Positions 1 to 64,000 of a stretch of DNA of 64,000 bases are shown piece after piece. The notes beneath the pieces are model-generated. The model did no database searches. It was not told the origin of the DNA and saw only the letters and a list, made by a program, of their open reading frames with translations. This DNA is from a virus. Where the stretch lies: positions 111,595-175,594 of the IMG/VR virus record IMGVR_UViG_3300023174_000052, one strand, 5' to 3'. The position numbers were made by a program, and so were the translations under genes. The first letter of the stretch is position 1. The number at the start of each line of letters is the position of its first letter.

Positions 1-904
1 GCTGACATCTCTTCGCCGGCGGAGTCGTCGGCATCCATCTCGGTGTCATCGCCAGAATCATCATCACCGGCGTCCATCTCGACGTCGTCATCTTCGAATA
101 GGTTTTCATTAATACCACGACGACCTTCTGATAGAAGGTTGCGGAGTAGGGTTTTAGTAGACATTTCAACAATCTCCTTTTCTATTTTGGTAAGTTCTCG
201 CTTCGCGCTCTCCGCAAGGGGACCAGGAACTGAGTCCTTGATCTCTTGCTTAAGTCCAATCGCCTTGCGGAGTACCGCGTTGAACTCCTCGACGATACGA
301 CCGCCTGCGCGAAGCTTTTCGCGGCCATTGAGAGTGTCGAGTCCCCTCCTAATCATTTTAAGCTCAAGTTGAAGAGAGCGCGCCCTCTCAACAAGTGTAC
401 CGCGACCATCGACAAGACGAATAAGATCTTGAACGTTAGATTCATCTAGATTTACTATTTTATCTAACTTCGAAGAAGTCTTCGTTCCCTTCTTAGATTC
501 GGCAACAGTCAATGTAACTTTTTTAACGCCTCTTGGAACCTTAATGTCGAGTCCGTCCGCAGAATCAACTGGCGCTGGTGTTGCGACGGGAGGAAGCGCA
601 CTAGTACCTACCTCTTCGAAATCCTCGGCATCATCTTCGAGATGATCGACGTCGTCGGAAGTCGCTTCCATAGATGCGTCGCCGTCTTCTAGTTCGCCGT
701 CAGAATCTTGGGATAGAATCATATCAAGATCGTCATCGTTAACTTCCTCTTCTTCGCCTTCCCCTTCTAGAATTCTTTTCTCTAAGAGTGAACGAATCCT
801 TGGCATAACTGATTCGATGAGTTTGTCACGAGCTCGTTCCTCTGCCATTTTGACGAGGTCGTTTGCTTCATTAATAGCTTCTTGGTAAAGTTTGCCTGTT
901 GACA
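1..904 (-). CDS. Acidic scaffold-like prohead core protein (partial, C-terminus outside window)
   Basis: An open frame starts at ATG 904 and runs off the left edge without a stop, giving about 301 visible residues. The protein is highly charged: a helical N-terminus, an acidic stretch (about residues 47-100) rich in Asp and Glu, a helical coiled-coil-like middle (about 150-260) and a second acidic tail. This composition and its place downstream of the portal and protease genes fit the assembly core or scaffold slot held by gp22 in T4. Two sites match the T4 prohead protease rule (Leu/Ile-x-Glu before Gly): ILE-G near residue 46 and LSE-G near residue 260. I see no family motif that proves the assignment. 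A major capsid gene would be expected just beyond the edge. Confidence 0.6.
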
Positions 905-948
905 TTGCTTTCTCTGAACGCTCCAGATTAATAACTATACGCCACAAC

Positions 949-1554
949 TCATTTTCGTAACAAATTTAAGTCGTGATATGTTCTAACTATCCGTCTAATA
1001 TTTGAAACGGGATCATTATCGTCAAAAAAATCTTCTTCCCACGCTTGCGGAACGTCAACTAAACTTTGCAATGCGCTAGAATAGCCCTTTTTTGTTCCCT
1101 TAGTGTGTTGAATCGGTTTTTGTACCGCGTTCCAACTATTCGATCCACCGACAACAGCTTGCTTCCCAGCATACGCACGCGGTGACGCTACGATTGACCC
1201 ATTAGATGAATTTCTACCGATAGCTTCTCCGAACATATCGAACGGTGTAGCTGCTCCGACAAAATATTGATTGTCGACTGATCTCGCAGACAATGGATCC
1301 GAAGGGCCAATACTTCCTATTTTATTTCTAAATTCAGCCTGGTCCTTTGGATCTTCGACCGTCTCGTCTTCGACGTCTTCTAATTCATCGTCATCGACAG
1401 GACTTTTATATGGATATGTTGTCGCTGATTGTCTTGGGAAATGATTCTTTGGGCGCAAAATGCCGTAGCCTGCGCCCGTGTTCGCATCATAATTTGGAAA
1501 GTTAGCAGGTGAACTTAGCGCTTCCCATAAAGTTTTCTTATTTTTATGATGCAT
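949..1554 (-). CDS. Hypothetical head-module protein, 201 aa
   Basis: Starts at ATG 1554 and overlaps the end of the preceding gene by 11 bases. I recognise no family. It is polar, with many Ser, Asn and Gly residues in the middle, an acidic patch near residues 53-72 and a short basic, probably helical C-terminus ending in NLLRK. There is no signal peptide or membrane segment. It lies between protease and scaffold-like genes, so a role in head assembly or a minor head component is inferred from position only. The Shine-Dalgarno signal before the ATG is weak, which fits translational coupling to the overlapping upstream gene. Confidence 0.6.
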   Translation of the reverse strand: MHHKNKKTLWEALSSPANFPNYDANTGAGYGILRPKNHFPRQSATTYPYKSPVDDDELEDVEDETVEDPKDQAEFRNKIGSIGPSDPLSARSVDNQYFVGAATPFDMFGEAIGRNSSNGSIVASPRAYAGKQAVVGGSNSWNAVQKPIQHTKGTKKGYSSALQSLVDVPQAWEEDFFDDNDPVSNIRRIVRTYHDLNLLRK

Positions 1555-2077
1555 TCGCCGTCGCGGGTGATTTACCAGGTACTAGTGGAAGTTCTTCTGG
1601 ACCGTGCGACATTCTCTTAGAAGATTCGTAAGGATTTCTAGAAGGTGTCGTCGCATCCGTTGAATTACCATCGTTCGCTAGACTATTCGTAACTCTTGTT
1701 CCGAATCCTTCCGGAGCAGGGCCCTGATCTGTAGGGTTCGATGAACCCGGACCTGGGGACATGGGATTCGGAAGGTACGGCGACGCAGGAAGCCCACCAG
1801 CTCCTGTTTCGACGCTTTCAAGATTTGGTGGACGACGTGATTCGCTAGAAGCATTAGCGCCGAAATCTCTATCGACAGTACCCGCCTGTAGATTTTCGAC
1901 AACCTCACCTTTTAATAATTTTTCTAAAGCATCTTTTTTAAAAGAGTTTATATCTCGTAAATGAAGACCAGGAGAATGAGGAAAAAGAGCATCAATCGTC
2001 GCTGAATCAGACTTTCCAAGACCGCGAGCGGTTGCTTGTCCTAATTTTGTAATAGTTGGGTATTTATAAGATGACAT
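1544..2077 (-). CDS. Hypothetical proline/serine-rich head-module protein, 177 aa
   Basis: ATG at 2077 follows a strong ribosome binding site (AAAGGAGAA). The first 65 residues look folded and partly helical; the rest is low-complexity, rich in Pro, Ser, Asn and Gly, and probably disordered. No family is recognised. Its neighbours are small putative prohead core proteins, so it may be an internal or minor head protein, but nothing in the sequence shows this. An exact TATAAATA lies inside its first codons (Tyr-Lys-Tyr) and is too far inside the gene to serve it. Confidence 0.6.
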   Translation of the reverse strand: MSSYKYPTITKLGQATARGLGKSDSATIDALFPHSPGLHLRDINSFKKDALEKLLKGEVVENLQAGTVDRDFGANASSESRRPPNLESVETGAGGLPASPYLPNPMSPGPGSSNPTDQGPAPEGFGTRVTNSLANDGNSTDATTPSRNPYESSKRMSHGPEELPLVPGKSPATANAS

Positions 2078-2107
2078 CCTATTCTCCTTTAGAGTTTAAT
2101 TAAAAGC

Positions 2108-2398
2108 TTACTTCTTAAGTTGACGAACTGCGCGAGTTTTTGCTTCGCGAAGTTGCTTAAGCTTACGAAGTAAAGCCTTTTCATCGCGTTCCATCATCAT
2201 AATTTGATGTAGACGACGCTTTGCTTCCTTCACGGTGAAATCTTCAGGATCTTCTAACGCTTTGTCAGTGCCAAGTTCATCGGCTTCAAGCTCGACTGGA
2301 TCGCTAACAAATTCTTTAGCCTTTTCTCTGAGTACGCGATTACGCTCTTCGAGGACGATCTTGCGAAGAAGCGCGGGTGTTAATTTACGGACTGCCAT
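2108..2398 (-). CDS. Small charged helical protein, 96 aa (prohead core candidate)
   Basis: ATG at 2398 has the best ribosome binding site in this part of the window (GGAGGTAAAC before ATG). The protein is almost entirely helical and highly charged, rich in Lys, Arg, Glu and Leu, with a heptad-like C-terminal half (about residues 55-96), so a coiled coil is likely. Size, charge and position downstream of the protease gene resemble the small T4 core proteins gp67 and gp68, but I cannot show homology. It has its own putative late promoter variant and a 5' leader hairpin, suggesting it is needed in quantity. Confidence 0.6.
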   Translation of the reverse strand: MAVRKLTPALLRKIVLEERNRVLREKAKEFVSDPVELEADELGTDKALEDPEDFTVKEAKRRLHQIMMMERDEKALLRKLKQLREAKTRAVRQLKK

Positions 2399-2408
2399 GT
2401 TTACCTCC

Positions 2409-2423
2409 AGAGCGAAATGCTCT
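2409..2423 (-). promoter_or_regulatory. Leader hairpin just upstream of the 96-aa gene RBS
   Basis: A perfect 5-bp stem (AGAGC/GCTCT) encloses a 5-base loop, directly before the GGAGG Shine-Dalgarno of the gene starting at 2398 and directly after the putative late box. It would sit near the 5' end of a transcript started at that box. It could stabilise the mRNA or affect initiation. It is short, so chance is possible. Confidence 0.35.
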
Positions 2424-2431
2424 TATTTATG
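2424..2431 (-). promoter_or_regulatory. Putative late promoter box (CATAAATA)
   Basis: Read on the minus strand, CATAAATA differs from the T4 late consensus TATAAATA at the first base only. It lies in a 35-bp gap, 26 bases before the ATG at 2398, in a good position for a short leader. The window encodes a gp55-like late sigma factor that would recognise such a box. In AT-rich DNA one-mismatch boxes are common, so the intergenic placement is the main support. Confidence 0.4.
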
Positions 2432-2433
2432 TA

Positions 2434-2868
2434 TCAAGCTCGCCCACGATTTGTCGCAGGAGAACCAAAAGCTAGCGAAGCCCAGTTGTCAGCGCCTTCG
2501 AATAACGCTATAGGATCTACGCCGGTATCATTCACGTGAACGCTTCTCCCAGAATCAGCGGCTACTTGCTCGCGAAGTGTGGTAGAAGCAGTATCTTCAA
2601 AAATAGAAGCCATAACGGGATCGTTTGGTACTATATTTTCGACGACCTTCGAAGTAGTCTTTTGTCTTAAACTTGTTTCTGTCGTATTTTTCTTATCGAC
2701 AACAGATCGATGTTGACCTGCAGGTAGAACATAATCTAAAGCCCTTCGTCGAGGTTGTTGTTCGACGTTTTCTTTAACTTGCTGTCTAGCTGTAGGAGCT
2801 GCAACGCCTTCCATCAAAATTTCCAGAAGACATTCTTTAACAACTGCTTTTAATTCGCTTCTTTTCAA
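2434..2868 (-). CDS. Hypothetical prohead core-like protein with two protease-type cleavage sites, about 144 aa
   Basis: I place the start at TTG 2868, which overlaps the protease stop as TTGA and follows GGGGGAAG at a good distance; an earlier TTG at 2883 is possible but has no such signal. The N-terminus is an amphipathic helix, the rest is polar and probably flexible. Two sites fit the T4 gp21 rule (Leu-x-Glu before Gly): LME-G near residue 21 and LFE-G about 25 residues before the end. This makes it a plausible substrate of the protease encoded immediately upstream, as small T4 core proteins are. No sequence family is recognised. Confidence 0.6.
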   Translation of the reverse strand: MKRSELKAVVKECLLEILMEGVAAPTARQQVKENVEQQPRRRALDYVLPAGQHRSVVDKKNTTETSLRQKTTSKVVENIVPNDPVMASIFEDTASTTLREQVAADSGRSVHVNDTGVDPIALFEGADNWASLAFGSPATNRGRA

Positions 2869-3479
2869 TTTTTCTTCCCCCAATCGATAATATCATTAAA
2901 AATTCTATCGATTCGGTCGTCCTTTGTAAAGACACGCTTCAATTCGGCAGGATCTATTTTTTTACCTTCAGCCATTAAAAATGCGCCGGGCGTTGAAGGC
3001 TCAGCGACTACATCCCAACAGATAAGTTGAAAATCGTCTTGAACTACCTGCGAGTCTCCGTCCCTTTTAGTAGAACCTACACCGCGTGACGAAATTCCAA
3101 GCGTCACGCCTGATTCTACAAGACTCTGTAATATTTTTCCACAAGGGGTATCAAGCAGCTCGACAGTACCATAACATACATCACCGTCCATATAAGCTTC
3201 TCTAATAATGTGAGATACCTTCTTGAGTTCTACGACGGAAGAGTCAGGATGATCACATTCTCCAAGCGCGCGATTTTCTCGAATAAATTTTTGATAATTT
3301 CTAACTTCTCTTTCAAGAATCGGGCGAGGATAAACTCTACCATTTTGATTTAAGGTTTCTGATTTTTGGAGAATACCTTTCATGACAATTTTTCCACCGT
3401 TTTTATCTCGGCTCTCCTTAATCATGTCTGGCGTGTAACTGAACTGTGTCCAGCTTGTCAATAACCTAACGTCCGCCAT
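2865..3479 (-). CDS. Prohead maturation protease (T4 gp21-like)
   Basis: A serine-type prohead protease of the gp21 kind (204 aa, close to the usual family length). It would process core proteins and the capsid N-terminus inside the prohead before packaging. Visible signs are the conserved N-terminal region with NGRVYP (about residues 46-51), the histidine motif GECDHPD (about 93-99) and the serine motif GISSRGVG (about 147-154), followed by a conserved region ending near AEPSTPGAFL. The ATG at 3479 follows AGGAGT and overlaps the upstream gene by 14 bases. Its neighbours, the portal upstream and core-like proteins downstream, fit the T4 head gene order 20-21-22. Family assignment is strong; substrates are inferred. 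Confidence 0.88.
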   Translation of the reverse strand: MADVRLLTSWTQFSYTPDMIKESRDKNGGKIVMKGILQKSETLNQNGRVYPRPILEREVRNYQKFIRENRALGECDHPDSSVVELKKVSHIIREAYMDGDVCYGTVELLDTPCGKILQSLVESGVTLGISSRGVGSTKRDGDSQVVQDDFQLICWDVVAEPSTPGAFLMAEGKKIDPAELKRVFTKDDRIDRIFNDIIDWGKKN

Positions 3480-4302
3480 CTTCGACTCCTGTCATTTCCT
3501 CTATCATTTTATTCAAAAGTAAAAACCTGGAGACATTGCCTTCGGTAATGTCGCTCGACGAAAGACTTTCAATTTGTGTTTTCACTTCGTTTAGTTTTTC
3601 TTTTAAAATTCCGTTACTATTTTTATGTGAAAATTCGTTAATAGTTTCGAAAGCTTCACATTTCGTCTTTTCTAAAAGCGGAACTAGATTTCTCTTGTCG
3701 CCTTGTAAAGACATTTTAACCATCTTAAATTGTTCTGTTGTTAATTCTTGTGAAACTTTCTCACAGACCTTTTTCTTCATGATATCGACGGACAATTTAC
3801 TCGTTCGTCCACTCATTTCGAGAGATTCGATTTGTTTTCTTTCGCATAACATTTTCGAAACCTTTTGTTCATATTCAACGACTCTAGCTATATCTGCGTT
3901 AGTACCCATACGCCAATCGTTCAATAATGTCTGAACTGTTGCGAATGCTCTATAATCGGGAACTCTTTGCTCAAAAAACATGGGTTGATCGAGTCTTTTA
4001 TTAATTGATTTAATTAAAAGACCCTTTTCTCTATCGAGCGCATTAAAATCGTGTTGCTTCGCAGCACGCTTTGCTTCGTCAAGAATTCTAAGAGCGATAG
4101 ACTCAGTGTCGACCGTAGTTCTTACGAGCGCGTTAAAAAGTCTAAATTCTCTATGAAGATGCGTTCCAGGTGCAAAGTGTTCACGAACAATCGCCATCGC
4201 CTCACGAGCCTGATCGACGTTTCCATCGATCAAAGACTTCGAGATGAAGCGCACGAGCTGCTCATAAATAATCGCAGCATTTCTCTTTTTATTGTGCCTC
4301 AT
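3466..4302 (-). CDS. Helical protein of the portal-protease interval, about 278 aa
   Basis: I choose ATG 4302, which overlaps the portal stop as TGATG and lies four bases after GGAG; a GTG one codon earlier is less well placed. The protein is predicted mostly helical with many Lys, Glu, Arg and Ile, including a long charged region near residues 125-260, and no membrane segment. I do not recognise a family. In T4 this interval holds core genes 67 and 68, but this protein is about twice their size. A scaffold, portal-associated or core function is a positional guess. Confidence 0.65.
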   Translation of the reverse strand: MRHNKKRNAAIIYEQLVRFISKSLIDGNVDQAREAMAIVREHFAPGTHLHREFRLFNALVRTTVDTESIALRILDEAKRAAKQHDFNALDREKGLLIKSINKRLDQPMFFEQRVPDYRAFATVQTLLNDWRMGTNADIARVVEYEQKVSKMLCERKQIESLEMSGRTSKLSVDIMKKKVCEKVSQELTTEQFKMVKMSLQGDKRNLVPLLEKTKCEAFETINEFSHKNSNGILKEKLNEVKTQIESLSSSDITEGNVSRFLLLNKMIEEMTGVEDGGR

Positions 4303-6230
4303 CACTCACTCTCCAGGTCATCACGACCCACTAAAACTTCTGAAAGAATTCCGCTACCCGATTTATTACCTATATTGCCCGAAAGCTTTTTGAAAATATT
4401 CTCTAATTCTGATGTCATTCTAGGCGAAGTCGAAACGCTCGTTTCTCCTAGCATAGCATCCTTTAATGATATAGGTAGTTCATCTTCGAAAATATTAGCT
4501 CCCGTTAATGTATCTCCGAATGGTCTATTTAAAGTATCTTGTGTTCGACCGCCAGATACCATCGAAGAAAAGTCTGGGAGGTGTTTTTCTCCACGGCCTT
4601 TAGACCTGGTTAATTTTTTCTTATTTATTTCTTTTCCCCACATATTTTTCTTCGCTTCACTCGATGCTTTTACAGGAAATTCGATGTTACCTCGACCGGT
4701 GGGTTCATAGGCCGAGAATAAATCTCCTCCAGCTTCTTCGCCGCCACCGGCATCTGGGGTCGTAGTATCTCCGCCCGTATCACCGCCCATGTCTCCACCT
4801 GCGTCTCCACCTGCGTCTCCACCTGTCCCACCTTCAGGCGTTGCAGCTTCAACTTCTGCGTCTTCGATCTTATCTTTCTTTCTACCGTCTTTAATTCTAG
4901 CGATCTCTTCTTCTGTAAGGCCGAGAATATTCCTTCGTATCCATGTTTTATCTACAGCTCCTTCGGGAGCTGCACCTGCTATTTCAAATTTTGTCTTAAT
5001 TAATTCAAGCTTTTGCATTTGCGCAACAGAACTTGGATTATTAAGCATCAACTTAAAATTTAGAATCGCTTCATCAGTAAACCCATGTGAATAAAGATGA
5101 ATCATTGCGATCTTATTCAACTCAGAAATAATGACCTTCTGGATTCTAGATATTGTTCTTGAAAATCGTATATCTTCTTGGGCCAGCGTCGCCTTAGAAC
5201 CAATTTCTTCGTCATACCCAAGATACGCCTTTGGTATTTTAAGCGCTGCGAATAATTTCTTTTGGATATACTGTACGTCTTCGACGGCTGCTGTATTTTG
5301 TCCACCTGCCAAAGTGTCGATCTTCGTACCAGACTCTCCACCTCTAACCGGGATGAAATAGTCGTCAAGACCACTAAGTGGATTGAATCGAAGATCGACC
5401 CTACCTGTCGACTTATCGATAACCATATTTCTTTTAAGACTAGATTGTATATTTTGCATATAGTTTTCTACTTCCTCAGGAGGAATGTTTCCTACGTCGA
5501 TGTAGAATATTCTTCGTTCAGGAGCGCGGACAACTCGATAAAGAAGCATCGCATCTTCGCTAAGAATTAACTGTCTCCAAATTCTACGAGCCGATTCTAG
5601 AACAGACGCTCCATATGGAAGAAACGCGTCGTTCCCCAATAATCTAAAATGCACTACTTGCCAATTTTCTAATACTTTGTTTCCTTTCGTGACCCATCGA
5701 AATCGAACTGCGAGTGGATCTTCTGGGTCGTATCCTTCTTCTCGTTCCATTTCTGCGATCGGAATTGGAAGCGCATTGATAATCCCAAATTTTGGATCAA
5801 CGTCGAGAAACGAAAAGAAGTCTCCATATTTGCAAAGATTTCTTGTCCACATCGGAAGATTGAAATCTATATTCAAATTATCATAAAAAAGATCCTCGAG
5901 CAATTCTCTTATTGCTCGATTGTCAGAATAAATGTGTAATACCCTTCCGTTTTCATCTTGCGATGCGGCCTCTTCCGAATAAATGTCGAGGGCCGAAGAA
6001 ATTTCTGGCGTTGATTCCATTTCGCTGAAATCACTGTAACGACTCATTCTATCGAACGAACCATACGCAGAAACTGTAGAAGCGTAGATGTCCGAAACAT
6101 TTCTTCGAAAAAGTTCATAGGAGGACGAAGCCGTAGGAGTAGTATACCCTTTTACTTTCCTCTTTACGACGGGTCCTGATCTAAAAAGCTTTGTTAGTCT
6201 ACTGAATAGACTCTCATTTCTATCTGCCAT
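4302..6230 (-). CDS. Portal vertex protein (T4 gp20-like)
   Basis: The 642-residue product would form the dodecameric portal through which DNA is packaged and to which the neck binds. The central part, including an EDVQYIQKKLFAALKIPKAYL-type stem motif near residues 317-337, matches gp20-like portals, and the gene follows the large terminase directly. ATG 6230 lies one base after the terminase stop, so translation is probably coupled. The C-terminal region is longer than the T4 protein: a Gly/Asp-rich low-complexity linker (about 467-502) separates the portal core from a further 140 residues that I cannot assign. It is otherwise intact. Confidence 0.88.
   Translation of the reverse strand: MADRNESLFSRLTKLFRSGPVVKRKVKGYTTPTASSSYELFRRNVSDIYASTVSAYGSFDRMSRYSDFSEMESTPEISSALDIYSEEAASQDENGRVLHIYSDNRAIRELLEDLFYDNLNIDFNLPMWTRNLCKYGDFFSFLDVDPKFGIINALPIPIAEMEREEGYDPEDPLAVRFRWVTKGNKVLENWQVVHFRLLGNDAFLPYGASVLESARRIWRQLILSEDAMLLYRVVRAPERRIFYIDVGNIPPEEVENYMQNIQSSLKRNMVIDKSTGRVDLRFNPLSGLDDYFIPVRGGESGTKIDTLAGGQNTAAVEDVQYIQKKLFAALKIPKAYLGYDEEIGSKATLAQEDIRFSRTISRIQKVIISELNKIAMIHLYSHGFTDEAILNFKLMLNNPSSVAQMQKLELIKTKFEIAGAAPEGAVDKTWIRRNILGLTEEEIARIKDGRKKDKIEDAEVEAATPEGGTGGDAGGDAGGDMGGDTGGDTTTPDAGGGEEAGGDLFSAYEPTGRGNIEFPVKASSEAKKNMWGKEINKKKLTRSKGRGEKHLPDFSSMVSGGRTQDTLNRPFGDTLTGANIFEDELPISLKDAMLGETSVSTSPRMTSELENIFKKLSGNIGNKSGSGILSEVLVGRDDLESE
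4725..4832 (-). repeat. Gly-Asp-rich codon repeat within the portal gene
   Basis: This stretch encodes repeated GGDxGGD units (portal residues about 467-502) from short tandem 12-base DNA units. It lies between the conserved portal core and a C-terminal extension and is likely a flexible acidic linker. It could change length by slippage. Confidence 0.75.
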
Positions 6231-7823
6231 TTATTTATACATCCATAATAGTTCGGGTGGTATCGGTGCAGTTGAATCTGAACCGAAATACTTCGAATCG
6301 TACCTATTCGGTTTCAAGGCGTCTCTGGCGCCGAATTGAATCGGCATATTATTGTTTTTTTGTTCGTTGACTTTAAATCCTGCTGCGAGAGACCATTGAC
6401 CAGATTGATACGATTGTGATGTATCTCTGTTTGGTTCAAAAAGACTACATCCAATTGCCGAGGCCATGACGAGATCGTCGTTGAATCCTTTTTGAGCGCG
6501 AGCTGTGTTTCCGATCCAAACGAAAGTCTTAAGCTCATCTAATAACCTCGCTGAGTATATTCTAATCCGTCCTGTGCGAAGGTATTCCTCAAATTTCGTT
6601 AAAATCGTAGGTTTATTTTGTCCTGAGGTGTTAAAACCTATTTTTCCGATCGGAATGTCAACTGCGTATTTGAATCTTATATCATTTATGTGCAGGTTAG
6701 GATACGCTAATTCTTTTAATTTTGTGATGGTCGCAAATCCATATGTGTTATTCTCAGGACAGACTATCGCCTTATTATATTTTAAACCGATTTCGTTGAT
6801 CAACGTGCCCAATTGATCTGGTGGTAGCTTTCCTCTAAATTCACAAACCTGTTCACATTCGTTAGTGTCAAAGACTTGTATAGTAGAATAATCTAATGCG
6901 TCTCCTCGAGAAACGTCAGCGGATAGAACGTACTTGTGATTTGGTAGAGCATATTTCCAAACCCAAACTCCCATTTCTGGGCCCCATCTTTCTAACGGGT
7001 TTCTACACGAGGCTCTAATCTTTTCATAATCTTCTGCATTTATAAAAGTATCGCCAGATGAAGAGAAGTCGCAAAGTAATTCTTGCGCGATCTCTTTTCT
7101 CGTTAAGTTCCTAGACTCTTGCTCGAACCATCTTTCGTCTCTATCAGGGTGAACGTCCCAAGGTAATTTTATGGGATTAAAATCAGATGTCCCTGCGTCG
7201 GCGTCTATCCATAATTTATGAAATTGATTTCCGACACCCGACGGTGTACTAAGAATAATCGCAGAACCACCCGTCGACAAGGTAGGGTAAAGACCTTTCC
7301 ATAATTCGTCGAAGTCTCTAATGAATGCAGCTTCGTCGACGATCAGTAACGATAGTGCTTCAGAACGACCCGCATCTTCTGACGTTGGAACTGCCTTTAT
7401 TATAGAACCATTAGAAAATTCTATTTGCGTTTTTGTATGCGACGTAATTTCTGAAATCACAAGCCATTCAGGCAATCCCTCTAACATCGTCTTTACTTTT
7501 CTAATAAAGTTTTGAGCAACTGCAAGTTTCGTCGCGATTACTAAAATGTTTTTTTGCTTATAGAAAACGCCTTGCCATAGAGCATACGCAGCAGTGATAG
7601 TAGATAGCCCAAGTTGTCTAGACTTTAAAACGATATTAAAACGATGCTTATTAAATTCTTTTACGCAATCATCCTGGAATGGGTACGTTCTAAATGGAAC
7701 GAGGCCTTTTTTAGGGTGCGTAATTTTAACGTACGTATTAATAAAATGTAGAGGTTCCTTACCGCATTTAATGATTTCATTAACCTGCGATTGCTTGGTC
7801 ACTACTACTTTCTGACTAGCCAA
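6231..7823 (-). CDS. Terminase large subunit (T4 gp17-like)
   Basis: The packaging motor: an N-terminal ATPase and a C-terminal nuclease that cuts concatemers. Seen in 530 residues are a phage-type Walker A (KSRQLGLST, about 67-75), Walker B with catalytic Glu (LLIVDEAA, 159-166), the coupling motif LSTPSG (191-196), and nuclease acidic residues in SADVSRGD (301-308), the CPENNT region (about 355-360) and GFNDDLV (446-452). The frame opens at TTG 7823, overlapping the previous stop, with no clear Shine-Dalgarno signal; a GTG seven codons later is an alternative. The stop codon sits in ATGTATAAATAA next to the portal ATG, so the TATAAATA there is coding. Confidence 0.93.
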   Translation of the reverse strand: MASQKVVVTKQSQVNEIIKCGKEPLHFINTYVKITHPKKGLVPFRTYPFQDDCVKEFNKHRFNIVLKSRQLGLSTITAAYALWQGVFYKQKNILVIATKLAVAQNFIRKVKTMLEGLPEWLVISEITSHTKTQIEFSNGSIIKAVPTSEDAGRSEALSLLIVDEAAFIRDFDELWKGLYPTLSTGGSAIILSTPSGVGNQFHKLWIDADAGTSDFNPIKLPWDVHPDRDERWFEQESRNLTRKEIAQELLCDFSSSGDTFINAEDYEKIRASCRNPLERWGPEMGVWVWKYALPNHKYVLSADVSRGDALDYSTIQVFDTNECEQVCEFRGKLPPDQLGTLINEIGLKYNKAIVCPENNTYGFATITKLKELAYPNLHINDIRFKYAVDIPIGKIGFNTSGQNKPTILTKFEEYLRTGRIRIYSARLLDELKTFVWIGNTARAQKGFNDDLVMASAIGCSLFEPNRDTSQSYQSGQWSLAAGFKVNEQKNNNMPIQFGARDALKPNRYDSKYFGSDSTAPIPPELLWMYK

Positions 7824-8184
7824 TTTCGTATGTCACAAATCGACGATAGTACGCGACTTTTTTAGGAGAATGAAACGTAACAGAAATCACTTCAATAGAA
7901 TCGTCGGTAGAAACCTCTTTGCATTTCAATGCCTTTCCTGACGCTTCTTTGTAAGTTTTTTTGACTGTCTTTAGTGCGTCATTTATCATGTCTATGGATC
8001 TAGTAGATTCCTTACCTACCTGCGATCTCAGCGATGCGTCACTGGCGAAATTGACTATCGTTGTATAGGTCAACATCATGCGACCTTCACCAGGAAATTT
8101 ATAGATGATAGATTCGGTTCCGTTTGAAGAACCTTTGATATTTTCAAGACATTGCGCCAGACAGTTTAAGTCGTAAGTTAACAT
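7816..8184 (-). CDS. Hypothetical protein, 122 aa, upstream of the terminase
   Basis: ATG at 8184 follows GGAGAAA. The gene overlaps the terminase by eight bases, so the two are probably translated together. This is the position where T4 places the small terminase subunit gp16, but the protein looks mixed alpha/beta, lacks an obvious helix-turn-helix and has no recognised motif. I therefore leave it unnamed. There is no signal peptide or membrane segment. Confidence 0.6.
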   Translation of the reverse strand: MLTYDLNCLAQCLENIKGSSNGTESIIYKFPGEGRMMLTYTTIVNFASDASLRSQVGKESTRSIDMINDALKTVKKTYKEASGKALKCKEVSTDDSIEVISVTFHSPKKVAYYRRFVTYEIG

Positions 8185-8185
8185 T

Positions 8186-8521
8186 TTATTTCTCCGTAGT
8201 TAAATATCTAATCACAAGCAAAGAATTTCGATCTGTTTTTTTGTTTTCTACGTCCTGGGCTGACGGACGGACGCCTTCTTTCCACGCTTTTAGATTCATT
8301 TCTGCGAAATCACTTTCGCATGCCCTACAACAAAAAACTCTGTCATATGCTTCGTTATCTATGTTGCTAGACATGACAGTATCACAAATTGGACAAAAAA
8401 ATGGTGCACCGACTTCTTCTATTTTCGAAAAGAAGTCGGCCTGTTTTTCAAGCCCAAACGTAAGCGTCCGCGCCTTGCTTTGATATTTCGATGATGTTGT
8501 CGACTGCATCTTTGATTGCAT
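8186..8521 (-). CDS. Zinc-ribbon protein, 111 aa
   Basis: A four-cysteine zinc ribbon is visible: CPIC at residues 43-46 and CCRAC at 64-68. The flanks are short and polar. The start is uncertain: ATG 8521 and ATG 8509 both lie inside the end of the preceding recombination gene, giving an unusual overlap of 62-74 bases, and neither has a strong ribosome binding site. No later ATG precedes the zinc site, so the overlap is probably real. Such small zinc-ribbon proteins in phages may bind nucleic acid or RNA polymerase, but the role here is unknown. Confidence 0.6.
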   Translation of the reverse strand: MQSKMQSTTSSKYQSKARTLTFGLEKQADFFSKIEEVGAPFFCPICDTVMSSNIDNEAYDRVFCCRACESDFAEMNLKAWKEGVRPSAQDVENKKTDRNSLLVIRYLTTEK

Positions 8522-11500
8522 CCACGTGTGATATTACAATAATTGTCTTAAAAAATCTCTTCAATGAAACAAGAAGACGATTGCATGCTTCTACGTTAAC
8601 GTCGTCAAGAGCGCCGAAACCTTCATCGATAATAAACATATCTGATTTGGGCAAAGACGAAACATTAATGAGAGCGACTCGCAAAGCTAAAGACGCCATC
8701 ATTTTTTCCATTCCCGACCCCAATTCTACAGGACGTTGCGAATCGCCATAATCTAAGTTAACATCGAGATTATTTCCGTCAGATACTAAAACAACGGTAA
8801 ATCCGCAAATACCTTGTAGAATAGAAGCGATCTCCTGATTAATTCTTGGTAATTGTTGAGCAAGAACAACCTGTGGTAATCCGTTCTTCCCGTACGCTTG
8901 GATTAATGCTTCGAAGATCTTCCAGTCCTTGACGTGTTCAGAATATTTTTCTTTATCATTTTTATGCTTCGCGAGATTCGAAATCTCAGAACCGATCATT
9001 CTCTCCGTGTTAAGGAGGTTAGATTCTGCTTGACGCAATGAACCGGTCGTTTCCTTTAGTTCGGATTCGATTGATTCGATAATCGCAGCGTTATCTTCGT
9101 CGATCAAATTGAGTTTCATCTCGACGATTTTCTCTTCGATTTCTTTGATCTTCTTAAGAGCGTCGATAGATTTCGAAGCGTAAGAATTCTTTTCGATCGA
9201 AGATGCTTTGGAAGCAGCGTCTAAGCCAATCTCTTCTCGGAGTACTGCTTCGTATTTCTTTAATTTTTCTTCGATAGACTTCGACTTGATTAAAGAAATA
9301 GAATCATTTGCATCCTTTAATTGTTGCGTTAAATTTTCAATCGTCAGTCGCTGTGTTTCGATGAGTGTCTTATCACGATGCGAATCTTTAATAAATTTGC
9401 ATGTAGGAAACTTATCTCCGCAAGGTACTTCTGACAACCTTGAGATAGACTTTTGTTGCTGTTTAAGCTTCTCGTTTTCTTTTTCAAGATCCGATGATAG
9501 TTTAGCCTCGCCGATTTCGAGTTGTCGTAATGAAGACAGTTCTTGTTTAAGAGCATCAATGGGAAAATTATTTTTGATACTCGAAATTTTTTCGAGTCTT
9601 GAAGATTGTTGTTTGATTTTTTCGTCAATTTCTTCCATACTCTTTTCGTAAGAAATTAAAGAATTTTGCAATTTCGTGAGATCTTGTTCCTTCGACTTAA
9701 TATCAGATCGTGTATATCCAGAACCTGTTCTGGACGTTGCAAGACTTACATTGAGGCTGATCTGTTTTTTCTTTAAATCTTCTATTCTCTTTTCTAAATT
9801 ACTCTTGCTATTGTTTAGTTCGTGAATTTTATCGTTGCAATCTTCAATTGCGACTTCATAATTAACGTTCGAACCTTGCTTTAAGGCAACCTTTGTATTA
9901 TACGATTCCTCTTTTAGCTTAACAAGAATCTGATCAAATATCCCAAGATCCAAAAAGTTATTCAATAACTTCTTTCTATCTGTTGCTCCGTTTCTAATGA
10001 ACGTGTTCATTTCTCCTTGTGAAGCAAATGAAGTCAAAAGAAAATCGCTGGGCTCGCCGATTAATTCTCGCAGTGCCTTATCTGAATCACGGCGTTGCTC
10101 TCCAGATATATCTTCGATAATCTCTCCAGATTCATCGATTCGATATAGATTCATCTTCGTGTTAGCGCCGACACCTCGAGGATTGCTCCACTTAATCGAC
10201 ATTCTCTCTGCGCGGTATAGATTGCCGTTCATTTCAAATTCGACTTTAGCTTCGCAATCTCCCTTCCTCGCGTTAATGACGTGTAGATTGCTGATAGACC
10301 CACGATCTGTGTCATTAAAAAGAGAGTACATTAATGTACCAGGAATGGAAGACTTTCCACATCGATTTACTCCGAATAAACCGATAACTCCTTCAAGAGA
10401 CGAAAAATCTATACGATTGCCCTTTCCATATGCGAATGTATTTTCCCATTCCATATTTCGAATCGACCACTTACGATTTCGATTAGTCTCAAAATTCTCG
10501 AAAGAATGTAGAATACTATAAACAGTATTATCAATTCGCTCCCACTCTTCTTGCGTAAACTTTGATTCTCCGAAATATTCGCGTAATGCTTTATTATGAA
10601 ACTCTTCGTTACGAAGCGATGATTGCTCTAATTCTGATTCGCCGATTAAAATATTTGAAGCGTTTTGATGCTCAGTAATTCGCCATGTTAATTCGGATGG
10701 TTCTAATGTCGATTTCACGAGAAAAGAAAACTTTTTAATATCTTCTTGACTCAAAATTTGATCTGACATTACCCGGAGACGACAACCTTTCGAAAATCCA
10801 TCGCAAGAAGCGAAGGTAAGATCTGCGGTTCCATCCCATTCAATCGTATAAAATGGATTCGGCGACTTAATTACACGGCGGACTGATCTGAATTCATCTT
10901 TAGACCGAATATCCCATAGAAGATATCCCTTATCAATATCCTCGGAGTAATCCTGTTGAATCGTAGAGCCAGGATATGCGAATCGCTTAGCTGTATCAAG
11001 ATATTGAAATTTGTGAATGTCTCCGAACATTCCGAAATCGAATCCTGCGAATAGAGACAAATCGCATTCAGATTCGATCTCCCAGCCAATGTCGGTCATA
11101 GACTTCGCGATTGGTCCGTGAAATAAAGAGATATTGATTTTATTTTCGATCGGTTTAAGGTTTCCCCAATTCTCCTCGTCGAAACAACTAAAATTCGTCC
11201 ACACTACTCCAAATTCATCGTCGTAATACTGCATGGAATCTCGAAGAAAAATAATTCGAGGATTCGAAAGCGTATTAATGATAGGAGTGATCGTATCCAT
11301 TCGAGATTTATTAAGAATAAGACCGTCATGATTACCGAGCGTCACAATAACAGGCGCAATTTCTGCAAGACGATTGAACCACCACGTGAGTCGTTGAATC
11401 AACTCGGGAGAAATTCCCATCGTCTTCGTATGCACAATATCGCCTGCGACGACGATGCGATCAACTTTTTGTTTCTTCGCGTCGGCGGCGAGGCGCTCGA

Positions 11501-11570
11501 AAACCTCAGTATATTCTTCATGACGTTTTAAACCACGCCAATGAACATCTGCAATATGACAAACTCTCAC
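8448..11570 (-). CDS. Single-chain Mre11-Rad50 (SbcD-SbcC, gp47-gp46) nuclease-ATPase fusion
   Basis: This 1040-residue protein joins what are normally two subunits. The N-terminal 240 residues form a metallophosphoesterase nuclease with ADVH (7-10), GD (43-44), GNHD (79-82) and GDIH (183-186). After a linker comes an SMC-like ATPase: Walker A GVNRCGKSS (400-408), a long coiled coil (about 560-880) with a hook CGDKFPTC (717-724), signature LGSGMEKMMAS (950-960), Walker B FIIDEGFGALD (979-989) and an SHVD switch (1014-1017). It would process DNA ends in recombination-dependent replication. The start is GTG 11570 after GAGGT. In T4, gp47 and gp46 are separate genes. Confidence 0.9.
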   Translation of the reverse strand: MRVCHIADVHWRGLKRHEEYTEVFERLAADAKKQKVDRIVVAGDIVHTKTMGISPELIQRLTWWFNRLAEIAPVIVTLGNHDGLILNKSRMDTITPIINTLSNPRIIFLRDSMQYYDDEFGVVWTNFSCFDEENWGNLKPIENKINISLFHGPIAKSMTDIGWEIESECDLSLFAGFDFGMFGDIHKFQYLDTAKRFAYPGSTIQQDYSEDIDKGYLLWDIRSKDEFRSVRRVIKSPNPFYTIEWDGTADLTFASCDGFSKGCRLRVMSDQILSQEDIKKFSFLVKSTLEPSELTWRITEHQNASNILIGESELEQSSLRNEEFHNKALREYFGESKFTQEEWERIDNTVYSILHSFENFETNRNRKWSIRNMEWENTFAYGKGNRIDFSSLEGVIGLFGVNRCGKSSIPGTLMYSLFNDTDRGSISNLHVINARKGDCEAKVEFEMNGNLYRAERMSIKWSNPRGVGANTKMNLYRIDESGEIIEDISGEQRRDSDKALRELIGEPSDFLLTSFASQGEMNTFIRNGATDRKKLLNNFLDLGIFDQILVKLKEESYNTKVALKQGSNVNYEVAIEDCNDKIHELNNSKSNLEKRIEDLKKKQISLNVSLATSRTGSGYTRSDIKSKEQDLTKLQNSLISYEKSMEEIDEKIKQQSSRLEKISSIKNNFPIDALKQELSSLRQLEIGEAKLSSDLEKENEKLKQQQKSISRLSEVPCGDKFPTCKFIKDSHRDKTLIETQRLTIENLTQQLKDANDSISLIKSKSIEEKLKKYEAVLREEIGLDAASKASSIEKNSYASKSIDALKKIKEIEEKIVEMKLNLIDEDNAAIIESIESELKETTGSLRQAESNLLNTERMIGSEISNLAKHKNDKEKYSEHVKDWKIFEALIQAYGKNGLPQVVLAQQLPRINQEIASILQGICGFTVVLVSDGNNLDVNLDYGDSQRPVELGSGMEKMMASLALRVALINVSSLPKSDMFIIDEGFGALDDVNVEACNRLLVSLKRFFKTIIVISHVDAIKDAVDNIIEISKQGADAYVWA

Positions 11571-11578
11571 TATTTACC

Positions 11579-12544
11579 TCAGAGTAACGAACCAGTCGTA
11601 ATGTTGTTGATTCTAAAAATTAGACCACTCATTGGATTCCACTCGGTAGCTGTCTTTTTTAAATTTTCGAATTCTTCATTCGACATATCACCGACATCGA
11701 TTCCAGCAGGAATCTTTACGAATTTTATAGAAATGTTATACTGATATAAAATCTTTGCTATTTTATGCGCTTTTATAATCGCATCTGGGTCTAATGCTAT
11801 GGTTACGTTCGTTTGGTTTTCAACTATCCTCCGAAATAACAAAGAATCCTGTGGTAACGTCGAACCTAATAAAGAGACTGCATTTTCACCAGCCTTGAAT
11901 AAATCGAATGGACCTTCTACAAGAGTAAGAGGTTTCCTCCAATCGATATCGACTTCATTAAAAATGATCGACTTTCTATTGACCTTTGGATTAACGTATC
12001 GATACTTGGCATCAGGTTCAATCGAGCGAGCGGTCCAATAATTAATCTTTCCTTCTGAATCGAAAGAAGGTATGACGACTCTTCGTCTCAACCTACCACC
12101 GATAGCTCCTAAAATCCTATATCGATAAGCAGAGTCGATATCGATACCACGACGTTCCAAATAATTTACGATTGCCTGTGCGTCTGGGTCTGATGATTCG
12201 TATAATTCGTCGATGTTCAATGCGTCAGGAAGTTCTACGACCTCGTCTTTGGGTTTTTCATCGTCGATAAAGTCAGAGCGAATGGCATTTTTTTCAAATC
12301 TTTCGCACCACTCTCTGTGTAAAGACGGAGCAAACTTTCTTAAAAGTGAAGGTACAGAACGACCTTTTACTTCACATACCCAACAATGCCATTGTCCAGT
12401 ATCAATTTTAATAGCTAGCTTTTTCTTATTTTTCCCGCTTCCACACGCAGGACAAGAAAAAGCTACGTTAGCCCCGTCTCTTGCTACTTCGCAATCGCCC
12501 AGGGCTCTTTTCAGTAGCGTCAGTCTTTCGCCTACGTCGATCAT
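11579..12544 (-). CDS. DNA primase with zinc finger and TOPRIM domain
   Basis: The product (321 aa) would make RNA primers for lagging-strand synthesis. The N-terminal zinc finger has CPAC (31-34) and HCWVC (53-57). A TOPRIM domain follows, with the conserved glutamate in LVEGPFD (208-214) and acidic residues in ALDPDA (250-255). The arrangement resembles gp61 and DnaG-type primases, without a helicase part. ATG 12544 lies 77 bases inside the end of the preceding resolvase gene and has no clear ribosome binding site, so translation may depend on coupling. No helicase gene is visible in the window. Confidence 0.87.
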   Translation of the reverse strand: MIDVGERLTLLKRALGDCEVARDGANVAFSCPACGSGKNKKKLAIKIDTGQWHCWVCEVKGRSVPSLLRKFAPSLHREWCERFEKNAIRSDFIDDEKPKDEVVELPDALNIDELYESSDPDAQAIVNYLERRGIDIDSAYRYRILGAIGGRLRRRVVIPSFDSEGKINYWTARSIEPDAKYRYVNPKVNRKSIIFNEVDIDWRKPLTLVEGPFDLFKAGENAVSLLGSTLPQDSLLFRRIVENQTNVTIALDPDAIIKAHKIAKILYQYNISIKFVKIPAGIDVGDMSNEEFENLKKTATEWNPMSGLIFRINNITTGSLL

Positions 12545-13109
12545 GATTGATTGTAAACAGGTCTGGTTTGTTTTTTAACAACAATACAGCTCGAGCGATG
12601 ACATACGCGTCCATGGCATCTTCAACGCCCTTTTCCAGTACAGTCTCGCCTTTTCTTGGCCCACTCTTTAGTACTTTCGTTTGCCATGCGTAATCTTTTT
12701 CTTGAGAATCTACCCACATTTTAACGATCGCTTTTGGATCCGAACCCCGAGGAATCTTTATACCAAGATTATTTCTGGCTATGGTCACAGATATAACATC
12801 GGGCGGGATCGATAATACTTCTCTCGCGAGATAAGTCACTACACCATTAAATCTCGCGAGAGTCATTAAGACATGTGCCGATGAACGACCCCTTTGAAAA
12901 CCCGTCAGATTAGCCTCTATTGAGACACGTTCTATGCCCCTTGTACTATATCGTTCTATCTCTTTCTTCACGTCCAGTGCTCTCTGGTGATGATCCGGAG
13001 AGTCTAAATAGACGAAGCTGGCTTCTATTAATTTTCCTGTTTCGTCGATCAGTGCAAAACCCGTACATGACGTGCTTACATCGATTCCGAGATATAATTT
13101 AGAAGTCAA
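12468..13109 (-). CDS. RuvC-like Holliday junction resolvase / RNase H-fold nuclease
   Basis: A 213-residue RNase H-fold nuclease. The first strand carries LGIDVSTSCTGFAL with Asp10, the second acidic residue is Glu65 in SIEANL, and the last acidic pair lies in EDAMDAY (163-169). These match RuvC-family resolvases, which cut branched DNA before packaging, a role filled in T4 by the unrelated gp49. The start is TTG 13109, nine bases inside the preceding structural gene, after GGTGAG. The last 25 residues are very basic and are encoded in the long overlap with the primase gene; they may bind DNA. Confidence 0.85.
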   Translation of the reverse strand: MTSKLYLGIDVSTSCTGFALIDETGKLIEASFVYLDSPDHHQRALDVKKEIERYSTRGIERVSIEANLTGFQRGRSSAHVLMTLARFNGVVTYLAREVLSIPPDVISVTIARNNLGIKIPRGSDPKAIVKMWVDSQEKDYAWQTKVLKSGPRKGETVLEKGVEDAMDAYVIARAVLLLKNKPDLFTINHDRRRRKTDATEKSPGRLRSSKRRG

Positions 13110-15420
13110 TTTTAGTTCTCACCATTATTCTATCGCTTGTTCGTTTATTAATAGGTTGCGCCAAGTCTGTCCTTGCAACTATGTTAAGATTATCATCATG
13201 AAAATTAACTCGACTTATTCGAATAAATCCTGTCTGTTCTTCGTTCACGTAATCAGAAAGATATAACGATTTCCAGTCTGGATTCGAGCTTGTGTTTAAT
13301 TGCCACGCTGGCGCGATCGCTGGTATTTCTAGAACGTCGACAGGTTGCATACCTCTCAAATTAACAGTGAATCCATCTTTTCCGAAAAGCTCTCCGTAAT
13401 AAGGATTAGTCACGACCGACAATCCTTCTGGGTACATCACAAAGCCAACACTCGACCATGTTGCATGTTCAGTATCAGCATCTGCTCTATATAAAAACCC
13501 CCTACCGTTATCTTTCAATCTTACCCGCATTGTTCCATTACTACCCGTCAACGATGGATCTATTAATTCGTAACTTTCAGGTAAAATTCGTGTACCATAA
13601 AATAGATTGGACGCGTCGAAAAAAGTCACGGCATTTGAACTATCGTCCCTTGTTCTTTGGAAAATTGTCAAAACTGATCCAGGAGAAACGCCAGGATTTT
13701 CAGGCGATGCTCCAGCGATTTGATTCAATATATCGCCATCTTGTATTAATCCTGGGAACAGCGAAGTTGTTGCAATAAGATGCGATAAATTAACGAAAGA
13801 TAAATCAGGAGTTCCCATATCGGTGACAAACTTTTCCATGGCTCCACCGTATGAATAGTCGGAGTCAGTTCCGCTGTATAATAAAGAAAAATTAGGGTAA
13901 AATTTACCATTATCGCATGGCAAAATTGTAAGATTTCTTCTGACAGTCGAACCTGTCGCGTAAAGATAAACGTTCGCTTCCAAGAATGTTGAAGAGTCGT
14001 AGTCTGCTTCGCTAGAAGTTAAAAACAATAGTCTAGGATAGTAACCTCTAACCATTTCTCTGAGGTGATTTTCTATATTTATTTGATGGCCACCTACACC
14101 AAAACTTAACGCTACGTTAAACGGGTCATCAGTTTCTAATATGTCAGACTGAAACGGCGTTTGTAATACTTTCCTTGTCTTCGTTTCTTTTCTAAAAAAT
14201 GGTGGTAAATAAAAAAGTAAATCATTCTCAAGTTCTACACCATTAATACTACCGGACGCTAATGACTCTGAATCTCTTCTCGTTTTCCACAATCTTATTT
14301 CGTGTAGTTCTCCCTTAAAAGGGCTCCGCATATCGAAAGTTTCTGGTGCCTCGCTATCGTCGGGAGAATTAAACGCGTCAGTTACTCCTTCATCAACGAT
14401 CGCAGTCTCTGAAAAGAAACCGTGCAATCCATTTAGAGATGTATTTGGACCATCGTAATAATTTCCTATCACGATGGCTGATCTATCATTATTCGAGGCG
14501 CTAAATGGCAATAGATTTAAAGAACAAGAAAAAAATCCTGCAGAGTTACCGTCGATTATAAATGAACCTGTAGAATCATTGTGAGACGGTGACCATTGCA
14601 CGGCAACATGATGCCAGTGATTTTTAAATATCTTTAAATCTTCAGAAATAAACGCAAGATTAAGTTGTGAACTTCCGAGATTAGCAACATTAATACTTCT
14701 GGGATTTACGTCTGCACTATGTGATAGTTGTAATAGAACTCTAAACGAGTCTACTTCACCCTTATAATTTTTTTTGCTTCCACTCACTATAGAAACAGCG
14801 AGACAAGAAGACATATGCATGATTGTACCTGCGTCGTACGTCACACCGGTATATGATGGTTTAACATAAAATTCTAACGTAAAATCTTGCGACGGTGAAT
14901 AAACAGGTAGGTTATTTTCTAATGGATTCGGATATACAATACTGGCAGACGTTGGACCGATATCATTAGGAAAGTGTATAGAATTATAATTTGTATAACC
15001 CCAACCGATTCCAGGTTGGGCGATTCTATAATGCGGCATTAAACTTGAACGTATGACATTCTTTCTTAATGTGTCAGACGTGAATTTAAATGAAGGTTCG
15101 AATCTTATAACTTCTACAGATTTGTCGAATCTTGGATCAATAGCTGCATTATTCACAGCCGTCATATAATTTTCTAAAAAGATCTCAAAGTCTGATTCGT
15201 TTGAATGTTCTTTCACATCTCTTAATGAACTTTCTGGCGAATTCTCAGAGTATGCAGCATCGTTGAATACGCTGGAATTTTTTTCGATTTCAGATAATCT
15301 TTTATATACTCGAATCGTGCCGTCGATGCCCGTCGTTGAGGACGAAGTGAACGTCCGTATAGGACGAGCCATGACTGTGAAAGTGTCGAAGGCATCTACG
15401 GGTAATTTTATGAATGCCAT
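13099..15420 (-). CDS. Tail/baseplate structural protein with LamG-like domain, 773 aa
   Basis: A concanavalin/laminin-G-like domain is visible near residues 175-380: a strand with FTLEFYVKP, then HHVAVQWSP and a following IDGN turn, typical of this fold. The remainder is Ser/Thr/Asn-rich beta structure with no recognised motif. The last 25 residues (PI.K....D..VR...DF pattern) match the C-terminus of the next gene upstream, indicating a shared attachment or assembly module. ATG 15420 follows GGGAG. Position at the end of the baseplate gene run points to a virion surface protein, probably carbohydrate-binding; the ligand is unknown. Confidence 0.75.
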   Translation of the reverse strand: MAFIKLPVDAFDTFTVMARPIRTFTSSSTTGIDGTIRVYKRLSEIEKNSSVFNDAAYSENSPESSLRDVKEHSNESDFEIFLENYMTAVNNAAIDPRFDKSVEVIRFEPSFKFTSDTLRKNVIRSSLMPHYRIAQPGIGWGYTNYNSIHFPNDIGPTSASIVYPNPLENNLPVYSPSQDFTLEFYVKPSYTGVTYDAGTIMHMSSCLAVSIVSGSKKNYKGEVDSFRVLLQLSHSADVNPRSINVANLGSSQLNLAFISEDLKIFKNHWHHVAVQWSPSHNDSTGSFIIDGNSAGFFSCSLNLLPFSASNNDRSAIVIGNYYDGPNTSLNGLHGFFSETAIVDEGVTDAFNSPDDSEAPETFDMRSPFKGELHEIRLWKTRRDSESLASGSINGVELENDLLFYLPPFFRKETKTRKVLQTPFQSDILETDDPFNVALSFGVGGHQINIENHLREMVRGYYPRLLFLTSSEADYDSSTFLEANVYLYATGSTVRRNLTILPCDNGKFYPNFSLLYSGTDSDYSYGGAMEKFVTDMGTPDLSFVNLSHLIATTSLFPGLIQDGDILNQIAGASPENPGVSPGSVLTIFQRTRDDSSNAVTFFDASNLFYGTRILPESYELIDPSLTGSNGTMRVRLKDNGRGFLYRADADTEHATWSSVGFVMYPEGLSVVTNPYYGELFGKDGFTVNLRGMQPVDVLEIPAIAPAWQLNTSSNPDWKSLYLSDYVNEEQTGFIRISRVNFHDDNLNIVARTDLAQPINKRTSDRIMVRTKIDF

Positions 15421-15462
15421 CCGTCATCTCCCTATGTCATGGATGTCGGGCGGCAAGACTTT

Positions 15463-16731
15463 TTAGAAGTCAAGCCTGACCCTGACCGTCAGGTCCTTTT
15501 CGTAATTTTTTTCGATTGGTCTTGAGAATTTAGCGACAGCCAACAGATTATCGTTCGCATCGTATAGACCAATAGTCGTTGGGTACGTAAAACTAGTCTG
15601 GACATCTTCTTGACCAGCTTCTATAACAACGATTCTATCATCCGTGTCTGTATAAGTTGGATTCGTGGAATAGTTAAATTCGTCGGCAGTTGCTCTACAG
15701 AAAACGAGAGTTGAATTTATCGTAGTTTGATTCTGAAATGTGATGGCCGTATACGAACCCGACGAGAATCTGCAAGAAGCAACATGATCAATAATATCGT
15801 CCATCGAAGAAGAAACGAAAAAGTCGGGTATAAACTTGGCTGATCGATTCGAACTTGGGAACGATCCACTTCCTAAAATCGTAGTACCAGGACCATATAG
15901 AGTTCCTGTGGTCGCCGAAATTACTCCTGAAACGTGTTGATCTGCCCAAATAATCTTTTTAGCATCCAACACTACGATACCAGCGTCGTAAAATGCAAGA
16001 CCTACTTTTCTAGAAGAGTTCGCTGCGTCAACTATATCGCCAACCTCTCCGCCGAATGTAACGCGTCTATTTGAAGTAGAACCCACGTCTGTAAATAATG
16101 TCGCGCCAAAATCTGATGTTCTGCTAACATTCGAACCCGTATACGCGTTCGCTATGGCGCGCTCTTCAACAGAAGCGTAGGGACTACCGTCCAATGTAGC
16201 TGTCACGTAAAATCTCATAGCGAAAGATTCTCGCTTTAATTTATCACGCATAAATAAGCGTTTGAAATCTAAAAAGATAGCCTCGTCGATTCTATCGTCA
16301 GCGGCAGTCGAATCAAATGGCGAATAAAATGATTCCTCATTATCTCCAAGTAATTTACCAGCGTGAAGACGATACATATCAACTTTTTCTCGCATCATTA
16401 ATGATGAAGAATTAAATAACATCTTTCCAGTTGTATCTGTTCCAGTAGAACAATCGCTGACGGTAGGAGAAGAATGAAATAAACCGACTGTCAAATCGAA
16501 AATTGGATTTGCTACTTGTAACGTATAATCCTGATCGTAAATCGTTTGGAACAACGAAGATGTAACTGAATAGACCGTCGCAGTTTGGTCGGCAGACGAT
16601 GTAACGAACATATCATATACTTTTCTCGTGGTCGAACCAGAAATATCGTTTTGAACGATATCGATTAATTGATTCAACGCAGTCCTGGTAGTTTGTATAT
16701 CTGCGGATGTTAATTCTTTGAATGTTGCCAT
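15463..16731 (-). CDS. Tail/baseplate structural protein with shared C-terminal module, 422 aa
   Basis: No named family is recognised. The protein is rich in Ser, Thr, Asp and aromatic residues, mostly beta, with a helical N-terminus (about 1-35) and no signal peptide. Its C-terminus (PIEKNYEKDLTVRVRLDF) aligns with the C-terminus of the downstream 773-residue protein, so both may dock to the same partner. A 42-base gap separates them. It is an intact gene in a structural operon; a virion role is inferred from context and composition. Confidence 0.7.
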   Translation of the reverse strand: MATFKELTSADIQTTRTALNQLIDIVQNDISGSTTRKVYDMFVTSSADQTATVYSVTSSLFQTIYDQDYTLQVANPIFDLTVGLFHSSPTVSDCSTGTDTTGKMLFNSSSLMMREKVDMYRLHAGKLLGDNEESFYSPFDSTAADDRIDEAIFLDFKRLFMRDKLKRESFAMRFYVTATLDGSPYASVEERAIANAYTGSNVSRTSDFGATLFTDVGSTSNRRVTFGGEVGDIVDAANSSRKVGLAFYDAGIVVLDAKKIIWADQHVSGVISATTGTLYGPGTTILGSGSFPSSNRSAKFIPDFFVSSSMDDIIDHVASCRFSSGSYTAITFQNQTTINSTLVFCRATADEFNYSTNPTYTDTDDRIVVIEAGQEDVQTSFTYPTTIGLYDANDNLLAVAKFSRPIEKNYEKDLTVRVRLDF

Positions 16732-16752
16732 TTTATCACTTTATTACGTTTA

Positions 16753-17463
16753 TTATGATGAAATCGAAATTACGAAATCGCTTACGGCGCCCGATTGAAG
16801 ACCGGTCACGCTTCCGACTGCGTTTATTATTGTCTTATCAGTTGAAAGGCCATAGATTAAAAATTGTGTACTTGTAATAGATTTTAACGCTAGCGTAAAT
16901 CCGACAATTGATCCACCGGCAGCCGTTGTAGTCGGATTCCTGACGATCGTATAATAAGCGATGCCGTCCCTATCGACGTAACCAGGAGTTGCACCTGCGA
17001 TTTGCAAAAACATGTTAGGGATCTTTACCATAAATTCTTGATCCCTTAAATCGACGTCGATAGTAGGTTCACCAGTAATTTGTTGCGTGAATGTTACAAA
17101 TTTTGTAGAGTCGACGGAGTTTAATTTCATCGAAAGTAGGTTACTCGTTGTAGAACTAGAACCTGCAGTTAGAGATATATTCGGCATTCTCACAAGATTA
17201 GGATTAGAAACAGATACATTTTTATATTTTAAAGCCAATCCTGCATTTGTTTGCGCTTCAAAAACGGGAGTATTCTTTTCTATCTTTTCTTTTCCTATTA
17301 CTCTTCCAAACTTTTCTATAATAGTATAATCTACTTCGTCGTCAGCGAATGCAAATTTGACTATACTAAAACTACCATCATTTCTCGCAAGAAATTGACG
17401 ACCAACATCTGTTAAAACTGCGTCGACGATAATATTTGATGACGAATGATCAAGAAATCCCAT
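16753..17463 (-). CDS. Structural protein with N-terminal LD..I.D..LT..GR module, 236 aa
   Basis: The N-terminal 50 residues follow a pattern also found in the 299-residue protein at 25659-26558: Gly-(Phe/Leu)-Leu-Asp, then an Asp, (Leu/Ile)Thr, GlyArg and a following Phe-(Ala/Ser)-Asp. The rest is a beta-rich, Ser/Thr-rich region. I recognise this N-terminal pattern from phage structural proteins of the tail-baseplate region but cannot name the family. ATG 17463 follows GGGTAA. Function is inferred as a virion component, with the two paralogues perhaps occupying equivalent positions. Confidence 0.68.
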   Translation of the reverse strand: MGFLDHSSSNIIVDAVLTDVGRQFLARNDGSFSIVKFAFADDEVDYTIIEKFGRVIGKEKIEKNTPVFEAQTNAGLALKYKNVSVSNPNLVRMPNISLTAGSSSTTSNLLSMKLNSVDSTKFVTFTQQITGEPTIDVDLRDQEFMVKIPNMFLQIAGATPGYVDRDGIAYYTIVRNPTTTAAGGSIVGFTLALKSITSTQFLIYGLSTDKTIINAVGSVTGLQSGAVSDFVISISS

Positions 17464-17489
17464 GTTATTTTACCCAGCTCGTTTAAATA

Positions 17490-19202
17490 TCAAGAACTTG
17501 TCGTTCTAAGTAAATCAGTTATTGTTATTGGTACAGATATAACCTGTCCCCTCGTGACATCTAAAATATTTATGCAATACCCACCAGTCCCATCAGTTTT
17601 CACTGCTTCAACGATAGAACCATCGTTACTTTTTAATTTCAAATACTCGGGATCAAAATATACATTGATTCTTCTTTTTTTCGAAGTAAGAATAAGATCT
17701 TGGAAAAAATTTTGTTTAATAAAAATATTGGGATATTGTCGAGGAGCACCTTGAGGCGATATCGATTTTTTAATTAGAACATTTTTTATTTTATCGAATG
17801 TCACTTCAAACTGATGCGAATAATTTGAAACTAAACCCCGAGCATCAACGCATGCGACAGTATAAATGTACTTAGAATCCTTTTTAAATGAAGTATCTAC
17901 GTAAATATTATAGGGAGACGTTACTTTTTTTGTAAGTTTTTCTAAAACGTTTTCGGATCGAAATGGTTGTTTCAAAGAATCGTTGAAATCATATTCGATC
18001 AATAACTCAAAAGGTTTATCAAGAGCATCTCTTCTAAAAACTTGAAAATATTTTACATCTTGTCTCGGATTGACTGGAAATGCCCAAGATAAAACGAGGT
18101 TATTATTTTGATAATCCCATCGTGCATTAAAATCAGCAGGTGGTTCGGGTGGGATATCATCAAATAAAAAGACGGTCGATGCGTTGGATGGTTTGGATTG
18201 AAATAAAATATCAGCGCTTAATATATCACCTGTATCACTTGCTAGTGCTGACGTGGTTACAAGATATACAGCGTGTAACCAGTAGTTGTATCGAGCTCCT
18301 AACTTGACTTTATAATCAATGTATGTTGAAATATCAGGAGAAATAACATCAATTAATTTAGACTCTATCGTGCCGTCTTGCTTCGTTTCACTTCTATAAA
18401 CAAGTGTAGCTACGTTAACAATACCCGACGAAAATTCTCCAACTGTTGAATGACTTATCGAAACGGGTTCGAGGATGGTTAAAAAATCACTCGATGATAT
18501 CGCGGGAGATTTAGCTCGACCTTTATCTTGAATTTCCTTAATTTTTTTTGATAATAATCCCATTGATGTAGTCTGACCTACTAATGAGTTGGTTTCTACT
18601 TTAGATATTAGATCTTCTATAAATTTATCATTTATTGTATAGGCCGAAGAATTTTGCTTTACTTCTTCGAATTTATTCGAGTTTATAATCTTTCTATCGC
18701 TTATAAATTGTGCGCCAGCTTCAGCATATGAGACGGCAAGCTCTTGTAATAGTTCTCTATCTACGGACGGACCAAGATTTTTGCCCAATTCTAAAGCGAC
18801 ATCCGTCATGTTGCCATTTATACTACGAAGCGTCGCAGATCTCATGATCGTTTGAAACACTCTATCAGAAATAGAAGAATCTTGCGTTAAAATCGTAGTT
18901 GAACTTGAATTTCCGATATCCTCTGCGCCATAAATTCTATCGATGTTTAATTTAACTACGTCTAACTTATTAACGTCTGAGATTTTTACTTCTTTGGGCG
19001 TAGTAAAGTTTAATGTAACATATCTTGGGGATTTTCTTGACCTATCTTTTTCATTTGCGTATTTTGCTATGTTCGGACTAATCGCTTCTATAACGGCTTC
19101 ATCCTTTGTAAAAAAATTATAAAAAAACTTTGCGCTTAAATCTTTATGTGTAGGTAGACGTATCGAAGAAATTAAGTTCGAAGAATATGTATAAGTTTTC
19201 AA
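17490..19202 (-). CDS. Baseplate/tail structural protein with fibronectin-III-like domain, 570 aa
   Basis: The first 300 residues form an unrecognised region with charged helices near 85-220. A fibronectin type III-like domain lies at about 345-450 (PPADF, then LVLSWAFP, KYFQVFRR and YTVACVDARG strands). A further beta region closes the protein. The start is TTG 19202, overlapping the previous stop as TTGA. Fibronectin-like domains are common on phage virion surfaces and usually make weak contacts with carbohydrates or other virion proteins. The exact role is unknown. Confidence 0.7.
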   Translation of the reverse strand: MKTYTYSSNLISSIRLPTHKDLSAKFFYNFFTKDEAVIEAISPNIAKYANEKDRSRKSPRYVTLNFTTPKEVKISDVNKLDVVKLNIDRIYGAEDIGNSSSTTILTQDSSISDRVFQTIMRSATLRSINGNMTDVALELGKNLGPSVDRELLQELAVSYAEAGAQFISDRKIINSNKFEEVKQNSSAYTINDKFIEDLISKVETNSLVGQTTSMGLLSKKIKEIQDKGRAKSPAISSSDFLTILEPVSISHSTVGEFSSGIVNVATLVYRSETKQDGTIESKLIDVISPDISTYIDYKVKLGARYNYWLHAVYLVTTSALASDTGDILSADILFQSKPSNASTVFLFDDIPPEPPADFNARWDYQNNNLVLSWAFPVNPRQDVKYFQVFRRDALDKPFELLIEYDFNDSLKQPFRSENVLEKLTKKVTSPYNIYVDTSFKKDSKYIYTVACVDARGLVSNYSHQFEVTFDKIKNVLIKKSISPQGAPRQYPNIFIKQNFFQDLILTSKKRRINVYFDPEYLKLKSNDGSIVEAVKTDGTGGYCINILDVTRGQVISVPITITDLLRTTSS

Positions 19203-22200
19203 TTTGACACCAAATTAATTTTAACGCTCATTTCTTCCGCAATAAGTCTGGACATTTTACCTTCTTCTTTCGTATATTTCAAAGTCGTGCCATTGTCGGT
19301 CATCAATAGCGAACGCAATAAACCTGATATCATAGTCGTGGCTGACTCGATTGAGTAAGATAGTTCTCTATCTATCTCGAAATCATTTGATGAAAGGACA
19401 AAGCAATAAGTTCTTTCAAAAATAGCAGGTGCCGTAAGTTCATTTAATTCATTTTCATATGAAAATATTGGATCGTTTATAAACGAAGTGAACAATCTAT
19501 GCGTAGGTTGGTCCGTCTTGTCGATTACATTTTTTCCTAATTGTGAAAATGTCTTAAATAAATAATTCTCTCCGTCTTTAAATAAATAATCTTCTTCACT
19601 CATATCGCCTAATGGCAAAATGTTTCCTATAATCTGATCTGATTTAATACTTCTAAAGAATTCGAATCCAGATCTCGACATTCTATTCCTATTCTTCGTC
19701 GAGGTTAAGTTTTCGAATTCTATTCCATTTAAAGATTTCGTAGTCAATTTACATAAACAATCTATAATATGATTAATTGCTATTACGACTGAATCGCTAT
19801 ACTCTAGTCCGGTTACATTACTTATAAAAGTTACTGCGTCGGTGAATTGATGTTGATTCCATTTTTTATCGTAATAACACAAAAATGTGAAATCTTCAAA
19901 AGAAGAAATCATATCAGACTTAATACTAAACTGTGGTATTACTTCTAAAAGCGGCGTGAATCTTATTTTCGCTGGTTTATTAATGATATCAGAGAATTGT
20001 ACATCTCTTTTAGTTATTTCTATTTCGAGATATTCTCCTCGACCTGAAATATCTAGATCGGTTATTCCTTTAGAATCAACTCTTCGAAGAGTTTCTACAC
20101 TTTTGACAGGTATTCCAACAGTTATTATATCAAAGTCCTTTATATTTGGAGATCTTAATAAAAACGAGACTATATTGTTAGCTATTCTGGACGATCTCGT
20201 TGAGTATCTAACTGTTATTGGATTTTCAAATTCTTTAATTAATGATAGTTGTTTTAGCGAAATATATTCTTTAGTAAGATTATCTAACAATTCTACTTTG
20301 TTGTTCGCTTTAAGATTATTGACTATTTTTTTCATCTCGTTAGTAGAAATAGTATTTGTAAGAGATGATACAGAAGCCGTGTATGTTTCTACGTACGCTT
20401 TCATCAAACAGTATCTTTCTATAGCTAAATCATTCGAAGTAGAACAATAAGAAATCGCTTTTAATATATCAGAAAATTTTGTAATAGCCGTAGTAGAAGC
20501 AGCTATATCAGCAGTAGTACCACTAGACGAAGCTAAAACGCTCAATATACGTCTCTCTTCGAGCAATTTTTCGACGTCTATTCTTGACTCGACCGTTAAA
20601 ATATTAGTCGATTCACTATTTCTATTTCTTATTTTTACAAGTCTTGAAGAATTAAATAGTGATAAAATTGAATTAAATATTTGATATATGATAAACTTAA
20701 TCTTTTGATTATTTAAATAATAATTACTCGTGACATTATCGACATCACTTGATAATTTTAAAGTTTCTCTTATCGCTTTTGTAAGTTCAAAATAAAATTC
20801 TTTCATACAATGTGATATAGAATTGTCAAAGTTTAATCGATCTACTATTTCCTCGAGTGTTGATGGAGTTATAACTCCATCAACAATATCATTTGTACCA
20901 TCTAATAATGTACTAAGAATATCGAAATATCTTTCGGGAATATTCATGCCATCATATACGGTCATATTCCTCGTACCTTTTTTTATATTTGAAGAAGCAA
21001 TATTTAAATTTGTGTTCTTCTTAAATGTATTTTTGTCTTCTTCTCTAGATTCTCCATCTATTAGATTAATAGATGAAATTAAATTAGACAACTCTTCTAT
21101 CGTTCCATCGTCATTCGCTTCTGACGGGTTCGAAAGATAGAGCTTTTTAGAAATTTTAGAATTCGAATTTGAACTTAAACCGCCATAAGAAATATTAGAG
21201 TGTTCTATAACGCCATCTTTAATTAAAGATGTCCCGAGAATCCTAGACGATTGTAAATCTATACTTATCCTCTTAATATTCGGCGAAATAAATGTAGAAG
21301 TTATTTTCGAAGACTTAGCGCTATTATTCTCTAACTTCTTTGATAATTTTCTTGTGTTAAAGTTTTCTATTCTTTTATCTTTTAAAAAAGATCTATTCGA
21401 ATTAATAGGATTTTGAATTTTTATTGATGTTTTTTTCTTTAGAACTTTTGCTTCTAATGCGTATGATCCGAATGTAATGCCTGATATTGCGCTAGAACGT
21501 GTGATTTCATCATGATTTTTTTGGTCATTCTTCTTATTGGTTCTAGCTGTCGATTTTGAACTAGCAATTTTTAAAATTGGATTTTGCAAATTAGGATCTT
21601 CGATATCTTTGTCTCTACTTTTTAAAATATCATCGATTGAAACATCAAGTAATTCAAGAGATGCTTTACTAATACCTACTTTTCTTTCATCGGTGTCTGC
21701 ACTTGGAACTATGTTTTTATTTCTTTCTTCGTTTGTTTTGCCTGTTCTCGACGAGTAAAAACCACCTGATGAATATGGTCCTTTTTGTTCTGCACTTACT
21801 TGATTCGAATCTCTAGTCTGTAAGTTAAAAGCAAAGTTATTTTTTATATTTGTCGGTTGAACCTTAAATGGAATTAAGATAGCGGGTCTTATTAACGGAG
21901 ATGTATTCGTGTTAATCGATTCTGTAGTATCTTCGAAAATTTTCGTGAATATATTAAATCTTGCGCCTGTTCCATTCGTCGTATTATTTTTAGCTATTTC
22001 ACAAAACAATGATAGTTGTATGAATTCTTTAGGAGCAGTTACAATTTGACCGGGTTTTTGAAGTTCTCTATATCTATCCGTACTTTTTAAAACGTATTCG
22101 CATATCCAAGTTAACAAACCAGACCCTGTTATTCTCGAATCTCCGTCTTCTATACCTCTTATAATTTTAATTTGATTTAGATATGAACCGATTTTTGATG

Positions 22201-23383
22201 AAAAGTCTCTAGAAAACGTAGTTAACTTTGAAAAATCAAGCGATGCATCGGTGACAGATGGATCGACATATTCTTCTAATACGCCTTTGTAAGATACTCC
22301 ATCTATCGCATGCGTGCGTACCTCAAAAGGTAGCGTATTATTGTTTCTCAGTAACGAAGTAATAGCAGTATCTATAGATTCATCACGAATTACATTCGTA
22401 ATAGGTGATACTTTACTAGTTAATACATCGAAAATATTATTAGAACCTATTTTTTTTAAACCAATCGTTGTAGTAAGTTCATATGACAACGCGTCGGCCA
22501 AAATACACAATCTAGCGTATGCATCTTTAGGAAGACTGGTTTCTATATCGAAAAAATCCGATTTATTCATCACGTCTTTTGTTGATAGTAATTGTAAAAA
22601 ATCATTGGCAACATCGTGTTCAATAACGGGCAAAAAGAATCTGGACGCTTGTTCTATCGATCTAGTTGATGGTTTAAAACTCACATTTCCAGGAAGGACA
22701 AGAGAAATTAATAACAATTGCAACAGTGAAGTATTACTCAAAACAGTAACGTCGTCTAATCCTAAGAACGTTCTTTTTAAAGACATAGAAGATCCTTTGG
22801 GATCTTCACTAAATTTAGTGACTATTCTTTCTCTTTTTTTAGATGCGACTTTATGCAAGTTTTTGTTAGATTCTATAAAGTTTATTGAATCTCTAAAATC
22901 ATCAATACTCGAGACTATTCTCGCAAGCGACGAAAAAATATCGTTAGTATTACTTCTATTCTCGAAGTATCCATTTAAACGCTCTTCAAGTGCATTACGT
23001 AACGAGGGTCGTGAGAATATTAAATCGAAAATTGTTTTTAAATCGGCTTCATCGAGCGATGCTTCGAGATTTTTTAAACTTAATAATTTTTGATATAAAA
23101 TAGGATCGTCTTCGAATAACTGAGTGATAGCTACGATCTCTGGTCTTTGTGGATCGACTGAAAATTTATCGCTTCCTTTTGAATCGAATATTCCCGTCAA
23201 AGATATAGCATCGTCAGCATTACGTTCTAAGTTAACTTGTCGCTCTATGGTATCAATAAACCCTATCGGAACACCAGCGTAACCGTCTTCTTCGTCATAA
23301 GCAGTGGAAACGACTTTTTCTGACGTTTTAGCTTTTGGTTGACAATTTAATAATGAGCGTCGAAAGGAATTTTTAATTGGCAT
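19199..23383 (-). CDS. Very large structural protein of unknown family, 1394 aa
   Basis: This is the second largest intact-looking product downstream of the fibre genes and I recognise no domain in it. Residues 1-450 look helical, about 500-800 are Ser/Asn/Lys-rich and probably extended, and the C-terminal half is again largely helical with a cluster of short conserved-looking aromatic motifs. There is no signal peptide, coiled coil of tape-measure length or membrane segment. ATG 23383 follows GAGAT and lies next to the preceding stop. In T4 the comparable slot after gp6 holds large wedge proteins such as gp7 (1032 aa); a gp7-like wedge role is possible but unproven. Confidence 0.65.
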   Translation of the reverse strand: MPIKNSFRRSLLNCQPKAKTSEKVVSTAYDEEDGYAGVPIGFIDTIERQVNLERNADDAISLTGIFDSKGSDKFSVDPQRPEIVAITQLFEDDPILYQKLLSLKNLEASLDEADLKTIFDLIFSRPSLRNALEERLNGYFENRSNTNDIFSSLARIVSSIDDFRDSINFIESNKNLHKVASKKRERIVTKFSEDPKGSSMSLKRTFLGLDDVTVLSNTSLLQLLLISLVLPGNVSFKPSTRSIEQASRFFLPVIEHDVANDFLQLLSTKDVMNKSDFFDIETSLPKDAYARLCILADALSYELTTTIGLKKIGSNNIFDVLTSKVSPITNVIRDESIDTAITSLLRNNNTLPFEVRTHAIDGVSYKGVLEEYVDPSVTDASLDFSKLTTFSRDFSSKIGSYLNQIKIIRGIEDGDSRITGSGLLTWICEYVLKSTDRYRELQKPGQIVTAPKEFIQLSLFCEIAKNNTTNGTGARFNIFTKIFEDTTESINTNTSPLIRPAILIPFKVQPTNIKNNFAFNLQTRDSNQVSAEQKGPYSSGGFYSSRTGKTNEERNKNIVPSADTDERKVGISKASLELLDVSIDDILKSRDKDIEDPNLQNPILKIASSKSTARTNKKNDQKNHDEITRSSAISGITFGSYALEAKVLKKKTSIKIQNPINSNRSFLKDKRIENFNTRKLSKKLENNSAKSSKITSTFISPNIKRISIDLQSSRILGTSLIKDGVIEHSNISYGGLSSNSNSKISKKLYLSNPSEANDDGTIEELSNLISSINLIDGESREEDKNTFKKNTNLNIASSNIKKGTRNMTVYDGMNIPERYFDILSTLLDGTNDIVDGVITPSTLEEIVDRLNFDNSISHCMKEFYFELTKAIRETLKLSSDVDNVTSNYYLNNQKIKFIIYQIFNSILSLFNSSRLVKIRNRNSESTNILTVESRIDVEKLLEERRILSVLASSSGTTADIAASTTAITKFSDILKAISYCSTSNDLAIERYCLMKAYVETYTASVSSLTNTISTNEMKKIVNNLKANNKVELLDNLTKEYISLKQLSLIKEFENPITVRYSTRSSRIANNIVSFLLRSPNIKDFDIITVGIPVKSVETLRRVDSKGITDLDISGRGEYLEIEITKRDVQFSDIINKPAKIRFTPLLEVIPQFSIKSDMISSFEDFTFLCYYDKKWNQHQFTDAVTFISNVTGLEYSDSVVIAINHIIDCLCKLTTKSLNGIEFENLTSTKNRNRMSRSGFEFFRSIKSDQIIGNILPLGDMSEEDYLFKDGENYLFKTFSQLGKNVIDKTDQPTHRLFTSFINDPIFSYENELNELTAPAIFERTYCFVLSSNDFEIDRELSYSIESATTMISGLLRSLLMTDNGTTLKYTKEEGKMSRLIAEEMSVKINLVSN

Positions 23384-23385
23384 TT

Positions 23386-25662
23386 TTATCTCAAAAACGT
23401 GGGTGCATTATTTTGTATGACGATTTTTACGTTAGCTTCACCACGTAGTTCTGTAAAATTTAAACTAACAGGTACTACTCTGTAAATAACCTCGCCGATT
23501 CTGTCGAACATTTCGCGATCTTCATAAAAATAAGAACCGTCTATCACATGTGGATGCGCGCATCCTATAAACGCCTCTATGCCATCTGCGATTGTATAAA
23601 TCCTAAAATGATCAATCATTGTAGCATCTCCAGTGATCGACCAACTTATATGATTGAATCCTATTAACGTTTTTCTAATCGACAATCCACTAACGTTGGG
23701 TAGATAATCGTCAACCGATGCGTCGATGGAAGATTCTACACCTAATGAAAATTCTAGAAAATTCTCGGCCAAAGATGATGAATCATTAGATACAAGTTTT
23801 AAAGTCGAAGGAAGATTTCCGCTTTTTGGATTGATTTTAAATTTGTACGATTTATAATCATATTTTCTTTTTCCAATGGGAGATGTTTTTACAGAAGTTT
23901 GCGTCGATACTAAGGCCCCAGGATCTCTTAGACCCAATCTAACGAAATATCTATAGTTATCTAACAAATTCAACGGTGTAATCGTTCTTAAGTTTGACGA
24001 TTTCGAAGAATCATCGACAAACTTTGTTTCGTATATTGAACCGAAAGTTTCAACATCACCCGTTCTTAGATTCTGTCTATCAATTTGATATATTAAAAGT
24101 TTTTTGTAACCACCAGTCTCAAGATCTGGTATGCCAAGCATATTTTCGCTTAGACCATTTAACGATAAAAATTGTTTAGCTACTTCCACACCCGCTGCGG
24201 TGAGTTTTGCATTAATATCGAAAGATATTTTCGTGTATGAACTTCCGTCTTCTTCTACTATTTCTCTTATTAAATTTGTTACTTCGAGAGATGCAGGTTC
24301 AGATACATTTGTAGAAGAATAGTGGTATATAAAAGTATTACTAGAATTTTTTGTGTTCGATTTATTATCGACAAAAAATAATCTATATTCATACACATGA
24401 TTGTGCATTAAATCGACATCTTCAAAAACAATCGATGAATTATCAGTAACTAAAACAGGATCCAAACCTATCCCGGATAATTTTCGAAATTTTTCAAAAG
24501 TCGTTACATCTCTGCGTTCTATTCCGATCGAAATAATTCCTAGTTTTGTAGAGTGTACTTTAATCTGTAAGCTGTTTCCAACTTTTAATACATTAAAAGG
24601 AATTACACTATCGCCAAATGTTCTGGGTGTCTTTTGATTCCTCGGTTTAAATTTCGTTATATACGAAGAATTATGATATTTTCCTATTATCGTTCTCGTC
24701 AATCTAGAATCTTTACTTTCCATTCCTTCTCGTTGTTTCAAGAATCCAGATTCCAATGAGACGTATGGACTTTGAGATGCGTCTAAACTAGAATTTAATA
24801 TTCTACAATATTTTATTGTTTCGTCTTTTTTATTTTTACTTTCTAAAACTTTAACATCGAGTTCTAAAGCTTGCGTAAATATATTGATTTTTTCTCTACT
24901 AATTGTTGCGCCTAATTTATTGGCTAAGTCGATCTCGAAATATAAAACTGGTAGGTCTGATATCGTTTTTCTTGGTAGAGTAATCGTATTCACGCATGAA
25001 GAATGACGGCTGTTAATGATTCCCGCTGTATACTTTGAAGAGTTTCCGACTTTTTTGTATGATTCATATTGATGTTTCTTGATACCAGGTACGATTCTTT
25101 TTATTGAAACAGCCGGGTTTATTGTTGGGAACGAACCTTTTAGTGTTGCAGGATCTTTACCCAATCGAAGCATTTCTCTATTTTCTTCTTCGATTGATAA
25201 TGAAGTTTTTTCTTCTGGTGTTTCGACTGTGAAATCTATATTACTAATAGTCTCCAGATTAGAATCATAAGTTTTTATTATATCGATCGTTGAAGTAGAG
25301 TCATTTTTTATTTTTTTTATCGAATCATTAGAAATTAATTTCGTGATATCGATAGGTATCGTCGCGACTCGATATTCAGTACGCATTCTCGTTATTAATG
25401 ATTTTTCTGATGCATCCGTAAAAATAGTAGCACGTAGTCCGTCAGAAAAGTCTTTACTCGCCGGTGTTGATGTTACAGAAGGAATTTCATGTCCAAAAAC
25501 ATTTAACATAATAACTTGAACTTCATTTTTTAAACATGAAGCTATGTCTATTCCGAATTCAAATTCTAGTAAAATGTCTCCACTTTGCGAAAGCTTAATA
25601 GACGTGATAGGATTTTTCCCTATTTTTACTATATCTGTTTTTTTATTTACTTTAACTCTCAC
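23386..25662 (-). CDS. Structural protein with fibronectin-III-like repeats, 758 aa
   Basis: The start is GTG 25662, overlapping the previous stop as GTGA. The protein is beta-rich. Regions near residues 350-450, 455-600 and 645-750 have the strand pattern of fibronectin-like domains (for example HNHVYEYRLFFVD, YRYFVRLGLRD and GFNHISWSI with HFRIYTI). I recognise no enzyme motif. With the similar 570-residue protein downstream, it probably forms part of a decorated baseplate or tail. The assignment of domains is by pattern only. Confidence 0.65.
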   Translation of the reverse strand: MRVKVNKKTDIVKIGKNPITSIKLSQSGDILLEFEFGIDIASCLKNEVQVIMLNVFGHEIPSVTSTPASKDFSDGLRATIFTDASEKSLITRMRTEYRVATIPIDITKLISNDSIKKIKNDSTSTIDIIKTYDSNLETISNIDFTVETPEEKTSLSIEEENREMLRLGKDPATLKGSFPTINPAVSIKRIVPGIKKHQYESYKKVGNSSKYTAGIINSRHSSCVNTITLPRKTISDLPVLYFEIDLANKLGATISREKINIFTQALELDVKVLESKNKKDETIKYCRILNSSLDASQSPYVSLESGFLKQREGMESKDSRLTRTIIGKYHNSSYITKFKPRNQKTPRTFGDSVIPFNVLKVGNSLQIKVHSTKLGIISIGIERRDVTTFEKFRKLSGIGLDPVLVTDNSSIVFEDVDLMHNHVYEYRLFFVDNKSNTKNSSNTFIYHYSSTNVSEPASLEVTNLIREIVEEDGSSYTKISFDINAKLTAAGVEVAKQFLSLNGLSENMLGIPDLETGGYKKLLIYQIDRQNLRTGDVETFGSIYETKFVDDSSKSSNLRTITPLNLLDNYRYFVRLGLRDPGALVSTQTSVKTSPIGKRKYDYKSYKFKINPKSGNLPSTLKLVSNDSSSLAENFLEFSLGVESSIDASVDDYLPNVSGLSIRKTLIGFNHISWSITGDATMIDHFRIYTIADGIEAFIGCAHPHVIDGSYFYEDREMFDRIGEVIYRVVPVSLNFTELRGEANVKIVIQNNAPTFLR

Positions 25663-26558
25663 TCTATCACCAACGTAAAAATATTAATAAAAGTTGGAAC
25701 ATCGAATCCATCAAAAAAAACTTTACCGACAAAATATAGGTCTGTTGAAGAACCTTCGCGCGATATTCCTACCCTTCCATATTTTATTATATCTAATTTT
25801 TTTACGTTAGATCCTACTATTTCATACATTTGAATTGCTAAATCATTATACTCCGTCAATCTTGAAAGCTCTATAGTAGCTTCTTCCAATTCGTTTAAAT
25901 CGGCAAAAAAACTTCCATCGTCAATATCATTCGATTCTGCGAAGGACGTGTATTCTCCCAATCCAGTCGATTGCGATCCGATTTCTCCAGAATTTTGAAT
26001 GGGTGGTAAGAACATAAAATTCGGTAATTTAGAAAGTCTCTTATCTGCAAATAGACTATCTGCATCGGTTATCGAAGATACGCTTGGTTCTCCATCAAAT
26101 GGTCTATCATTCGTAATAGTAAAATTGATATTCTTTAAATTAGACGATAGCCCTTCATCTTTTCTTATAACATCTAAAGTAGACGCAATTTGTTGTTTTT
26201 TTAAAGATTCAGATACAGTTTGAGCGATGACCAAACCAAAATCTATATCGTTTGATCCGTCTCGAATGATTACGTCACCTGGCGGGGTTATAGACGTTGA
26301 ATCACCAGAATATTCAAATAGCTGCCCGTTATCGTTAGTGATAGGAAAAATTATATCATTCGAAGTAGAAAATGCTTCTAAATTAAAATGAATAGAACTT
26401 GAAACAAAAATATTGTTCTGATCTCCGTCATAAGGAAATCCAATATCAGAAAATGTGGCATAAGCAATTCGCATGCCACCAGAAAACATTTGTCGTCGAC
26501 CTTCGGGCGTTATTATTGTATCTAAAACGCGCGACTTCGGATCAAGAAGTCCAGCCAT
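25659..26558 (-). CDS. Structural protein with N-terminal LD..I.D..LT..GR module, 299 aa
   Basis: Its first 45 residues (GLLDPKSRVLDTIITPEGRR and a following ATFSD) are related to the N-terminus of the 236-residue protein at 16753-17463. The rest is acidic and Ser-rich with mixed structure and is not related to that protein by eye. ATG 26558 follows GGGGCATA. No membrane segment or signal peptide is seen. The shared N-terminus suggests that both proteins bind an equivalent site in the tail or baseplate. Confidence 0.68.
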   Translation of the reverse strand: MAGLLDPKSRVLDTIITPEGRRQMFSGGMRIAYATFSDIGFPYDGDQNNIFVSSSIHFNLEAFSTSNDIIFPITNDNGQLFEYSGDSTSITPPGDVIIRDGSNDIDFGLVIAQTVSESLKKQQIASTLDVIRKDEGLSSNLKNINFTITNDRPFDGEPSVSSITDADSLFADKRLSKLPNFMFLPPIQNSGEIGSQSTGLGEYTSFAESNDIDDGSFFADLNELEEATIELSRLTEYNDLAIQMYEIVGSNVKKLDIIKYGRVGISREGSSTDLYFVGKVFFDGFDVPTFINIFTLVIE

Positions 26559-26565
26559 TATGCCC

Positions 26566-26910
26566 CTAACTAATTATGGTTGTCACCGTATCGTTTGTAT
26601 TGTCTATGTATTCGATTCTATCAACTAGTTGTTCGGGAATAATTTCGTCCTTATAAGGACCGAATATTCTATTAGATTCGTCCAAATTCGAACACATCGT
26701 TTGATTCGGTATTAAAGGATTACCACTTTCGTCAACGAATCTAGCCGTAATAGGCGCATTATAATGACCACTTTTTATATTCGCGATACTAAACCAGGCG
26801 GTATTTAATACTCCTTGGACTAAATCGCTACTATATCCATAGTGATTAGGATTAAATCTAGCTATTAAATTAATTTTTACTTTAGGTTGTAATATTTTTG
26901 CAATAGGCAT
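26566..26910 (-). CDS. Small structural-operon protein, 114 aa
   Basis: ATG 26910 follows AAGGTGAT. The product looks like a single small beta domain (strands near ITARFVDESG and VDRIEYID) and carries no family motif I recognise. It lies between a LamG protein and a module-bearing structural protein, with gaps of seven bases on each side, so it is probably co-expressed and perhaps a virion or assembly component. Confidence 0.6.
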   Translation of the reverse strand: MPIAKILQPKVKINLIARFNPNHYGYSSDLVQGVLNTAWFSIANIKSGHYNAPITARFVDESGNPLIPNQTMCSNLDESNRIFGPYKDEIIPEQLVDRIEYIDNTNDTVTTIIS

Positions 26911-26917
26911 AATTTTA

Positions 26918-29900
26918 TCACCTTAAAACTCCGCTTACGTATTGATCTAACAATGATATAGAATCGTTACTAGCGACGACGAACCTGCCCACTGTTCCAG
27001 ATCTCGAATCAACTCTCAATGCAGCGTCGTAATCGACGCCTCTAGTATTATTCGACATTGTACCTGTAATAACTTGCGACTGATATGTCCCGACATACGC
27101 AGATACCTCTGCGTTATCGTATTGATCTAATACAGGATCATTTCCTATAGTCGTAGACATATTTGAAGAATTGATAGTTCGAATCATTTCTACTTTTTCA
27201 CCGTCTCTGATGTAGTCACCTATCAATATCATCTCTGCGCTTCCAGGTAATATTCTCATATAAGAATTACCAGCGTAATGCCATATTTGTTCTTTTAAAA
27301 TTGGGTTCACAAATGCTTTTTGAGCGGGTTTATTTGAACCATTTTCATTATAGTCAGTTAAATTTTTACCAAAATATGGAGCAATATCAGGAGGAGGAGT
27401 TATTCCAGCGTCTAAACCCAAAACTAATTCGTCTTCCGGTAATAGAATGTATGGATTATATACGTTTCTTCCAGCGTTTGGAGATGACGGAGAATATCCT
27501 ATCGTAAGAGATGATAAAAGATCTGAGAAAGAACATCCGTCTAATCCTGTTTTTATTGTAAATGTACCCGTTAAATACACTGATGGTTCATCATTATACG
27601 TCGATGCTGTAATAATCTCTGATCTTTGAAATACAGCTGCTAACGGTGGTTTGGCATTTTTGGCTAATGTAGCTGTAATTCCTCTAGAATCATTAACTAT
27701 TTGAATGCTTGTGTTGAATGGTGTACTAATTAAATTATAGAACGAAAATCCTGTTCTTGCTATCTCTATATCAAATTCGGGAGCAGTCGAACCCAGATTT
27801 ACGAATCCCAAACCATAGGCTGTGAAATCAGAAAATTTTGGCCATTGTAATAATGAATTTTGATTTCTTAAAATGTCTATATCGTTATCGAATTGATAAT
27901 ATGGAGTAATCGGAACTCTTTCGATGGAACCTGGTGGTTCGTATCCGTCTGATGCGCTAGCAACAACTACTGGTTGCTGCGTTCCACCAAACCAAAAATT
28001 TTGAAATATTGTAGAAATAGGTGGTGTTGTATTTTGTTCTAGAAACGCGTTTGTTCCCTTTTGCGGATACCAATTAAACAATCTATTAGCGAGCGTTGGA
28101 TCAAATGCGGGTAAATTTAAACGACCGTGAAATGACGTGCTTAAATGCCCTTTGCTCGTTGTAACATACATTAACGTACTATTCGGGTAACCTCCCAAAA
28201 CATATGCAGGATCGATTTGTATTTCTAAATATTTTTTCTCGATATATGTTGAATTGTCAGAAAAATCGTTTAAATTCGTATTAAATGATACGGCAGGAGT
28301 ATGAAGCGGCGAAGATATATTTTCTAAACTTTCTCCTGTGATTAAATCTTCTCCTGCGTTTGATCTTCTAAATACTTCATTTAATTCGAAAGTCGCAGGT
28401 ACTCCTGGTATGAGTGATGAAACAACGGGCGTATTAATGCCGAATTGTTCTGAAAATCCATCTCTATTCGATAAACCAAATGACGAAGAATTATAGACGC
28501 AAACGCTACCCGAGCCTATTAGGAATCTCATAGACGATGATATGTCTTGCAAAGAATCTATCGCGTTCGAAGAATTCGCCCTACGTTGTCTATATAAAAA
28601 GAAAACGTAATTATCCATATCCTTTCGCATAGTCACATTTTCAGTCCAATTCCAACTATACTCGAAAGAATTTAAGCAATTACTATATAATAAATCGATG
28701 TACTCCTGCGCTAGCGATCGTTTCCAAATTGTAATCGATGCTATTTTACCTCTCAAATCAGCCGTATCAGTACCTCTTGATCCAAAAAACAATTTAAATG
28801 TATGTGATCTCGCTGTAGTAAATGTTCCACTAGATGACGACGTATTATCTCGTCTTATTCTATCGATAAAAATTTTCATTCCTGTCGAAGAATTGCTACC
28901 ATCATATGTGACAACAAAATGATGCCATTTTGAATCTTGTATGTATCCATTCGCAACCGCGCTTGAAACACTGCGTTCTATATAATCAGTTGAATATATA
29001 GACGAAGCGATATCGCTTATCCTGAATCTAAGTCTATCTGTGGCTCTATCGTAGAAAAAATAGTATTCTGAATCTAACCCTGTAGAAGATACTTTCGCGA
29101 ATAGATTGTGATTCTTGCCGGGTGCAAAATCACTAAATTTTACCCAAAAACTTATCGATAAACCGTCGATGCCAAGCTTAATATCGTTGCTATTATCAAC
29201 GACTAAATTATCATTTGTCAAAGTTGTAAGCGCATCATATGTAAGATCAAGCGAACCGCGTCCTGTTATATTACCAGGAGTATCGTTTATATCTACAGTG
29301 GCTAAATTCGATAACGTCGCGATATGATCGTTTCCTGATCGGTCGGGTATCGTATCAGGAGACGATGCAGTCGATTCAAAATTAAAATAAGCTGCTGGTT
29401 TATATAAATCGATATATTGTCCTTCGTTTATTTCATTTATTCTTTGAATTTCTACAGGTATTTTTAATATTACTTTTTTTAATAAAAGTGGACTACTTAT
29501 AAATTTATCTAACTTTATTGATTCATCATTAAACGCGTGATATTTTGGAGAAAATGGTGCTCCAAATACGATAGTAGGCGATCCAACATTTTCGTACCCT
29601 GCTCTTTGTAGATGTTCTTTTTTAGATGTAAAATACCCTAATTGCGGCGATGCAGTAAATTGCCGCATAATTTCATTCGTACCTGTCACCTGTAATTTCG
29701 AAGAATAAGTGTAGCGAAGATCGGAATACGAGACGAAAGTTCCTGTCACTAGATTCAAATTCGCTGCATTATTTGAATATTGTGAAAAAATATCTAAATC
29801 AAATGAAAGCCACCCGCCATCATGATCATCATTAGCGTATGAATTAACTTCAATTGTGTTTACTGCTCCATTAGAATCTTTAGTCTGGGTATTCGTACCT

Positions 29901-31462
29901 AAAGAATTTTCATGTTGTGATCTTTTTTCCACCCAACAGCCTTTTATGGGCGAATAATACAAAAAACCTGTTCCTGCTACGCCTAGGTCCAGACTTTTAT
30001 ATGAATTGTCAAGTCGACCATGGCGATCTAGCGCGGAACTTAGAAACATGGAATAGTTTGTTGTAGCGTACTGGAGGGTTTTTGCAGATTTAGAATCCGT
30101 TCTTCCAGCGTATTGTAGATTATCGTTTCTTTGCACCGATGATATGTCTATTTTAATTGCTGTGGATGCAGTCGTTCCATCTATACAATTTAACATAGAT
30201 TTTTGTAATAATTCTTCGAATGGCTTTTCTTTAGTACTTTTTCTACCATCTTTTAAATTATTTTGAATGATGATAGAATTTAAATTCGTCGAAAGTTCTA
30301 AACTTTCTTCGCCGTCGAAAGAATCAATCAAAGAATTTTTTCCAACGTAAGAAGCTCGATTACCAAGTATAGTCTTAGTATCGTCGAATGCCCCCTCGGA
30401 ATTATTATTTAAAATTAAACCTAAATCTAACTTTCTAGGTGGCTTTGAAATAGACGTGAAGCGTTCTACGTATACACCATCTAACGTGCCTTTATGTAAC
30501 GCGATTATTTCTTCATCACTTAAAATTCTATCCCATTTAGATAATTGAAAATAAGAATGATTTGCGAGAAATAATCTATCATTATTACTGGACATAAAGT
30601 CCTGGTATTTTGGCGCAAAATAAGAAGCCGTCCCTAAAATAGGAAAAATTATTTTTCCGTCTTTTAATAATTGATTTTCGCCTATGACACCATCGCCAGG
30701 CGATAGACGATTTAATGGTTTATCACCCGATTCGTTTGAATAATTCTGTAAATATAGAGAACGTCTTTCGCCATTAATCCATACGTCGCAAATACCATTA
30801 GAACCATTTTTTCTAGTTTTGTTTCTTATTACGACGTGTGTCCACTCGCCAAATGGAATATTTTTTTCATTTGCGAATTCTGATGGATAATTTAAACTAA
30901 CGCTTTGTTCTACATATGACCTGGTTATTAGGTTCGTATTATCAAACGTGTCGCAAAAATTAAACGTATAGTCTGGGTCAGATGCAACGTAAAAGTTTCT
31001 TAAGCCAAAGTACGATCGTAAACCATCACCTGTACTATTCTTTTTTAAATAAGTAGAAAATCGTATCGTTTTCGTTATAGGTGGAGAAATAATTGGTCTA
31101 ACTGCGATATAATCAAACTGTCTATTTACTGTTGAATCATAATTTGGCGAAAATCCGGTGTCGATAAATTTTACCCAAAAAGAAATAGTAAAATTATCAT
31201 TTGCCCAAGATATATTCGGAATTAAATTTGAAAAACATTCAGACCCGTTAATCGTAGCGCCAGTGTGATTTGCAGGACCTGGCGAGGACGTGTGTCCTGA
31301 TCCTCCTAAAATATCACCTGTGAAACGTTCAATTACGTTTGAACCGTCCCATTGTATCTCGAAATGTAAATCTCTCGATAAATCTATAACACGGCCACCA
31401 GATCTAACTGAAAATGGTTTCATTAAATCTATCGATGTGAGTTCGCCTCTTAGTCGTGCCAT
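26918..31462 (-). CDS. Giant tail/baseplate protein with two LamG-like domains, 1514 aa
   Basis: Two concanavalin/laminin-G-like domains are visible. The first (about residues 80-330) has FTISFWVKF, GEWTHVVIRN and VWINGERR; the second (about 740-900) has LSISFWVKF, SKWHHFVVTYDG and IFIDRIRR. Regions between and after are Ser/Asn-rich beta structure with no motif that I can name. It is the largest product of the window and intact. LamG domains on phages are thought to bind glycans or mediate virion contacts. ATG 31462 follows GGGGA. Placement after the gp6-like gene argues for a baseplate or tail surface location. Confidence 0.75.
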   Translation of the reverse strand: MARLRGELTSIDLMKPFSVRSGGRVIDLSRDLHFEIQWDGSNVIERFTGDILGGSGHTSSPGPANHTGATINGSECFSNLIPNISWANDNFTISFWVKFIDTGFSPNYDSTVNRQFDYIAVRPIISPPITKTIRFSTYLKKNSTGDGLRSYFGLRNFYVASDPDYTFNFCDTFDNTNLITRSYVEQSVSLNYPSEFANEKNIPFGEWTHVVIRNKTRKNGSNGICDVWINGERRSLYLQNYSNESGDKPLNRLSPGDGVIGENQLLKDGKIIFPILGTASYFAPKYQDFMSSNNDRLFLANHSYFQLSKWDRILSDEEIIALHKGTLDGVYVERFTSISKPPRKLDLGLILNNNSEGAFDDTKTILGNRASYVGKNSLIDSFDGEESLELSTNLNSIIIQNNLKDGRKSTKEKPFEELLQKSMLNCIDGTTASTAIKIDISSVQRNDNLQYAGRTDSKSAKTLQYATTNYSMFLSSALDRHGRLDNSYKSLDLGVAGTGFLYYSPIKGCWVEKRSQHENSLGTNTQTKDSNGAVNTIEVNSYANDDHDGGWLSFDLDIFSQYSNNAANLNLVTGTFVSYSDLRYTYSSKLQVTGTNEIMRQFTASPQLGYFTSKKEHLQRAGYENVGSPTIVFGAPFSPKYHAFNDESIKLDKFISSPLLLKKVILKIPVEIQRINEINEGQYIDLYKPAAYFNFESTASSPDTIPDRSGNDHIATLSNLATVDINDTPGNITGRGSLDLTYDALTTLTNDNLVVDNSNDIKLGIDGLSISFWVKFSDFAPGKNHNLFAKVSSTGLDSEYYFFYDRATDRLRFRISDIASSIYSTDYIERSVSSAVANGYIQDSKWHHFVVTYDGSNSSTGMKIFIDRIRRDNTSSSSGTFTTARSHTFKLFFGSRGTDTADLRGKIASITIWKRSLAQEYIDLLYSNCLNSFEYSWNWTENVTMRKDMDNYVFFLYRQRRANSSNAIDSLQDISSSMRFLIGSGSVCVYNSSSFGLSNRDGFSEQFGINTPVVSSLIPGVPATFELNEVFRRSNAGEDLITGESLENISSPLHTPAVSFNTNLNDFSDNSTYIEKKYLEIQIDPAYVLGGYPNSTLMYVTTSKGHLSTSFHGRLNLPAFDPTLANRLFNWYPQKGTNAFLEQNTTPPISTIFQNFWFGGTQQPVVVASASDGYEPPGSIERVPITPYYQFDNDIDILRNQNSLLQWPKFSDFTAYGLGFVNLGSTAPEFDIEIARTGFSFYNLISTPFNTSIQIVNDSRGITATLAKNAKPPLAAVFQRSEIITASTYNDEPSVYLTGTFTIKTGLDGCSFSDLLSSLTIGYSPSSPNAGRNVYNPYILLPEDELVLGLDAGITPPPDIAPYFGKNLTDYNENGSNKPAQKAFVNPILKEQIWHYAGNSYMRILPGSAEMILIGDYIRDGEKVEMIRTINSSNMSTTIGNDPVLDQYDNAEVSAYVGTYQSQVITGTMSNNTRGVDYDAALRVDSRSGTVGRFVVASNDSISLLDQYVSGVLR

Positions 31463-31465
31463 GTG

Positions 31466-32335
31466 CTAAATCCCCTTTTGATCCAAAAACGCGATAGAAT
31501 CCGTACCGTTTTCGTTATCAATAAATGTATAACCAGCACACGCAGAAATATACGTTTTTCCCACATCATCGAATGCTGTCGTAGAGTTAGATAACGCATT
31601 CGCAAAATCTTCGCCAACTATCTGCGCGAATTCTAATTCTTTTGTTCGTTCTCTAAAAGGAGATTTTCCTGTTGGATCTTCTGCGAAATAACCTGCTTTT
31701 TGTTCTATCGGTCTATTTGAATCGTCTCCATATTCCAGAAATGGTCTTGTACCTGCATCGTATCCTACAATTGTTTTGCGTTGTTCTATAAGCACGCTAT
31801 ATCCGAATGGATCTTCGTGTGCGTTTGCTATAGAAGCTCTTGGTCGTCGAGCAGATTCGGGTCTATCTATAGTCTGTCGAGTCGCGTAATCTCTTATGGA
31901 TAACGGCTCTATAACGCCGTCCATTGAACCAGGGTCTATTTTTCCAGGTGTATCCAGAACGTAAGGATATAAAAGATCTATTAATTGGTATCCTGAACTT
32001 GGATCTCCTTGCATTTCAATATAGCTTGTAGCATTAGCATACGTAAATTCTTCGAAGGGAGTATCATCATTAAATAATTTTAATCTACCGAGATCTCTAT
32101 TTTCTATTTCGTGAGTTGGTACAAAGAATTTTTTAACAGAATTTATTTTATCGACTTGTCCATCGTCGAATGGTCCATTTTTTTGCTTTATGATTCCATC
32201 GATTACTATTCTAGAATCACCATTCGCCATTATTCTTGGTAACGTCGTACTAAACACATCGTCGTACGTTTTAATTTCAACGCCTTGACGACTGTATAAA
32301 CCGTCTAGAGACTGTGAGATTATTTGAGATGACAT
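31466..32335 (-). CDS. Hypothetical structural-operon protein, 289 aa
   Basis: ATG 32335 overlaps the neighbouring start region and follows AGGAGAT. The protein is acidic, with many Asp-Gly and Pro turns, and its C-terminus (about 240-289) has a short aromatic hydrophobic stretch. No family is recognised. It sits between two very large LamG-bearing proteins with almost no spacing, so it is likely a stoichiometric partner or connector in the same virion substructure. Confidence 0.62.
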   Translation of the reverse strand: MSSQIISQSLDGLYSRQGVEIKTYDDVFSTTLPRIMANGDSRIVIDGIIKQKNGPFDDGQVDKINSVKKFFVPTHEIENRDLGRLKLFNDDTPFEEFTYANATSYIEMQGDPSSGYQLIDLLYPYVLDTPGKIDPGSMDGVIEPLSIRDYATRQTIDRPESARRPRASIANAHEDPFGYSVLIEQRKTIVGYDAGTRPFLEYGDDSNRPIEQKAGYFAEDPTGKSPFRERTKELEFAQIVGEDFANALSNSTTAFDDVGKTYISACAGYTFIDNENGTDSIAFLDQKGI

Positions 32336-35300
32336 TAAAATCTCCTGACGTTCGTACTTAATTTCGCTAGACCTATTGTTCCTCTAAGATTTCTGCGATT
32401 ATTTTCGCCGAGATACAAATCGCCCCAATGATATTTCATTTTTGTTCTTTCAAGCATGTGACTCTCTACAACAAGATTGACGCCTAAAAATCTCGAATTA
32501 GCAGGTAAAAACTGTTCTATTAATCGCGATAATGTAGATTCAAACCATTTACTAAACAACACTACGTTTGAATATTCGGGTATGCCTGTCAATCGATTGA
32601 AATATACATCTCTCATATCTTCAAGATCAGGATAGCTATCGTCGAATAAACTGGTAGGATCACCGATCGCATTATCGATAATCGTTAAATCAGAAAACAT
32701 TTTGATAATGTCTTCATTTAAACCTTGGACTATTGATATTTCTATTCCAAAACGATTGTCGTCATTACCCTGTTCGTATTTCGGTACTTCATAAATTGGA
32801 GCTATTTCAACTCCTGCAGCTTTCGCTAGCGCGTATGATTGAAACGATCGAATTCTTACCTTATTATCCGTACTACGTTCGTCGAATTTCGGATCAAGCG
32901 ATGAAAAAATGATATCATCAGAACCTAAGATTGTTTCGTTTGCAAAAAATCCTGAACCTGACAGGTGTAAATTATTTTGTGAATAATCGAATATAATAAT
33001 TTTTCCATAAGAATCGGCGTTAATTTCTTCTTGATCGAATGACGTGTCTAGTCTCAAACGTTCGAAAGATCCGGATTCGAGAGTAGTAAAATTAAAATTT
33101 ACCAATGGATTTTTGACACCAAGAGATTCATGATTCGTAACGTGTTCGTACCATTCAGTATCAAATAAATATTTAGAATAAAATTTGACACCTGACACCT
33201 CGCCACCGAACGTAGATAAAGTTGATCCTGGTAACGTGTACGGATCAATAAAACTTGTGTTAATACTACCTACGTAATTTCCTAATTGAAAACATGTACC
33301 TGACGCGTTATTTATCGAGTTTATATTCGACAAAACGTCTGATGTATTACTAGAATTTGTTAAATATAAAATTTCTTCGTCCAATATTATCGGTTGACCT
33401 GCTTGTTGTTTGCCTAGTCTCAAAAAGTATTTACTTTCAAAATCACCTATTTTTTGTCGACCAAAGCTTATATGCCATCTATCTCCATCATATAGCGTTC
33501 TTCCGTCTATCGATATAGAAAAGGCATTTGAGGAAATAGTGTCAGTAGAACCGTATAATGTCAAAGTAGCTATATTGTCGTCTTTAGATCCACTTTTCGA
33601 TGCAATAAGATTAAATAATAAGCCCGTTCCGAACGAACCTGTCGTATAAAATCTAACAAGCGATTCATTAGAATAAGAAACGTCATCCTGAAATCTATAC
33701 GTTGCTTCATATGTCCACGATGAACTAGTAAATAATCCGTCTGAGACATCGTCGCTACCATATAAACCGATATTTCCTTGCGGTTCCGGAACCCCAGGTT
33801 CTATTCGAGATCCCGACAGGAATGGCGAAGTGATTGTGTATCCTGTCTTTGGTAATAATTTACCTGCAGAAATTCTACGAGGTCGTCGAGCTTCTATTAC
33901 ACCTTCACGAGCGCCACCATACTCTCGCAATCTAATAGACGTATCTGGATTTACTCCGAATGCTCTTATTAATTCTTTAACTGAAGATATCGTGCCCTTT
34001 TCTCTTAAAATAGTTGGTATAGAAGCAAGCAATCGACGCCAAATTTGCGATTGAATTTCTTGTAACGTCATTGTATTACTTGAAGATTCTACTCCAAAAT
34101 CATTTCCATCTATTTCATCGTTCGGTTTTATAGTAGAAAACAATTGTGGTAATTCTATACCAATATTTCTTGCTTGGTGGACTAAAAATTGATCTGATAT
34201 TGAACCCATATCAACGTATTCGAACGATTCTATTTTTGAAAAATGATCTAAATAAATTTTCATTTCGTCGAATTGTTTTGCCCAAACATATAACAATGCC
34301 GATAGTATTTGCGCTGCGCCGAGTTTAGAATTACCCGGCCGATTTCCACTGGCAGGATACGTTTCGACGACAGGACCTTCGTCAGTCTCAAACCCCTGTT
34401 CAAGTCTACCTTCGAAAAAATAGTGAGGTGGTACAAGACGAGTTATAAGATTTGGATTTATTTCATCATACTTTGAAGCAGATAGCAATAATTTTTGATT
34501 TAACGTAATTAATTCGTCATAATCTGGGAAAAGAATCGGATTTTCTTTTAATGCTTCTTTAAACGTTGCGAGACCGTCGAGATTCGACCTAAGTGTGTCT
34601 ACGTATCCGATTACATTAGAGTGTAATCCATTACCACTATGATCTAATATAAGAGTTTTTTGAGAATAACTACCAGATGGTTCGTTAAATTTATAGAATA
34701 ATTTTAAATTATCTTCAGGATATTGGCTGGAAGATATAGCCATTTTAATTTTTTCACTCGATCTATTTCCATGAAATATTTTAAAATCGTCGAGCGATGC
34801 AGATAAATTTTGTTTTGGCAAAAATACGTTAGAACCATACGTATGCGAACTTCCTGTTCCTATTGTAAGAAGTGAGCCGACGGTATTAAATTCATAAAAT
34901 TCATAAGATCTAGAACTTGATGATGCTAAAATTCCGTCCAAATACAATAACGTTCTATTCGAACTCGGTCGTCGATTAAAACAAGCTGCAATATCTATCC
35001 AGTTTCCTTTATTAATTGAGTATGATGAGCTAAGATGCGCAGAGCCAGATGATACTATAAAAATTAAATCGCATTTTGTTGTTGAAGTCGAAGCTGATAT
35101 CGCCAGTGTATAACCACTTGTCGACGATAATCTTTGTAATAAAACTTGATTATCATTAATTTGTTCGGGGAAAAACGCTTTAAACTGAAACGATATACTT
35201 CCATTGCCTGGATCTAAGACCGGTTGTCCATCTACTTTTTTCGATATATCGGGAGCCATAGCTCCTGGGACATCGTTAACTTCAATGTATGAATTTTTAA

Positions 35301-35667
35301 AGTGCAACGCGCCGCGATGTTTAGGAAAGTTATCAAAAATCCATTTTTCAAAACCTGTTAATCCATCCAAAAAATTTTCTATATCTATCTTTTGTCCATC
35401 AAATGGAAAACCGTTTATTATTTCATCAAAAGCAACATTAACATTAACTTCGGCGCTGCTAAAAAACGTGTGATTTTCGAATACAGACCAATCCAGAGGT
35501 ATTTGCTGAGTTGAACGTAATGGACTTCCTGGTGGATCGTTTTTAAACGATGTCGTTCCAGATTCTATCGATTTAAAATCGGCCCCTCTCATAGTTAGAA
35601 GTGCTGATCCCTCTGACGAAAATCGAGATAGACCGGGTGATCCCAAGAAATCTTTTATTGTTCTCAT
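32335..35667 (-). CDS. Large baseplate/tail protein with LamG-like domain, 1110 aa
   Basis: A LamG-like domain lies near residues 155-320 (GSISFQFKAFFP, GNWIDIAACFN and LLYLDGI). A helical section near 510-590 contains IWRRLLASIPTILREKGT and VKELIRAFGV, which resembles a conserved segment I associate with phage tail proteins, followed by a second beta-rich, possibly lectin-like part (about 640-850). ATG 35667 follows AAGGTG. The gene follows the gp6-like and DNRLRE-like genes, so it is probably a baseplate-associated protein, perhaps taking the place of gp7 or gp8. Confidence 0.72.
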   Translation of the reverse strand: MRTIKDFLGSPGLSRFSSEGSALLTMRGADFKSIESGTTSFKNDPPGSPLRSTQQIPLDWSVFENHTFFSSAEVNVNVAFDEIINGFPFDGQKIDIENFLDGLTGFEKWIFDNFPKHRGALHFKNSYIEVNDVPGAMAPDISKKVDGQPVLDPGNGSISFQFKAFFPEQINDNQVLLQRLSSTSGYTLAISASTSTTKCDLIFIVSSGSAHLSSSYSINKGNWIDIAACFNRRPSSNRTLLYLDGILASSSSRSYEFYEFNTVGSLLTIGTGSSHTYGSNVFLPKQNLSASLDDFKIFHGNRSSEKIKMAISSSQYPEDNLKLFYKFNEPSGSYSQKTLILDHSGNGLHSNVIGYVDTLRSNLDGLATFKEALKENPILFPDYDELITLNQKLLLSASKYDEINPNLITRLVPPHYFFEGRLEQGFETDEGPVVETYPASGNRPGNSKLGAAQILSALLYVWAKQFDEMKIYLDHFSKIESFEYVDMGSISDQFLVHQARNIGIELPQLFSTIKPNDEIDGNDFGVESSSNTMTLQEIQSQIWRRLLASIPTILREKGTISSVKELIRAFGVNPDTSIRLREYGGAREGVIEARRPRRISAGKLLPKTGYTITSPFLSGSRIEPGVPEPQGNIGLYGSDDVSDGLFTSSSWTYEATYRFQDDVSYSNESLVRFYTTGSFGTGLLFNLIASKSGSKDDNIATLTLYGSTDTISSNAFSISIDGRTLYDGDRWHISFGRQKIGDFESKYFLRLGKQQAGQPIILDEEILYLTNSSNTSDVLSNINSINNASGTCFQLGNYVGSINTSFIDPYTLPGSTLSTFGGEVSGVKFYSKYLFDTEWYEHVTNHESLGVKNPLVNFNFTTLESGSFERLRLDTSFDQEEINADSYGKIIIFDYSQNNLHLSGSGFFANETILGSDDIIFSSLDPKFDERSTDNKVRIRSFQSYALAKAAGVEIAPIYEVPKYEQGNDDNRFGIEISIVQGLNEDIIKMFSDLTIIDNAIGDPTSLFDDSYPDLEDMRDVYFNRLTGIPEYSNVVLFSKWFESTLSRLIEQFLPANSRFLGVNLVVESHMLERTKMKYHWGDLYLGENNRRNLRGTIGLAKLSTNVRRF

Positions 35668-35668
35668 A

Positions 35669-37159
35669 TTACACCTTCACAATAAAGACGTAATTTTCAT
35701 CAGCAATAATTCTTTCCGCGCCTGCATATAACACTTTAAATTCCAATGCAAGAGGTCTTCCTTTTGGAAACGGGGTCGAATTGACATTAACATAATTACC
35801 AGATGCATCAAGAGATAACCTTGTATAATTTTTATCAAAATCAAAAATCAAGGCTTGCGTTTGTAAATCTTTTACTCGATATTGTGCGTCTAATATTTTT
35901 AAAGGTTGTCTTTCGTAACTAAATTTGACTGCATCTTCTTCAAGTGCTATATCATAGAAAGAAGTTTTTACATAAAAACTTTCTCCCCATTTGACTTCCT
36001 GTGGTCCATCGCATCTAGATATTAAACGAACGCGTTCTGTGATCGTAGGAGACGCGTCGCCAGAACCTATCGTTATGCTACCCGTGTAAAATATTTTTGT
36101 ACCATCCAAACTCTTCCAGGTCTCATCAAATGTTATAGAACCACTTTTGGCGATATGTTGAGCTAACGTTAAACTACCAGAAACTATACCTACGTCGTTC
36201 GAAGAGATAGAGAATGGTAGCACATACATTCCTGTAATGGGAGCGCCCAGGAGCTTCTGAGAGCCCGTATGTATCGAATTATACGATCCTGTGGATAACT
36301 GAACTATTATGCAATTGTCGCCTACTAACTGTTGCCCGCCTGCTAACGTTAAATTAGCTGGCGCGCTTGATTTTCTTGACGACAAATATATGCTTCCTGT
36401 AGTATCAAATACTAAATCACTTCTTTGATCGACAATAGAATCATCAAATTTAATTTCTAATCGTGGTGAAAGATATTCGTTTTTAACGTGTCTTGACCCG
36501 AATCTTTTTACGAATCTAGAGACATTATCATTTTCTTGAGAACCCGTAAATGAAATCCTAAATCCATTATTTTCCAAAAGTCCTGATAGCGTTGAACTAA
36601 CTATTAATTTAACATCAATATCAAGATCTTCTATACCCAAAATAAAATCTTGTTTAGACTCTAAAGAAATCGAACTAGAACCCAACATGATATTAGAATA
36701 ATAATCTATATTCGAATCGCCTACGAAACCAGATGCTTCGCATCCACTAGTGTACCAAGTTATTAAATTACTAGCTGATAAAAAATTTGCGCTTCCTACA
36801 TCTGCAAACGAAATTACATCTCTTCCCATACCTTCTTCGAATGGTATCGCTAAAGGAAATACTGACACTGTAAAATTACTGGGGCAAGGATTTCCAGTTG
36901 TAATTGTGTGTAACTTAAGTCTTGCTTCGAAATTATTACTATCAAAAATAGAAGACGATAAAATTCTTAATTGTTCTATATCAAATTTAATTAAAATTCT
37001 CGATAATTCTTTAACGTTATTTGTGATATCTACTTCATCGTATAAATAAAATAAATCGAGAGTTCCCGCTTTTCCCACGTTCGATTCAATCGATGGTCGA
37101 GAATCGATGTATTTATTCGTGATGTATGTATCTGCAGAAGCTGTAAGAGAAATTATCAT
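35669..37159 (-). CDS. Structural protein with DNRLRE-like N-terminal domain, 496 aa
   Basis: The N-terminal 230 residues (ASADTYIT, then a run ending LIKFDI, and later paired strands) resemble DNRLRE-type beta domains found on bacterial and phage surface proteins. The C-terminal half has repeated GS- and TGS-rich strands, also beta. ATG 37159 touches the stop of the gp6-like gene. No enzymatic motif is present. It is likely a fibre-like or wedge-bound virion protein; the domain match is by pattern and moderate. Confidence 0.65.
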   Translation of the reverse strand: MIISLTASADTYITNKYIDSRPSIESNVGKAGTLDLFYLYDEVDITNNVKELSRILIKFDIEQLRILSSSIFDSNNFEARLKLHTITTGNPCPSNFTVSVFPLAIPFEEGMGRDVISFADVGSANFLSASNLITWYTSGCEASGFVGDSNIDYYSNIMLGSSSISLESKQDFILGIEDLDIDVKLIVSSTLSGLLENNGFRISFTGSQENDNVSRFVKRFGSRHVKNEYLSPRLEIKFDDSIVDQRSDLVFDTTGSIYLSSRKSSAPANLTLAGGQQLVGDNCIIVQLSTGSYNSIHTGSQKLLGAPITGMYVLPFSISSNDVGIVSGSLTLAQHIAKSGSITFDETWKSLDGTKIFYTGSITIGSGDASPTITERVRLISRCDGPQEVKWGESFYVKTSFYDIALEEDAVKFSYERQPLKILDAQYRVKDLQTQALIFDFDKNYTRLSLDASGNYVNVNSTPFPKGRPLALEFKVLYAGAERIIADENYVFIVKV

Positions 37160-38991
37160 TAGCTCGTACTCACAATTATGTCAAAGTTTGGGTATCGTAA
37201 CTCGAAAATAGAACCAGGTGAACCAATCACAAGACCTTTCGTCGTATTGGACTGCATGTCGAAAAATATTCCCGGGTAGTCTCGACCATCATGTTGACCG
37301 CTCACATTAAAAAATTCCAATCTTATTAAAGAAAGTACACCAGGAATATTGATAACACTTGACATTATATCTGCTATAACGATCGGTTGATCAATTTGAA
37401 ATTTTCTTGTCTCTAATAATGTTTGCAACGTAGAAATTACATTCTTTATAACATCAGCAGGATTTGTATCCGGAGCAGGAACTATTGATAGAGATATCGC
37501 GTAGTTAATAATCGCAGCGTCTACTACATCAATTGCGTCTGATATTAAACGATATTCATTGATATACGTTTTTAAATTTTGTTTAAGTGTATCTGGTGCT
37601 AAAATTAAGCGATTTGAATTGTCGCGTGACAAAACGAATAATTGTGAAGAGAGCGGGTTATTTGGATTTTGTCTAACACCTGCTCGATATACGCTACCAA
37701 ATTTAGATGGTAGTGAATAAACTCTTGATAAAAGGTCGGCTTTTGTAACAATCCGAGATTGTGAATTTCGAGCTGCGGGTATTAACGATCTTAACGTGTC
37801 TATTGTCGGAGCAGATGCTCCACCTGTTGCCGGTTCATTATTAGTAACATCGACCGATGCTCTGACTGCGCTGGCTAAGGATGCTGATGCTCCATTCTTA
37901 AAATCGATTCGCAAAGTCTTTATAGATCTTATTGAATTGACAGCAACATTATGAGTCAAACCACCACCTGCTCTATAGGTTATTATTAATGTTGTGGATA
38001 CTGGCGCGACTCCAAGTGTTTTGCTTTTTAATAGACTATTTGGGTCTATTGAAAATTTAGTCATCGTATTTTTTCCATACAACGGTATGACAAGCTTTGA
38101 CGGATCAGGAAATACATCGTCATCTGTCAACGATGGATCACCGCTTCCGAATAGCAGTGTTGTATTTCTACGTTGTAAATCTGTAGAAGTCATAAATCTT
38201 TTCGGAGCAGGAACTATGGTTAAATTTTTCTTAACGATATGATTGTCTTCGTTCGTGTTAACTATTCCTACGAATGCTGTGTCTTGCGTTAAACTTTCAA
38301 CCTCATACCAAGTATCACCGTCAGTATCTATAACATTAATAATTTCTGTTACGCTTGGATTGCTTAAAGATATCGTTCTATAAGGAACAAATTGCGAACC
38401 GAAAGTATAAGATTCTACATAAATTTTTCCAGAAACTCCTAATACGTCTCTTGAAAGTATAAAAGTATCGGGTTGTCCATTTTCGTCGACATCTCCAACT
38501 ATAATAGTAGCAACTAAATTTCCAAACCGATCGGTTTCAGAAAAGTCTATGTCTTCTATCGTCGTGAAAGGTACTCCATCTCTAGAAGATACTTCTGTAG
38601 CTTCTTGTATAATAGGAAGAGATGAACGATCTGGTACTCGTTTTCCAGATTCATTTATAGCGGGAACTTCAATATAAAATGATAAATTGACAGTAGATGG
38701 AGATGAGCCGATTATTTTTACGCCGCTATTTCTTATTAATCTCTCGACGTTCGAAATTTCGACTGCCTCTGACCATAACGTTTCTCTAAACTGGTGATCT
38801 AAATAGAAAGACATATTGTCTCCTACAGATGCAGCCATGTCTAATAATAAACCGCCTACAGATGCTTCGCTGAAGTCCTGAATTTTATCGGCGAAAAATG
38901 TTTTCGCATATTTTAAAAGATCGCTTCTTAATGAATTATAATCTTTCGCGAGATAATTTCTCGTAGGATTTACTTTTCTTTGACCTGCCAT
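37159..38991 (-). CDS. Baseplate wedge protein (T4 gp6-like / baseplate J family)
   Basis: The 610-residue product matches gp6-like wedge proteins: an N-terminus with YLAKDYNSLRSDLL (about 13-26) and a conserved VGGLLLDMAASVGDNMSFYLD helix region (45-65), then beta domains and a C-terminal part with a VNIP..-like strand. gp6 homologues form the ring that joins baseplate wedges and controls sheath contraction. ATG 38991 follows GGTGGGAT. The adjacent gp25-like gene supports the call. Confidence 0.85.
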   Translation of the reverse strand: MAGQRKVNPTRNYLAKDYNSLRSDLLKYAKTFFADKIQDFSEASVGGLLLDMAASVGDNMSFYLDHQFRETLWSEAVEISNVERLIRNSGVKIIGSSPSTVNLSFYIEVPAINESGKRVPDRSSLPIIQEATEVSSRDGVPFTTIEDIDFSETDRFGNLVATIIVGDVDENGQPDTFILSRDVLGVSGKIYVESYTFGSQFVPYRTISLSNPSVTEIINVIDTDGDTWYEVESLTQDTAFVGIVNTNEDNHIVKKNLTIVPAPKRFMTSTDLQRRNTTLLFGSGDPSLTDDDVFPDPSKLVIPLYGKNTMTKFSIDPNSLLKSKTLGVAPVSTTLIITYRAGGGLTHNVAVNSIRSIKTLRIDFKNGASASLASAVRASVDVTNNEPATGGASAPTIDTLRSLIPAARNSQSRIVTKADLLSRVYSLPSKFGSVYRAGVRQNPNNPLSSQLFVLSRDNSNRLILAPDTLKQNLKTYINEYRLISDAIDVVDAAIINYAISLSIVPAPDTNPADVIKNVISTLQTLLETRKFQIDQPIVIADIMSSVINIPGVLSLIRLEFFNVSGQHDGRDYPGIFFDMQSNTTKGLVIGSPGSIFELRYPNFDIIVSTS

Positions 38992-38992
38992 T

Positions 38993-39472
38993 TTATCCCA
39001 CCGTGTAAAGTATTACTTCTACTGCTCTTTCCCTTGTATTCGCCGAGGGGACAGAGTAAGTTATTCGTATTCCAATTCTCGCAACGCTTTCATCGATCGA
39101 TCCCAATTTAATCGGTTCAAAAGTATTAAGCGCAATATAAGGCATATATCTTGCACATGCGTATTGTATTCTTCGAATAGCCTCTTCATCAGTTTCTTCG
39201 CTGCCTAATTCAAAAGTTAATTCTTTTAAATTTGCTCCAAAATTATAGTCGAAAAGTCTTTCGCCTCGATTTGTCAAAATTAAATTTTTTAAATTATCAG
39301 CGATAACGTCTTCGATATCACTATGCATTTTAAGAAAACTATCGTCTCCATCTGACAATTCAAGAGGCGTTTTTATTCCAATCGGTGGGCGCTTTATTTG
39401 TTGCGCGGCTCTTTCTCGCTGCGCAAAAGGCTCTTCGCCAACAGATTTAAAGCTATATACTCGAGCTGTCAT
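38993..39472 (-). CDS. Baseplate wedge protein gp25-like
   Basis: The product is 159 aa, close to the gp25 family size. Its C-terminal three quarters show the family pattern: ADNLKNLILTNRGERLFDYNFG (read in two parts around residues 55-75), then FELGSEETDEEAI and an EPIKLGSIDE segment before the last strands. gp25-like proteins form part of the wedge core and start sheath polymerisation. The N-terminal 40 residues are basic and less conserved. No good Shine-Dalgarno signal precedes ATG 39472; a 28-base gap separates it from the preceding gene. Confidence 0.88.
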   Translation of the reverse strand: MTARVYSFKSVGEEPFAQRERAAQQIKRPPIGIKTPLELSDGDDSFLKMHSDIEDVIADNLKNLILTNRGERLFDYNFGANLKELTFELGSEETDEEAIRRIQYACARYMPYIALNTFEPIKLGSIDESVARIGIRITYSVPSANTRERAVEVILYTVG

Positions 39473-39500
39473 GACAAATATGTAGGTTGTTATTCAAAGT

Positions 39501-39881
39501 TCAAGATGTTCCTGGTGACGTTGTTTTTCCAACGCCAGAATATTTTTTCCCTTCAACTTCTGTGTTAACTTCAACTTGAATATCTGATTTAATCGACACA
39601 ATAATTTCTTTAATGTATTCGTCTATAGCGAAGGCTATCCGCTCAGACAATTTTGACGTAACACTTTCTGTTATTTTTTTGATTTCTTCTTCGGTGATTT
39701 CGCCTTGTTTTTTCGAGGCTTGCAAAGATTTCATTTCAACTTTTGCGTCTTCTTGAGATTTTGAAAATGCAAATTTTATAGCTTCTTTCAAAGATAAATT
39801 CTTTTCGAATAATGACGATTTAGAATTTTGTTTATCATCGATTAATTTAAGTGGTGTATCACCAGGAGTTTTTATAGGCAT
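39501..39881 (-). CDS. Hypothetical baseplate-operon protein, about 126 aa
   Basis: I choose ATG 39881, one base after the stop of the spike gene and preceded by GGGGAA; a GTG at 39905 would add eight residues but lacks a signal. The protein is helical and charged, with Lys/Glu-rich segments at about 25-75 and a beta C-terminus (SIKSDIQVEVNTEVEG). No family recognised. It lies between spike/hub and gp25-like genes, so a baseplate or assembly role is likely but unproven. Confidence 0.62.
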   Translation of the reverse strand: MPIKTPGDTPLKLIDDKQNSKSSLFEKNLSLKEAIKFAFSKSQEDAKVEMKSLQASKKQGEITEEEIKKITESVTSKLSERIAFAIDEYIKEIIVSIKSDIQVEVNTEVEGKKYSGVGKTTSPGTS

Positions 39882-39882
39882 A

Positions 39883-41346
39883 TTATTCCCCAAATATTCT
39901 TTCACTCTTTATACTATCAATTTTACTCTTTCTTACGCCAACGTCGCTTAATAATTTAGAAGCTGCGCTTAAAATTTGAGGCGATGGCATGCCATATCCA
40001 GGTGTAACGTGTGTTGACAATGTATTGCAGAAACCAGATATATCTTCGATAATACCTGCTAATAAATCTTTTAGTTCTTTAAACTTTACGTATGGCTGCG
40101 AGTTCTCCGAGTCAATGGATAAATTTCCACCATTCTTTTCAGATAAACCTAGGTATATTTTATTTGCCGCGATGTGAATTGCTCCATCATCGTGTAATAA
40201 TACCGAACAACCATCTTCTCCTAGCTTTCCTTCTTTTATTATTCTAATTGTGCCATTTATACCTAGTTCTTCATCTTTTCTTGCGACGATTCTAATATGA
40301 TCAGCTTTCGATATTACAGAAGAACCAACAGAAGCTGGTCGAATTTCTTGTTCGCCTGGTAGAAGGGGGGTAAAATTAGATAGAGTTAACGCATCATCTA
40401 TCGATGTATTCATAGAAACGTAAATTCTTGCAGCATCAGAATGAAAATCAGGATCGCCCTCGGATTTGACGTTTTTATCACCTTTTCTAGGATCTTTGAC
40501 AACCTCTTCATATGATCTAGAATTTTTAAAAGTAGCAGGCGACGTTCTCGTCATACTTCCTGATATCAAACCTCTAGATCGACCGGCTACTATATCTATT
40601 ATTCCTGAGAACGGTTTGGGTACAGTAAGAGAATTACTTTGTTCTTCTTCAGGCGTGTCGATCTGCTTCCAATATCTATCTGTACCTAATAATATCATTG
40701 AATTATTGCTACCGTGAATAGCAAAATCGCCAGGTCTTTTAGTAAATCTTGGGATAGGTTCATATATAACAGGATCTTTCACAGAAGATACTATTTTTTC
40801 GTATTCATTTTTACCATTTTTTTGTTTTAAAGACAGATTAGGAAAATCTTCGACAGGTGCTTTCGCTTTTTTATCTCCTGATGCCTTTTCTACCGTACCT
40901 GGCGAATCGCCTTTTGCTTCTTGCGGTTTATAGATTTTATCATAATGCGAATAGCTTAGATCTTCGTTGTATTCATCTCCGTGAACTCGACTTAACCAAT
41001 AACCGACTGTCTTTATTTCTCTATCAAATAAAATCCATACCGTCTCTCCTGTTTTAACAGGCATACAAAGATGTGAAGAGAAGAATGGATATGCCAAAAT
41101 AATCGAAGTAGAAGTAGCATCGGTACCACCCGTTATTTTTCTAACGATACATGTATTTCTCGGTATTCTATCTGGCGAAAAAGTATTAAAAACTTCAGGA
41201 TAAGTCGACTTTAACGTTCCGATACCTGTTTGATCGGTGATTACGTTGACGACAACTGCCTTTTCAAATTGACCAATATCTTGTTTTTCTTTGTTTAATT
41301 CATTTTTTTGCGCTATATTAGTTATAGCAGCATTGATAGTGGTCAT
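39883..41346 (-). CDS. Baseplate central spike / hub protein (gp5-like)
   Basis: The 487-residue product has an N-terminal OB-fold-like region (about 28-130: VVVNVITD, PRNTCIVRKI, then PVKTGETVWILF) as in gp5-type spike proteins, a long linker rich in Lys, Pro and Ser, and a C-terminal beta part (about 345-420) with short repeated strands (IRIVARKDE, IRIIKEGK, GAIHIAANKIYLG) like a spike beta-helix. Such proteins pierce the host outer membrane. No lysozyme domain is seen between OB fold and spike, unlike T4 gp5. ATG 41346 lies nine bases after the preceding stop. Confidence 0.78.
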   Translation of the reverse strand: MTTINAAITNIAQKNELNKEKQDIGQFEKAVVVNVITDQTGIGTLKSTYPEVFNTFSPDRIPRNTCIVRKITGGTDATSTSIILAYPFFSSHLCMPVKTGETVWILFDREIKTVGYWLSRVHGDEYNEDLSYSHYDKIYKPQEAKGDSPGTVEKASGDKKAKAPVEDFPNLSLKQKNGKNEYEKIVSSVKDPVIYEPIPRFTKRPGDFAIHGSNNSMILLGTDRYWKQIDTPEEEQSNSLTVPKPFSGIIDIVAGRSRGLISGSMTRTSPATFKNSRSYEEVVKDPRKGDKNVKSEGDPDFHSDAARIYVSMNTSIDDALTLSNFTPLLPGEQEIRPASVGSSVISKADHIRIVARKDEELGINGTIRIIKEGKLGEDGCSVLLHDDGAIHIAANKIYLGLSEKNGGNLSIDSENSQPYVKFKELKDLLAGIIEDISGFCNTLSTHVTPGYGMPSPQILSAASKLLSDVGVRKSKIDSIKSERIFGE

Positions 41347-41355
41347 TTTTAATAC

Positions 41356-41718
41356 CTACCCTGAGATTTTTGAAAAAATATCGTCTGGTGTTATTTTAGA
41401 GTCTTCTTCTTGAGTTGAACGAACAATTTCGGCCAACTTTAATAATTGTTCATTTGCCTTTGACATTCTTTCAAGATATTTTGTCATAATAGGGCCAACA
41501 TTGATATGTTCAGTTTGGGCTCCTGAAAATCCTGCGTATGCATTAAGATATAAAGCGTAAGCGTTTTCTCGATCTATTATGGCGTTATTATAGATTTCCT
41601 TCCATAGTATTTTTCGTTTATCGTCCGTCGTTGACAACGTATCTAGAAGTTCTGAGAACGATTTTACCTTTTCTTCGGCGTCCTTGATTCTTTTCAAAAC
41701 ATCATCGTAAACGCTCAT
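41356..41718 (-). CDS. Small helical protein between late sigma and spike genes, 120 aa
   Basis: ATG 41718 overlaps the sigma factor stop as ATGA and follows GGAGAA. It is predicted entirely helical with a conserved-looking block ILWKEIYNNAIIDRENAYAL (about 38-57) and a short acidic-hydrophobic C-terminus (TPDDIFSKI). I recognise no family. Two options fit position: a baseplate assembly protein, since the next gene is the spike, or a late-transcription co-activator in the manner of T4 gp33 because it is coupled to the gp55-like gene. Neither is supported by a motif. Confidence 0.62.
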   Translation of the reverse strand: MSVYDDVLKRIKDAEEKVKSFSELLDTLSTTDDKRKILWKEIYNNAIIDRENAYALYLNAYAGFSGAQTEHINVGPIMTKYLERMSKANEQLLKLAEIVRSTQEEDSKITPDDIFSKISG

Positions 41719-42446
41719 GATTCGTTCTCCTGTATGACGATTTCCTTATAGTGTTTTCTTATTGCAGATAATGCAGTCGATAATTGTTTCTGATTTAGGT
41801 TAGACATATCCCTAATATACACGAATATCGCCCGCTTGTGCAGTATGTCTATGTCGTCGATGTGTTCAAAGATCGTTATAATTGATTCCATACATATCTT
41901 TTCGTTTTCATCGATTAATCTTTTTTGTATCTTCTTAAATACTTCTTTTATATGGTCTTTTTGCATTGCCTGAATCATCACGTCATCGGGTGATTCTGCA
42001 ACAGCATAGTGAGCTATCGTACTTCTATCCTTCGATGAAAGTAGTCCTAAATCTTCGAACGATACATTTCTTTGACTAGACGTTGTCTTTTTTCTTGCGT
42101 TCTGTATTAACCAGTTTCTTGCTATCACGTTGAAATAGCTGAACGCTTTTGTTCCTCGCGCAGAGTCAAATTTTCGTAAATTTTCGTATAGAAAAGCAAC
42201 ACAATCGGTTTGCATTTCGAATATATCTTCGCCAGGTTCTGAGAATCCGTAGATCAAAATAAGACTTTCGGCTAGTTTCATTAACGCTGGCGATATCGTG
42301 TTGTGATAAAGCTCTATTTTTTCATTTTCATTAACAATACAATTATAATACGTTATCGCCGTTGTTACCTCAGGTCCGAAGTACATTTTCTTTTCACTAC
42401 CTTCTGTAGACTTTCTACGACGACGTATTCTTTTTGTTCCAATCAT
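41715..42446 (-). CDS. Late-transcription sigma factor (T4 gp55-like)
   Basis: The protein is a small sigma-70-type factor that would direct host RNA polymerase to late promoters with a TATAAATA box. Seen are a basic N-terminus, KMYFGPEV...AI..YN typical of gp55 proteins, a region-2-like helical part with FDSARGTKAFSYFNVIARN (near residues 100-120) and a C-terminal helical part. I use ATG 42446, preceded by AGGAAGGA and one base after the previous stop; an upstream in-frame ATG at 42476 has no such signal. Expected 243 aa; T4 gp55 has 185. The clamp-binding hydrophobic tail of T4 gp55 is not evident. Confidence 0.82.
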   Translation of the reverse strand: MIGTKRIRRRRKSTEGSEKKMYFGPEVTTAITYYNCIVNENEKIELYHNTISPALMKLAESLILIYGFSEPGEDIFEMQTDCVAFLYENLRKFDSARGTKAFSYFNVIARNWLIQNARKKTTSSQRNVSFEDLGLLSSKDRSTIAHYAVAESPDDVMIQAMQKDHIKEVFKKIQKRLIDENEKICMESIITIFEHIDDIDILHKRAIFVYIRDMSNLNQKQLSTALSAIRKHYKEIVIQENES

Positions 42447-42447
42447 C

Positions 42448-42744
42448 TTATCCTTCCTCTTCGACTTCATTTTCAATCGTTGAGAAAGTTTCTGCGACTT
42501 TTATTATCGCGTCTCTCGACAATCTCAAATCATCATGCACCCGTCTAATTTCAGGACTATCAAAAAACAAAGGTATTTCTAAAACTTTGTCGATAGATCT
42601 GATTCTTTCGTCCATGACAGCCAGACAATCTTCTATCGAATCCTGAACTCTGATTATAGTTCTTGCGAATCTATAACAATAAATTGCAAGAAATGTTGTG
42701 GAACAAATTAGTATTAAAATTATGAACCACAAAAAATATATCAC
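42448..42744 (-). CDS. Small membrane-anchored protein, 98 aa
   Basis: One N-terminal transmembrane helix (about residues 2-25, rich in Ile, Leu and Phe) is followed by a charged, helical, probably coiled-coil cytoplasmic or periplasmic part. The start is GTG 42744, overlapping the previous stop as GTGA. No family is recognised. It sits between a glycosyltransferase and the late sigma factor, so expression is late; the role is unknown. Confidence 0.65.
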   Translation of the reverse strand: MIYFLWFIILILICSTTFLAIYCYRFARTIIRVQDSIEDCLAVMDERIRSIDKVLEIPLFFDSPEIRRVHDDLRLSRDAIIKVAETFSTIENEVEEEG

Positions 42745-43892
42745 AGTAATTCCCCGATAACCGCGTCGTATAGATCGCAGACGGCATTTATCGAATATTT
42801 TTCGCGAATGATTTTTGCTAAATCATCTGCCCACTCTTTAGGCTTAGAATAAGATTCAACTGTTTTTCGCATTCTACGTTTCGCATCAGGTTCGCGAACT
42901 TGTGCCCATCGAGCGCCTTGGATGAATATTGTACCATCTATTTTTTTATCAGAAACAGGAACTAAATCATATTCCACCTTCGAAAAATGACCTTTTGATA
43001 AAAATTCGAGATGTCCTGACCAGTTCGTTGCTAAAACTGGGAGTGCGGAAGCTGCCGCATCTATAAGAGGAAGCCCGTAACCTTCGCCTCTTGTTAGTGA
43101 AATCATAGACTTGACCTTGGGGCTCTTCATTAAGCCTGCCACTTCTTTTCCAGACATATCACCATTTAACAAATAGACTTTTGGAAATTCTCCCTTTCTA
43201 ACTTCCGACAATAATTTTTGAAATAATAAGACAAGTTGTTTTCTATGAAAAATACAATTTGTCCCTAAATTTGATTTGATGATAAGACCAACATTTTTAT
43301 CACCAGCGAACTCTTCACAAAACCACTTTACCGTGTGGAAAAGATTCTTTCTATCGGAATCTAGATCCATTCCAGTAACTTGTCCGAATAACAAGAAATT
43401 AAACGAAGTAGCTACTTCGTTTAACTCTAAGGGTAGAACATCTTTGTCTATTTCGCAGTTATATGCTTCTGGTACGACTGATATTTTCGTTGTGATTCCA
43501 CCACCAAGTGTCAAAGAATCGGAAGCAAACTTAGATGGAACAATAACATGATTCATCTTATTACATGCGATCTTCCATTCTGGATTACACTTATCTGTTT
43601 CAATACCTGCAGTTATTCCAACATTAACTTTCGCTAATTCTGGATCCCATTCATTCGGTAGTTGGATTTGAAGACTTAGATCGGGTTTTTCTTCAAATGG
43701 AGTCGATCGATCCATAATTTGTCCGACTAGACCGTCCAAATCGTCTCTATCGAGAAACCATGGAGTAATACCCCAGTTTAAAATTTGACACCTTACGTCA
43801 TGTCCACGAGATAGTGCCCATTTAAAGACTTGTCGAGCGTGTTCACCATAACCAGACTTAGAAAGAACAGGTCCTCTTACAATAACTTTCAT
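42741..43892 (-). CDS. Glycosyltransferase, GT-B fold (GT4-like), 383 aa
   Basis: The protein begins with a nucleotide-sugar transferase-type GPVLSKSGYGEHARQ segment and has the GT-B C-terminal region with SLTRGEGYGLPLIDAAASALPVLATNWSGHLEFL (about 265-300), where the conserved acidic residue of the EX7E-type motif appears as EG...D. It would transfer a sugar from an activated donor, perhaps to a lipid, protein or glycan. ATG 43892 overlaps the stop of the previous transferase as ATGA. Donor and acceptor cannot be read from sequence. Confidence 0.82.
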   Translation of the reverse strand: MKVIVRGPVLSKSGYGEHARQVFKWALSRGHDVRCQILNWGITPWFLDRDDLDGLVGQIMDRSTPFEEKPDLSLQIQLPNEWDPELAKVNVGITAGIETDKCNPEWKIACNKMNHVIVPSKFASDSLTLGGGITTKISVVPEAYNCEIDKDVLPLELNEVATSFNFLLFGQVTGMDLDSDRKNLFHTVKWFCEEFAGDKNVGLIIKSNLGTNCIFHRKQLVLLFQKLLSEVRKGEFPKVYLLNGDMSGKEVAGLMKSPKVKSMISLTRGEGYGLPLIDAAASALPVLATNWSGHLEFLSKGHFSKVEYDLVPVSDKKIDGTIFIQGARWAQVREPDAKRRMRKTVESYSKPKEWADDLAKIIREKYSINAVCDLYDAVIGELL

Positions 43893-45133
43893 AGCGCATT
43901 AACCTCGAAATTCTTGCGATCCTTTCGCCAATTCTCAATGAGATCACCGAGCGTCTTGTCCCATGAATCAATAACTTTCTGATATCCAAACTCGCTTAGA
44001 GCATATTCTCGAGCCTTTGCACCTAGACGTTTTCTTCCATCTTTGCCAAGCTCGTAAAGTTTCATAATACCTTTCGCCGTAGTCTCAACCGTGACATAAT
44101 CTTCGTAAATGTATGGAACGCCCTGTGATCCAACAAGAGTCTTTAATTCGACAGGAAGCGCTGCGCCGTTCTCTTCGCCAGTGTAAGCATTAACGACTTG
44201 TCTAGTTAGACCACCAGTTTTCACTGCGACGATTGGATTCCCAACATTCATAGCTTCGAGAGTCGCAAGACCGAAACCTTCTGCGTATGAAATATTGATA
44301 CAAAAATCACTAACATTATGAATAACGTTCATTTTATCAAATTCGACGCGTTCTTTACTAAAGGCTACATTTTGTTCTATGTCGAGATTTCTTGCAACTT
44401 CTACAAGATTAGGACCCTCTTGATCGAAAGGATCGGTATGCATGATTAGAGTAGCTTTTCTGTGACCATGTTTTTGTTCAAGTTCGTCTAGGAAAAGTTT
44501 CCATGCCCATATAACATCTGAAGGTCGTTTTCTTCTAGCATTTCTATTGATCCACAGTCCGACAAAATGATCTGCTCTATGTGTACCGAGAAGAAGTATT
44601 TTATTCCTCAATTTATCCTGTTCAGACATAGGATAAAACATACCTGGTGGTAATGAATGAGGAATAAAATTAGTCTTTTCCGGAAATAACTTGTGGCAAA
44701 ATTCGTATGTCAAATATGAATGACAATTAATGAGATCGGTCGCCTCGTACATCGGACTATTAAACATGGGAGTAGGATAATTATCCCAAACGTGCCACCA
44801 TGCTATTGGACATATTTGATGTACTTCGTCTTCCATCTCAAAAAGCCAAGTAAAAAATCTTGGGTCGGTGAAGATCAACATAGCATCTGGCTTTTCGGTT
44901 GCGAGAGCTTCTCTAATCATCGCTCTGTTGCCGAATCCATCGATCGGCTTAATAATAAAATCTTCATTGACAACGATCGTACGATAATCGGCGTGTTTAA
45001 TCGCCGCGCCGAACTGTCTAAATGACCATCCACCTTTCTGTATAAGACCATTAATTAAGTGTCTTGTTTGATTTCCAACGCCCGATGGAGAAAGAGCGTG
45101 ATCAGAAAGAACCAAAACTTTTCTCTTCTTCAA
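43889..45133 (-). CDS. Glycosyltransferase family 4-like, 414 aa
   Basis: A GT-B glycosyltransferase. The N-terminal part has LSDHALSPSGVGNQTRHL (9-26), the typical glycine-rich entry of family 4, and the C-terminal part has NISYAEGFGLATLEAMNVG (about 285-303) with the E-x7-E motif. Start is TTG 45133 after GAGG, supporting the non-ATG start. It is coupled to the next transferase gene. The 61-base gap before it contains no clear promoter or terminator. Donor and acceptor unknown. Confidence 0.84.
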   Translation of the reverse strand: MKKRKVLVLSDHALSPSGVGNQTRHLINGLIQKGGWSFRQFGAAIKHADYRTIVVNEDFIIKPIDGFGNRAMIREALATEKPDAMLIFTDPRFFTWLFEMEDEVHQICPIAWWHVWDNYPTPMFNSPMYEATDLINCHSYLTYEFCHKLFPEKTNFIPHSLPPGMFYPMSEQDKLRNKILLLGTHRADHFVGLWINRNARRKRPSDVIWAWKLFLDELEQKHGHRKATLIMHTDPFDQEGPNLVEVARNLDIEQNVAFSKERVEFDKMNVIHNVSDFCINISYAEGFGLATLEAMNVGNPIVAVKTGGLTRQVVNAYTGEENGAALPVELKTLVGSQGVPYIYEDYVTVETTAKGIMKLYELGKDGRKRLGAKAREYALSEFGYQKVIDSWDKTLGDLIENWRKDRKNFEVNAL

Positions 45134-45194
45134 ATTAACCTCGCTACAATATCATCCGGCGGATTAATGAAGATGTTAACGGTCTTTAATATAA

Positions 45195-45980
45195 TTATCT
45201 TACACATTGTCCTGATTTCGCAAAATCGCAATATTCGCAATTATGTTTATTTTTTGGAAAAAATCCACGTTTAACCGTATTAATCATGCTGGACACGAGT
45301 TTATTTGCCTTCTCTTGAACCTTGGGTCCTGCCGAAAATGCGACTAAATCGATAGACTTACCAGATTTCGCCCCTTTTTTAAGCACGACAAAAGCGGTAC
45401 CAACATCTGCGGAAGACAATTCGAATTTCTTCATGACGTGCCATTTATAGAGGATCAACTGTGCCTGTGTATTGAAATCTTCTTTTTTATCTCGACGCCA
45501 TCCATAGGCTGGACCTGTCTTCCAGTCGATGATTAGAAGCTTTTCCTTACCTCGTTTGTCTTTAAGCTTAAGAATCGCATCGATGAAACCTTTAAATTTA
45601 ATATCATGATTATCGATAGATTCCATAAGCGCATGTTCTGCATCGAGTGTCTCCCATTCCGGAAAATTTTCATCCAAAAATGTAGGAACATCATTAATCA
45701 CAGTTTCTGCCCAAGAACACCATTTTTCTACGTCAGGGAAACCTTTTTCTTGCCAAATCCTACGAATTTCTGACGTGCAAAGTTCTACGTCTACTTCTCG
45801 AGTCTTAAGATATTTTTCGCAAGACGAATGGACGGCAGTACCAAAATAAAGGTGTTCTGATTCTACATCTGCTTTGACTTTATCGATATAGGTCAGCTTA
45901 TGTTTCCACGGACACTCTGCCCAAGTTCGAACTTCAGAAAAAGAAATATGAGCTTTACCTGTTGGAAACGTATTAGACAA
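45195..45980 (-). CDS. PD-(D/E)XK nuclease with iron-sulphur cysteines (RecB/Cas4-like)
   Basis: The 261-residue product has all motifs of this nuclease class: FGTAVH (46-51), FIDAI with Asp134, IDWKTG with Asp152 and Lys154, and TQAQLILY (171-178). Four cysteines, Cys23 in ECPW and Cys248, Cys251 and Cys259 at the C-terminus, match the 4Fe-4S arrangement of Cas4 and AddB-type nucleases. It would degrade or process DNA ends. Start is TTG 45980 after GGGGTG. It is out of place inside a sugar cassette; other DNA genes lie at 8-13 kb. Confidence 0.87.
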   Translation of the reverse strand: MSNTFPTGKAHISFSEVRTWAECPWKHKLTYIDKVKADVESEHLYFGTAVHSSCEKYLKTREVDVELCTSEIRRIWQEKGFPDVEKWCSWAETVINDVPTFLDENFPEWETLDAEHALMESIDNHDIKFKGFIDAILKLKDKRGKEKLLIIDWKTGPAYGWRRDKKEDFNTQAQLILYKWHVMKKFELSSADVGTAFVVLKKGAKSGKSIDLVAFSAGPKVQEKANKLVSSMINTVKRGFFPKNKHNCEYCDFAKSGQCVR

Positions 45981-46025
45981 TCATCACCCCACTCTAAACA
46001 ATATTGCGTGATGATTCGATAATTT

Positions 46026-46982
46026 TTAATCTTCTACATTAGAAATAGCTCTACCCTTTAAGCTTTTCCAGTCTTGTCTTGGTCTAACTTCAAGATTTTT
46101 TTCCCATACGCCCTTAAGAACTTTTGGATCTACGTTATTTTTTTCTAAAAGATAAATTAAAGCATTAATATCCTTTGGAAAACAACTTCCGCCGAAACCC
46201 ATGCTTTGTTCGCCAGTATCATCTGACGGCATTGGACCAGGAACTTGCCAGTGAGAATTACCCAGTCTTTTATCAAGAGTCGCTAATTCTATAATCGAAT
46301 TATAACTAATGTCATAACCAGCTTCGAAAAGAGCCTTACACCCTTGATACATTTCATTTGCAAAAGAAACTTTCGTAGCCAGAAAACAATTTGCTACATA
46401 TTTTACCATCTCGGCGTTTGTAGAAGACGTCTCGAATATCGGGACAGTTGGAAATGAGGACTTAAATACGGCCGTCACAAATTTAGAACTTTCTATTGGA
46501 CCACCGATGATGATTCTATCTTGGTTTCTCATATCATCGATAGCATTTGCTTCTGTTAAAAATTCTGGATTGAATACTACACTAATCGCAGATTTTTCGT
46601 ATTTTTTATTCCACGTTTCTGTAGTTCCTGGTGGTACTGTAGATTTTACTATGGCGATTCTTTGTTTGGAACTATTAATATTTTCGGATAAAACTTGTAA
46701 TACAGACTCGACAATTGAAGTATCACATGATCCATCTAAATTCATCGGAGTCGGCAAACAAATGAAATAAATCCCAGAAAATTCTTCAATAGATTCGCAA
46801 CACTCTATAAAAATCTCTAAGTTTTCGGGTGTAATAACATTTTCAAATTTGAACTGTTTAATTCCACCTTTCGAATTTTTTCCCGCTTTATCGTATGTAT
46901 AGACCTTATTTCCACGTTCGGACAAAACTGTGGTTAGACTTCCACCTACAAATCCTTGACCAATTACAGCTACGGTATGCAA
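46026..46982 (-). CDS. UDP-sugar 6-dehydrogenase (UDP-glucose dehydrogenase-like), short form
   Basis: It would oxidise a UDP-hexose to the uronate with NAD. Seen are GQGFVG (8-13), VKSTVPPGT (112-120), NPEFLTE (138-144), ATKVSFANE (202-210) and the active-site GFGGSCFPKD (262-271) with Cys267. The GFGGSC form is that of UDP-glucose rather than UDP-ManNAc dehydrogenases. At 318 aa it lacks the C-terminal UDP-binding domain of the usual 390-450-residue enzymes, so it is either a compact functional form or impaired. Start is TTG 46982 after AGGTG. Product likely feeds transferases of the cassette. Confidence 0.82.
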   Translation of the reverse strand: MHTVAVIGQGFVGGSLTTVLSERGNKVYTYDKAGKNSKGGIKQFKFENVITPENLEIFIECCESIEEFSGIYFICLPTPMNLDGSCDTSIVESVLQVLSENINSSKQRIAIVKSTVPPGTTETWNKKYEKSAISVVFNPEFLTEANAIDDMRNQDRIIIGGPIESSKFVTAVFKSSFPTVPIFETSSTNAEMVKYVANCFLATKVSFANEMYQGCKALFEAGYDISYNSIIELATLDKRLGNSHWQVPGPMPSDDTGEQSMGFGGSCFPKDINALIYLLEKNNVDPKVLKGVWEKNLEVRPRQDWKSLKGRAISNVED

Positions 46983-46998
46983 ATAAACACCTAATTTA

Positions 46999-47952
46999 TT
47001 ACCATTTAAAGTTTTTTCTATAATACTCTACAAGTTCTCGTATTTCTTCATCGAAAATCTTTTTAGGTCTCCAACCGATCGCCTTTAATTTTTCATCGTT
47101 AAGAGCGTATCTAACGTCTTGTCCTTGTCTTACATAAGATAAATCGAGATAATCTTCATAAGATAATGAATCAGATTTAAAATAATTAGAAATTATTTTT
47201 TCAACTGTTAATCTATTAGATTGTTCACAGTTTCCTGCGATGTTAAAAATTTCATTTTTAACGTTTGAATCGATAATAGAAATAACGGCTTCTGCAGTAT
47301 CATCTGCGTGTAACCAATTTCTTACGGGTTTCCCTTCATTGTGTAATCTAATCTTTTTATTACGCTGTAATAACTTAACACTTAACGGTATTAATTTTTC
47401 AGGATATTGTCCCGTACCATAATTATTCGTCGGTCTCAATATTACATAATCGATATTATACGTTCTATGCCATGCTAAAACTAACATATCGGCCGCGGCC
47501 TTAGATGCCGAATATGGATTACTAGGTTTCAATGAATCACTCTCTACGTGTTGACCGTCGACTATGTCTCCATACACTTCATCGGTACTGAAATGTATAA
47601 AAATCGGTCGACTGGCTACATTCGTAGGCTTGCTCTTAATTAGATCTAATAAATTTTGAACGCCAATGATGTTCGTTTTAATGAATGAGTTAGAATTTAT
47701 TATGCTATTTCCAACATGCGTTTCTGCTGCTACGTTGATAACGTAATCACAATCAGGTAAATAATCTAAATCACATATATCTTTCTTTAAGAAAGTAAAA
47801 TTTTCATATTGTGAAAATGTATCTAGAAAATTCTCGTTGCTGGCGTAGGTTTGAGAATCGACTCCAAGTACCCTCCAACCTTTATCTAAGCACTTTCTGG
47901 TAATATGTGAACCGATTAATCCCAAACATCCTGTTATGATTACTATCTTCAT
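46999..47952 (-). CDS. NDP-sugar 4,6-dehydratase (RmlB-like SDR)
   Basis: An extended short-chain dehydrogenase (317 aa). Seen are GCLGLIG (8-14), the STDEVYG motif (122-128) typical of dTDP-glucose 4,6-dehydratase, YSASK (147-151) and RPTNNYGTGQYPEKLIPL-type substrate region (about 173-190). It would make the 4-keto-6-deoxy sugar that the next two genes (aminotransferase and acetyltransferase) could convert to an N-acetylated amino sugar. dTDP is the likely nucleotide from the motif class, but UDP is possible. ATG 47952; weak ribosome binding site. Confidence 0.85.
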   Translation of the reverse strand: MKIVIITGCLGLIGSHITRKCLDKGWRVLGVDSQTYASNENFLDTFSQYENFTFLKKDICDLDYLPDCDYVINVAAETHVGNSIINSNSFIKTNIIGVQNLLDLIKSKPTNVASRPIFIHFSTDEVYGDIVDGQHVESDSLKPSNPYSASKAAADMLVLAWHRTYNIDYVILRPTNNYGTGQYPEKLIPLSVKLLQRNKKIRLHNEGKPVRNWLHADDTAEAVISIIDSNVKNEIFNIAGNCEQSNRLTVEKIISNYFKSDSLSYEDYLDLSYVRQGQDVRYALNDEKLKAIGWRPKKIFDEEIRELVEYYRKNFKW

Positions 47953-47956
47953 GTTT

Positions 47957-48571
47957 TTACTTGACTGTTTCGCAATTTTTAAATAATGGAAACTCTCTTA
48001 GGTCTCGATATTGAGGCTCTTCAGGTAGATCTTCGGCATGTTGAGGATAGTTTTGCATTAGCATTAGTCCTCGAGCGGCTTGTTCTGGGGTCATGTAAGC
48101 ATTATGGCCATTAATATCGATTTCATCTTCATGATACATCACTTCGCCGCGGCCTTCGTACCTAGCCTTTCTAAACCAGTCGCGTGCTTCTTCGCTATTA
48201 GTTAGAATCATTCCACCCTTTCCAATTTTTAAATGCTTTTTGATATGGAAAGAAAGACACATATAAGAGTCTTGAACATACATATTAGATGTTAATCTTT
48301 TCGCAGCGTCATAGATTGGGTACGGTTTTAGTTGATAAACACCCTTCCAACTTACTTCTTCAAACTTTACAGTTCCGCCAGCATGGATTATTGACTGTGG
48401 TACAGAAAGATAAGTCCTTGCAGGAATAGTAACTTCTTTAACGCCTAAGTATTCACAACACAATAAAATTGCGTCGGTACAATTGTCAGTTGAAACAGCA
48501 TATTTTGAACCACAATAATGCGCCATTTCTTCTTCGAACATTTTGATGATTTTGTAAGGATTATGTAGCAT
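47957..48571 (-). CDS. Compact DegT/DnrJ/EryC1-type sugar aminotransferase
   Basis: The product (204 aa) has landmarks of PLP-dependent sugar aminotransferases: GSKYAVSTDNCTDAI (21-35), TIPARTYLSVP (48-58), the PLP-ring aspartate in IYDAAKR (86-92) and SFHIKKHLKIGKGG (107-120) where Lys112 would bind PLP. It is far shorter than the 360-400 residues of the family: about 60 residues in the middle and much of the C-terminal domain are missing. No stop or frameshift interrupts it, so it appears to be a deliberately compact form. It lies between the dehydratase and the acetyltransferase, as expected for a 4-amino sugar pathway. Confidence 0.78.
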   Translation of the reverse strand: MLHNPYKIIKMFEEEMAHYCGSKYAVSTDNCTDAILLCCEYLGVKEVTIPARTYLSVPQSIIHAGGTVKFEEVSWKGVYQLKPYPIYDAAKRLTSNMYVQDSYMCLSFHIKKHLKIGKGGMILTNSEEARDWFRKARYEGRGEVMYHEDEIDINGHNAYMTPEQAARGLMLMQNYPQHAEDLPEEPQYRDLREFPLFKNCETVK

Positions 48572-48958
48572 TTATTCTCTTTCCAATAGGTAGTATTTAA
48601 TTTTAAAACCAGACGATTGAAATAATTTTAAACTGGCCTCGTTTGTTATTTTAATTTTTGCCAGGGCATTTGGAAATTTATTTTTGATCTGTTCTAACAT
48701 AAATTTTCCAACGCCTAATTTTTGATAGTCTGGATGGGTTGCGACTCGTATATCATCATTGATAACGCCGACGTATCCTGCAGGTTTATCATCGATTAGA
48801 CAGATGAAGAAGCAATCGCTATATTTCTTCATGTATTCTTTTTGTTGTTCTTCTGTGATGTAAGAAGTTTCTATAAATCCTGGGATAACTCTTGGGTCGT
48901 TTCTTAATTGTCTAATAAATTCATGATATTCGGGTTTATCAGCTTGTACTAATAGCAT
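48572..48958 (-). CDS. GNAT-family N-acetyltransferase
   Basis: The 128-residue product shows the GNAT acetyl-CoA site as HPDYQKLGVGKFMLEQI (about 75-91) and the usual beta4/beta5 pattern (IDDKPAGYVGVI, then AKIKITN). ATG 48958 follows GGTGAT and the gene abuts the aminotransferase. In cassettes of this kind the GNAT enzyme acetylates the 4-amino group made by a DegT enzyme. Substrate is inferred from neighbours. Confidence 0.83.
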   Translation of the reverse strand: MLLVQADKPEYHEFIRQLRNDPRVIPGFIETSYITEEQQKEYMKKYSDCFFICLIDDKPAGYVGVINDDIRVATHPDYQKLGVGKFMLEQIKNKFPNALAKIKITNEASLKLFQSSGFKIKYYLLERE

Positions 48959-48961
48959 GTA

Positions 48962-49750
48962 TCACCAAATGCATTCTTTTTTTGAATATTCATCGTGTTG
49001 ATTTAACCAATATCCCCGTAAATATCCTCTCGATCCGATCCACCCATTCATACCCAGTAAAGGATTAAGTGTGCTACCGATATCGACGTACGTGTTGTCG
49101 GGAAATTCTTTGTACAACTCGTATATTAGAATATTACTCAGACTAGCCGCGGAAAATAAAAATAAATGATCTTTTACATCATTTTCTTTGACCCACACTT
49201 TCATCTCGTCTACAAGTCCAATATTTCTAATGTGACAGTTATTACCTACTCTAAAATCTTTTACTAAATTTAACGGAAATTTAGACAAGTCTGCGATTTC
49301 ATTACACACGTATACGACCTTATAATCTTTCATCGCAGGTAAAGCTTGCTCTACGAATAGTGGATAATTCGAATTTATAAAAACATTAGACCAAGTCAAA
49401 TGTGCTTCATCTTTTGATAGATGGTTATCAAATTGCCATGCGAACCACTCTTCGCCAATGCAACACCTACAACATATTCCCTTATAGTAACTGTCTTGTT
49501 TATGTTCAAAACACTCTATTAACTTCTTTCTAAAATCTTGTTGTGTAGAAGGGTCAAAAACCTTATGTTCTTCGGCGCCCCAAAATCCACCATGAGCCTG
49601 GCCGTGCACTATCGCCATATTTTCCGAGATAACGATTAGTTGATTTTTAATAACCATCAACTCGCCATCTGAGAATCTCGAAAATGCAAAATGCTTTTTA
49701 TCTTTTAATAATTGAACAATATGAAAAAAATCACCCTTAAACGTTTTCAT
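48962..49750 (-). CDS. GT-D-like glycosyltransferase (DUF1792-type)
   Basis: The motif FSRFSDGE (23-30) near the N-terminus, a central KVVYVCNEI strand and a C-terminal YVDIGSTLNPLLG segment match the GT-D type transferases that act late in glycan and glycoprotein assembly (as in Streptococcus protein glycosylation). The family match is by motif and is not certain. The product (262 aa) has no signal peptide or membrane segment. It overlaps the next upstream gene by 14 bases. Confidence 0.62.
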   Translation of the reverse strand: MKTFKGDFFHIVQLLKDKKHFAFSRFSDGELMVIKNQLIVISENMAIVHGQAHGGFWGAEEHKVFDPSTQQDFRKKLIECFEHKQDSYYKGICCRCCIGEEWFAWQFDNHLSKDEAHLTWSNVFINSNYPLFVEQALPAMKDYKVVYVCNEIADLSKFPLNLVKDFRVGNNCHIRNIGLVDEMKVWVKENDVKDHLFLFSAASLSNILIYELYKEFPDNTYVDIGSTLNPLLGMNGWIGSRGYLRGYWLNQHDEYSKKECIW

Positions 49751-50183
49751 TTCTATACCTTATTGGAAAATCAGTACAAACTCCGAGACACGTAGACACA
49801 TCATCATTAAAAATTTCTGGCATTACTGCTATGCTATTCTCTATGGGTTGTTTCCCAGGATAAGCCCAAATATGACCTTTCGATGTCAAAGTAACATCGT
49901 CATTTTGATGCCAGAAATAATTGAAGTCATTAGTTTTATTGAAATGAATTATAGCTTCAATATTCTTACAATGTATCCATAATTTGTCTTTTCTTGCGCG
50001 CAACCAAGCAATATCGATTTGATATTGTGGTTCATCGTGACCTAAAAATATTTCTAATTTATCATTTATCCATACATCGACTTCGACTTCAAAATGAAGC
50101 AAAATGGCCTCGTCGATATAATCCGGACTATTCTCGAGATTCGATTTTTTTCCATTAATATTTCCACGATGAGAAATTATCAT
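49737..50183 (-). CDS. Compact glycerophosphodiester phosphodiesterase-like protein
   Basis: The N-terminus ISHRGN (3-8), with the ENSPDYIDEA stretch, a second EVEVDVW strand near residue 33 and FLGHDEPQY (about 46-54), follows the GDPD active-site pattern (HRG, E-x-D, and a later His). At 148 aa it is shorter than the usual 220-250, lacking part of the TIM barrel. It could act on a glycerophospho or other phosphodiester group in the glycan, or be a non-catalytic remnant. ATG 50183 overlaps the previous stop as ATGA. Confidence 0.68.
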   Translation of the reverse strand: MIISHRGNINGKKSNLENSPDYIDEAILLHFEVEVDVWINDKLEIFLGHDEPQYQIDIAWLRARKDKLWIHCKNIEAIIHFNKTNDFNYFWHQNDDVTLTSKGHIWAYPGKQPIENSIAVMPEIFNDDVSTCLGVCTDFPIRYRNENV

Positions 50184-50848
50184 AATTTTTCCAATTGATA
50201 ATTACCCGTATATCCTGTAGAAATATGTACACCATTGTGATTTTTAACGTAGATAAAATCAAATATTTTATTTATAGAAATTTTATTTTCTTTTAAAAAA
50301 TTCAATAATGAGACTTCATTTGAAGTATCGTTTTTCGAATGTCTATCAATTTCATAATATTCTAATACAAATCGGGATATTACATTCATCGTCGCACGAT
50401 CACCGACATAAAATTCATCATTTATCCATTCTTGTTCATTCCATTCGTTTAGATGAAAAGACTTAGCAGATGAATATATCGAATTTTTATTTAAATTATC
50501 GAATTCTAAATTGAGACTAGAACTAAAAAATAGATCGCATCTATTTTTAATGTAGAAATCATAATCATCAGGTGTTTGTTCTATGACACTTTTTAGATTC
50601 CAGAATTGCCAAAACCCAGATTGACCTGCGTTATTGTCACGATTTTGATACCATTTTGTTTTTTCTATTTCTATTTTGGGAGTAGTAAAAATTTCTTTTA
50701 TTTTTAAATCACTAGATTTCCAATCTTGATAATAATGTTCGAAACAAGAAACAAACAAATCGTATTGTCCAAAATAATGATTATAGTTTTTAACTATATT
50801 TTTATTACCTCTATAAGGTCCGGACATTATGACCGCTGCATTCTTCAA
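50180..50848 (-). CDS. Putative glycosyltransferase with R-x-D motif, 222 aa
   Basis: Pattern of a small GT-A-like transferase seen in capsule and phage cassettes: an N-terminal VIMSGPYRG strand and turn, YDLFVSCFEHYY, then a conserved YDFYIKNRCDLFF (about 96-108) with an Arg-x-Asp that may bind metal or donor. The gene at 52910-53653 has the same arrangement (YDIVVKARFDLG). Start TTG 50848 overlaps the stop of the HAD-nucleotidyltransferase as TTGA. The family is inferred, not proven. Confidence 0.58.
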   Translation of the reverse strand: MKNAAVIMSGPYRGNKNIVKNYNHYFGQYDLFVSCFEHYYQDWKSSDLKIKEIFTTPKIEIEKTKWYQNRDNNAGQSGFWQFWNLKSVIEQTPDDYDFYIKNRCDLFFSSSLNLEFDNLNKNSIYSSAKSFHLNEWNEQEWINDEFYVGDRATMNVISRFVLEYYEIDRHSKNDTSNEVSLLNFLKENKISINKIFDFIYVKNHNGVHISTGYTGNYQLEKL

Positions 50849-52227
50849 TTTTTAATTCCAAAATTTTCTATGTAATAATTTAAATCCTCAGGTGTACCAA
50901 GTCCCCACATACCAGACACATTAAAAGTCTTTATCTTTTTACCGTCTGCTATAGCCTGATTAAACACTGGACATACGTAGAATTCGTTATTGACCCTAAC
51001 ATTCTGTTCTATCATTTTCTCGGCGTATTTAACAAAGTCACTACCATTTTTCCAGTAATAATATCCCACAGTAGCTATATCACTAATAGGATTCTTCTCT
51101 GCTACTTCCGTAACATATCCTAAATCATCGATCTTTGCAAATGACCACTTTGGATGTGTAGCCTTAAACGTCACAATTCCACCGTCGACGTTCATTTCCT
51201 GCATTTTATACATAAATTCATTCGAATCCCATTCTACGAACTGATCTGAATTTGCGAAAAATAAAGGCAAATCGTTATCGATATATTCCTTGGCTAGTAG
51301 CGCAGTACACGCAGCACCCTCGGTCAAACCTTCGGTTTCTACGATTTTACAATCGGGAGTAATTAGATTTAGTAAAGTATCTAAGTTATATTTTTCACGG
51401 TGCGACTTTTGTACAACATAAATGTAGTTCGCATCTAGATTAAGATTATCTACTACGACTTGTATCATCGGTTTTCCATTAACTTCAATTAGTGGCTTTG
51501 GAAATGTGTAACCGGCCTTTTCGAAACGAGATCCTGCGCCGGCCATTGGAATTAATACGTTCATTTTTTTGTCTTTCCACTTAGGAGAAGTTAACATATT
51601 CGCACCCTTTAATTCTAGAATTTTTTTAGAAATATTATCTATTGTAACATCTTTATGATTATTAACACGTAATATATTCGATTTGCTTCTATGAGCTGCA
51701 AGTAAACCATGCGGAGAATCTTCTACAATCAGTGTCTCTTCCGGCAATACACCCAAGATTGACATTGCTTGCCAGTATATCTCTGGGTGTGGTTTACTGT
51801 TTTTTACGTCTTCATTAGATAAAATCAAGTCCATGTATTCTATTAGTCCTAGTTTCGATAGAACTACCAGTACTGTTTTTCTTATGGAGTTTGAACAACA
51901 CGCTATTTTATAATTGTTAGAATTCAACCATTTAAATAATTCGATTAGCTGGACGTTTTCTTTTAGATTCGATATCGATTCTAGCGTTAGTTTTTGCTTG
52001 ATTTCCCAGATTTTTTTATGCGTATCTATGGGCAAATTTTTATTTTTTGTTAGCATCTCTAACTTTTGGTTAGTCTTTAACCCATCGTAAAGTGATAGAT
52101 GCTCATTCATAGTAATAATAAATTTTTCGCCGGCAGCTAACTTAATCGCCTCGTTCAACGTAGAATAGTGTATTTCCTTTGCTTCGACCAAGACTCCATC
52201 TAGATCAAATGCTACTAACTTAATCAA
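50845..52227 (-). CDS. HAD phosphatase - sugar nucleotidyltransferase fusion, 460 aa
   Basis: Residues 1-205 form a HAD-superfamily hydrolase like beta-phosphoglucomutase: FDLDGVL (7-13), CSNS (111-114), KPHPEIY (145-151) and VEDSPHG (168-174). From 222 a nucleotidyltransferase follows: IPMAGAGSRF (226-235), PKPLIEVNGKPMI (243-255), later FANSDQF and a VGYYYW region. Together they could act on a sugar phosphate and its nucleotide-activated form, placing two pathway steps on one chain. The start is TTG 52227 after AGAGGGA, overlapping the stop of the previous gene. Which sugar is used cannot be read. Confidence 0.82.
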   Translation of the reverse strand: MIKLVAFDLDGVLVEAKEIHYSTLNEAIKLAAGEKFIITMNEHLSLYDGLKTNQKLEMLTKNKNLPIDTHKKIWEIKQKLTLESISNLKENVQLIELFKWLNSNNYKIACCSNSIRKTVLVVLSKLGLIEYMDLILSNEDVKNSKPHPEIYWQAMSILGVLPEETLIVEDSPHGLLAAHRSKSNILRVNNHKDVTIDNISKKILELKGANMLTSPKWKDKKMNVLIPMAGAGSRFEKAGYTFPKPLIEVNGKPMIQVVVDNLNLDANYIYVVQKSHREKYNLDTLLNLITPDCKIVETEGLTEGAACTALLAKEYIDNDLPLFFANSDQFVEWDSNEFMYKMQEMNVDGGIVTFKATHPKWSFAKIDDLGYVTEVAEKNPISDIATVGYYYWKNGSDFVKYAEKMIEQNVRVNNEFYVCPVFNQAIADGKKIKTFNVSGMWGLGTPEDLNYYIENFGIKN

Positions 52228-52919
52228 GCTATCCCTCTTAGTTTTTCATCTATTCCACAAGAAAATAAAGTTTCTTCTAACTCTTTTTTATATTCTGAAA
52301 AGTTCCATCTTCCCTTTACTATAGCGGTCGCGATGTATGGAAAAACTTCGCTATCATAGTGATATATTCCTCTTTTTTTCTCATTACCTAGAATCGAAAC
52401 AAATTCATTTCCAAAATTTTGAATCGAACTCTCAAATTCCCAGATATTTTTAGGACCGTATTTATCCAACAAATCGACTAAATGCGATTTAGAAATTATC
52501 GTAGGTTGTATAGAAAATTTTGAATATTCAGTGATGTATAAAGTATTATCAAATTTCGAAACGTAACGATTTGAACCGACAGGTATTAACTTTATCGATT
52601 TAGCGAAATTATTTTCGACGTGCGTGAAATATCTTTCGATGTGTTCATATTTTGGAGTATCGTAAAGAAACATGTCTTCATGCATGAATAGAAAGAAATC
52701 TATATTCACTTTCTCAAGACAAGATTTCAATCGTTCAGTATAACACAAGGATTCATCGTAAATAACCTGTTCACAATCTATCTCGAGATTTTCACTCAAC
52801 TTATTCACGAATAAAGTAATTTTATAGTTATTCAAATACTTTTTTATACTAACAAATAACGGTTTCCACACGTCACTATAATCTGTATGACTATAAATTA
52901 TTAAATTTCTCATTCCCAT
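52224..52919 (-). CDS. Putative glycosyltransferase-like protein, 231 aa
   Basis: An N-terminal strand-turn (LIIYSHTDYSDVW), then a FFLFMHEDMFLYD segment near residue 75 with a His-Glu-Asp acidic cluster, as found in GT-A-like enzymes of sugar cassettes. No named family. ATG 52919 or ATG 52913 (ATGA overlap with the previous stop) are both possible. Role inferred from neighbours. Confidence 0.55.
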   Translation of the reverse strand: MGMRNLIIYSHTDYSDVWKPLFVSIKKYLNNYKITLFVNKLSENLEIDCEQVIYDESLCYTERLKSCLEKVNIDFFLFMHEDMFLYDTPKYEHIERYFTHVENNFAKSIKLIPVGSNRYVSKFDNTLYITEYSKFSIQPTIISKSHLVDLLDKYGPKNIWEFESSIQNFGNEFVSILGNEKKRGIYHYDSEVFPYIATAIVKGRWNFSEYKKELEETLFSCGIDEKLRGIA

Positions 52920-53653
52920 GTAGTCTCGAGATTAATCCTATTTTCCCATAAACCATTGTTTAGCATCCAGTACTTGTATAAAGCGATTGCGTTTGATAGA
53001 TCGCCAGGATTTCCTTCAATCGACATTGCGAATTTATGAAAATCACCACCAATATGCAAATTTGTAACTACAAAATCAAAAAGACCAGTAAAGTTTTTCA
53101 TAGTTTTATGATCGCCATAAAACCACATGTCAGCTGGACCCATACGAAAATGTTGCCAATTCGCATTATATAACTTGTTCGGTTCTATATTTGTTTTAAA
53201 ATTAATGCATTGTACAGGATATGGATTTTGTCTACCAGGCCCTGACGTCCCTCTATTAATCCTTCCCAGATCGAATCTTGCTTTAACGACTATGTCGTAA
53301 TCATAATTTTGTTGATACGCCAACTTCATAGTCTCAGTAACGCTGTATAGGTGAGATATAACGTTACCAATCGGTCTTGGGCAATTTTGTAGTTTATCTA
53401 AATTTCTTTCTTTAATAAATGAAGAAAAATCTATTTGTTCCTCAAACACTGAGGCTTTAGGACGATATAGTTCAAGAATTTCATCTTTCTTTTCTTTTTC
53501 CCAACTATGAATAAAAGTATCGACTTGAACATCTTTTCTATCTAAGATGTTCTTTCTAATGTGTTCATATCCATCGATCCCTTTAGAAGATGAGTCAGTC
53601 AAAGAATCGAATAGACCATGAATACAAAGCGCGACTTTCTTTTTATTTTCCAA
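52910..53653 (-). CDS. Putative glycosyltransferase with R-x-D motif, 247 aa
   Basis: It has KKVALCIHGLF at the start, FIHSWEKEK (about 47-55), and YDIVVKARFDLG near residue 120, matching by arrangement the gene at 50180-50848, so the two are probably distant paralogues. A conserved-looking region GPADMWFYGD follows near 172. Start is TTG 53653 after AAAGGAAC. No signal peptide. The transferase assignment rests on pattern and context. Confidence 0.6.
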   Translation of the reverse strand: MENKKKVALCIHGLFDSLTDSSSKGIDGYEHIRKNILDRKDVQVDTFIHSWEKEKKDEILELYRPKASVFEEQIDFSSFIKERNLDKLQNCPRPIGNVISHLYSVTETMKLAYQQNYDYDIVVKARFDLGRINRGTSGPGRQNPYPVQCINFKTNIEPNKLYNANWQHFRMGPADMWFYGDHKTMKNFTGLFDFVVTNLHIGGDFHKFAMSIEGNPGDLSNAIALYKYWMLNNGLWENRINLETTWE

Positions 53654-54319
53654 CTACTTCGTTCCTTTGATATAGTAAGAAGGAAGATTAGTAAAATAAT
53701 CTATACCTGTCAAACATTCGATATTCTTAAATCCAATTTTTTCAAAATCGTCTATTAGAAATTGCGGATTTTCTACCCTTGAATTTTTGTATTCGACGCA
53801 ATCTTCGTGATAAGGAGCAGACACGGTTAAATCCATATAATGCAAACTAGCAAGACCACCAACTGTTAAAGAACGATAAATGTCTTTCAAAATCGAAAGT
53901 CTAATGCTGTAGTTCGAGATATGCTGGAATACGATGTGCGACATTATAAAATCATATTCATTTTCATTAGCAGGTTGAATGCTATCGCCCGGTGATTCCC
54001 ACGTATTTACTTTCGAAGAATCATAAAAAGTACTTACCCATTCTTTTGCAAACTTAGCATTTTGACCTGATATGTCGCACCCATCAACACGATTCCAATC
54101 CGCCAAGTCTAAAAGATTCTTTATATTTCTACCACAACCACAACCGAAATCAAGTGCGTTTTTATTCTTCCAACGATCTCGATTTTGCTTTACTTCTCGT
54201 AACAATAAATTCCAGTACTCGGGATCTATATTGTGATGTTGATGATTCGTATCTCTCATAAGGTGATGAGTCGATTCAAATTCATTTTTATAGTTAGATA
54301 GATATTTTTCTAATTCCAT
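53654..54319 (-). CDS. SAM-dependent methyltransferase (class I)
   Basis: The SAM-binding motif I is LDFGCGCGRN (about 57-66), followed by the acidic end of strand 2 (DGCDISGQN) and a motif near YDFIMSHIVFQHIS. Length 221 aa is normal for a small methyltransferase. In a sugar cassette it probably O- or N-methylates a sugar or glycan end. ATG 54319 follows GGGGGA; it overlaps the epimerase gene by 26 bases. Confidence 0.82.
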   Translation of the reverse strand: MELEKYLSNYKNEFESTHHLMRDTNHQHHNIDPEYWNLLLREVKQNRDRWKNKNALDFGCGCGRNIKNLLDLADWNRVDGCDISGQNAKFAKEWVSTFYDSSKVNTWESPGDSIQPANENEYDFIMSHIVFQHISNYSIRLSILKDIYRSLTVGGLASLHYMDLTVSAPYHEDCVEYKNSRVENPQFLIDDFEKIGFKNIECLTGIDYFTNLPSYYIKGTK

Positions 54320-55322
54320 TTAGATCCCCCAGTATTTGTGCAATTCTAGAACACGTGTTTCCATCACCGTAAATCGTATTCTGTTCTACAACATAATTGT
54401 CTCTTATTAATAATTCTTTTTTAATTAAATCATTCGGATCATCGCACATAATCGTGTTGACGTCTATAGACTCTGGACGTTCGGTCACTTTTCTACAGAC
54501 AATTACTTTCTTGCCTAGGAAACTTGCTTCTTCCTGTATTCCGCCACTATCAGTTATCAAATAACGACAAGAAATAAATTTCTTTAAAAATTCGTCATAA
54601 GGTAATGGATCTATAATATTCAATCCAACTAATTCATCTTTATATTTTAATACGTTCGGATTGGGATGAATCGGAATGGTATAACGTATATTGGGATTAG
54701 ATAAAGCGATAGTCGATAGCGCCTTAAACCAATTTTGCATATTCGAATGATTTTCTCTGCGATGTAAAGTTACTAGAACTTCTTCGTTATAAGAACATTG
54801 ATTTTTAAATTTCACCAAATTATCGAGAACAGTATTTCCAACTACATAAATTTTTCCATTTATACTTTCGTTCAATAAATTGTTTTTATTGTTTTCTGTT
54901 GGACATAAGTGTATTGAAGTGATCCTGGAAATCAATTGTCGATATCCTTCCTCGGGATATGGATTTTCAAAATCTCTTGTCCTTAATCCGGCTTCGAGAT
55001 GTATCACAGGTATCTGTCTATGAAATGATGCCATGGCACATAATAGAGCAGTGGCAGTATCACCCTGTACTAATGTATGAGTTATACCACAAAAACAACC
55101 CTCGTCGATATCTGCGATGGTAGATAAAATTAAGTCTAATCTATTTCGACTAATACTCTGTTCTCTCAAAAAGACTGTGTGTTCGGCTTCATCTTTTACG
55201 AGATTTTCATGTTGTCTAATATTTAGTGTACTAAATTTTATATTAGATTTTTTAAATTCATCTAAAAGTGGTTTAATTTTAATGTATTCTGGTCTTGTGC
55301 CATAGCATACTAATATTTTCAT
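54294..55322 (-). CDS. wecB: UDP-N-acetylglucosamine 2-epimerase (WecB-like)
   Basis: The 342-residue product has GTRPEYIKIKPL (8-19), EAGLRT (about 110-115), the later PLPYDEFL, and ITDSGGIQEEASFLGKKV (about 255-272), all typical of the non-hydrolysing WecB/MnaA family. It would interconvert UDP-GlcNAc and UDP-ManNAc. Length is close to the usual 360-380. ATG 55322 overlaps the preceding stop as ATGA. With the dehydrogenase at 46026-46982 it could supply UDP-ManNAc and a uronate. Confidence 0.9.
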   Translation of the reverse strand: MKILVCYGTRPEYIKIKPLLDEFKKSNIKFSTLNIRQHENLVKDEAEHTVFLREQSISRNRLDLILSTIADIDEGCFCGITHTLVQGDTATALLCAMASFHRQIPVIHLEAGLRTRDFENPYPEEGYRQLISRITSIHLCPTENNKNNLLNESINGKIYVVGNTVLDNLVKFKNQCSYNEEVLVTLHRRENHSNMQNWFKALSTIALSNPNIRYTIPIHPNPNVLKYKDELVGLNIIDPLPYDEFLKKFISCRYLITDSGGIQEEASFLGKKVIVCRKVTERPESIDVNTIMCDDPNDLIKKELLIRDNYVVEQNTIYGDGNTCSRIAQILGDLNGIRKISI

Positions 55323-56065
55323 CGTGGTTCATTCACAAATTTGTAGCCGTTCTTTCTGGCATGCATTACATATTCGTTCATTGAAAGTCCACCATTCGTT
55401 TGTGGATTCGATATGGCGACCAGTTCTGTTCCATATGTCATAGCGTCTTGTGGTTGTGAACCCCACAAACTTAAATCGCTGGCGGGATGTGGAGGTACAT
55501 ACGTTTCTAATCCCATGTATTTTTGTAAAGCATATGAAAAGTGTATGTCTTCTCCGCATCTTACGAATTTGGGATCAGGTAACTCTCGCCAAAAAGCAGT
55601 TAATAACTCTCGTTCAAAGAACCACGAATGTCCGACAATGTCAGCCTTCATAATATTTTCATTCGCACTGGGCCAGCCAATTCTCTGGTATGGACCATCA
55701 TAACCTGCGTCACTATTAAAAACGATTCCAACCGTACCATAAAGTCCTCGATAGACCTTGTTATGTTCATAACAATTTTCTAACCATCGATTTCCAGGTA
55801 TCGTATCATCATCAAAAATACAAACGTATTTTGTTTTTGCCATGAGAGCATACGCAAAGCGAGCCCATACACCGAGATTCGCGTTCCCAATAAATGCAGT
55901 AGTATTAGAGATTACTTCGCTATCGAACTGGTCGGCTAAATCCGAATCATTTCGCCAAAACATAACCTCTTTTGGGGTTATTGTTTGAGCCATGACTGCG
56001 TCATATTGTTTTTTGAGTGTATGCGGTCTTTTATAGCCATTTAAAATTACGGTTACGTCTTTCAT
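55319..56065 (-). CDS. Glycosyltransferase family 2-like (GT-A fold), 248 aa
   Basis: ATG 56065 overlaps the preceding stop as ATGA and follows GGAGA; a start six codons earlier (56083) is less likely. The motif VTVILNGYKRP at the start, VMFWRNDSD and the metal-binding FDDDTIP (about 88-94) match GT2-type enzymes. It is a cytosolic transferase; donor unknown. Confidence 0.83.
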   Translation of the reverse strand: MKDVTVILNGYKRPHTLKKQYDAVMAQTITPKEVMFWRNDSDLADQFDSEVISNTTAFIGNANLGVWARFAYALMAKTKYVCIFDDDTIPGNRWLENCYEHNKVYRGLYGTVGIVFNSDAGYDGPYQRIGWPSANENIMKADIVGHSWFFERELLTAFWRELPDPKFVRCGEDIHFSYALQKYMGLETYVPPHPASDLSLWGSQPQDAMTYGTELVAISNPQTNGGLSMNEYVMHARKNGYKFVNEPR

Positions 56066-57066
56066 TTGTTGTCTCCGATCCATTTTTCTACTATTTTAGG
56101 ATGACCCATATTAACGAAAATCCAATTGTTTTTTGATTCGTCCCATGGAGCATGAAATACATGACCACCTGTTTCTGTCTCAAGACGCATAGCGTATTGT
56201 TTAATCATCGAGTCGGTAATTTCGTTCCATGTTAGTCCTGGGAAAAATGGATTATTTCTTTCGTCGCGACTTTCATTATAGAGACTCTTCCAAGAATCAT
56301 TCCAGAAAGTCCGAAAATTCCTTATCTTCCTTTCTATATTAAACCATGAATAGTGATGAACAACGGGTAATTTTGCCCAAACATCGTTTAGATAATTTTG
56401 AATTTGTGGCACAAGAGAATCGTTTTTAAGAGCCGCGAATTTAAATGCATCAAAATCGCTCGGTAAAAATCCTGCGCATGGAACTACTTTTCCAGTTTTC
56501 TCGAAAATATAATCGCAGCCATCAGTACCATGATGCGCATATAAAAGCCCATTTACATACTTTCTTAAATGCAGAGGTATACCATGCGTAATATCAGGAT
56601 CGTTTTTAGATATCCTCCATTTCCAAGGAGTAACATCTAAACGAGCTCTACCTTCACGACCCCAGTAATCTATGACTGGCAGTGCAAGTAAAACGAAATC
56701 ATTTTGTTCATGAACACTTTTGGAGATTGTTTCGATCAATGACACTTGACTTTCATGCACAATTTCATCGATATCAAACTGCCAAAGAATATCGCCCGTA
56801 CACTTTTTTCTAGATAAAGCCTTAGTATGCCCATCGTAAATACCCTTGTTTGGGGCCGACCAATTTATCGATGAGTCATGATATACTTTTAGATTCTTGT
56901 GTTCTGTAGCTAACGAATTTAGTTCATCTAGTGTCCCATCTTTTCCATCTGAGGTGTCATAGACGACTACTTCATCTGCGAATGCAAGATGACTTAATAT
57001 AGATTCAATAAATGGATATTCCATTTCCTTAGCATTTCTAGTTGTACAATATGCGCTAATTTTCAT
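56062..57066 (-). CDS. Glycosyltransferase family 2-like (GT-A fold), 334 aa
   Basis: Begins with ISAYCTTRNAKEMEYPF and has VVVYDTSDGKDGT (about 33-45) and WQFDIDEIVHES (about 94-105), the donor-side and DxD motifs of GT2 enzymes. C-terminal part is unassigned and Trp-rich, perhaps the acceptor site. ATG 57066 follows GGTGA. It lies in the run of transferases that starts the cassette. Confidence 0.8.
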   Translation of the reverse strand: MKISAYCTTRNAKEMEYPFIESILSHLAFADEVVVYDTSDGKDGTLDELNSLATEHKNLKVYHDSSINWSAPNKGIYDGHTKALSRKKCTGDILWQFDIDEIVHESQVSLIETISKSVHEQNDFVLLALPVIDYWGREGRARLDVTPWKWRISKNDPDITHGIPLHLRKYVNGLLYAHHGTDGCDYIFEKTGKVVPCAGFLPSDFDAFKFAALKNDSLVPQIQNYLNDVWAKLPVVHHYSWFNIERKIRNFRTFWNDSWKSLYNESRDERNNPFFPGLTWNEITDSMIKQYAMRLETETGGHVFHAPWDESKNNWIFVNMGHPKIVEKWIGDNK

Positions 57067-57077
57067 CGTTTCACCAC

Positions 57078-57983
57078 TTATTTTATGAATGTTAGAGTTC
57101 TATCCCAAAATACTTTTCTTCTATTATAAAGCCATGCGAGTGTATTTTGTTTATTCTTATCAATTAACCAATCCTCATCAGCGTGCTGGACTTTGTCGTT
57201 TGTTACTACTTCGCAACCTAGTAGAGTAGCTTCTGTAACCATTCTATTGGAAACGTCTGCTCCTCTGGGAAGAGTAATGAATCCTTCAGCATTTGCCATA
57301 GCTTCCAGTACTTGATCCGGGCTCATATTTTTTATTAATTTATAGCTTTTACCATTGTCCTTTAACCATTTAATGGCATCATCTGTGCCTTTAATCCAAG
57401 AATCAGAATCTAGAGTCAACCATCCACTCTTTTTTCTATCTGGCAAAGATTCCATTAATGGAACTATTTTTCTGAAGAAATTCTCATCGAAGGTCGCCGA
57501 AAGTACTTCACAATTGGCTAACCGCAGAGCTGGGAATCGATCTAAATAAACTTGCATATGTTTTTTTGAACAGAACCAGACTTGTTTGGCTTTTAGAAAG
57601 AATCTTTCTATTAATTTGCCAATCGGTTCTTTTTCGCAATTACACTTTTCTTTTCCTTCTATTTCGTGTTTCTCTATAGAACGCCACTTACAGAACTTAT
57701 AGTCGTGTTCGAAGACACTATAACTAATCCCAGAAGATATAAAATATTCTATAGCTGTTGGATGTAAGTTAGAAAAATTACCAAATACCCAGTGACAGTG
57801 CTTATTCTGTTCAACTATCGCTTCAGTAAGTTGATGACTTCTAACTATTAAAAATGGTATAGGTGCCGATTCATGCAGAGCATACATGGATAATTCAGCA
57901 CCACCGATTAGATCTTGTATTAAGAAGTCTTGAACAAAGACTAATTTAACAGCTTCTTCTACTTTAAAAGGACTAGTAAACAT
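57078..57983 (-). CDS. Putative GT-B glycosyltransferase, first gene of the cassette, 301 aa
   Basis: It resembles a short family 4 transferase: VKLVFVQDFLIQDLIGGAELSM near the start, VFEHDYKF and a CSKK region in the middle, and a C-terminal FITLPRGADVSNRMVTEATLLGCEV (about 235-260) like the nucleotide-binding end of GT-B enzymes. Cysteines near 110-120 are unusual. ATG 57983 lies 27 bases beyond the exact late promoter box and lacks a strong ribosome binding site. Confidence 0.68.
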   Translation of the reverse strand: MFTSPFKVEEAVKLVFVQDFLIQDLIGGAELSMYALHESAPIPFLIVRSHQLTEAIVEQNKHCHWVFGNFSNLHPTAIEYFISSGISYSVFEHDYKFCKWRSIEKHEIEGKEKCNCEKEPIGKLIERFFLKAKQVWFCSKKHMQVYLDRFPALRLANCEVLSATFDENFFRKIVPLMESLPDRKKSGWLTLDSDSWIKGTDDAIKWLKDNGKSYKLIKNMSPDQVLEAMANAEGFITLPRGADVSNRMVTEATLLGCEVVTNDKVQHADEDWLIDKNKQNTLAWLYNRRKVFWDRTLTFIK

Positions 57984-58124
57984 AATCTAAAATATAATAG
58001 CTGTTAGACTATTTATATAACTAATAGTTATTTATTAAAATTAGTAAATTAGTTATTAGTCTTTAGTATCTATTAATTAATTAATTAAATAATAGGAGAC
58101 TTCTTAGAGAATTTATAACGAAAT
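57984..58124. other. AT-rich intergenic spacer between fibre and sugar genes
   Basis: At 141 bases this is the longest non-coding stretch in the window. It is nearly all A and T, contains the palindromic (TTAA)4 at 58073-58088, an imperfect inverted repeat (ACTAATA at 58020-58026 with TATTAGT at 58054-58060) and the exact late box at 58010-58017. A second near-match (TATAAATT) lies near 58102. No strong terminator hairpin with a T tract is evident. I see no gene in it. Confidence 0.6.
58010..58017 (-). promoter_or_regulatory. T4-type late promoter box (TATAAATA)
   Basis: The minus strand reads exactly TATAAATA, the -10-like element used by gp55-type sigma factors. It is 27 bases before the ATG at 57983, in the only large intergenic gap, and the genome encodes a gp55-like factor at 41715-42446. 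The transcript would cover the whole sugar cassette. Exact matches elsewhere in the window fall inside genes, so this is the best supported one. Confidence 0.65.
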
Positions 58125-61100
58125 TTATGATATTTTTTCTATTGTAATTACAGTATCACCGTCGTTAATATCATCGTCTGACGATGCATCTGCAACGATA
58201 TTCACCTGAGGGTTTCTAGCTATACTATAATAATACCTCGGCGGAATTGCGCCGGTAAAAACTTGTTTGGATCGCCAACATGTCAATTTCTCAGCTACGA
58301 CAAAATCGTCAGTTTTACCAGTGGTACTATCTACTATTCTTCTATCAACACTGCGGGCTTTAAATCTTAGATAATCATTTTCTTCTAAATTACACGTTAA
58401 ATTAAACGTAATAGTTTTTAGCCGGTCTTCTACACCTAGAGGTTTATCGCGATCGAAAAGTAAGTTATTGGCTGATACTAATCCATCAGGTGGTGTGTTA
58501 TCGAACGTATCATCTTTATCATAATATCTTAATACACTCGATGGATTGAGAGGATTGCTATTATTACTTCCTACCTCGTCCGCTTCAGACGTTGTATCAA
58601 AGTACGTATCAAGAAACCCAGTAAGATAACTGTATGGAGCATTATCGTTAGACCAGTTATAAGAATAACCTCTAGCTATTTCTGTCCCGTTTATACCCTG
58701 TATAGATGAAACATCTCCAAAATCGCATGATTCTTCGATCAGAGGAAAAAATTTAATACTATTTTGAACGGAATTAAATTTTGCTCGTAATATGCTAAAA
58801 AATGATATTATATTATTCGGCGTAATTTGCATTCTTCCTCTATTAGCGTATCTAAACGTAGCGTTAACTGTAATTTTATATTTACCAGCTTCTTTTATCT
58901 GAAACGTCGTATATCTTGAAGTACCATTAGAATTGTGCGTCTGTTTCGTAACAAAATTTCCATAATTAATTTTTTCATCAGAGAAATCTAATATTCTTCC
59001 ACCGCCGACAATAGTATGATCCTTGTTATAAGAATAGTTACCTGACAAATTTGGGTATCCTTTGTCTACTCCTGCTAATTTAACATATATCCGCTTTCGT
59101 GTTGAACCACCATTAGTTGTGCTATCGTTATTATCAAATTTTGTGTTGGCATAATATCCTGTTTCGTTGTTTGCGCCCCAATTACTTAAACCCGCTATAT
59201 AAATTTTTTGTTGTGTACCGTCAGTAAGTTTCGTTATCGAAACAGTAGAAGTCAAGGTTTCTTTCGAGATTTTAACTCTAACTTCTATACCAGAACCTAG
59301 CGCTGCAGCATATTGATCCTGATTCATCGTCGCACTATTTCCAGTAATAGTCAAATAGTTGGGCATTAGAGAATTGTCAGAAGTTAAAGGTTCTTCGGCA
59401 CCTAGACTATTGACACGATAAACTTCCCAATCAGTGTCTAACAACACAAGCGCGCTAGTCAAATTTTGTAATGTTGCTGTGAAACGAATTATTTGATTAG
59501 TAGGATTAAAACTACCATTAGCTGACTTATTAAAGTAAGTTTTATCTACACTTAACGTAAGTAATTTAGAATCGGCGCCTGCTTTAGATTTTGTGAGCGT
59601 CTGTTCTTGAGTTATAACGGGTTTTTCTATCCCTTCGAGATCTTTTACATAAATAGAAAAGGTCGTTTTCGCTACGTCTAAAGATAAGTTAGACGTGGAT
59701 TGCGGTGTGAATTTTAATTTTTTATTATTTGATCCACCAACAATCGCGCCAGAATTTGAGCTATACGTAATACCAGTTGGCGGTCCAGCGACAACTCTAA
59801 ATTGTCCATTACCGGTAAAAGAACCACCAGTAATAGCAGTCAACGCAGTCGCTCCTTCAAACACATAAACTTCAGTTTCACCAGACGCGTAATTCGAAGC
59901 GGCTATTACACCACTTCCATCGGTCGGAAAAGAATGCGATGGATTTGAAACTATAATAGTAATAGCATTAGTCCCAGATTTAAGCCCTACAATTGTAACT
60001 GAATCTGTGGCTACAGCTTCCGTCACGCCCGATTCATATGTTTCAACTATAAATGTTTTAGGAATAGTAAAATACGCTGGAAATGTAGTTTGAACCTGTA
60101 CCGTAAATTTACCCGAATTATCTTGACCAAGATATGTTCTAGCATCCGGATTATCACTCCATGCACTCCAGAATTTATAGTTTAATCCTGCCGTTTTATG
60201 ATTATTTGCAACCGCAGTAAGAACAATGTTATCGTTAGGAGTCGGCGTCGTCCCATCTGTACTGTACGTAATGCTATATGTCGACGATGTTAATTTAACG
60301 CTCTTACCAGGCACGCCATCATTAACAGATAAGATTGACATTTCGTCAACTACGTAATTACTCCAGCTTGCGACTATTCTTATTCCTTTACCTGGTTTAT
60401 AATCGGGACTGACATAAGAATGAATGGCATTTGAAAATTGAGTCGAATTGACCGTAATAGCGTCTTTATCGCCATCGATAGTTGGGGATCCATCGTCTTC
60501 ATAATCAATCTCGGATTGACTAAAATAAATCTGATCGCCCGGGTCATCTGCTAGTAATCTATAACCACCATCTGCTAAAATCTTATAAATTTTCCACGTT
60601 ACTATAGCATTCGACGATAAATTACCTTTTACATTCGCAGTAAATTTAGATTCTTGGTCTGACTCTACATCACCTTCACTAGTGATTTTGAAAATTTGAG
60701 AATTTGCTCGAACTACTAAAAATCGTCCTGTCTTATTTTTGGTAATCTTAAAAACTCGTTCGATAATAGTGTCGTCAGAATTATCGACTAATACTCCATC
60801 TTGTATTTTCGCCGCCAATCGAAACGAAACAGTATCAGACGAATTAGACCACGAAGAAGTATTATCTATTTCGTATATTCCTTCATTATTAATTCTTATT
60901 ACTAGACCATCAATCGAATAACCATAAGTTGGAATCGTCGAAAATTTGTTTTGAGTATCTATATAACCAAAAGTAACAACTGGGCTCACAAGCTTCGTAT
61001 TACCTTTCATTACTACAAATTCACCAGTTTTATTACTAAGCCCTGCAGAATTAGTAGCACCAGTTGACCCAGCAGCGATTGTATCAAATTCGTTCGTTAA

Positions 61101-62501
61101 ATAAGAAGTGTACGCGTCTTGCCCTCTAAAAGAAAGACCTTTCGATTCCCAAATATTGGAAAGTTGTCCTGACGGTCTCGAAGAACTTAAACGAGTTTTA
61201 ACATACAACAAATGATTCTTGGTATCCATGTAAGAATCATTTATTTTAGAATTTTTTACCGAAAAATAATCTTTAGTGAACTCTTCTAAATTTCCATCGT
61301 AATAATCCGCGAGATTATATTGCGAAGCAGCTTCGACCGTAGGTAAATCAAACTTATTGGGGTCCATAAGACCTAAAACTATTCCGGAAGAAGCGTATGA
61401 TTCACCTGTTGATATCCATGAACCATCTATTTGTTTCCATATCTGGTGGCGCTTTGTATCGAAATATATGTCTCCGTCTATAGCTTCTTCGAACTCGGAA
61501 GGTAAAGTTTCATCGCTATTCCATATATTCGCATCACCAGATTGATTTGTCCCTTGGAATACTTTGTTTCCTCGCTTACCTGCGAATGACTCTCCGATTA
61601 CTTGCCACAAATTGTCATCGATACCATTTGTAGCAGGATTATCTAAAGCTATTTTTTTCCATAGTCTATGTGAATCTATTTCTATATAAACATCTCCGAT
61701 TATTGCATCTACAAGCTGGGGTCTCATACTAACGCTATTGGGACTTAAATTTCCTTGAAATAGACCATTAACACGAGGGCCTGGTGATCCATCTCGACCC
61801 CTAAATGTTGCACCTCGTTGTACCCAACCCGTATCAGTCTTTTTCCAAATTAAATGCGAATCGGTTTCGATGTATAGATCGTCATTCTTTGCATCAAAAA
61901 ATCCATCGGGTAAATTGGGGCTAGAAGGTAAGAGAGTATTCGGATCAGGCGCGCCTTCATAAACCGAACGACCTCGTTCTCCAGGTTGACCATCGACACC
62001 GTCTTCGCCATCTCTACCGAATGAAAGACCCGCATGTTGCCACTTCAATTCTCTTGGCGTGTCACTGACTTTCGTCCAGATCATTCTCCTTGAAGTAAGA
62101 GTCAATCCAGTTTCGATATAAATGTCGCCGATTTCTGCATCACTTATAGACACAACATTTGGATTTGATGGACCCTGAAATATTTTGCTTCCTCGAGGTC
62201 CCTGAGCACCTTGTTCACCACGTAGCTCGAAACCCACACCCCAGCCACTCTCAGTCCTCTTATAGAGCTGCATGTCATCGAGGTCGATATATACCACGAC
62301 TTCGGTAGGAAGAGTGTCAGAGGGCTGTCCATTCGCTGCATCGATAAGCTTCGCAACTCCGCCTTGTGCGGCAAGTGTGCTCATGAAATAAGAGACAGAG
62401 TCTCTGTCTTTGAATTTTATCTTTCCATTTTCATCGACGAATAACGATGCAGGATTTTCTTGACCGTCTTCTAAGACAATTTCGTTTACTATTGTTGACA
62501 T
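58125..62501 (-). CDS. Large tail fibre protein with six repeated N-terminal modules, 1458 aa
   Basis: ATG 62501 follows TAGGCGA. The N-terminal third (about 68-460) has six modules of the form D.Y.ET..H..WK......W...G.SF.G, joined by short collagen-like stretches (GEQGAQGPRG, GRDGEDGVDGQPGERG, GRDGSPGPR). The middle is Ser/Thr/Asn-rich beta structure with Ig-like strands (about 620-1100). The C-terminal 350 residues hold a KITVNATF-like beta region and a polar tail, and may form the receptor-facing tip. No peptidase or chaperone motif is visible. Role: tail fibre or its distal half, inferred from repeats and composition. Confidence 0.8.
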   Translation of the reverse strand: MSTIVNEIVLEDGQENPASLFVDENGKIKFKDRDSVSYFMSTLAAQGGVAKLIDAANGQPSDTLPTEVVVYIDLDDMQLYKRTESGWGVGFELRGEQGAQGPRGSKIFQGPSNPNVVSISDAEIGDIYIETGLTLTSRRMIWTKVSDTPRELKWQHAGLSFGRDGEDGVDGQPGERGRSVYEGAPDPNTLLPSSPNLPDGFFDAKNDDLYIETDSHLIWKKTDTGWVQRGATFRGRDGSPGPRVNGLFQGNLSPNSVSMRPQLVDAIIGDVYIEIDSHRLWKKIALDNPATNGIDDNLWQVIGESFAGKRGNKVFQGTNQSGDANIWNSDETLPSEFEEAIDGDIYFDTKRHQIWKQIDGSWISTGESYASSGIVLGLMDPNKFDLPTVEAASQYNLADYYDGNLEEFTKDYFSVKNSKINDSYMDTKNHLLYVKTRLSSSRPSGQLSNIWESKGLSFRGQDAYTSYLTNEFDTIAAGSTGATNSAGLSNKTGEFVVMKGNTKLVSPVVTFGYIDTQNKFSTIPTYGYSIDGLVIRINNEGIYEIDNTSSWSNSSDTVSFRLAAKIQDGVLVDNSDDTIIERVFKITKNKTGRFLVVRANSQIFKITSEGDVESDQESKFTANVKGNLSSNAIVTWKIYKILADGGYRLLADDPGDQIYFSQSEIDYEDDGSPTIDGDKDAITVNSTQFSNAIHSYVSPDYKPGKGIRIVASWSNYVVDEMSILSVNDGVPGKSVKLTSSTYSITYSTDGTTPTPNDNIVLTAVANNHKTAGLNYKFWSAWSDNPDARTYLGQDNSGKFTVQVQTTFPAYFTIPKTFIVETYESGVTEAVATDSVTIVGLKSGTNAITIIVSNPSHSFPTDGSGVIAASNYASGETEVYVFEGATALTAITGGSFTGNGQFRVVAGPPTGITYSSNSGAIVGGSNNKKLKFTPQSTSNLSLDVAKTTFSIYVKDLEGIEKPVITQEQTLTKSKAGADSKLLTLSVDKTYFNKSANGSFNPTNQIIRFTATLQNLTSALVLLDTDWEVYRVNSLGAEEPLTSDNSLMPNYLTITGNSATMNQDQYAAALGSGIEVRVKISKETLTSTVSITKLTDGTQQKIYIAGLSNWGANNETGYYANTKFDNNDSTTNGGSTRKRIYVKLAGVDKGYPNLSGNYSYNKDHTIVGGGRILDFSDEKINYGNFVTKQTHNSNGTSRYTTFQIKEAGKYKITVNATFRYANRGRMQITPNNIISFFSILRAKFNSVQNSIKFFPLIEESCDFGDVSSIQGINGTEIARGYSYNWSNDNAPYSYLTGFLDTYFDTTSEADEVGSNNSNPLNPSSVLRYYDKDDTFDNTPPDGLVSANNLLFDRDKPLGVEDRLKTITFNLTCNLEENDYLRFKARSVDRRIVDSTTGKTDDFVVAEKLTCWRSKQVFTGAIPPRYYYSIARNPQVNIVADASSDDDINDGDTVITIEKIS
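61122..62300 (-). repeat. Six repeated fibre modules (protein-level repeats)
   Basis: Six related segments of about 30-40 conserved residues recur with 40-70-residue spacing at roughly residues 68-95, 126-163, 207-236, 269-308, 342-370 and 422-460 of the fibre protein. Shared features are an Asp-(Ile/Val/Leu)-Tyr strand, a His/Arg-x-x-Trp-Lys turn and a Trp-x6-Gly-x-(Ser/Thr)-(Phe/Tyr) end. DNA copies are diverged. Confidence 0.7.
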
Positions 62502-62529
62502 TTAATCGCCTAAAATAAGAGTGTTACAA

Positions 62530-64000
62530 TCATCCACAGTGGTAAGTACAACCGACGAATGCTTTTCTATAAGTCTGTCCGTTCCAAACAAACTCTTCGC
62601 ATCGATAGACTTGCGAATTTAAATCGAAGATACAATCGCATGTAATTTTTGCTACAGTATAATTTGCTAAAAATTCCGAATCCTGTTTCATGCCCAATCC
62701 AGGAATTTCGCAAGTTGTAATATAATTTCCATTTTCTAAATCACCATTAATATTACATACCCAAATTCCACCTTCACCTAAAGAATTGATAACCAAACGA
62801 TTGTCTTCTGGCGACTTCTTTTCTTCTACGGAAACAAATAGTCCCAAAAGATATTCACGTGAAGATTGATTAGGGTCTTCATGATCAGATATGACACCAA
62901 AAACAGACCTTTGATTTCTAACATTCGAGAGAGTAACAATAGGTAAAGCTTCATTTATACTAATATTATTTCTTGGATCATCGACAGCGATCGTATTGTC
63001 GTATTCTCCCGTCGAGACGACTATCAATCCAACGCTTGAATACTCTAAAAGATTATCATTTAATGGTTTGACTTTGTGTTGACCGGTAAAATTAACTTGA
63101 TTACTCGCAGTAGCAGCAGAGTTAAAATATCCTTTCGCTGTACCATTATACGCGAATTCTAAGTTATTCGAAGTGTTAACGTTATATCCCCATCTATTCG
63201 AAGAACCACTCGCCTCCAATGATATGGCTCTAGATGTATTATTATTTTGTTTAATTTGTATGTGATTCGAACCAGCAATCGTCGGCGTTCCAAAGTAAAG
63301 AGTATCAGACGATCGTAATCTAACGTCGGCATTAACATACGCTGTTGTTGCGTCTAACGTAGTAGAAGATCCTAACGTTATTCTTGTTGTCCCAGCGCTA
63401 TCTATTATATTATTGCCTTGAATTTGTAAGTCACCTGCGATGACAACTTTTCCTAAACTTTGTAATGTTATGTTTCCACCGCCAGAACCCGATATTTGAT
63501 TACTATTCAATATAACCGGTTGCTCAAAATAAGAAGAAGCAGTAACCAATAATAAATCTGATGATGTATTACCAATATAAGAGTTTCCACTCACGAACAT
63601 ATTGTTAGTTACATTTATTCCACCATTAACGTCTAATTTTTGCGAAGGACTAATTGTTCCAATACCTATATTAGATCCATTATTATAAATGTTTGTACTG
63701 TTTAAAACCCAGCTCGTACCGTTCCAATATGTTGTCGCTCCCGTAGTAGTGCCGTTCGATAATAATCCTTGCGCTCCTTGAGCACCAATAGCACCCTGAG
63801 CACCAATAGCACCCTGAGCGCCTGTGGTACCTTGAGAACCCTGAGCACCCTGAGCGCCTGTGGTACCTTGAGAACCCTGAGCACCCTGAGCGCCTGTGGT
63901 ACCTTGAGCACCAATAGCACCCTGAGCGCCTGTGGTACCTTGAGCACCAATAGCACCCTGAGCGCCTGTGGTACCTTGAGCACCTATAGCACCCTGAGCG
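62530..64000 (-). CDS. Tail fibre with collagen-like region (partial, N-terminus outside window)
   Basis: The frame that contains the Met at 63600 stays open to 64000, so the gene enters from outside and the visible part is about 489 residues. Order: Gly-X-Y collagen-like repeat ([12 protein letters not shown] type, about residues 1-73), a linker with WNGTSWVLN and [17 protein letters not shown] found in many fibres, a Ser/Asn/Gly-rich beta shaft, and a compact C-terminal domain (from about LPIVTLSNV) ending in Cys-rich CTYHCG. That end resembles intramolecular chaperone or peptidase-like fibre tips, but I cannot confirm it. The gene precedes the 1458-residue fibre by 28 bases. Confidence 0.82.
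63782..63997 (-). repeat. Tandem repeats encoding collagen-like Gly-X-Y
   Basis: Two 18-bp units (63782-63799, 63800-63817) precede five 36-bp units (63818-63853, 63854-63889, 63890-63925, 63926-63961, 63962-63997). Each 36-bp unit encodes 12 residues of Gly-X-Y. Copies 1-2 and 3-5 differ at few bases. The array continues to the window edge and may go on beyond. It is coding, not CRISPR, and could change copy number by recombination. Confidence 0.92.

Follow-up and report, generated by a model that had tools for sequence, protein, structure and literature searches.

What does a virus gain from a long run of sugar genes placed between the genes for its fibres and its baseplate? We analyzed a 64,000-nucleotide stretch of the IMG/VR virus record IMGVR_UViG_3300023174_000052 (positions 111,595 to 175,594; hereafter the window), whose sequence and family searches revealed a co-directed minus-strand run at 42741-57983 containing sugar-nucleotide enzymes and glycosyltransferases (GTs). 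Phage sugar genes are usually listed singly as auxiliary genes and explained by host-surface modification. Our preferred reading, to which we assign a probability of roughly 0.56, is that a deep-branching T4-like lineage uses this region as a cassette-exchange locus for glycans of its own making, with the glycan probably built in the cytosol and attached to an acceptor on the virion.

Gene content of the window cassette

The cassette consists of 18 tightly packed minus-strand ORFs, listed here with their immediate neighbours in window coordinates.

41715..42476, minus strand: late sigma factor (T4 gp55-like), near-side frame; PHROG 234 late sigma factor, E=9e-5
42448..42744, minus strand: small conserved protein with a single TM segment, located between the sigma factor and GT4a; overlaps GT4a by 4 bp
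42741..43892, minus strand: GT4a, frame glycosyltransferase; PHROG 2170 glycosyltransferase, E=2e-13
43889..45133, minus strand: GT4b, GT4 glycosyltransferase with EX7E motif; Pfam Glycos_transf_1, E=7e-12
45195..45980, minus strand: PD-(D/E)XK exonuclease, near-side edge of the variable region; Pfam PF12705, E=5e-27; PHROG 69 exonuclease
46026..46982, minus strand: UDP-glucose-type 6-dehydrogenase, short; E=9e-29; TIGR03026, 201 bits
46999..47952, minus strand: RmlB-type dTDP-glucose 4,6-dehydratase; TIGR01181, 294 bits (cut-off 365), E=1e-87
47957..48571, minus strand: DegT/WecE-type aminotransferase, short, with an internal deletion; Pfam E=3e-22 in two stretches
48572..48958, minus strand: GNAT acetyltransferase; Pfam E=2e-9
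48962..49750, minus strand: orphan; no family match, phage relative or IMG/VR relative found
49737..50183, minus strand: GDPD-like protein; PHROG 34507, E=2e-30
50180..50848, minus strand: orphan, putative transferase; no match in searches
50845..52227, minus strand: fusion of HAD phosphatase and sugar-1-phosphate nucleotidyltransferase; Pfam HAD_2 E=1e-29, NTP_transferase E=5e-11
52224..52919, minus strand: orphan, putative transferase; no family match, a single relative (L180, 28%)
52910..53653, minus strand: PHROG 13607 protein, this unnamed PHROG being the sole match (E=1e-9); relatives in 5 loci
53654..54319, minus strand: SAM methyltransferase; Pfam E=4e-10
54294..55322, minus strand: WecB, UDP-GlcNAc 2-epimerase (non-hydrolysing); TIGR00236, 227 bits, curated cut-off 210
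55319..56083, minus strand: GT2a, GT2-like glycosyltransferase; Pfam E=7e-4, below cut-off
56062..57066, minus strand: GT2b, fibre-side edge; below Pfam cut-off, conserved, fused to GT57 in most relatives
57078..57983, minus strand: GT57, glycosyltransferase; AlphaFold model pLDDT 91, PDB matches GT-B
58125..62501, minus strand: large fibre-like protein with Gly-X-Y stretches, flanking gene; no Pfam match

An earlier note on this DNA had described 16 minus-strand genes, most of them overlapping. The strand was right, the number of ORFs is 18, and overlaps (4 to 26 bp) occur at 9 of the 17 junctions, the remaining ones being gapped by 0-61 bp. The exonuclease at 45195-45980, which is not a sugar gene, was missing from its list. 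Among the families that it named, our searches recovered GT4b, the dehydrogenase, RmlB, DegT, GNAT, the methyltransferase, the HAD fusion and WecB, and did not recover the GT-D enzyme or the R-x-D transferases; the ORF at 48962..49750 was not confirmed as a GT-D fold, its single-sequence model having a pLDDT of 38 and no relatives being found. The note was right to place a cassette dedicated to making glycans between genes for fibre-like and baseplate proteins, and genes for sugar-nucleotide synthesis and for glycosyltransferases do stand together in one operon.

Active-site motifs were present in the dehydrogenase (GFGGSCF), DegT (SFHIKK), RmlB (TDEVYG and YSASK) and GT4b (EX7E). The shortened aminotransferase thus keeps its PLP lysine motif, and it has relatives of similar length at 39-50% identity. 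The dehydrogenase, which lacks the C-terminal UDP-binding domain, reaches its 201 bits as a general NDP-sugar dehydrogenase and scored best in the PDB against UDP-Glc dehydrogenases (106 bits, compared with 54 for ManNAcA dehydrogenase), and its cluster comprises 56 cassette ORFs in 54 loci. A donor set for enterobacterial common antigen (ECA; WecB, WecC, RmlB, WecE and WecD) was considered and dismissed, as the dehydrogenase is of the UDP-Glc type and WecC is thereby ruled out. For the RmlB-type gene, the best PDB match was a dTDP-glucose dehydratase (E=4e-66); its type rules out a UDP-glucuronate decarboxylase supplying UDP-xylose or arabinose for DNA. The GDPD-like protein is common to T4-like cyanophages, with 46-52% identity in Synechococcus phages.

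GT4a falls below the Pfam cut-off yet is conserved in relatives, with 70-71% identity to L003 and L004. GT4b shares 86-88% identity with its two nearest relatives, exceeding the sigma factor or the exonuclease, and its best solved sequence relative is the chlorovirus protein B736L (3OY2, E=6e-7). Of 50,697 phage records, just 7 contain it, all from the same lineage, and a species-genome scan using two short patterns, which distant relatives may escape, returned no relatives. A DNA-level search of phage records with the first 8 kb of the cassette gave a 66-bp stretch in the Immutovirus GT4b as its sole match.

A fixed frame around the site

The comparison set comprised 116 IMG/VR loci related to the window and three lineages with isolates (Immutovirus, Mel-JY01 and RM378). 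The frame has the order exonuclease, GT4b, GT4a, small TM gene, late sigma factor, baseplate. Among testable main-clade loci, the exonuclease lay upstream of GT4b in 80 of 80, GT4a adjoined GT4b in 97 of 97, the late sigma factor lay downstream of GT4a in 97 of 97, and gp25 was at its expected place in 89 of 90. The late sigma factor and the gp25 and gp6 baseplate genes are the near-side neighbours of the site, and at the gene level the members share conserved core GTs and vary in their other enzymes. The same phage frame on independent contigs also rules out a bacterial origin or contamination of the contig.

The gene order of the window cassette was absent from all relatives found, because the cassette content is what the phages exchange; the site itself and the genes that frame it are conserved. 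The earlier note had proposed that absence of the cassette from related phages would refute its reading; at this locus, that rule would mislead. In two loci (L122 and L184), exonuclease and GT4b are kept beside giant fibre-like genes and the cassette is absent there; the GT core can therefore do without the cassette.

The fibre-side edge is formed by GT57 and GT2b. GT57 is conserved at this position and adjoins GT4a in a sister clade; its fold-level likeness to the T4 DNA alpha-glucosyltransferase, a point in favour of a DNA role, is a generic GT-B match. Counting the window, 14 complete loci have the GT57-GT2b edge, and the two edges are 1.5-17 kb apart. In 7 extended loci, a search across about 17-19 kb did not find GT2b, so the far edge is not established for all loci. 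In relatives, fibre-like genes flank the site, one of them with Peptidase_S74, and the locus as a whole is a hypervariable, GT-bearing island next to tail fibre genes. A late promoter had been suggested upstream of the run. The motif TATAAATA is present at 58010-58017, but the window contains 5 copies of it where chance predicts 8.9, and the 140 bp preceding the GT57-GT2b gene lacked it in the 8 relatives checked; being neither enriched nor conserved, it gives no support to the suggestion.

Block exchange of the variable region

The clearest case of a swap comes from three phages of one clade (G014, G030 and G031), in which both flanks are 83-91% identical in DNA and the middle 11-15 kb have almost nothing in common, retaining a few weak patches of 65-71%. 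More broadly, pairs with at least 80% core identity had a mean of 47% of cassette ORFs in common. At the extreme, L026 and L034 have a core identity of 82% and share 11 of 11 right-flank ORFs and 0% of the cassette, and the window and L014 combine a core identity of 79% with a shared cassette of 0%. The 748 cassette-side ORFs fell into 320 clusters, of which 215 were singletons, and sugar chemistry was prominent in their Pfam tally. At the sequence level, the variable block is thus replaced as a unit between close relatives. Conserved flanks around an exchangeable middle are found here by analogy, with phage genes serving as the flanks, and the exchange resembles that of surface-sugar genes among bacteria.

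Soluble content and the proposed product

The hydropathy-based TM scan found no ORF with at least two TM segments among the 748 cassette-side ORFs, and hence no candidate for an initiating membrane transferase, flippase, polymerase or ABC exporter. The scan recovered its E. coli positive controls (WecA 7, WzxE 5, WzyE 9, RfbX 9 and WbbH 6 segments), and by the same criterion 2 of 10 rfb ORFs and 4 of 12 rff ORFs had at least two segments. The virus thus encodes GTs and sugar-nucleotide enzymes that are soluble as judged by the TM scan. The cassette had been called a complete-looking set; it is rich in soluble chemistry and holds no complete polysaccharide pathway. Given the lack of multi-TM ORFs, assembly of the glycan most likely takes place in the cytosol, on an acceptor that is itself soluble. 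The export steps that are missing here could in principle come from lipid-linked pathways of the host.

The acceptor is most likely a virion surface protein, that is, the phage most likely coats its own particle with the cassette-made glycan; the fibre-like protein at 58125..62501 is one possible acceptor. Under this model, the conserved transferases would act in the cytosol and attach a shared core, either one sugar or a short chain, to a conserved soluble acceptor. The exchangeable enzymes would supply rare sugars in activated form, which in the window are plausibly UDP-GlcA, UDP-ManNAc and a dTDP-amino-6-deoxysugar, with methyl or acetyl decorations, and the exchangeable transferases would extend or cap the core. 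The displayed glycan would then be particular to each phage type, and a single recombination event joining the conserved edges could change it. More tentatively, and at somewhat less than even odds, this large T4-like lineage may have serotypes, with a virion glycan consisting of a lineage-wide core, the work of the conserved phage GTs, and an outer part dictated by the block.

If the product is on the virion, phage sugar coats would evolve like bacterial O-antigens, with consequences for adsorption and neutralisation and for how viral metagenomes are read. A single site carries, throughout a lineage whose cultured relatives have Flavobacterium, Microcystis and Rhodothermus hosts, an exchangeable glycan programme without export parts, and these cultured relatives make direct testing possible.

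Alternative explanations

The earlier note had left the choice between glycosylation of virion proteins and alteration of host glycans, and our results favour the former. In the latter case, phage sugars on host LPS or capsule intermediates would block superinfection or free progeny, as has been proposed for pelagimyophage islands (PMC7029224); the sets of sugar-nucleotide enzymes and GTs do resemble bacterial O-antigen loci in content, and soluble GTs could work on lipid-linked intermediates from the cytosolic side. We consider this quite unlikely, because the membrane enzymes for export, polymerisation and lipid priming were not found among the 748 ORFs. The frame, moreover, adjoins late sigma and baseplate genes, and its conserved GTs are phage-specific and kept across relatives infecting Flavobacterium, Microcystis and Rhodothermus. 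An accumulation of passenger genes at a recombination-prone site, lacking joint function or selection, would agree with the high turnover, the many singletons and one locus without a cassette; the operonic packing, the intact active-site motifs, the focus on soluble sugar chemistry and the conservation of the edge GTs over deep divergence make it very improbable.

DNA hypermodification, in which the GT pair would glycosylate modified bases and the cassette vary the DNA sugar to escape host nucleases, is unlikely. Virus GTs and diverse DNA glycans are linked in the title of Pyle et al. 2024 (cited in PMC12619734), the frame includes an exonuclease, and the genome that holds the window (G000) has a hydroxymethylase of the cytosine type (PF00303, with CMP 5-hydroxymethylase as its best PDB match) with PCT and Asp at the 147/177 positions, alongside a separate ThyX. 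However, a PF00303 protein is absent in 29 of the 30 other GT4b-bearing records searched, including the complete RM378 and Mel-JY01, and the sole exception, in Immutovirus, is a canonical Asn-type ThyA. The G000 hydroxymethylase cluster, furthermore, lies more than 115 kb from the GT cassette and is paired with a carbamoyltransferase, an enzyme type known to provide another way of capping 5hmC (PMC8670742). The presence of the GT pair is thus apparently not tied to that of a pyrimidine hydroxymethylase, which somewhat weakens the case for DNA glycosylation. A search for Tet_JBP, run without a working control, gave no match.

Comparison with known systems

Sugar islands in T4-like phages are already known; what is new here is the fixed frame, the block exchange and the soluble-only content. 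The pelagimyophage host recognition cluster, located between VrlC and gp14 and with a mean length of 44.6 kb, is similarly a hypervariable island in a T4-like structural region with tail fibres, glycosyltransferases and deoxysugar genes. Its divergence was described as gradual and not as a complete replacement, and its proposed target is the host O-chain (PMC7029224). The present site, in contrast, has fibre-like genes on one side and the exonuclease-GT4b-GT4a-late sigma frame on the other; conserved GTs mark its edges, its content turns over as a block, and membrane enzymes are lacking. The cyanophages S-CAM9 and DSL-LC03 carry clusters of roughly 10-13 sugar genes in a row, which, for T4-like phages, contradicts the earlier view that phages usually carry a few such genes. 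They have the same GDPD-like gene beside HAD and nucleotidyltransferase genes, but their cluster neighbours are photosynthesis and other accessory genes, and among cyanophage records GT4b and GT4a were detected only in the Microcystis phage Mel-JY01.

In chloroviruses, the capsid protein is glycosylated in the cytoplasm by mostly soluble virus enzymes, and the glycan combines a common core with virus-specific decorations (PMC5408694). The two systems share virus-encoded soluble GTs and sugar-nucleotide enzymes, and GT4b is nearest to B736L, itself without known function. Chloroviruses are, however, eukaryotic viruses with scattered GT genes and a proven glycan and acceptor, whereas the phage system has an exchange locus and is known from its genes. 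The bacterial rfb and rff loci are alike in combining sugar-nucleotide and GT genes in a set that is exchangeable or complex; the cassette RmlB and WecB are homologous to ECA enzymes, and DegT and GNAT belong to the same superfamilies. Unlike those loci, the cassette has no equivalents of WecA/WbaP, Wzx, Wzy or Wzz, and its dehydrogenase is of the UDP-Glc type, not WecC.

The nearest cultured systems have GTs with about 24-32% identity to those of the window. In Immutovirus and Mel-JY01, a PD-(D/E)XK gene is followed by GT4b, GT4a and further sugar genes, and in RM378 a different exonuclease-like gene precedes GT4b. The sugar genes of Immutovirus and Mel-JY01 lie downstream of GT4a, whereas here they lie upstream of the exonuclease, and in all three lineages late sigma and baseplate genes are not annotated beside the GTs. 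The constant neighbour of the GTs is an exonuclease, and replication genes surround the GT pair of RM378 and Mel-JY01, an arrangement that fits a DNA role equally.

Gene content of the cassette

The record containing the window, G000, is 175,594 bp long, with the window as its terminal 64 kb (111595–175594). T4-type PHROGs were matched by its portal and terminase, by baseplate wedge proteins and by the late sigma factor. The nearest terminases are those of Mel-JY01, a Microcystis phage (43%), and of the immuto phages of Flavobacterium (40%), so by sequence the phage is a deep-branching T4-like virus. The co-directed minus-strand run described in the earlier note was recovered within window positions 42741–57983, but with 18 ORFs, all on the minus strand, in place of 16 genes; 9 of the 17 junctions are overlaps of 4 to 26 bp. 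Ten of the 18 ORFs were clearly assigned by Pfam, PHROGs or NCBIfam to families whose function is known. No family was found for the ORFs at 48962, 50180 and 52224, either in these databases or in further searches for relatives. One gene with a family match was missing from the earlier list:

45195–45980, (-), PD-(D/E)XK exonuclease

The UDP-sugar dehydrogenase (46026–46982) is of the UDP-glucose rather than the UDP-ManNAc type and lacks the family's C-terminal domain; such short forms (about 277–332 aa) are common in the lineage, and the cluster counts 56 ORFs from 54 loci. The DegT enzyme (47957–48571) is short and has an internal deletion that leaves the PLP (catalytic) lysine motif in place. 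Relatives repeatedly carry DegT-family forms of similar length (about 204–254 aa), and one immuto protein of 214 aa has a WecE annotation. The GDPD-like and HAD-nucleotidyltransferase genes (49737–52227) are found near each other again in the related loci L040, L086 and L129 and in Synechococcus phages, and we read the pair as a travelling submodule. A conserved 98-aa single-TM protein (42448–42744) overlaps GT4a by 4 bp and adjoins the late sigma factor.

A late promoter had been proposed ahead of the cassette. The data do not support it: TATAAATA was rarer in the window than expected by chance and was not seen ahead of the GT57-GT2b gene in the eight relatives examined. In one related locus (L170, upstream of 4265), the GT57-GT2b gene is preceded by a hairpin resembling a terminator, with a T run after it, which suggests that the cassette may begin a transcription unit of its own.

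A conserved frame around an exchangeable block

With GT4b, the exonuclease and the sigma factor as queries, we collected 116 IMG/VR loci, nonredundant by GT4b sequence and not counting isolates; 99 of them belong to the main clade and 17 to a sister clade. Among main-clade loci, the exonuclease lies upstream of GT4b in all 80 where that stretch is present, GT4a adjoins GT4b and the sigma factor then follows in 97 of the 97 testable loci, and gp25 follows in 89 of 90. GT4b is the most conserved frame gene (86–88% in the two nearest relatives, against 77–78% for the sigma factor and 68–70% for the exonuclease). The exonuclease and GT4b are normally neighbors; in L049, L062 and L113 a dehydrogenase gene sits between them.

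The far edge was read from extended stretches of 20 contigs. On the fibre side, the block is closed by another conserved element consisting of GT57 and GT2b, encoded by two genes in the window and by a single protein of about 610–640 aa in most relatives. In 14 complete loci, the window included, GT2b lies 1.5 to 17 kb from the exonuclease (10.1 kb in the window); GT2b was not reached in seven extended loci, and the far edge is thus seen in part of the phages only. A GT57 model built on 12 aligned sequences has a GT-B fold (pLDDT 91). Fibre-like genes lie past GT57, one bearing an endosialidase-chaperone domain. Sister-clade loci have a GT57 homologue immediately after GT4a, which may make exonuclease-GT4b-GT4a-GT57 the older order. 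One locus (L184 of record G018, 5641–18681) keeps the GT pair, GT4b-GT4a, and has no cassette, its exonuclease being abutted by two fibre-like proteins, 1971 and 1927 aa long.

Between these edges, the content is replaced among close relatives. Records G014, G030 and G031 share 83–91% DNA identity over GT57-GT2b and from the dehydrogenase/exonuclease to the baseplate, and the intervening 11–15 kb have just a few weak patches in common. Counting cassette ORFs as common at ≥40% identity, pairs with at least 80% core identity had a mean of 47% in common, and several such pairs just 0–20%. L026 and L034 (core 82%) had none, with 11 of 11 right-flank ORFs in common, and the window has no cassette ORF in common with its nearest relative (L014, core 79%). 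The window's cassette genes are nearly private: other than the dehydrogenase and generic SDRs, none has relatives in more than 15 loci. Altogether, the 748 cassette-side ORFs fell into 320 clusters, 215 of them singletons.

Pfam matches of 147 representatives spanned 122 families. Epimerases/dehydratases, DegT aminotransferases, cytidylyltransferases, transferases of the GT2 and GT4 families and methyltransferases headed the list, with sulfotransferases rarer. The opening residues of some clusters, which are no family test, resemble those of sialic-acid synthase and UDP-galactopyranose mutase. Carbamoyltransferases in three contigs, at distances from GT4b compatible with the cassette position, may belong to it. 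None of the 748 ORFs had two or more hydrophobic segments and six had one; the same measure gave 2 of 10 multi-span proteins for Escherichia coli rfb and 4 of 12 for rff. These ORFs thus showed no membrane protein of the flippase, polymerase, initiating-transferase or exporter kind.

Hypervariable sugar-gene islands are already known from T4-like phages (PMC7029224), and cyanophages have clusters of roughly 10–13 sugar genes. The moraphage core genome is reported to include four putative GT groups (PMC12619734). As far as the open-licence literature could be searched, the lineage-wide fixed frame with conserved GT edges, the exchange of whole blocks among close relatives and the restriction to soluble enzymes are new.

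The likely acceptor

Block content without membrane enzymes suggests that the glycan would be assembled in the cytosol by soluble enzymes on a soluble acceptor, the candidates being virion proteins, DNA and host intermediates. Virion proteins would fit best, given the position between fibre and baseplate genes, the combination of conserved and exchangeable transferases, and the lack of export. The closest worked-out parallel, a resemblance and not a proof, is chlorovirus capsid glycosylation, which takes place in the cytoplasm with mostly soluble virus enzymes and adds virus-specific decorations to a common core (PMC5408694); among solved sequences, the best relative of GT4b is a GT4 of unknown function from a chlorovirus.

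For pelagimyophages, the published reading is that such enzymes alter the host surface (PMC7029224). Here the absence of membrane enzymes from the cassette-side ORFs speaks against that reading, although host lipid-linked intermediates could be within reach of soluble transferases. Action on DNA is unlikely, though we retain it because the GT pair stays beside the exonuclease and, in RM378 and Mel-JY01, lies among replication genes. About 31–35 kb from its left end, G000 also encodes a hydroxymethylase of the cytosine type close to a carbamoyltransferase, a pairing shown to make 5-carbamoyloxymethylcytosine (PMC8670742). However, GT4b was present in 30 of 30 records searched (many of them fragments; RM378 and Mel-JY01 complete) and a PF00303 protein in one, immuto, where it is a normal ThyA, so the conserved GT pair appears independent of hydroxymethylpyrimidines. 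A search without positive control found no Tet/JBP.

The hydroxymethylase (PCT, Asp at the 177 position) and carbamoyltransferase of G000 lie outside the window (L009:11095–17308, about 30.1–36.3 kb of the record) with an ATP-grasp protein, a P-loop kinase and an NDP-sugar SDR; a dCMP deaminase is nearby and ThyX is separate. We consider this a candidate 5-carbamoyloxymethylcytosine cluster. Immuto, a carrier of the GT pair, has annotated 7-deazaguanine DNA modification genes (DpdA, QueD, QueE, QueF and FolE) at about 30–37 kb (L166).
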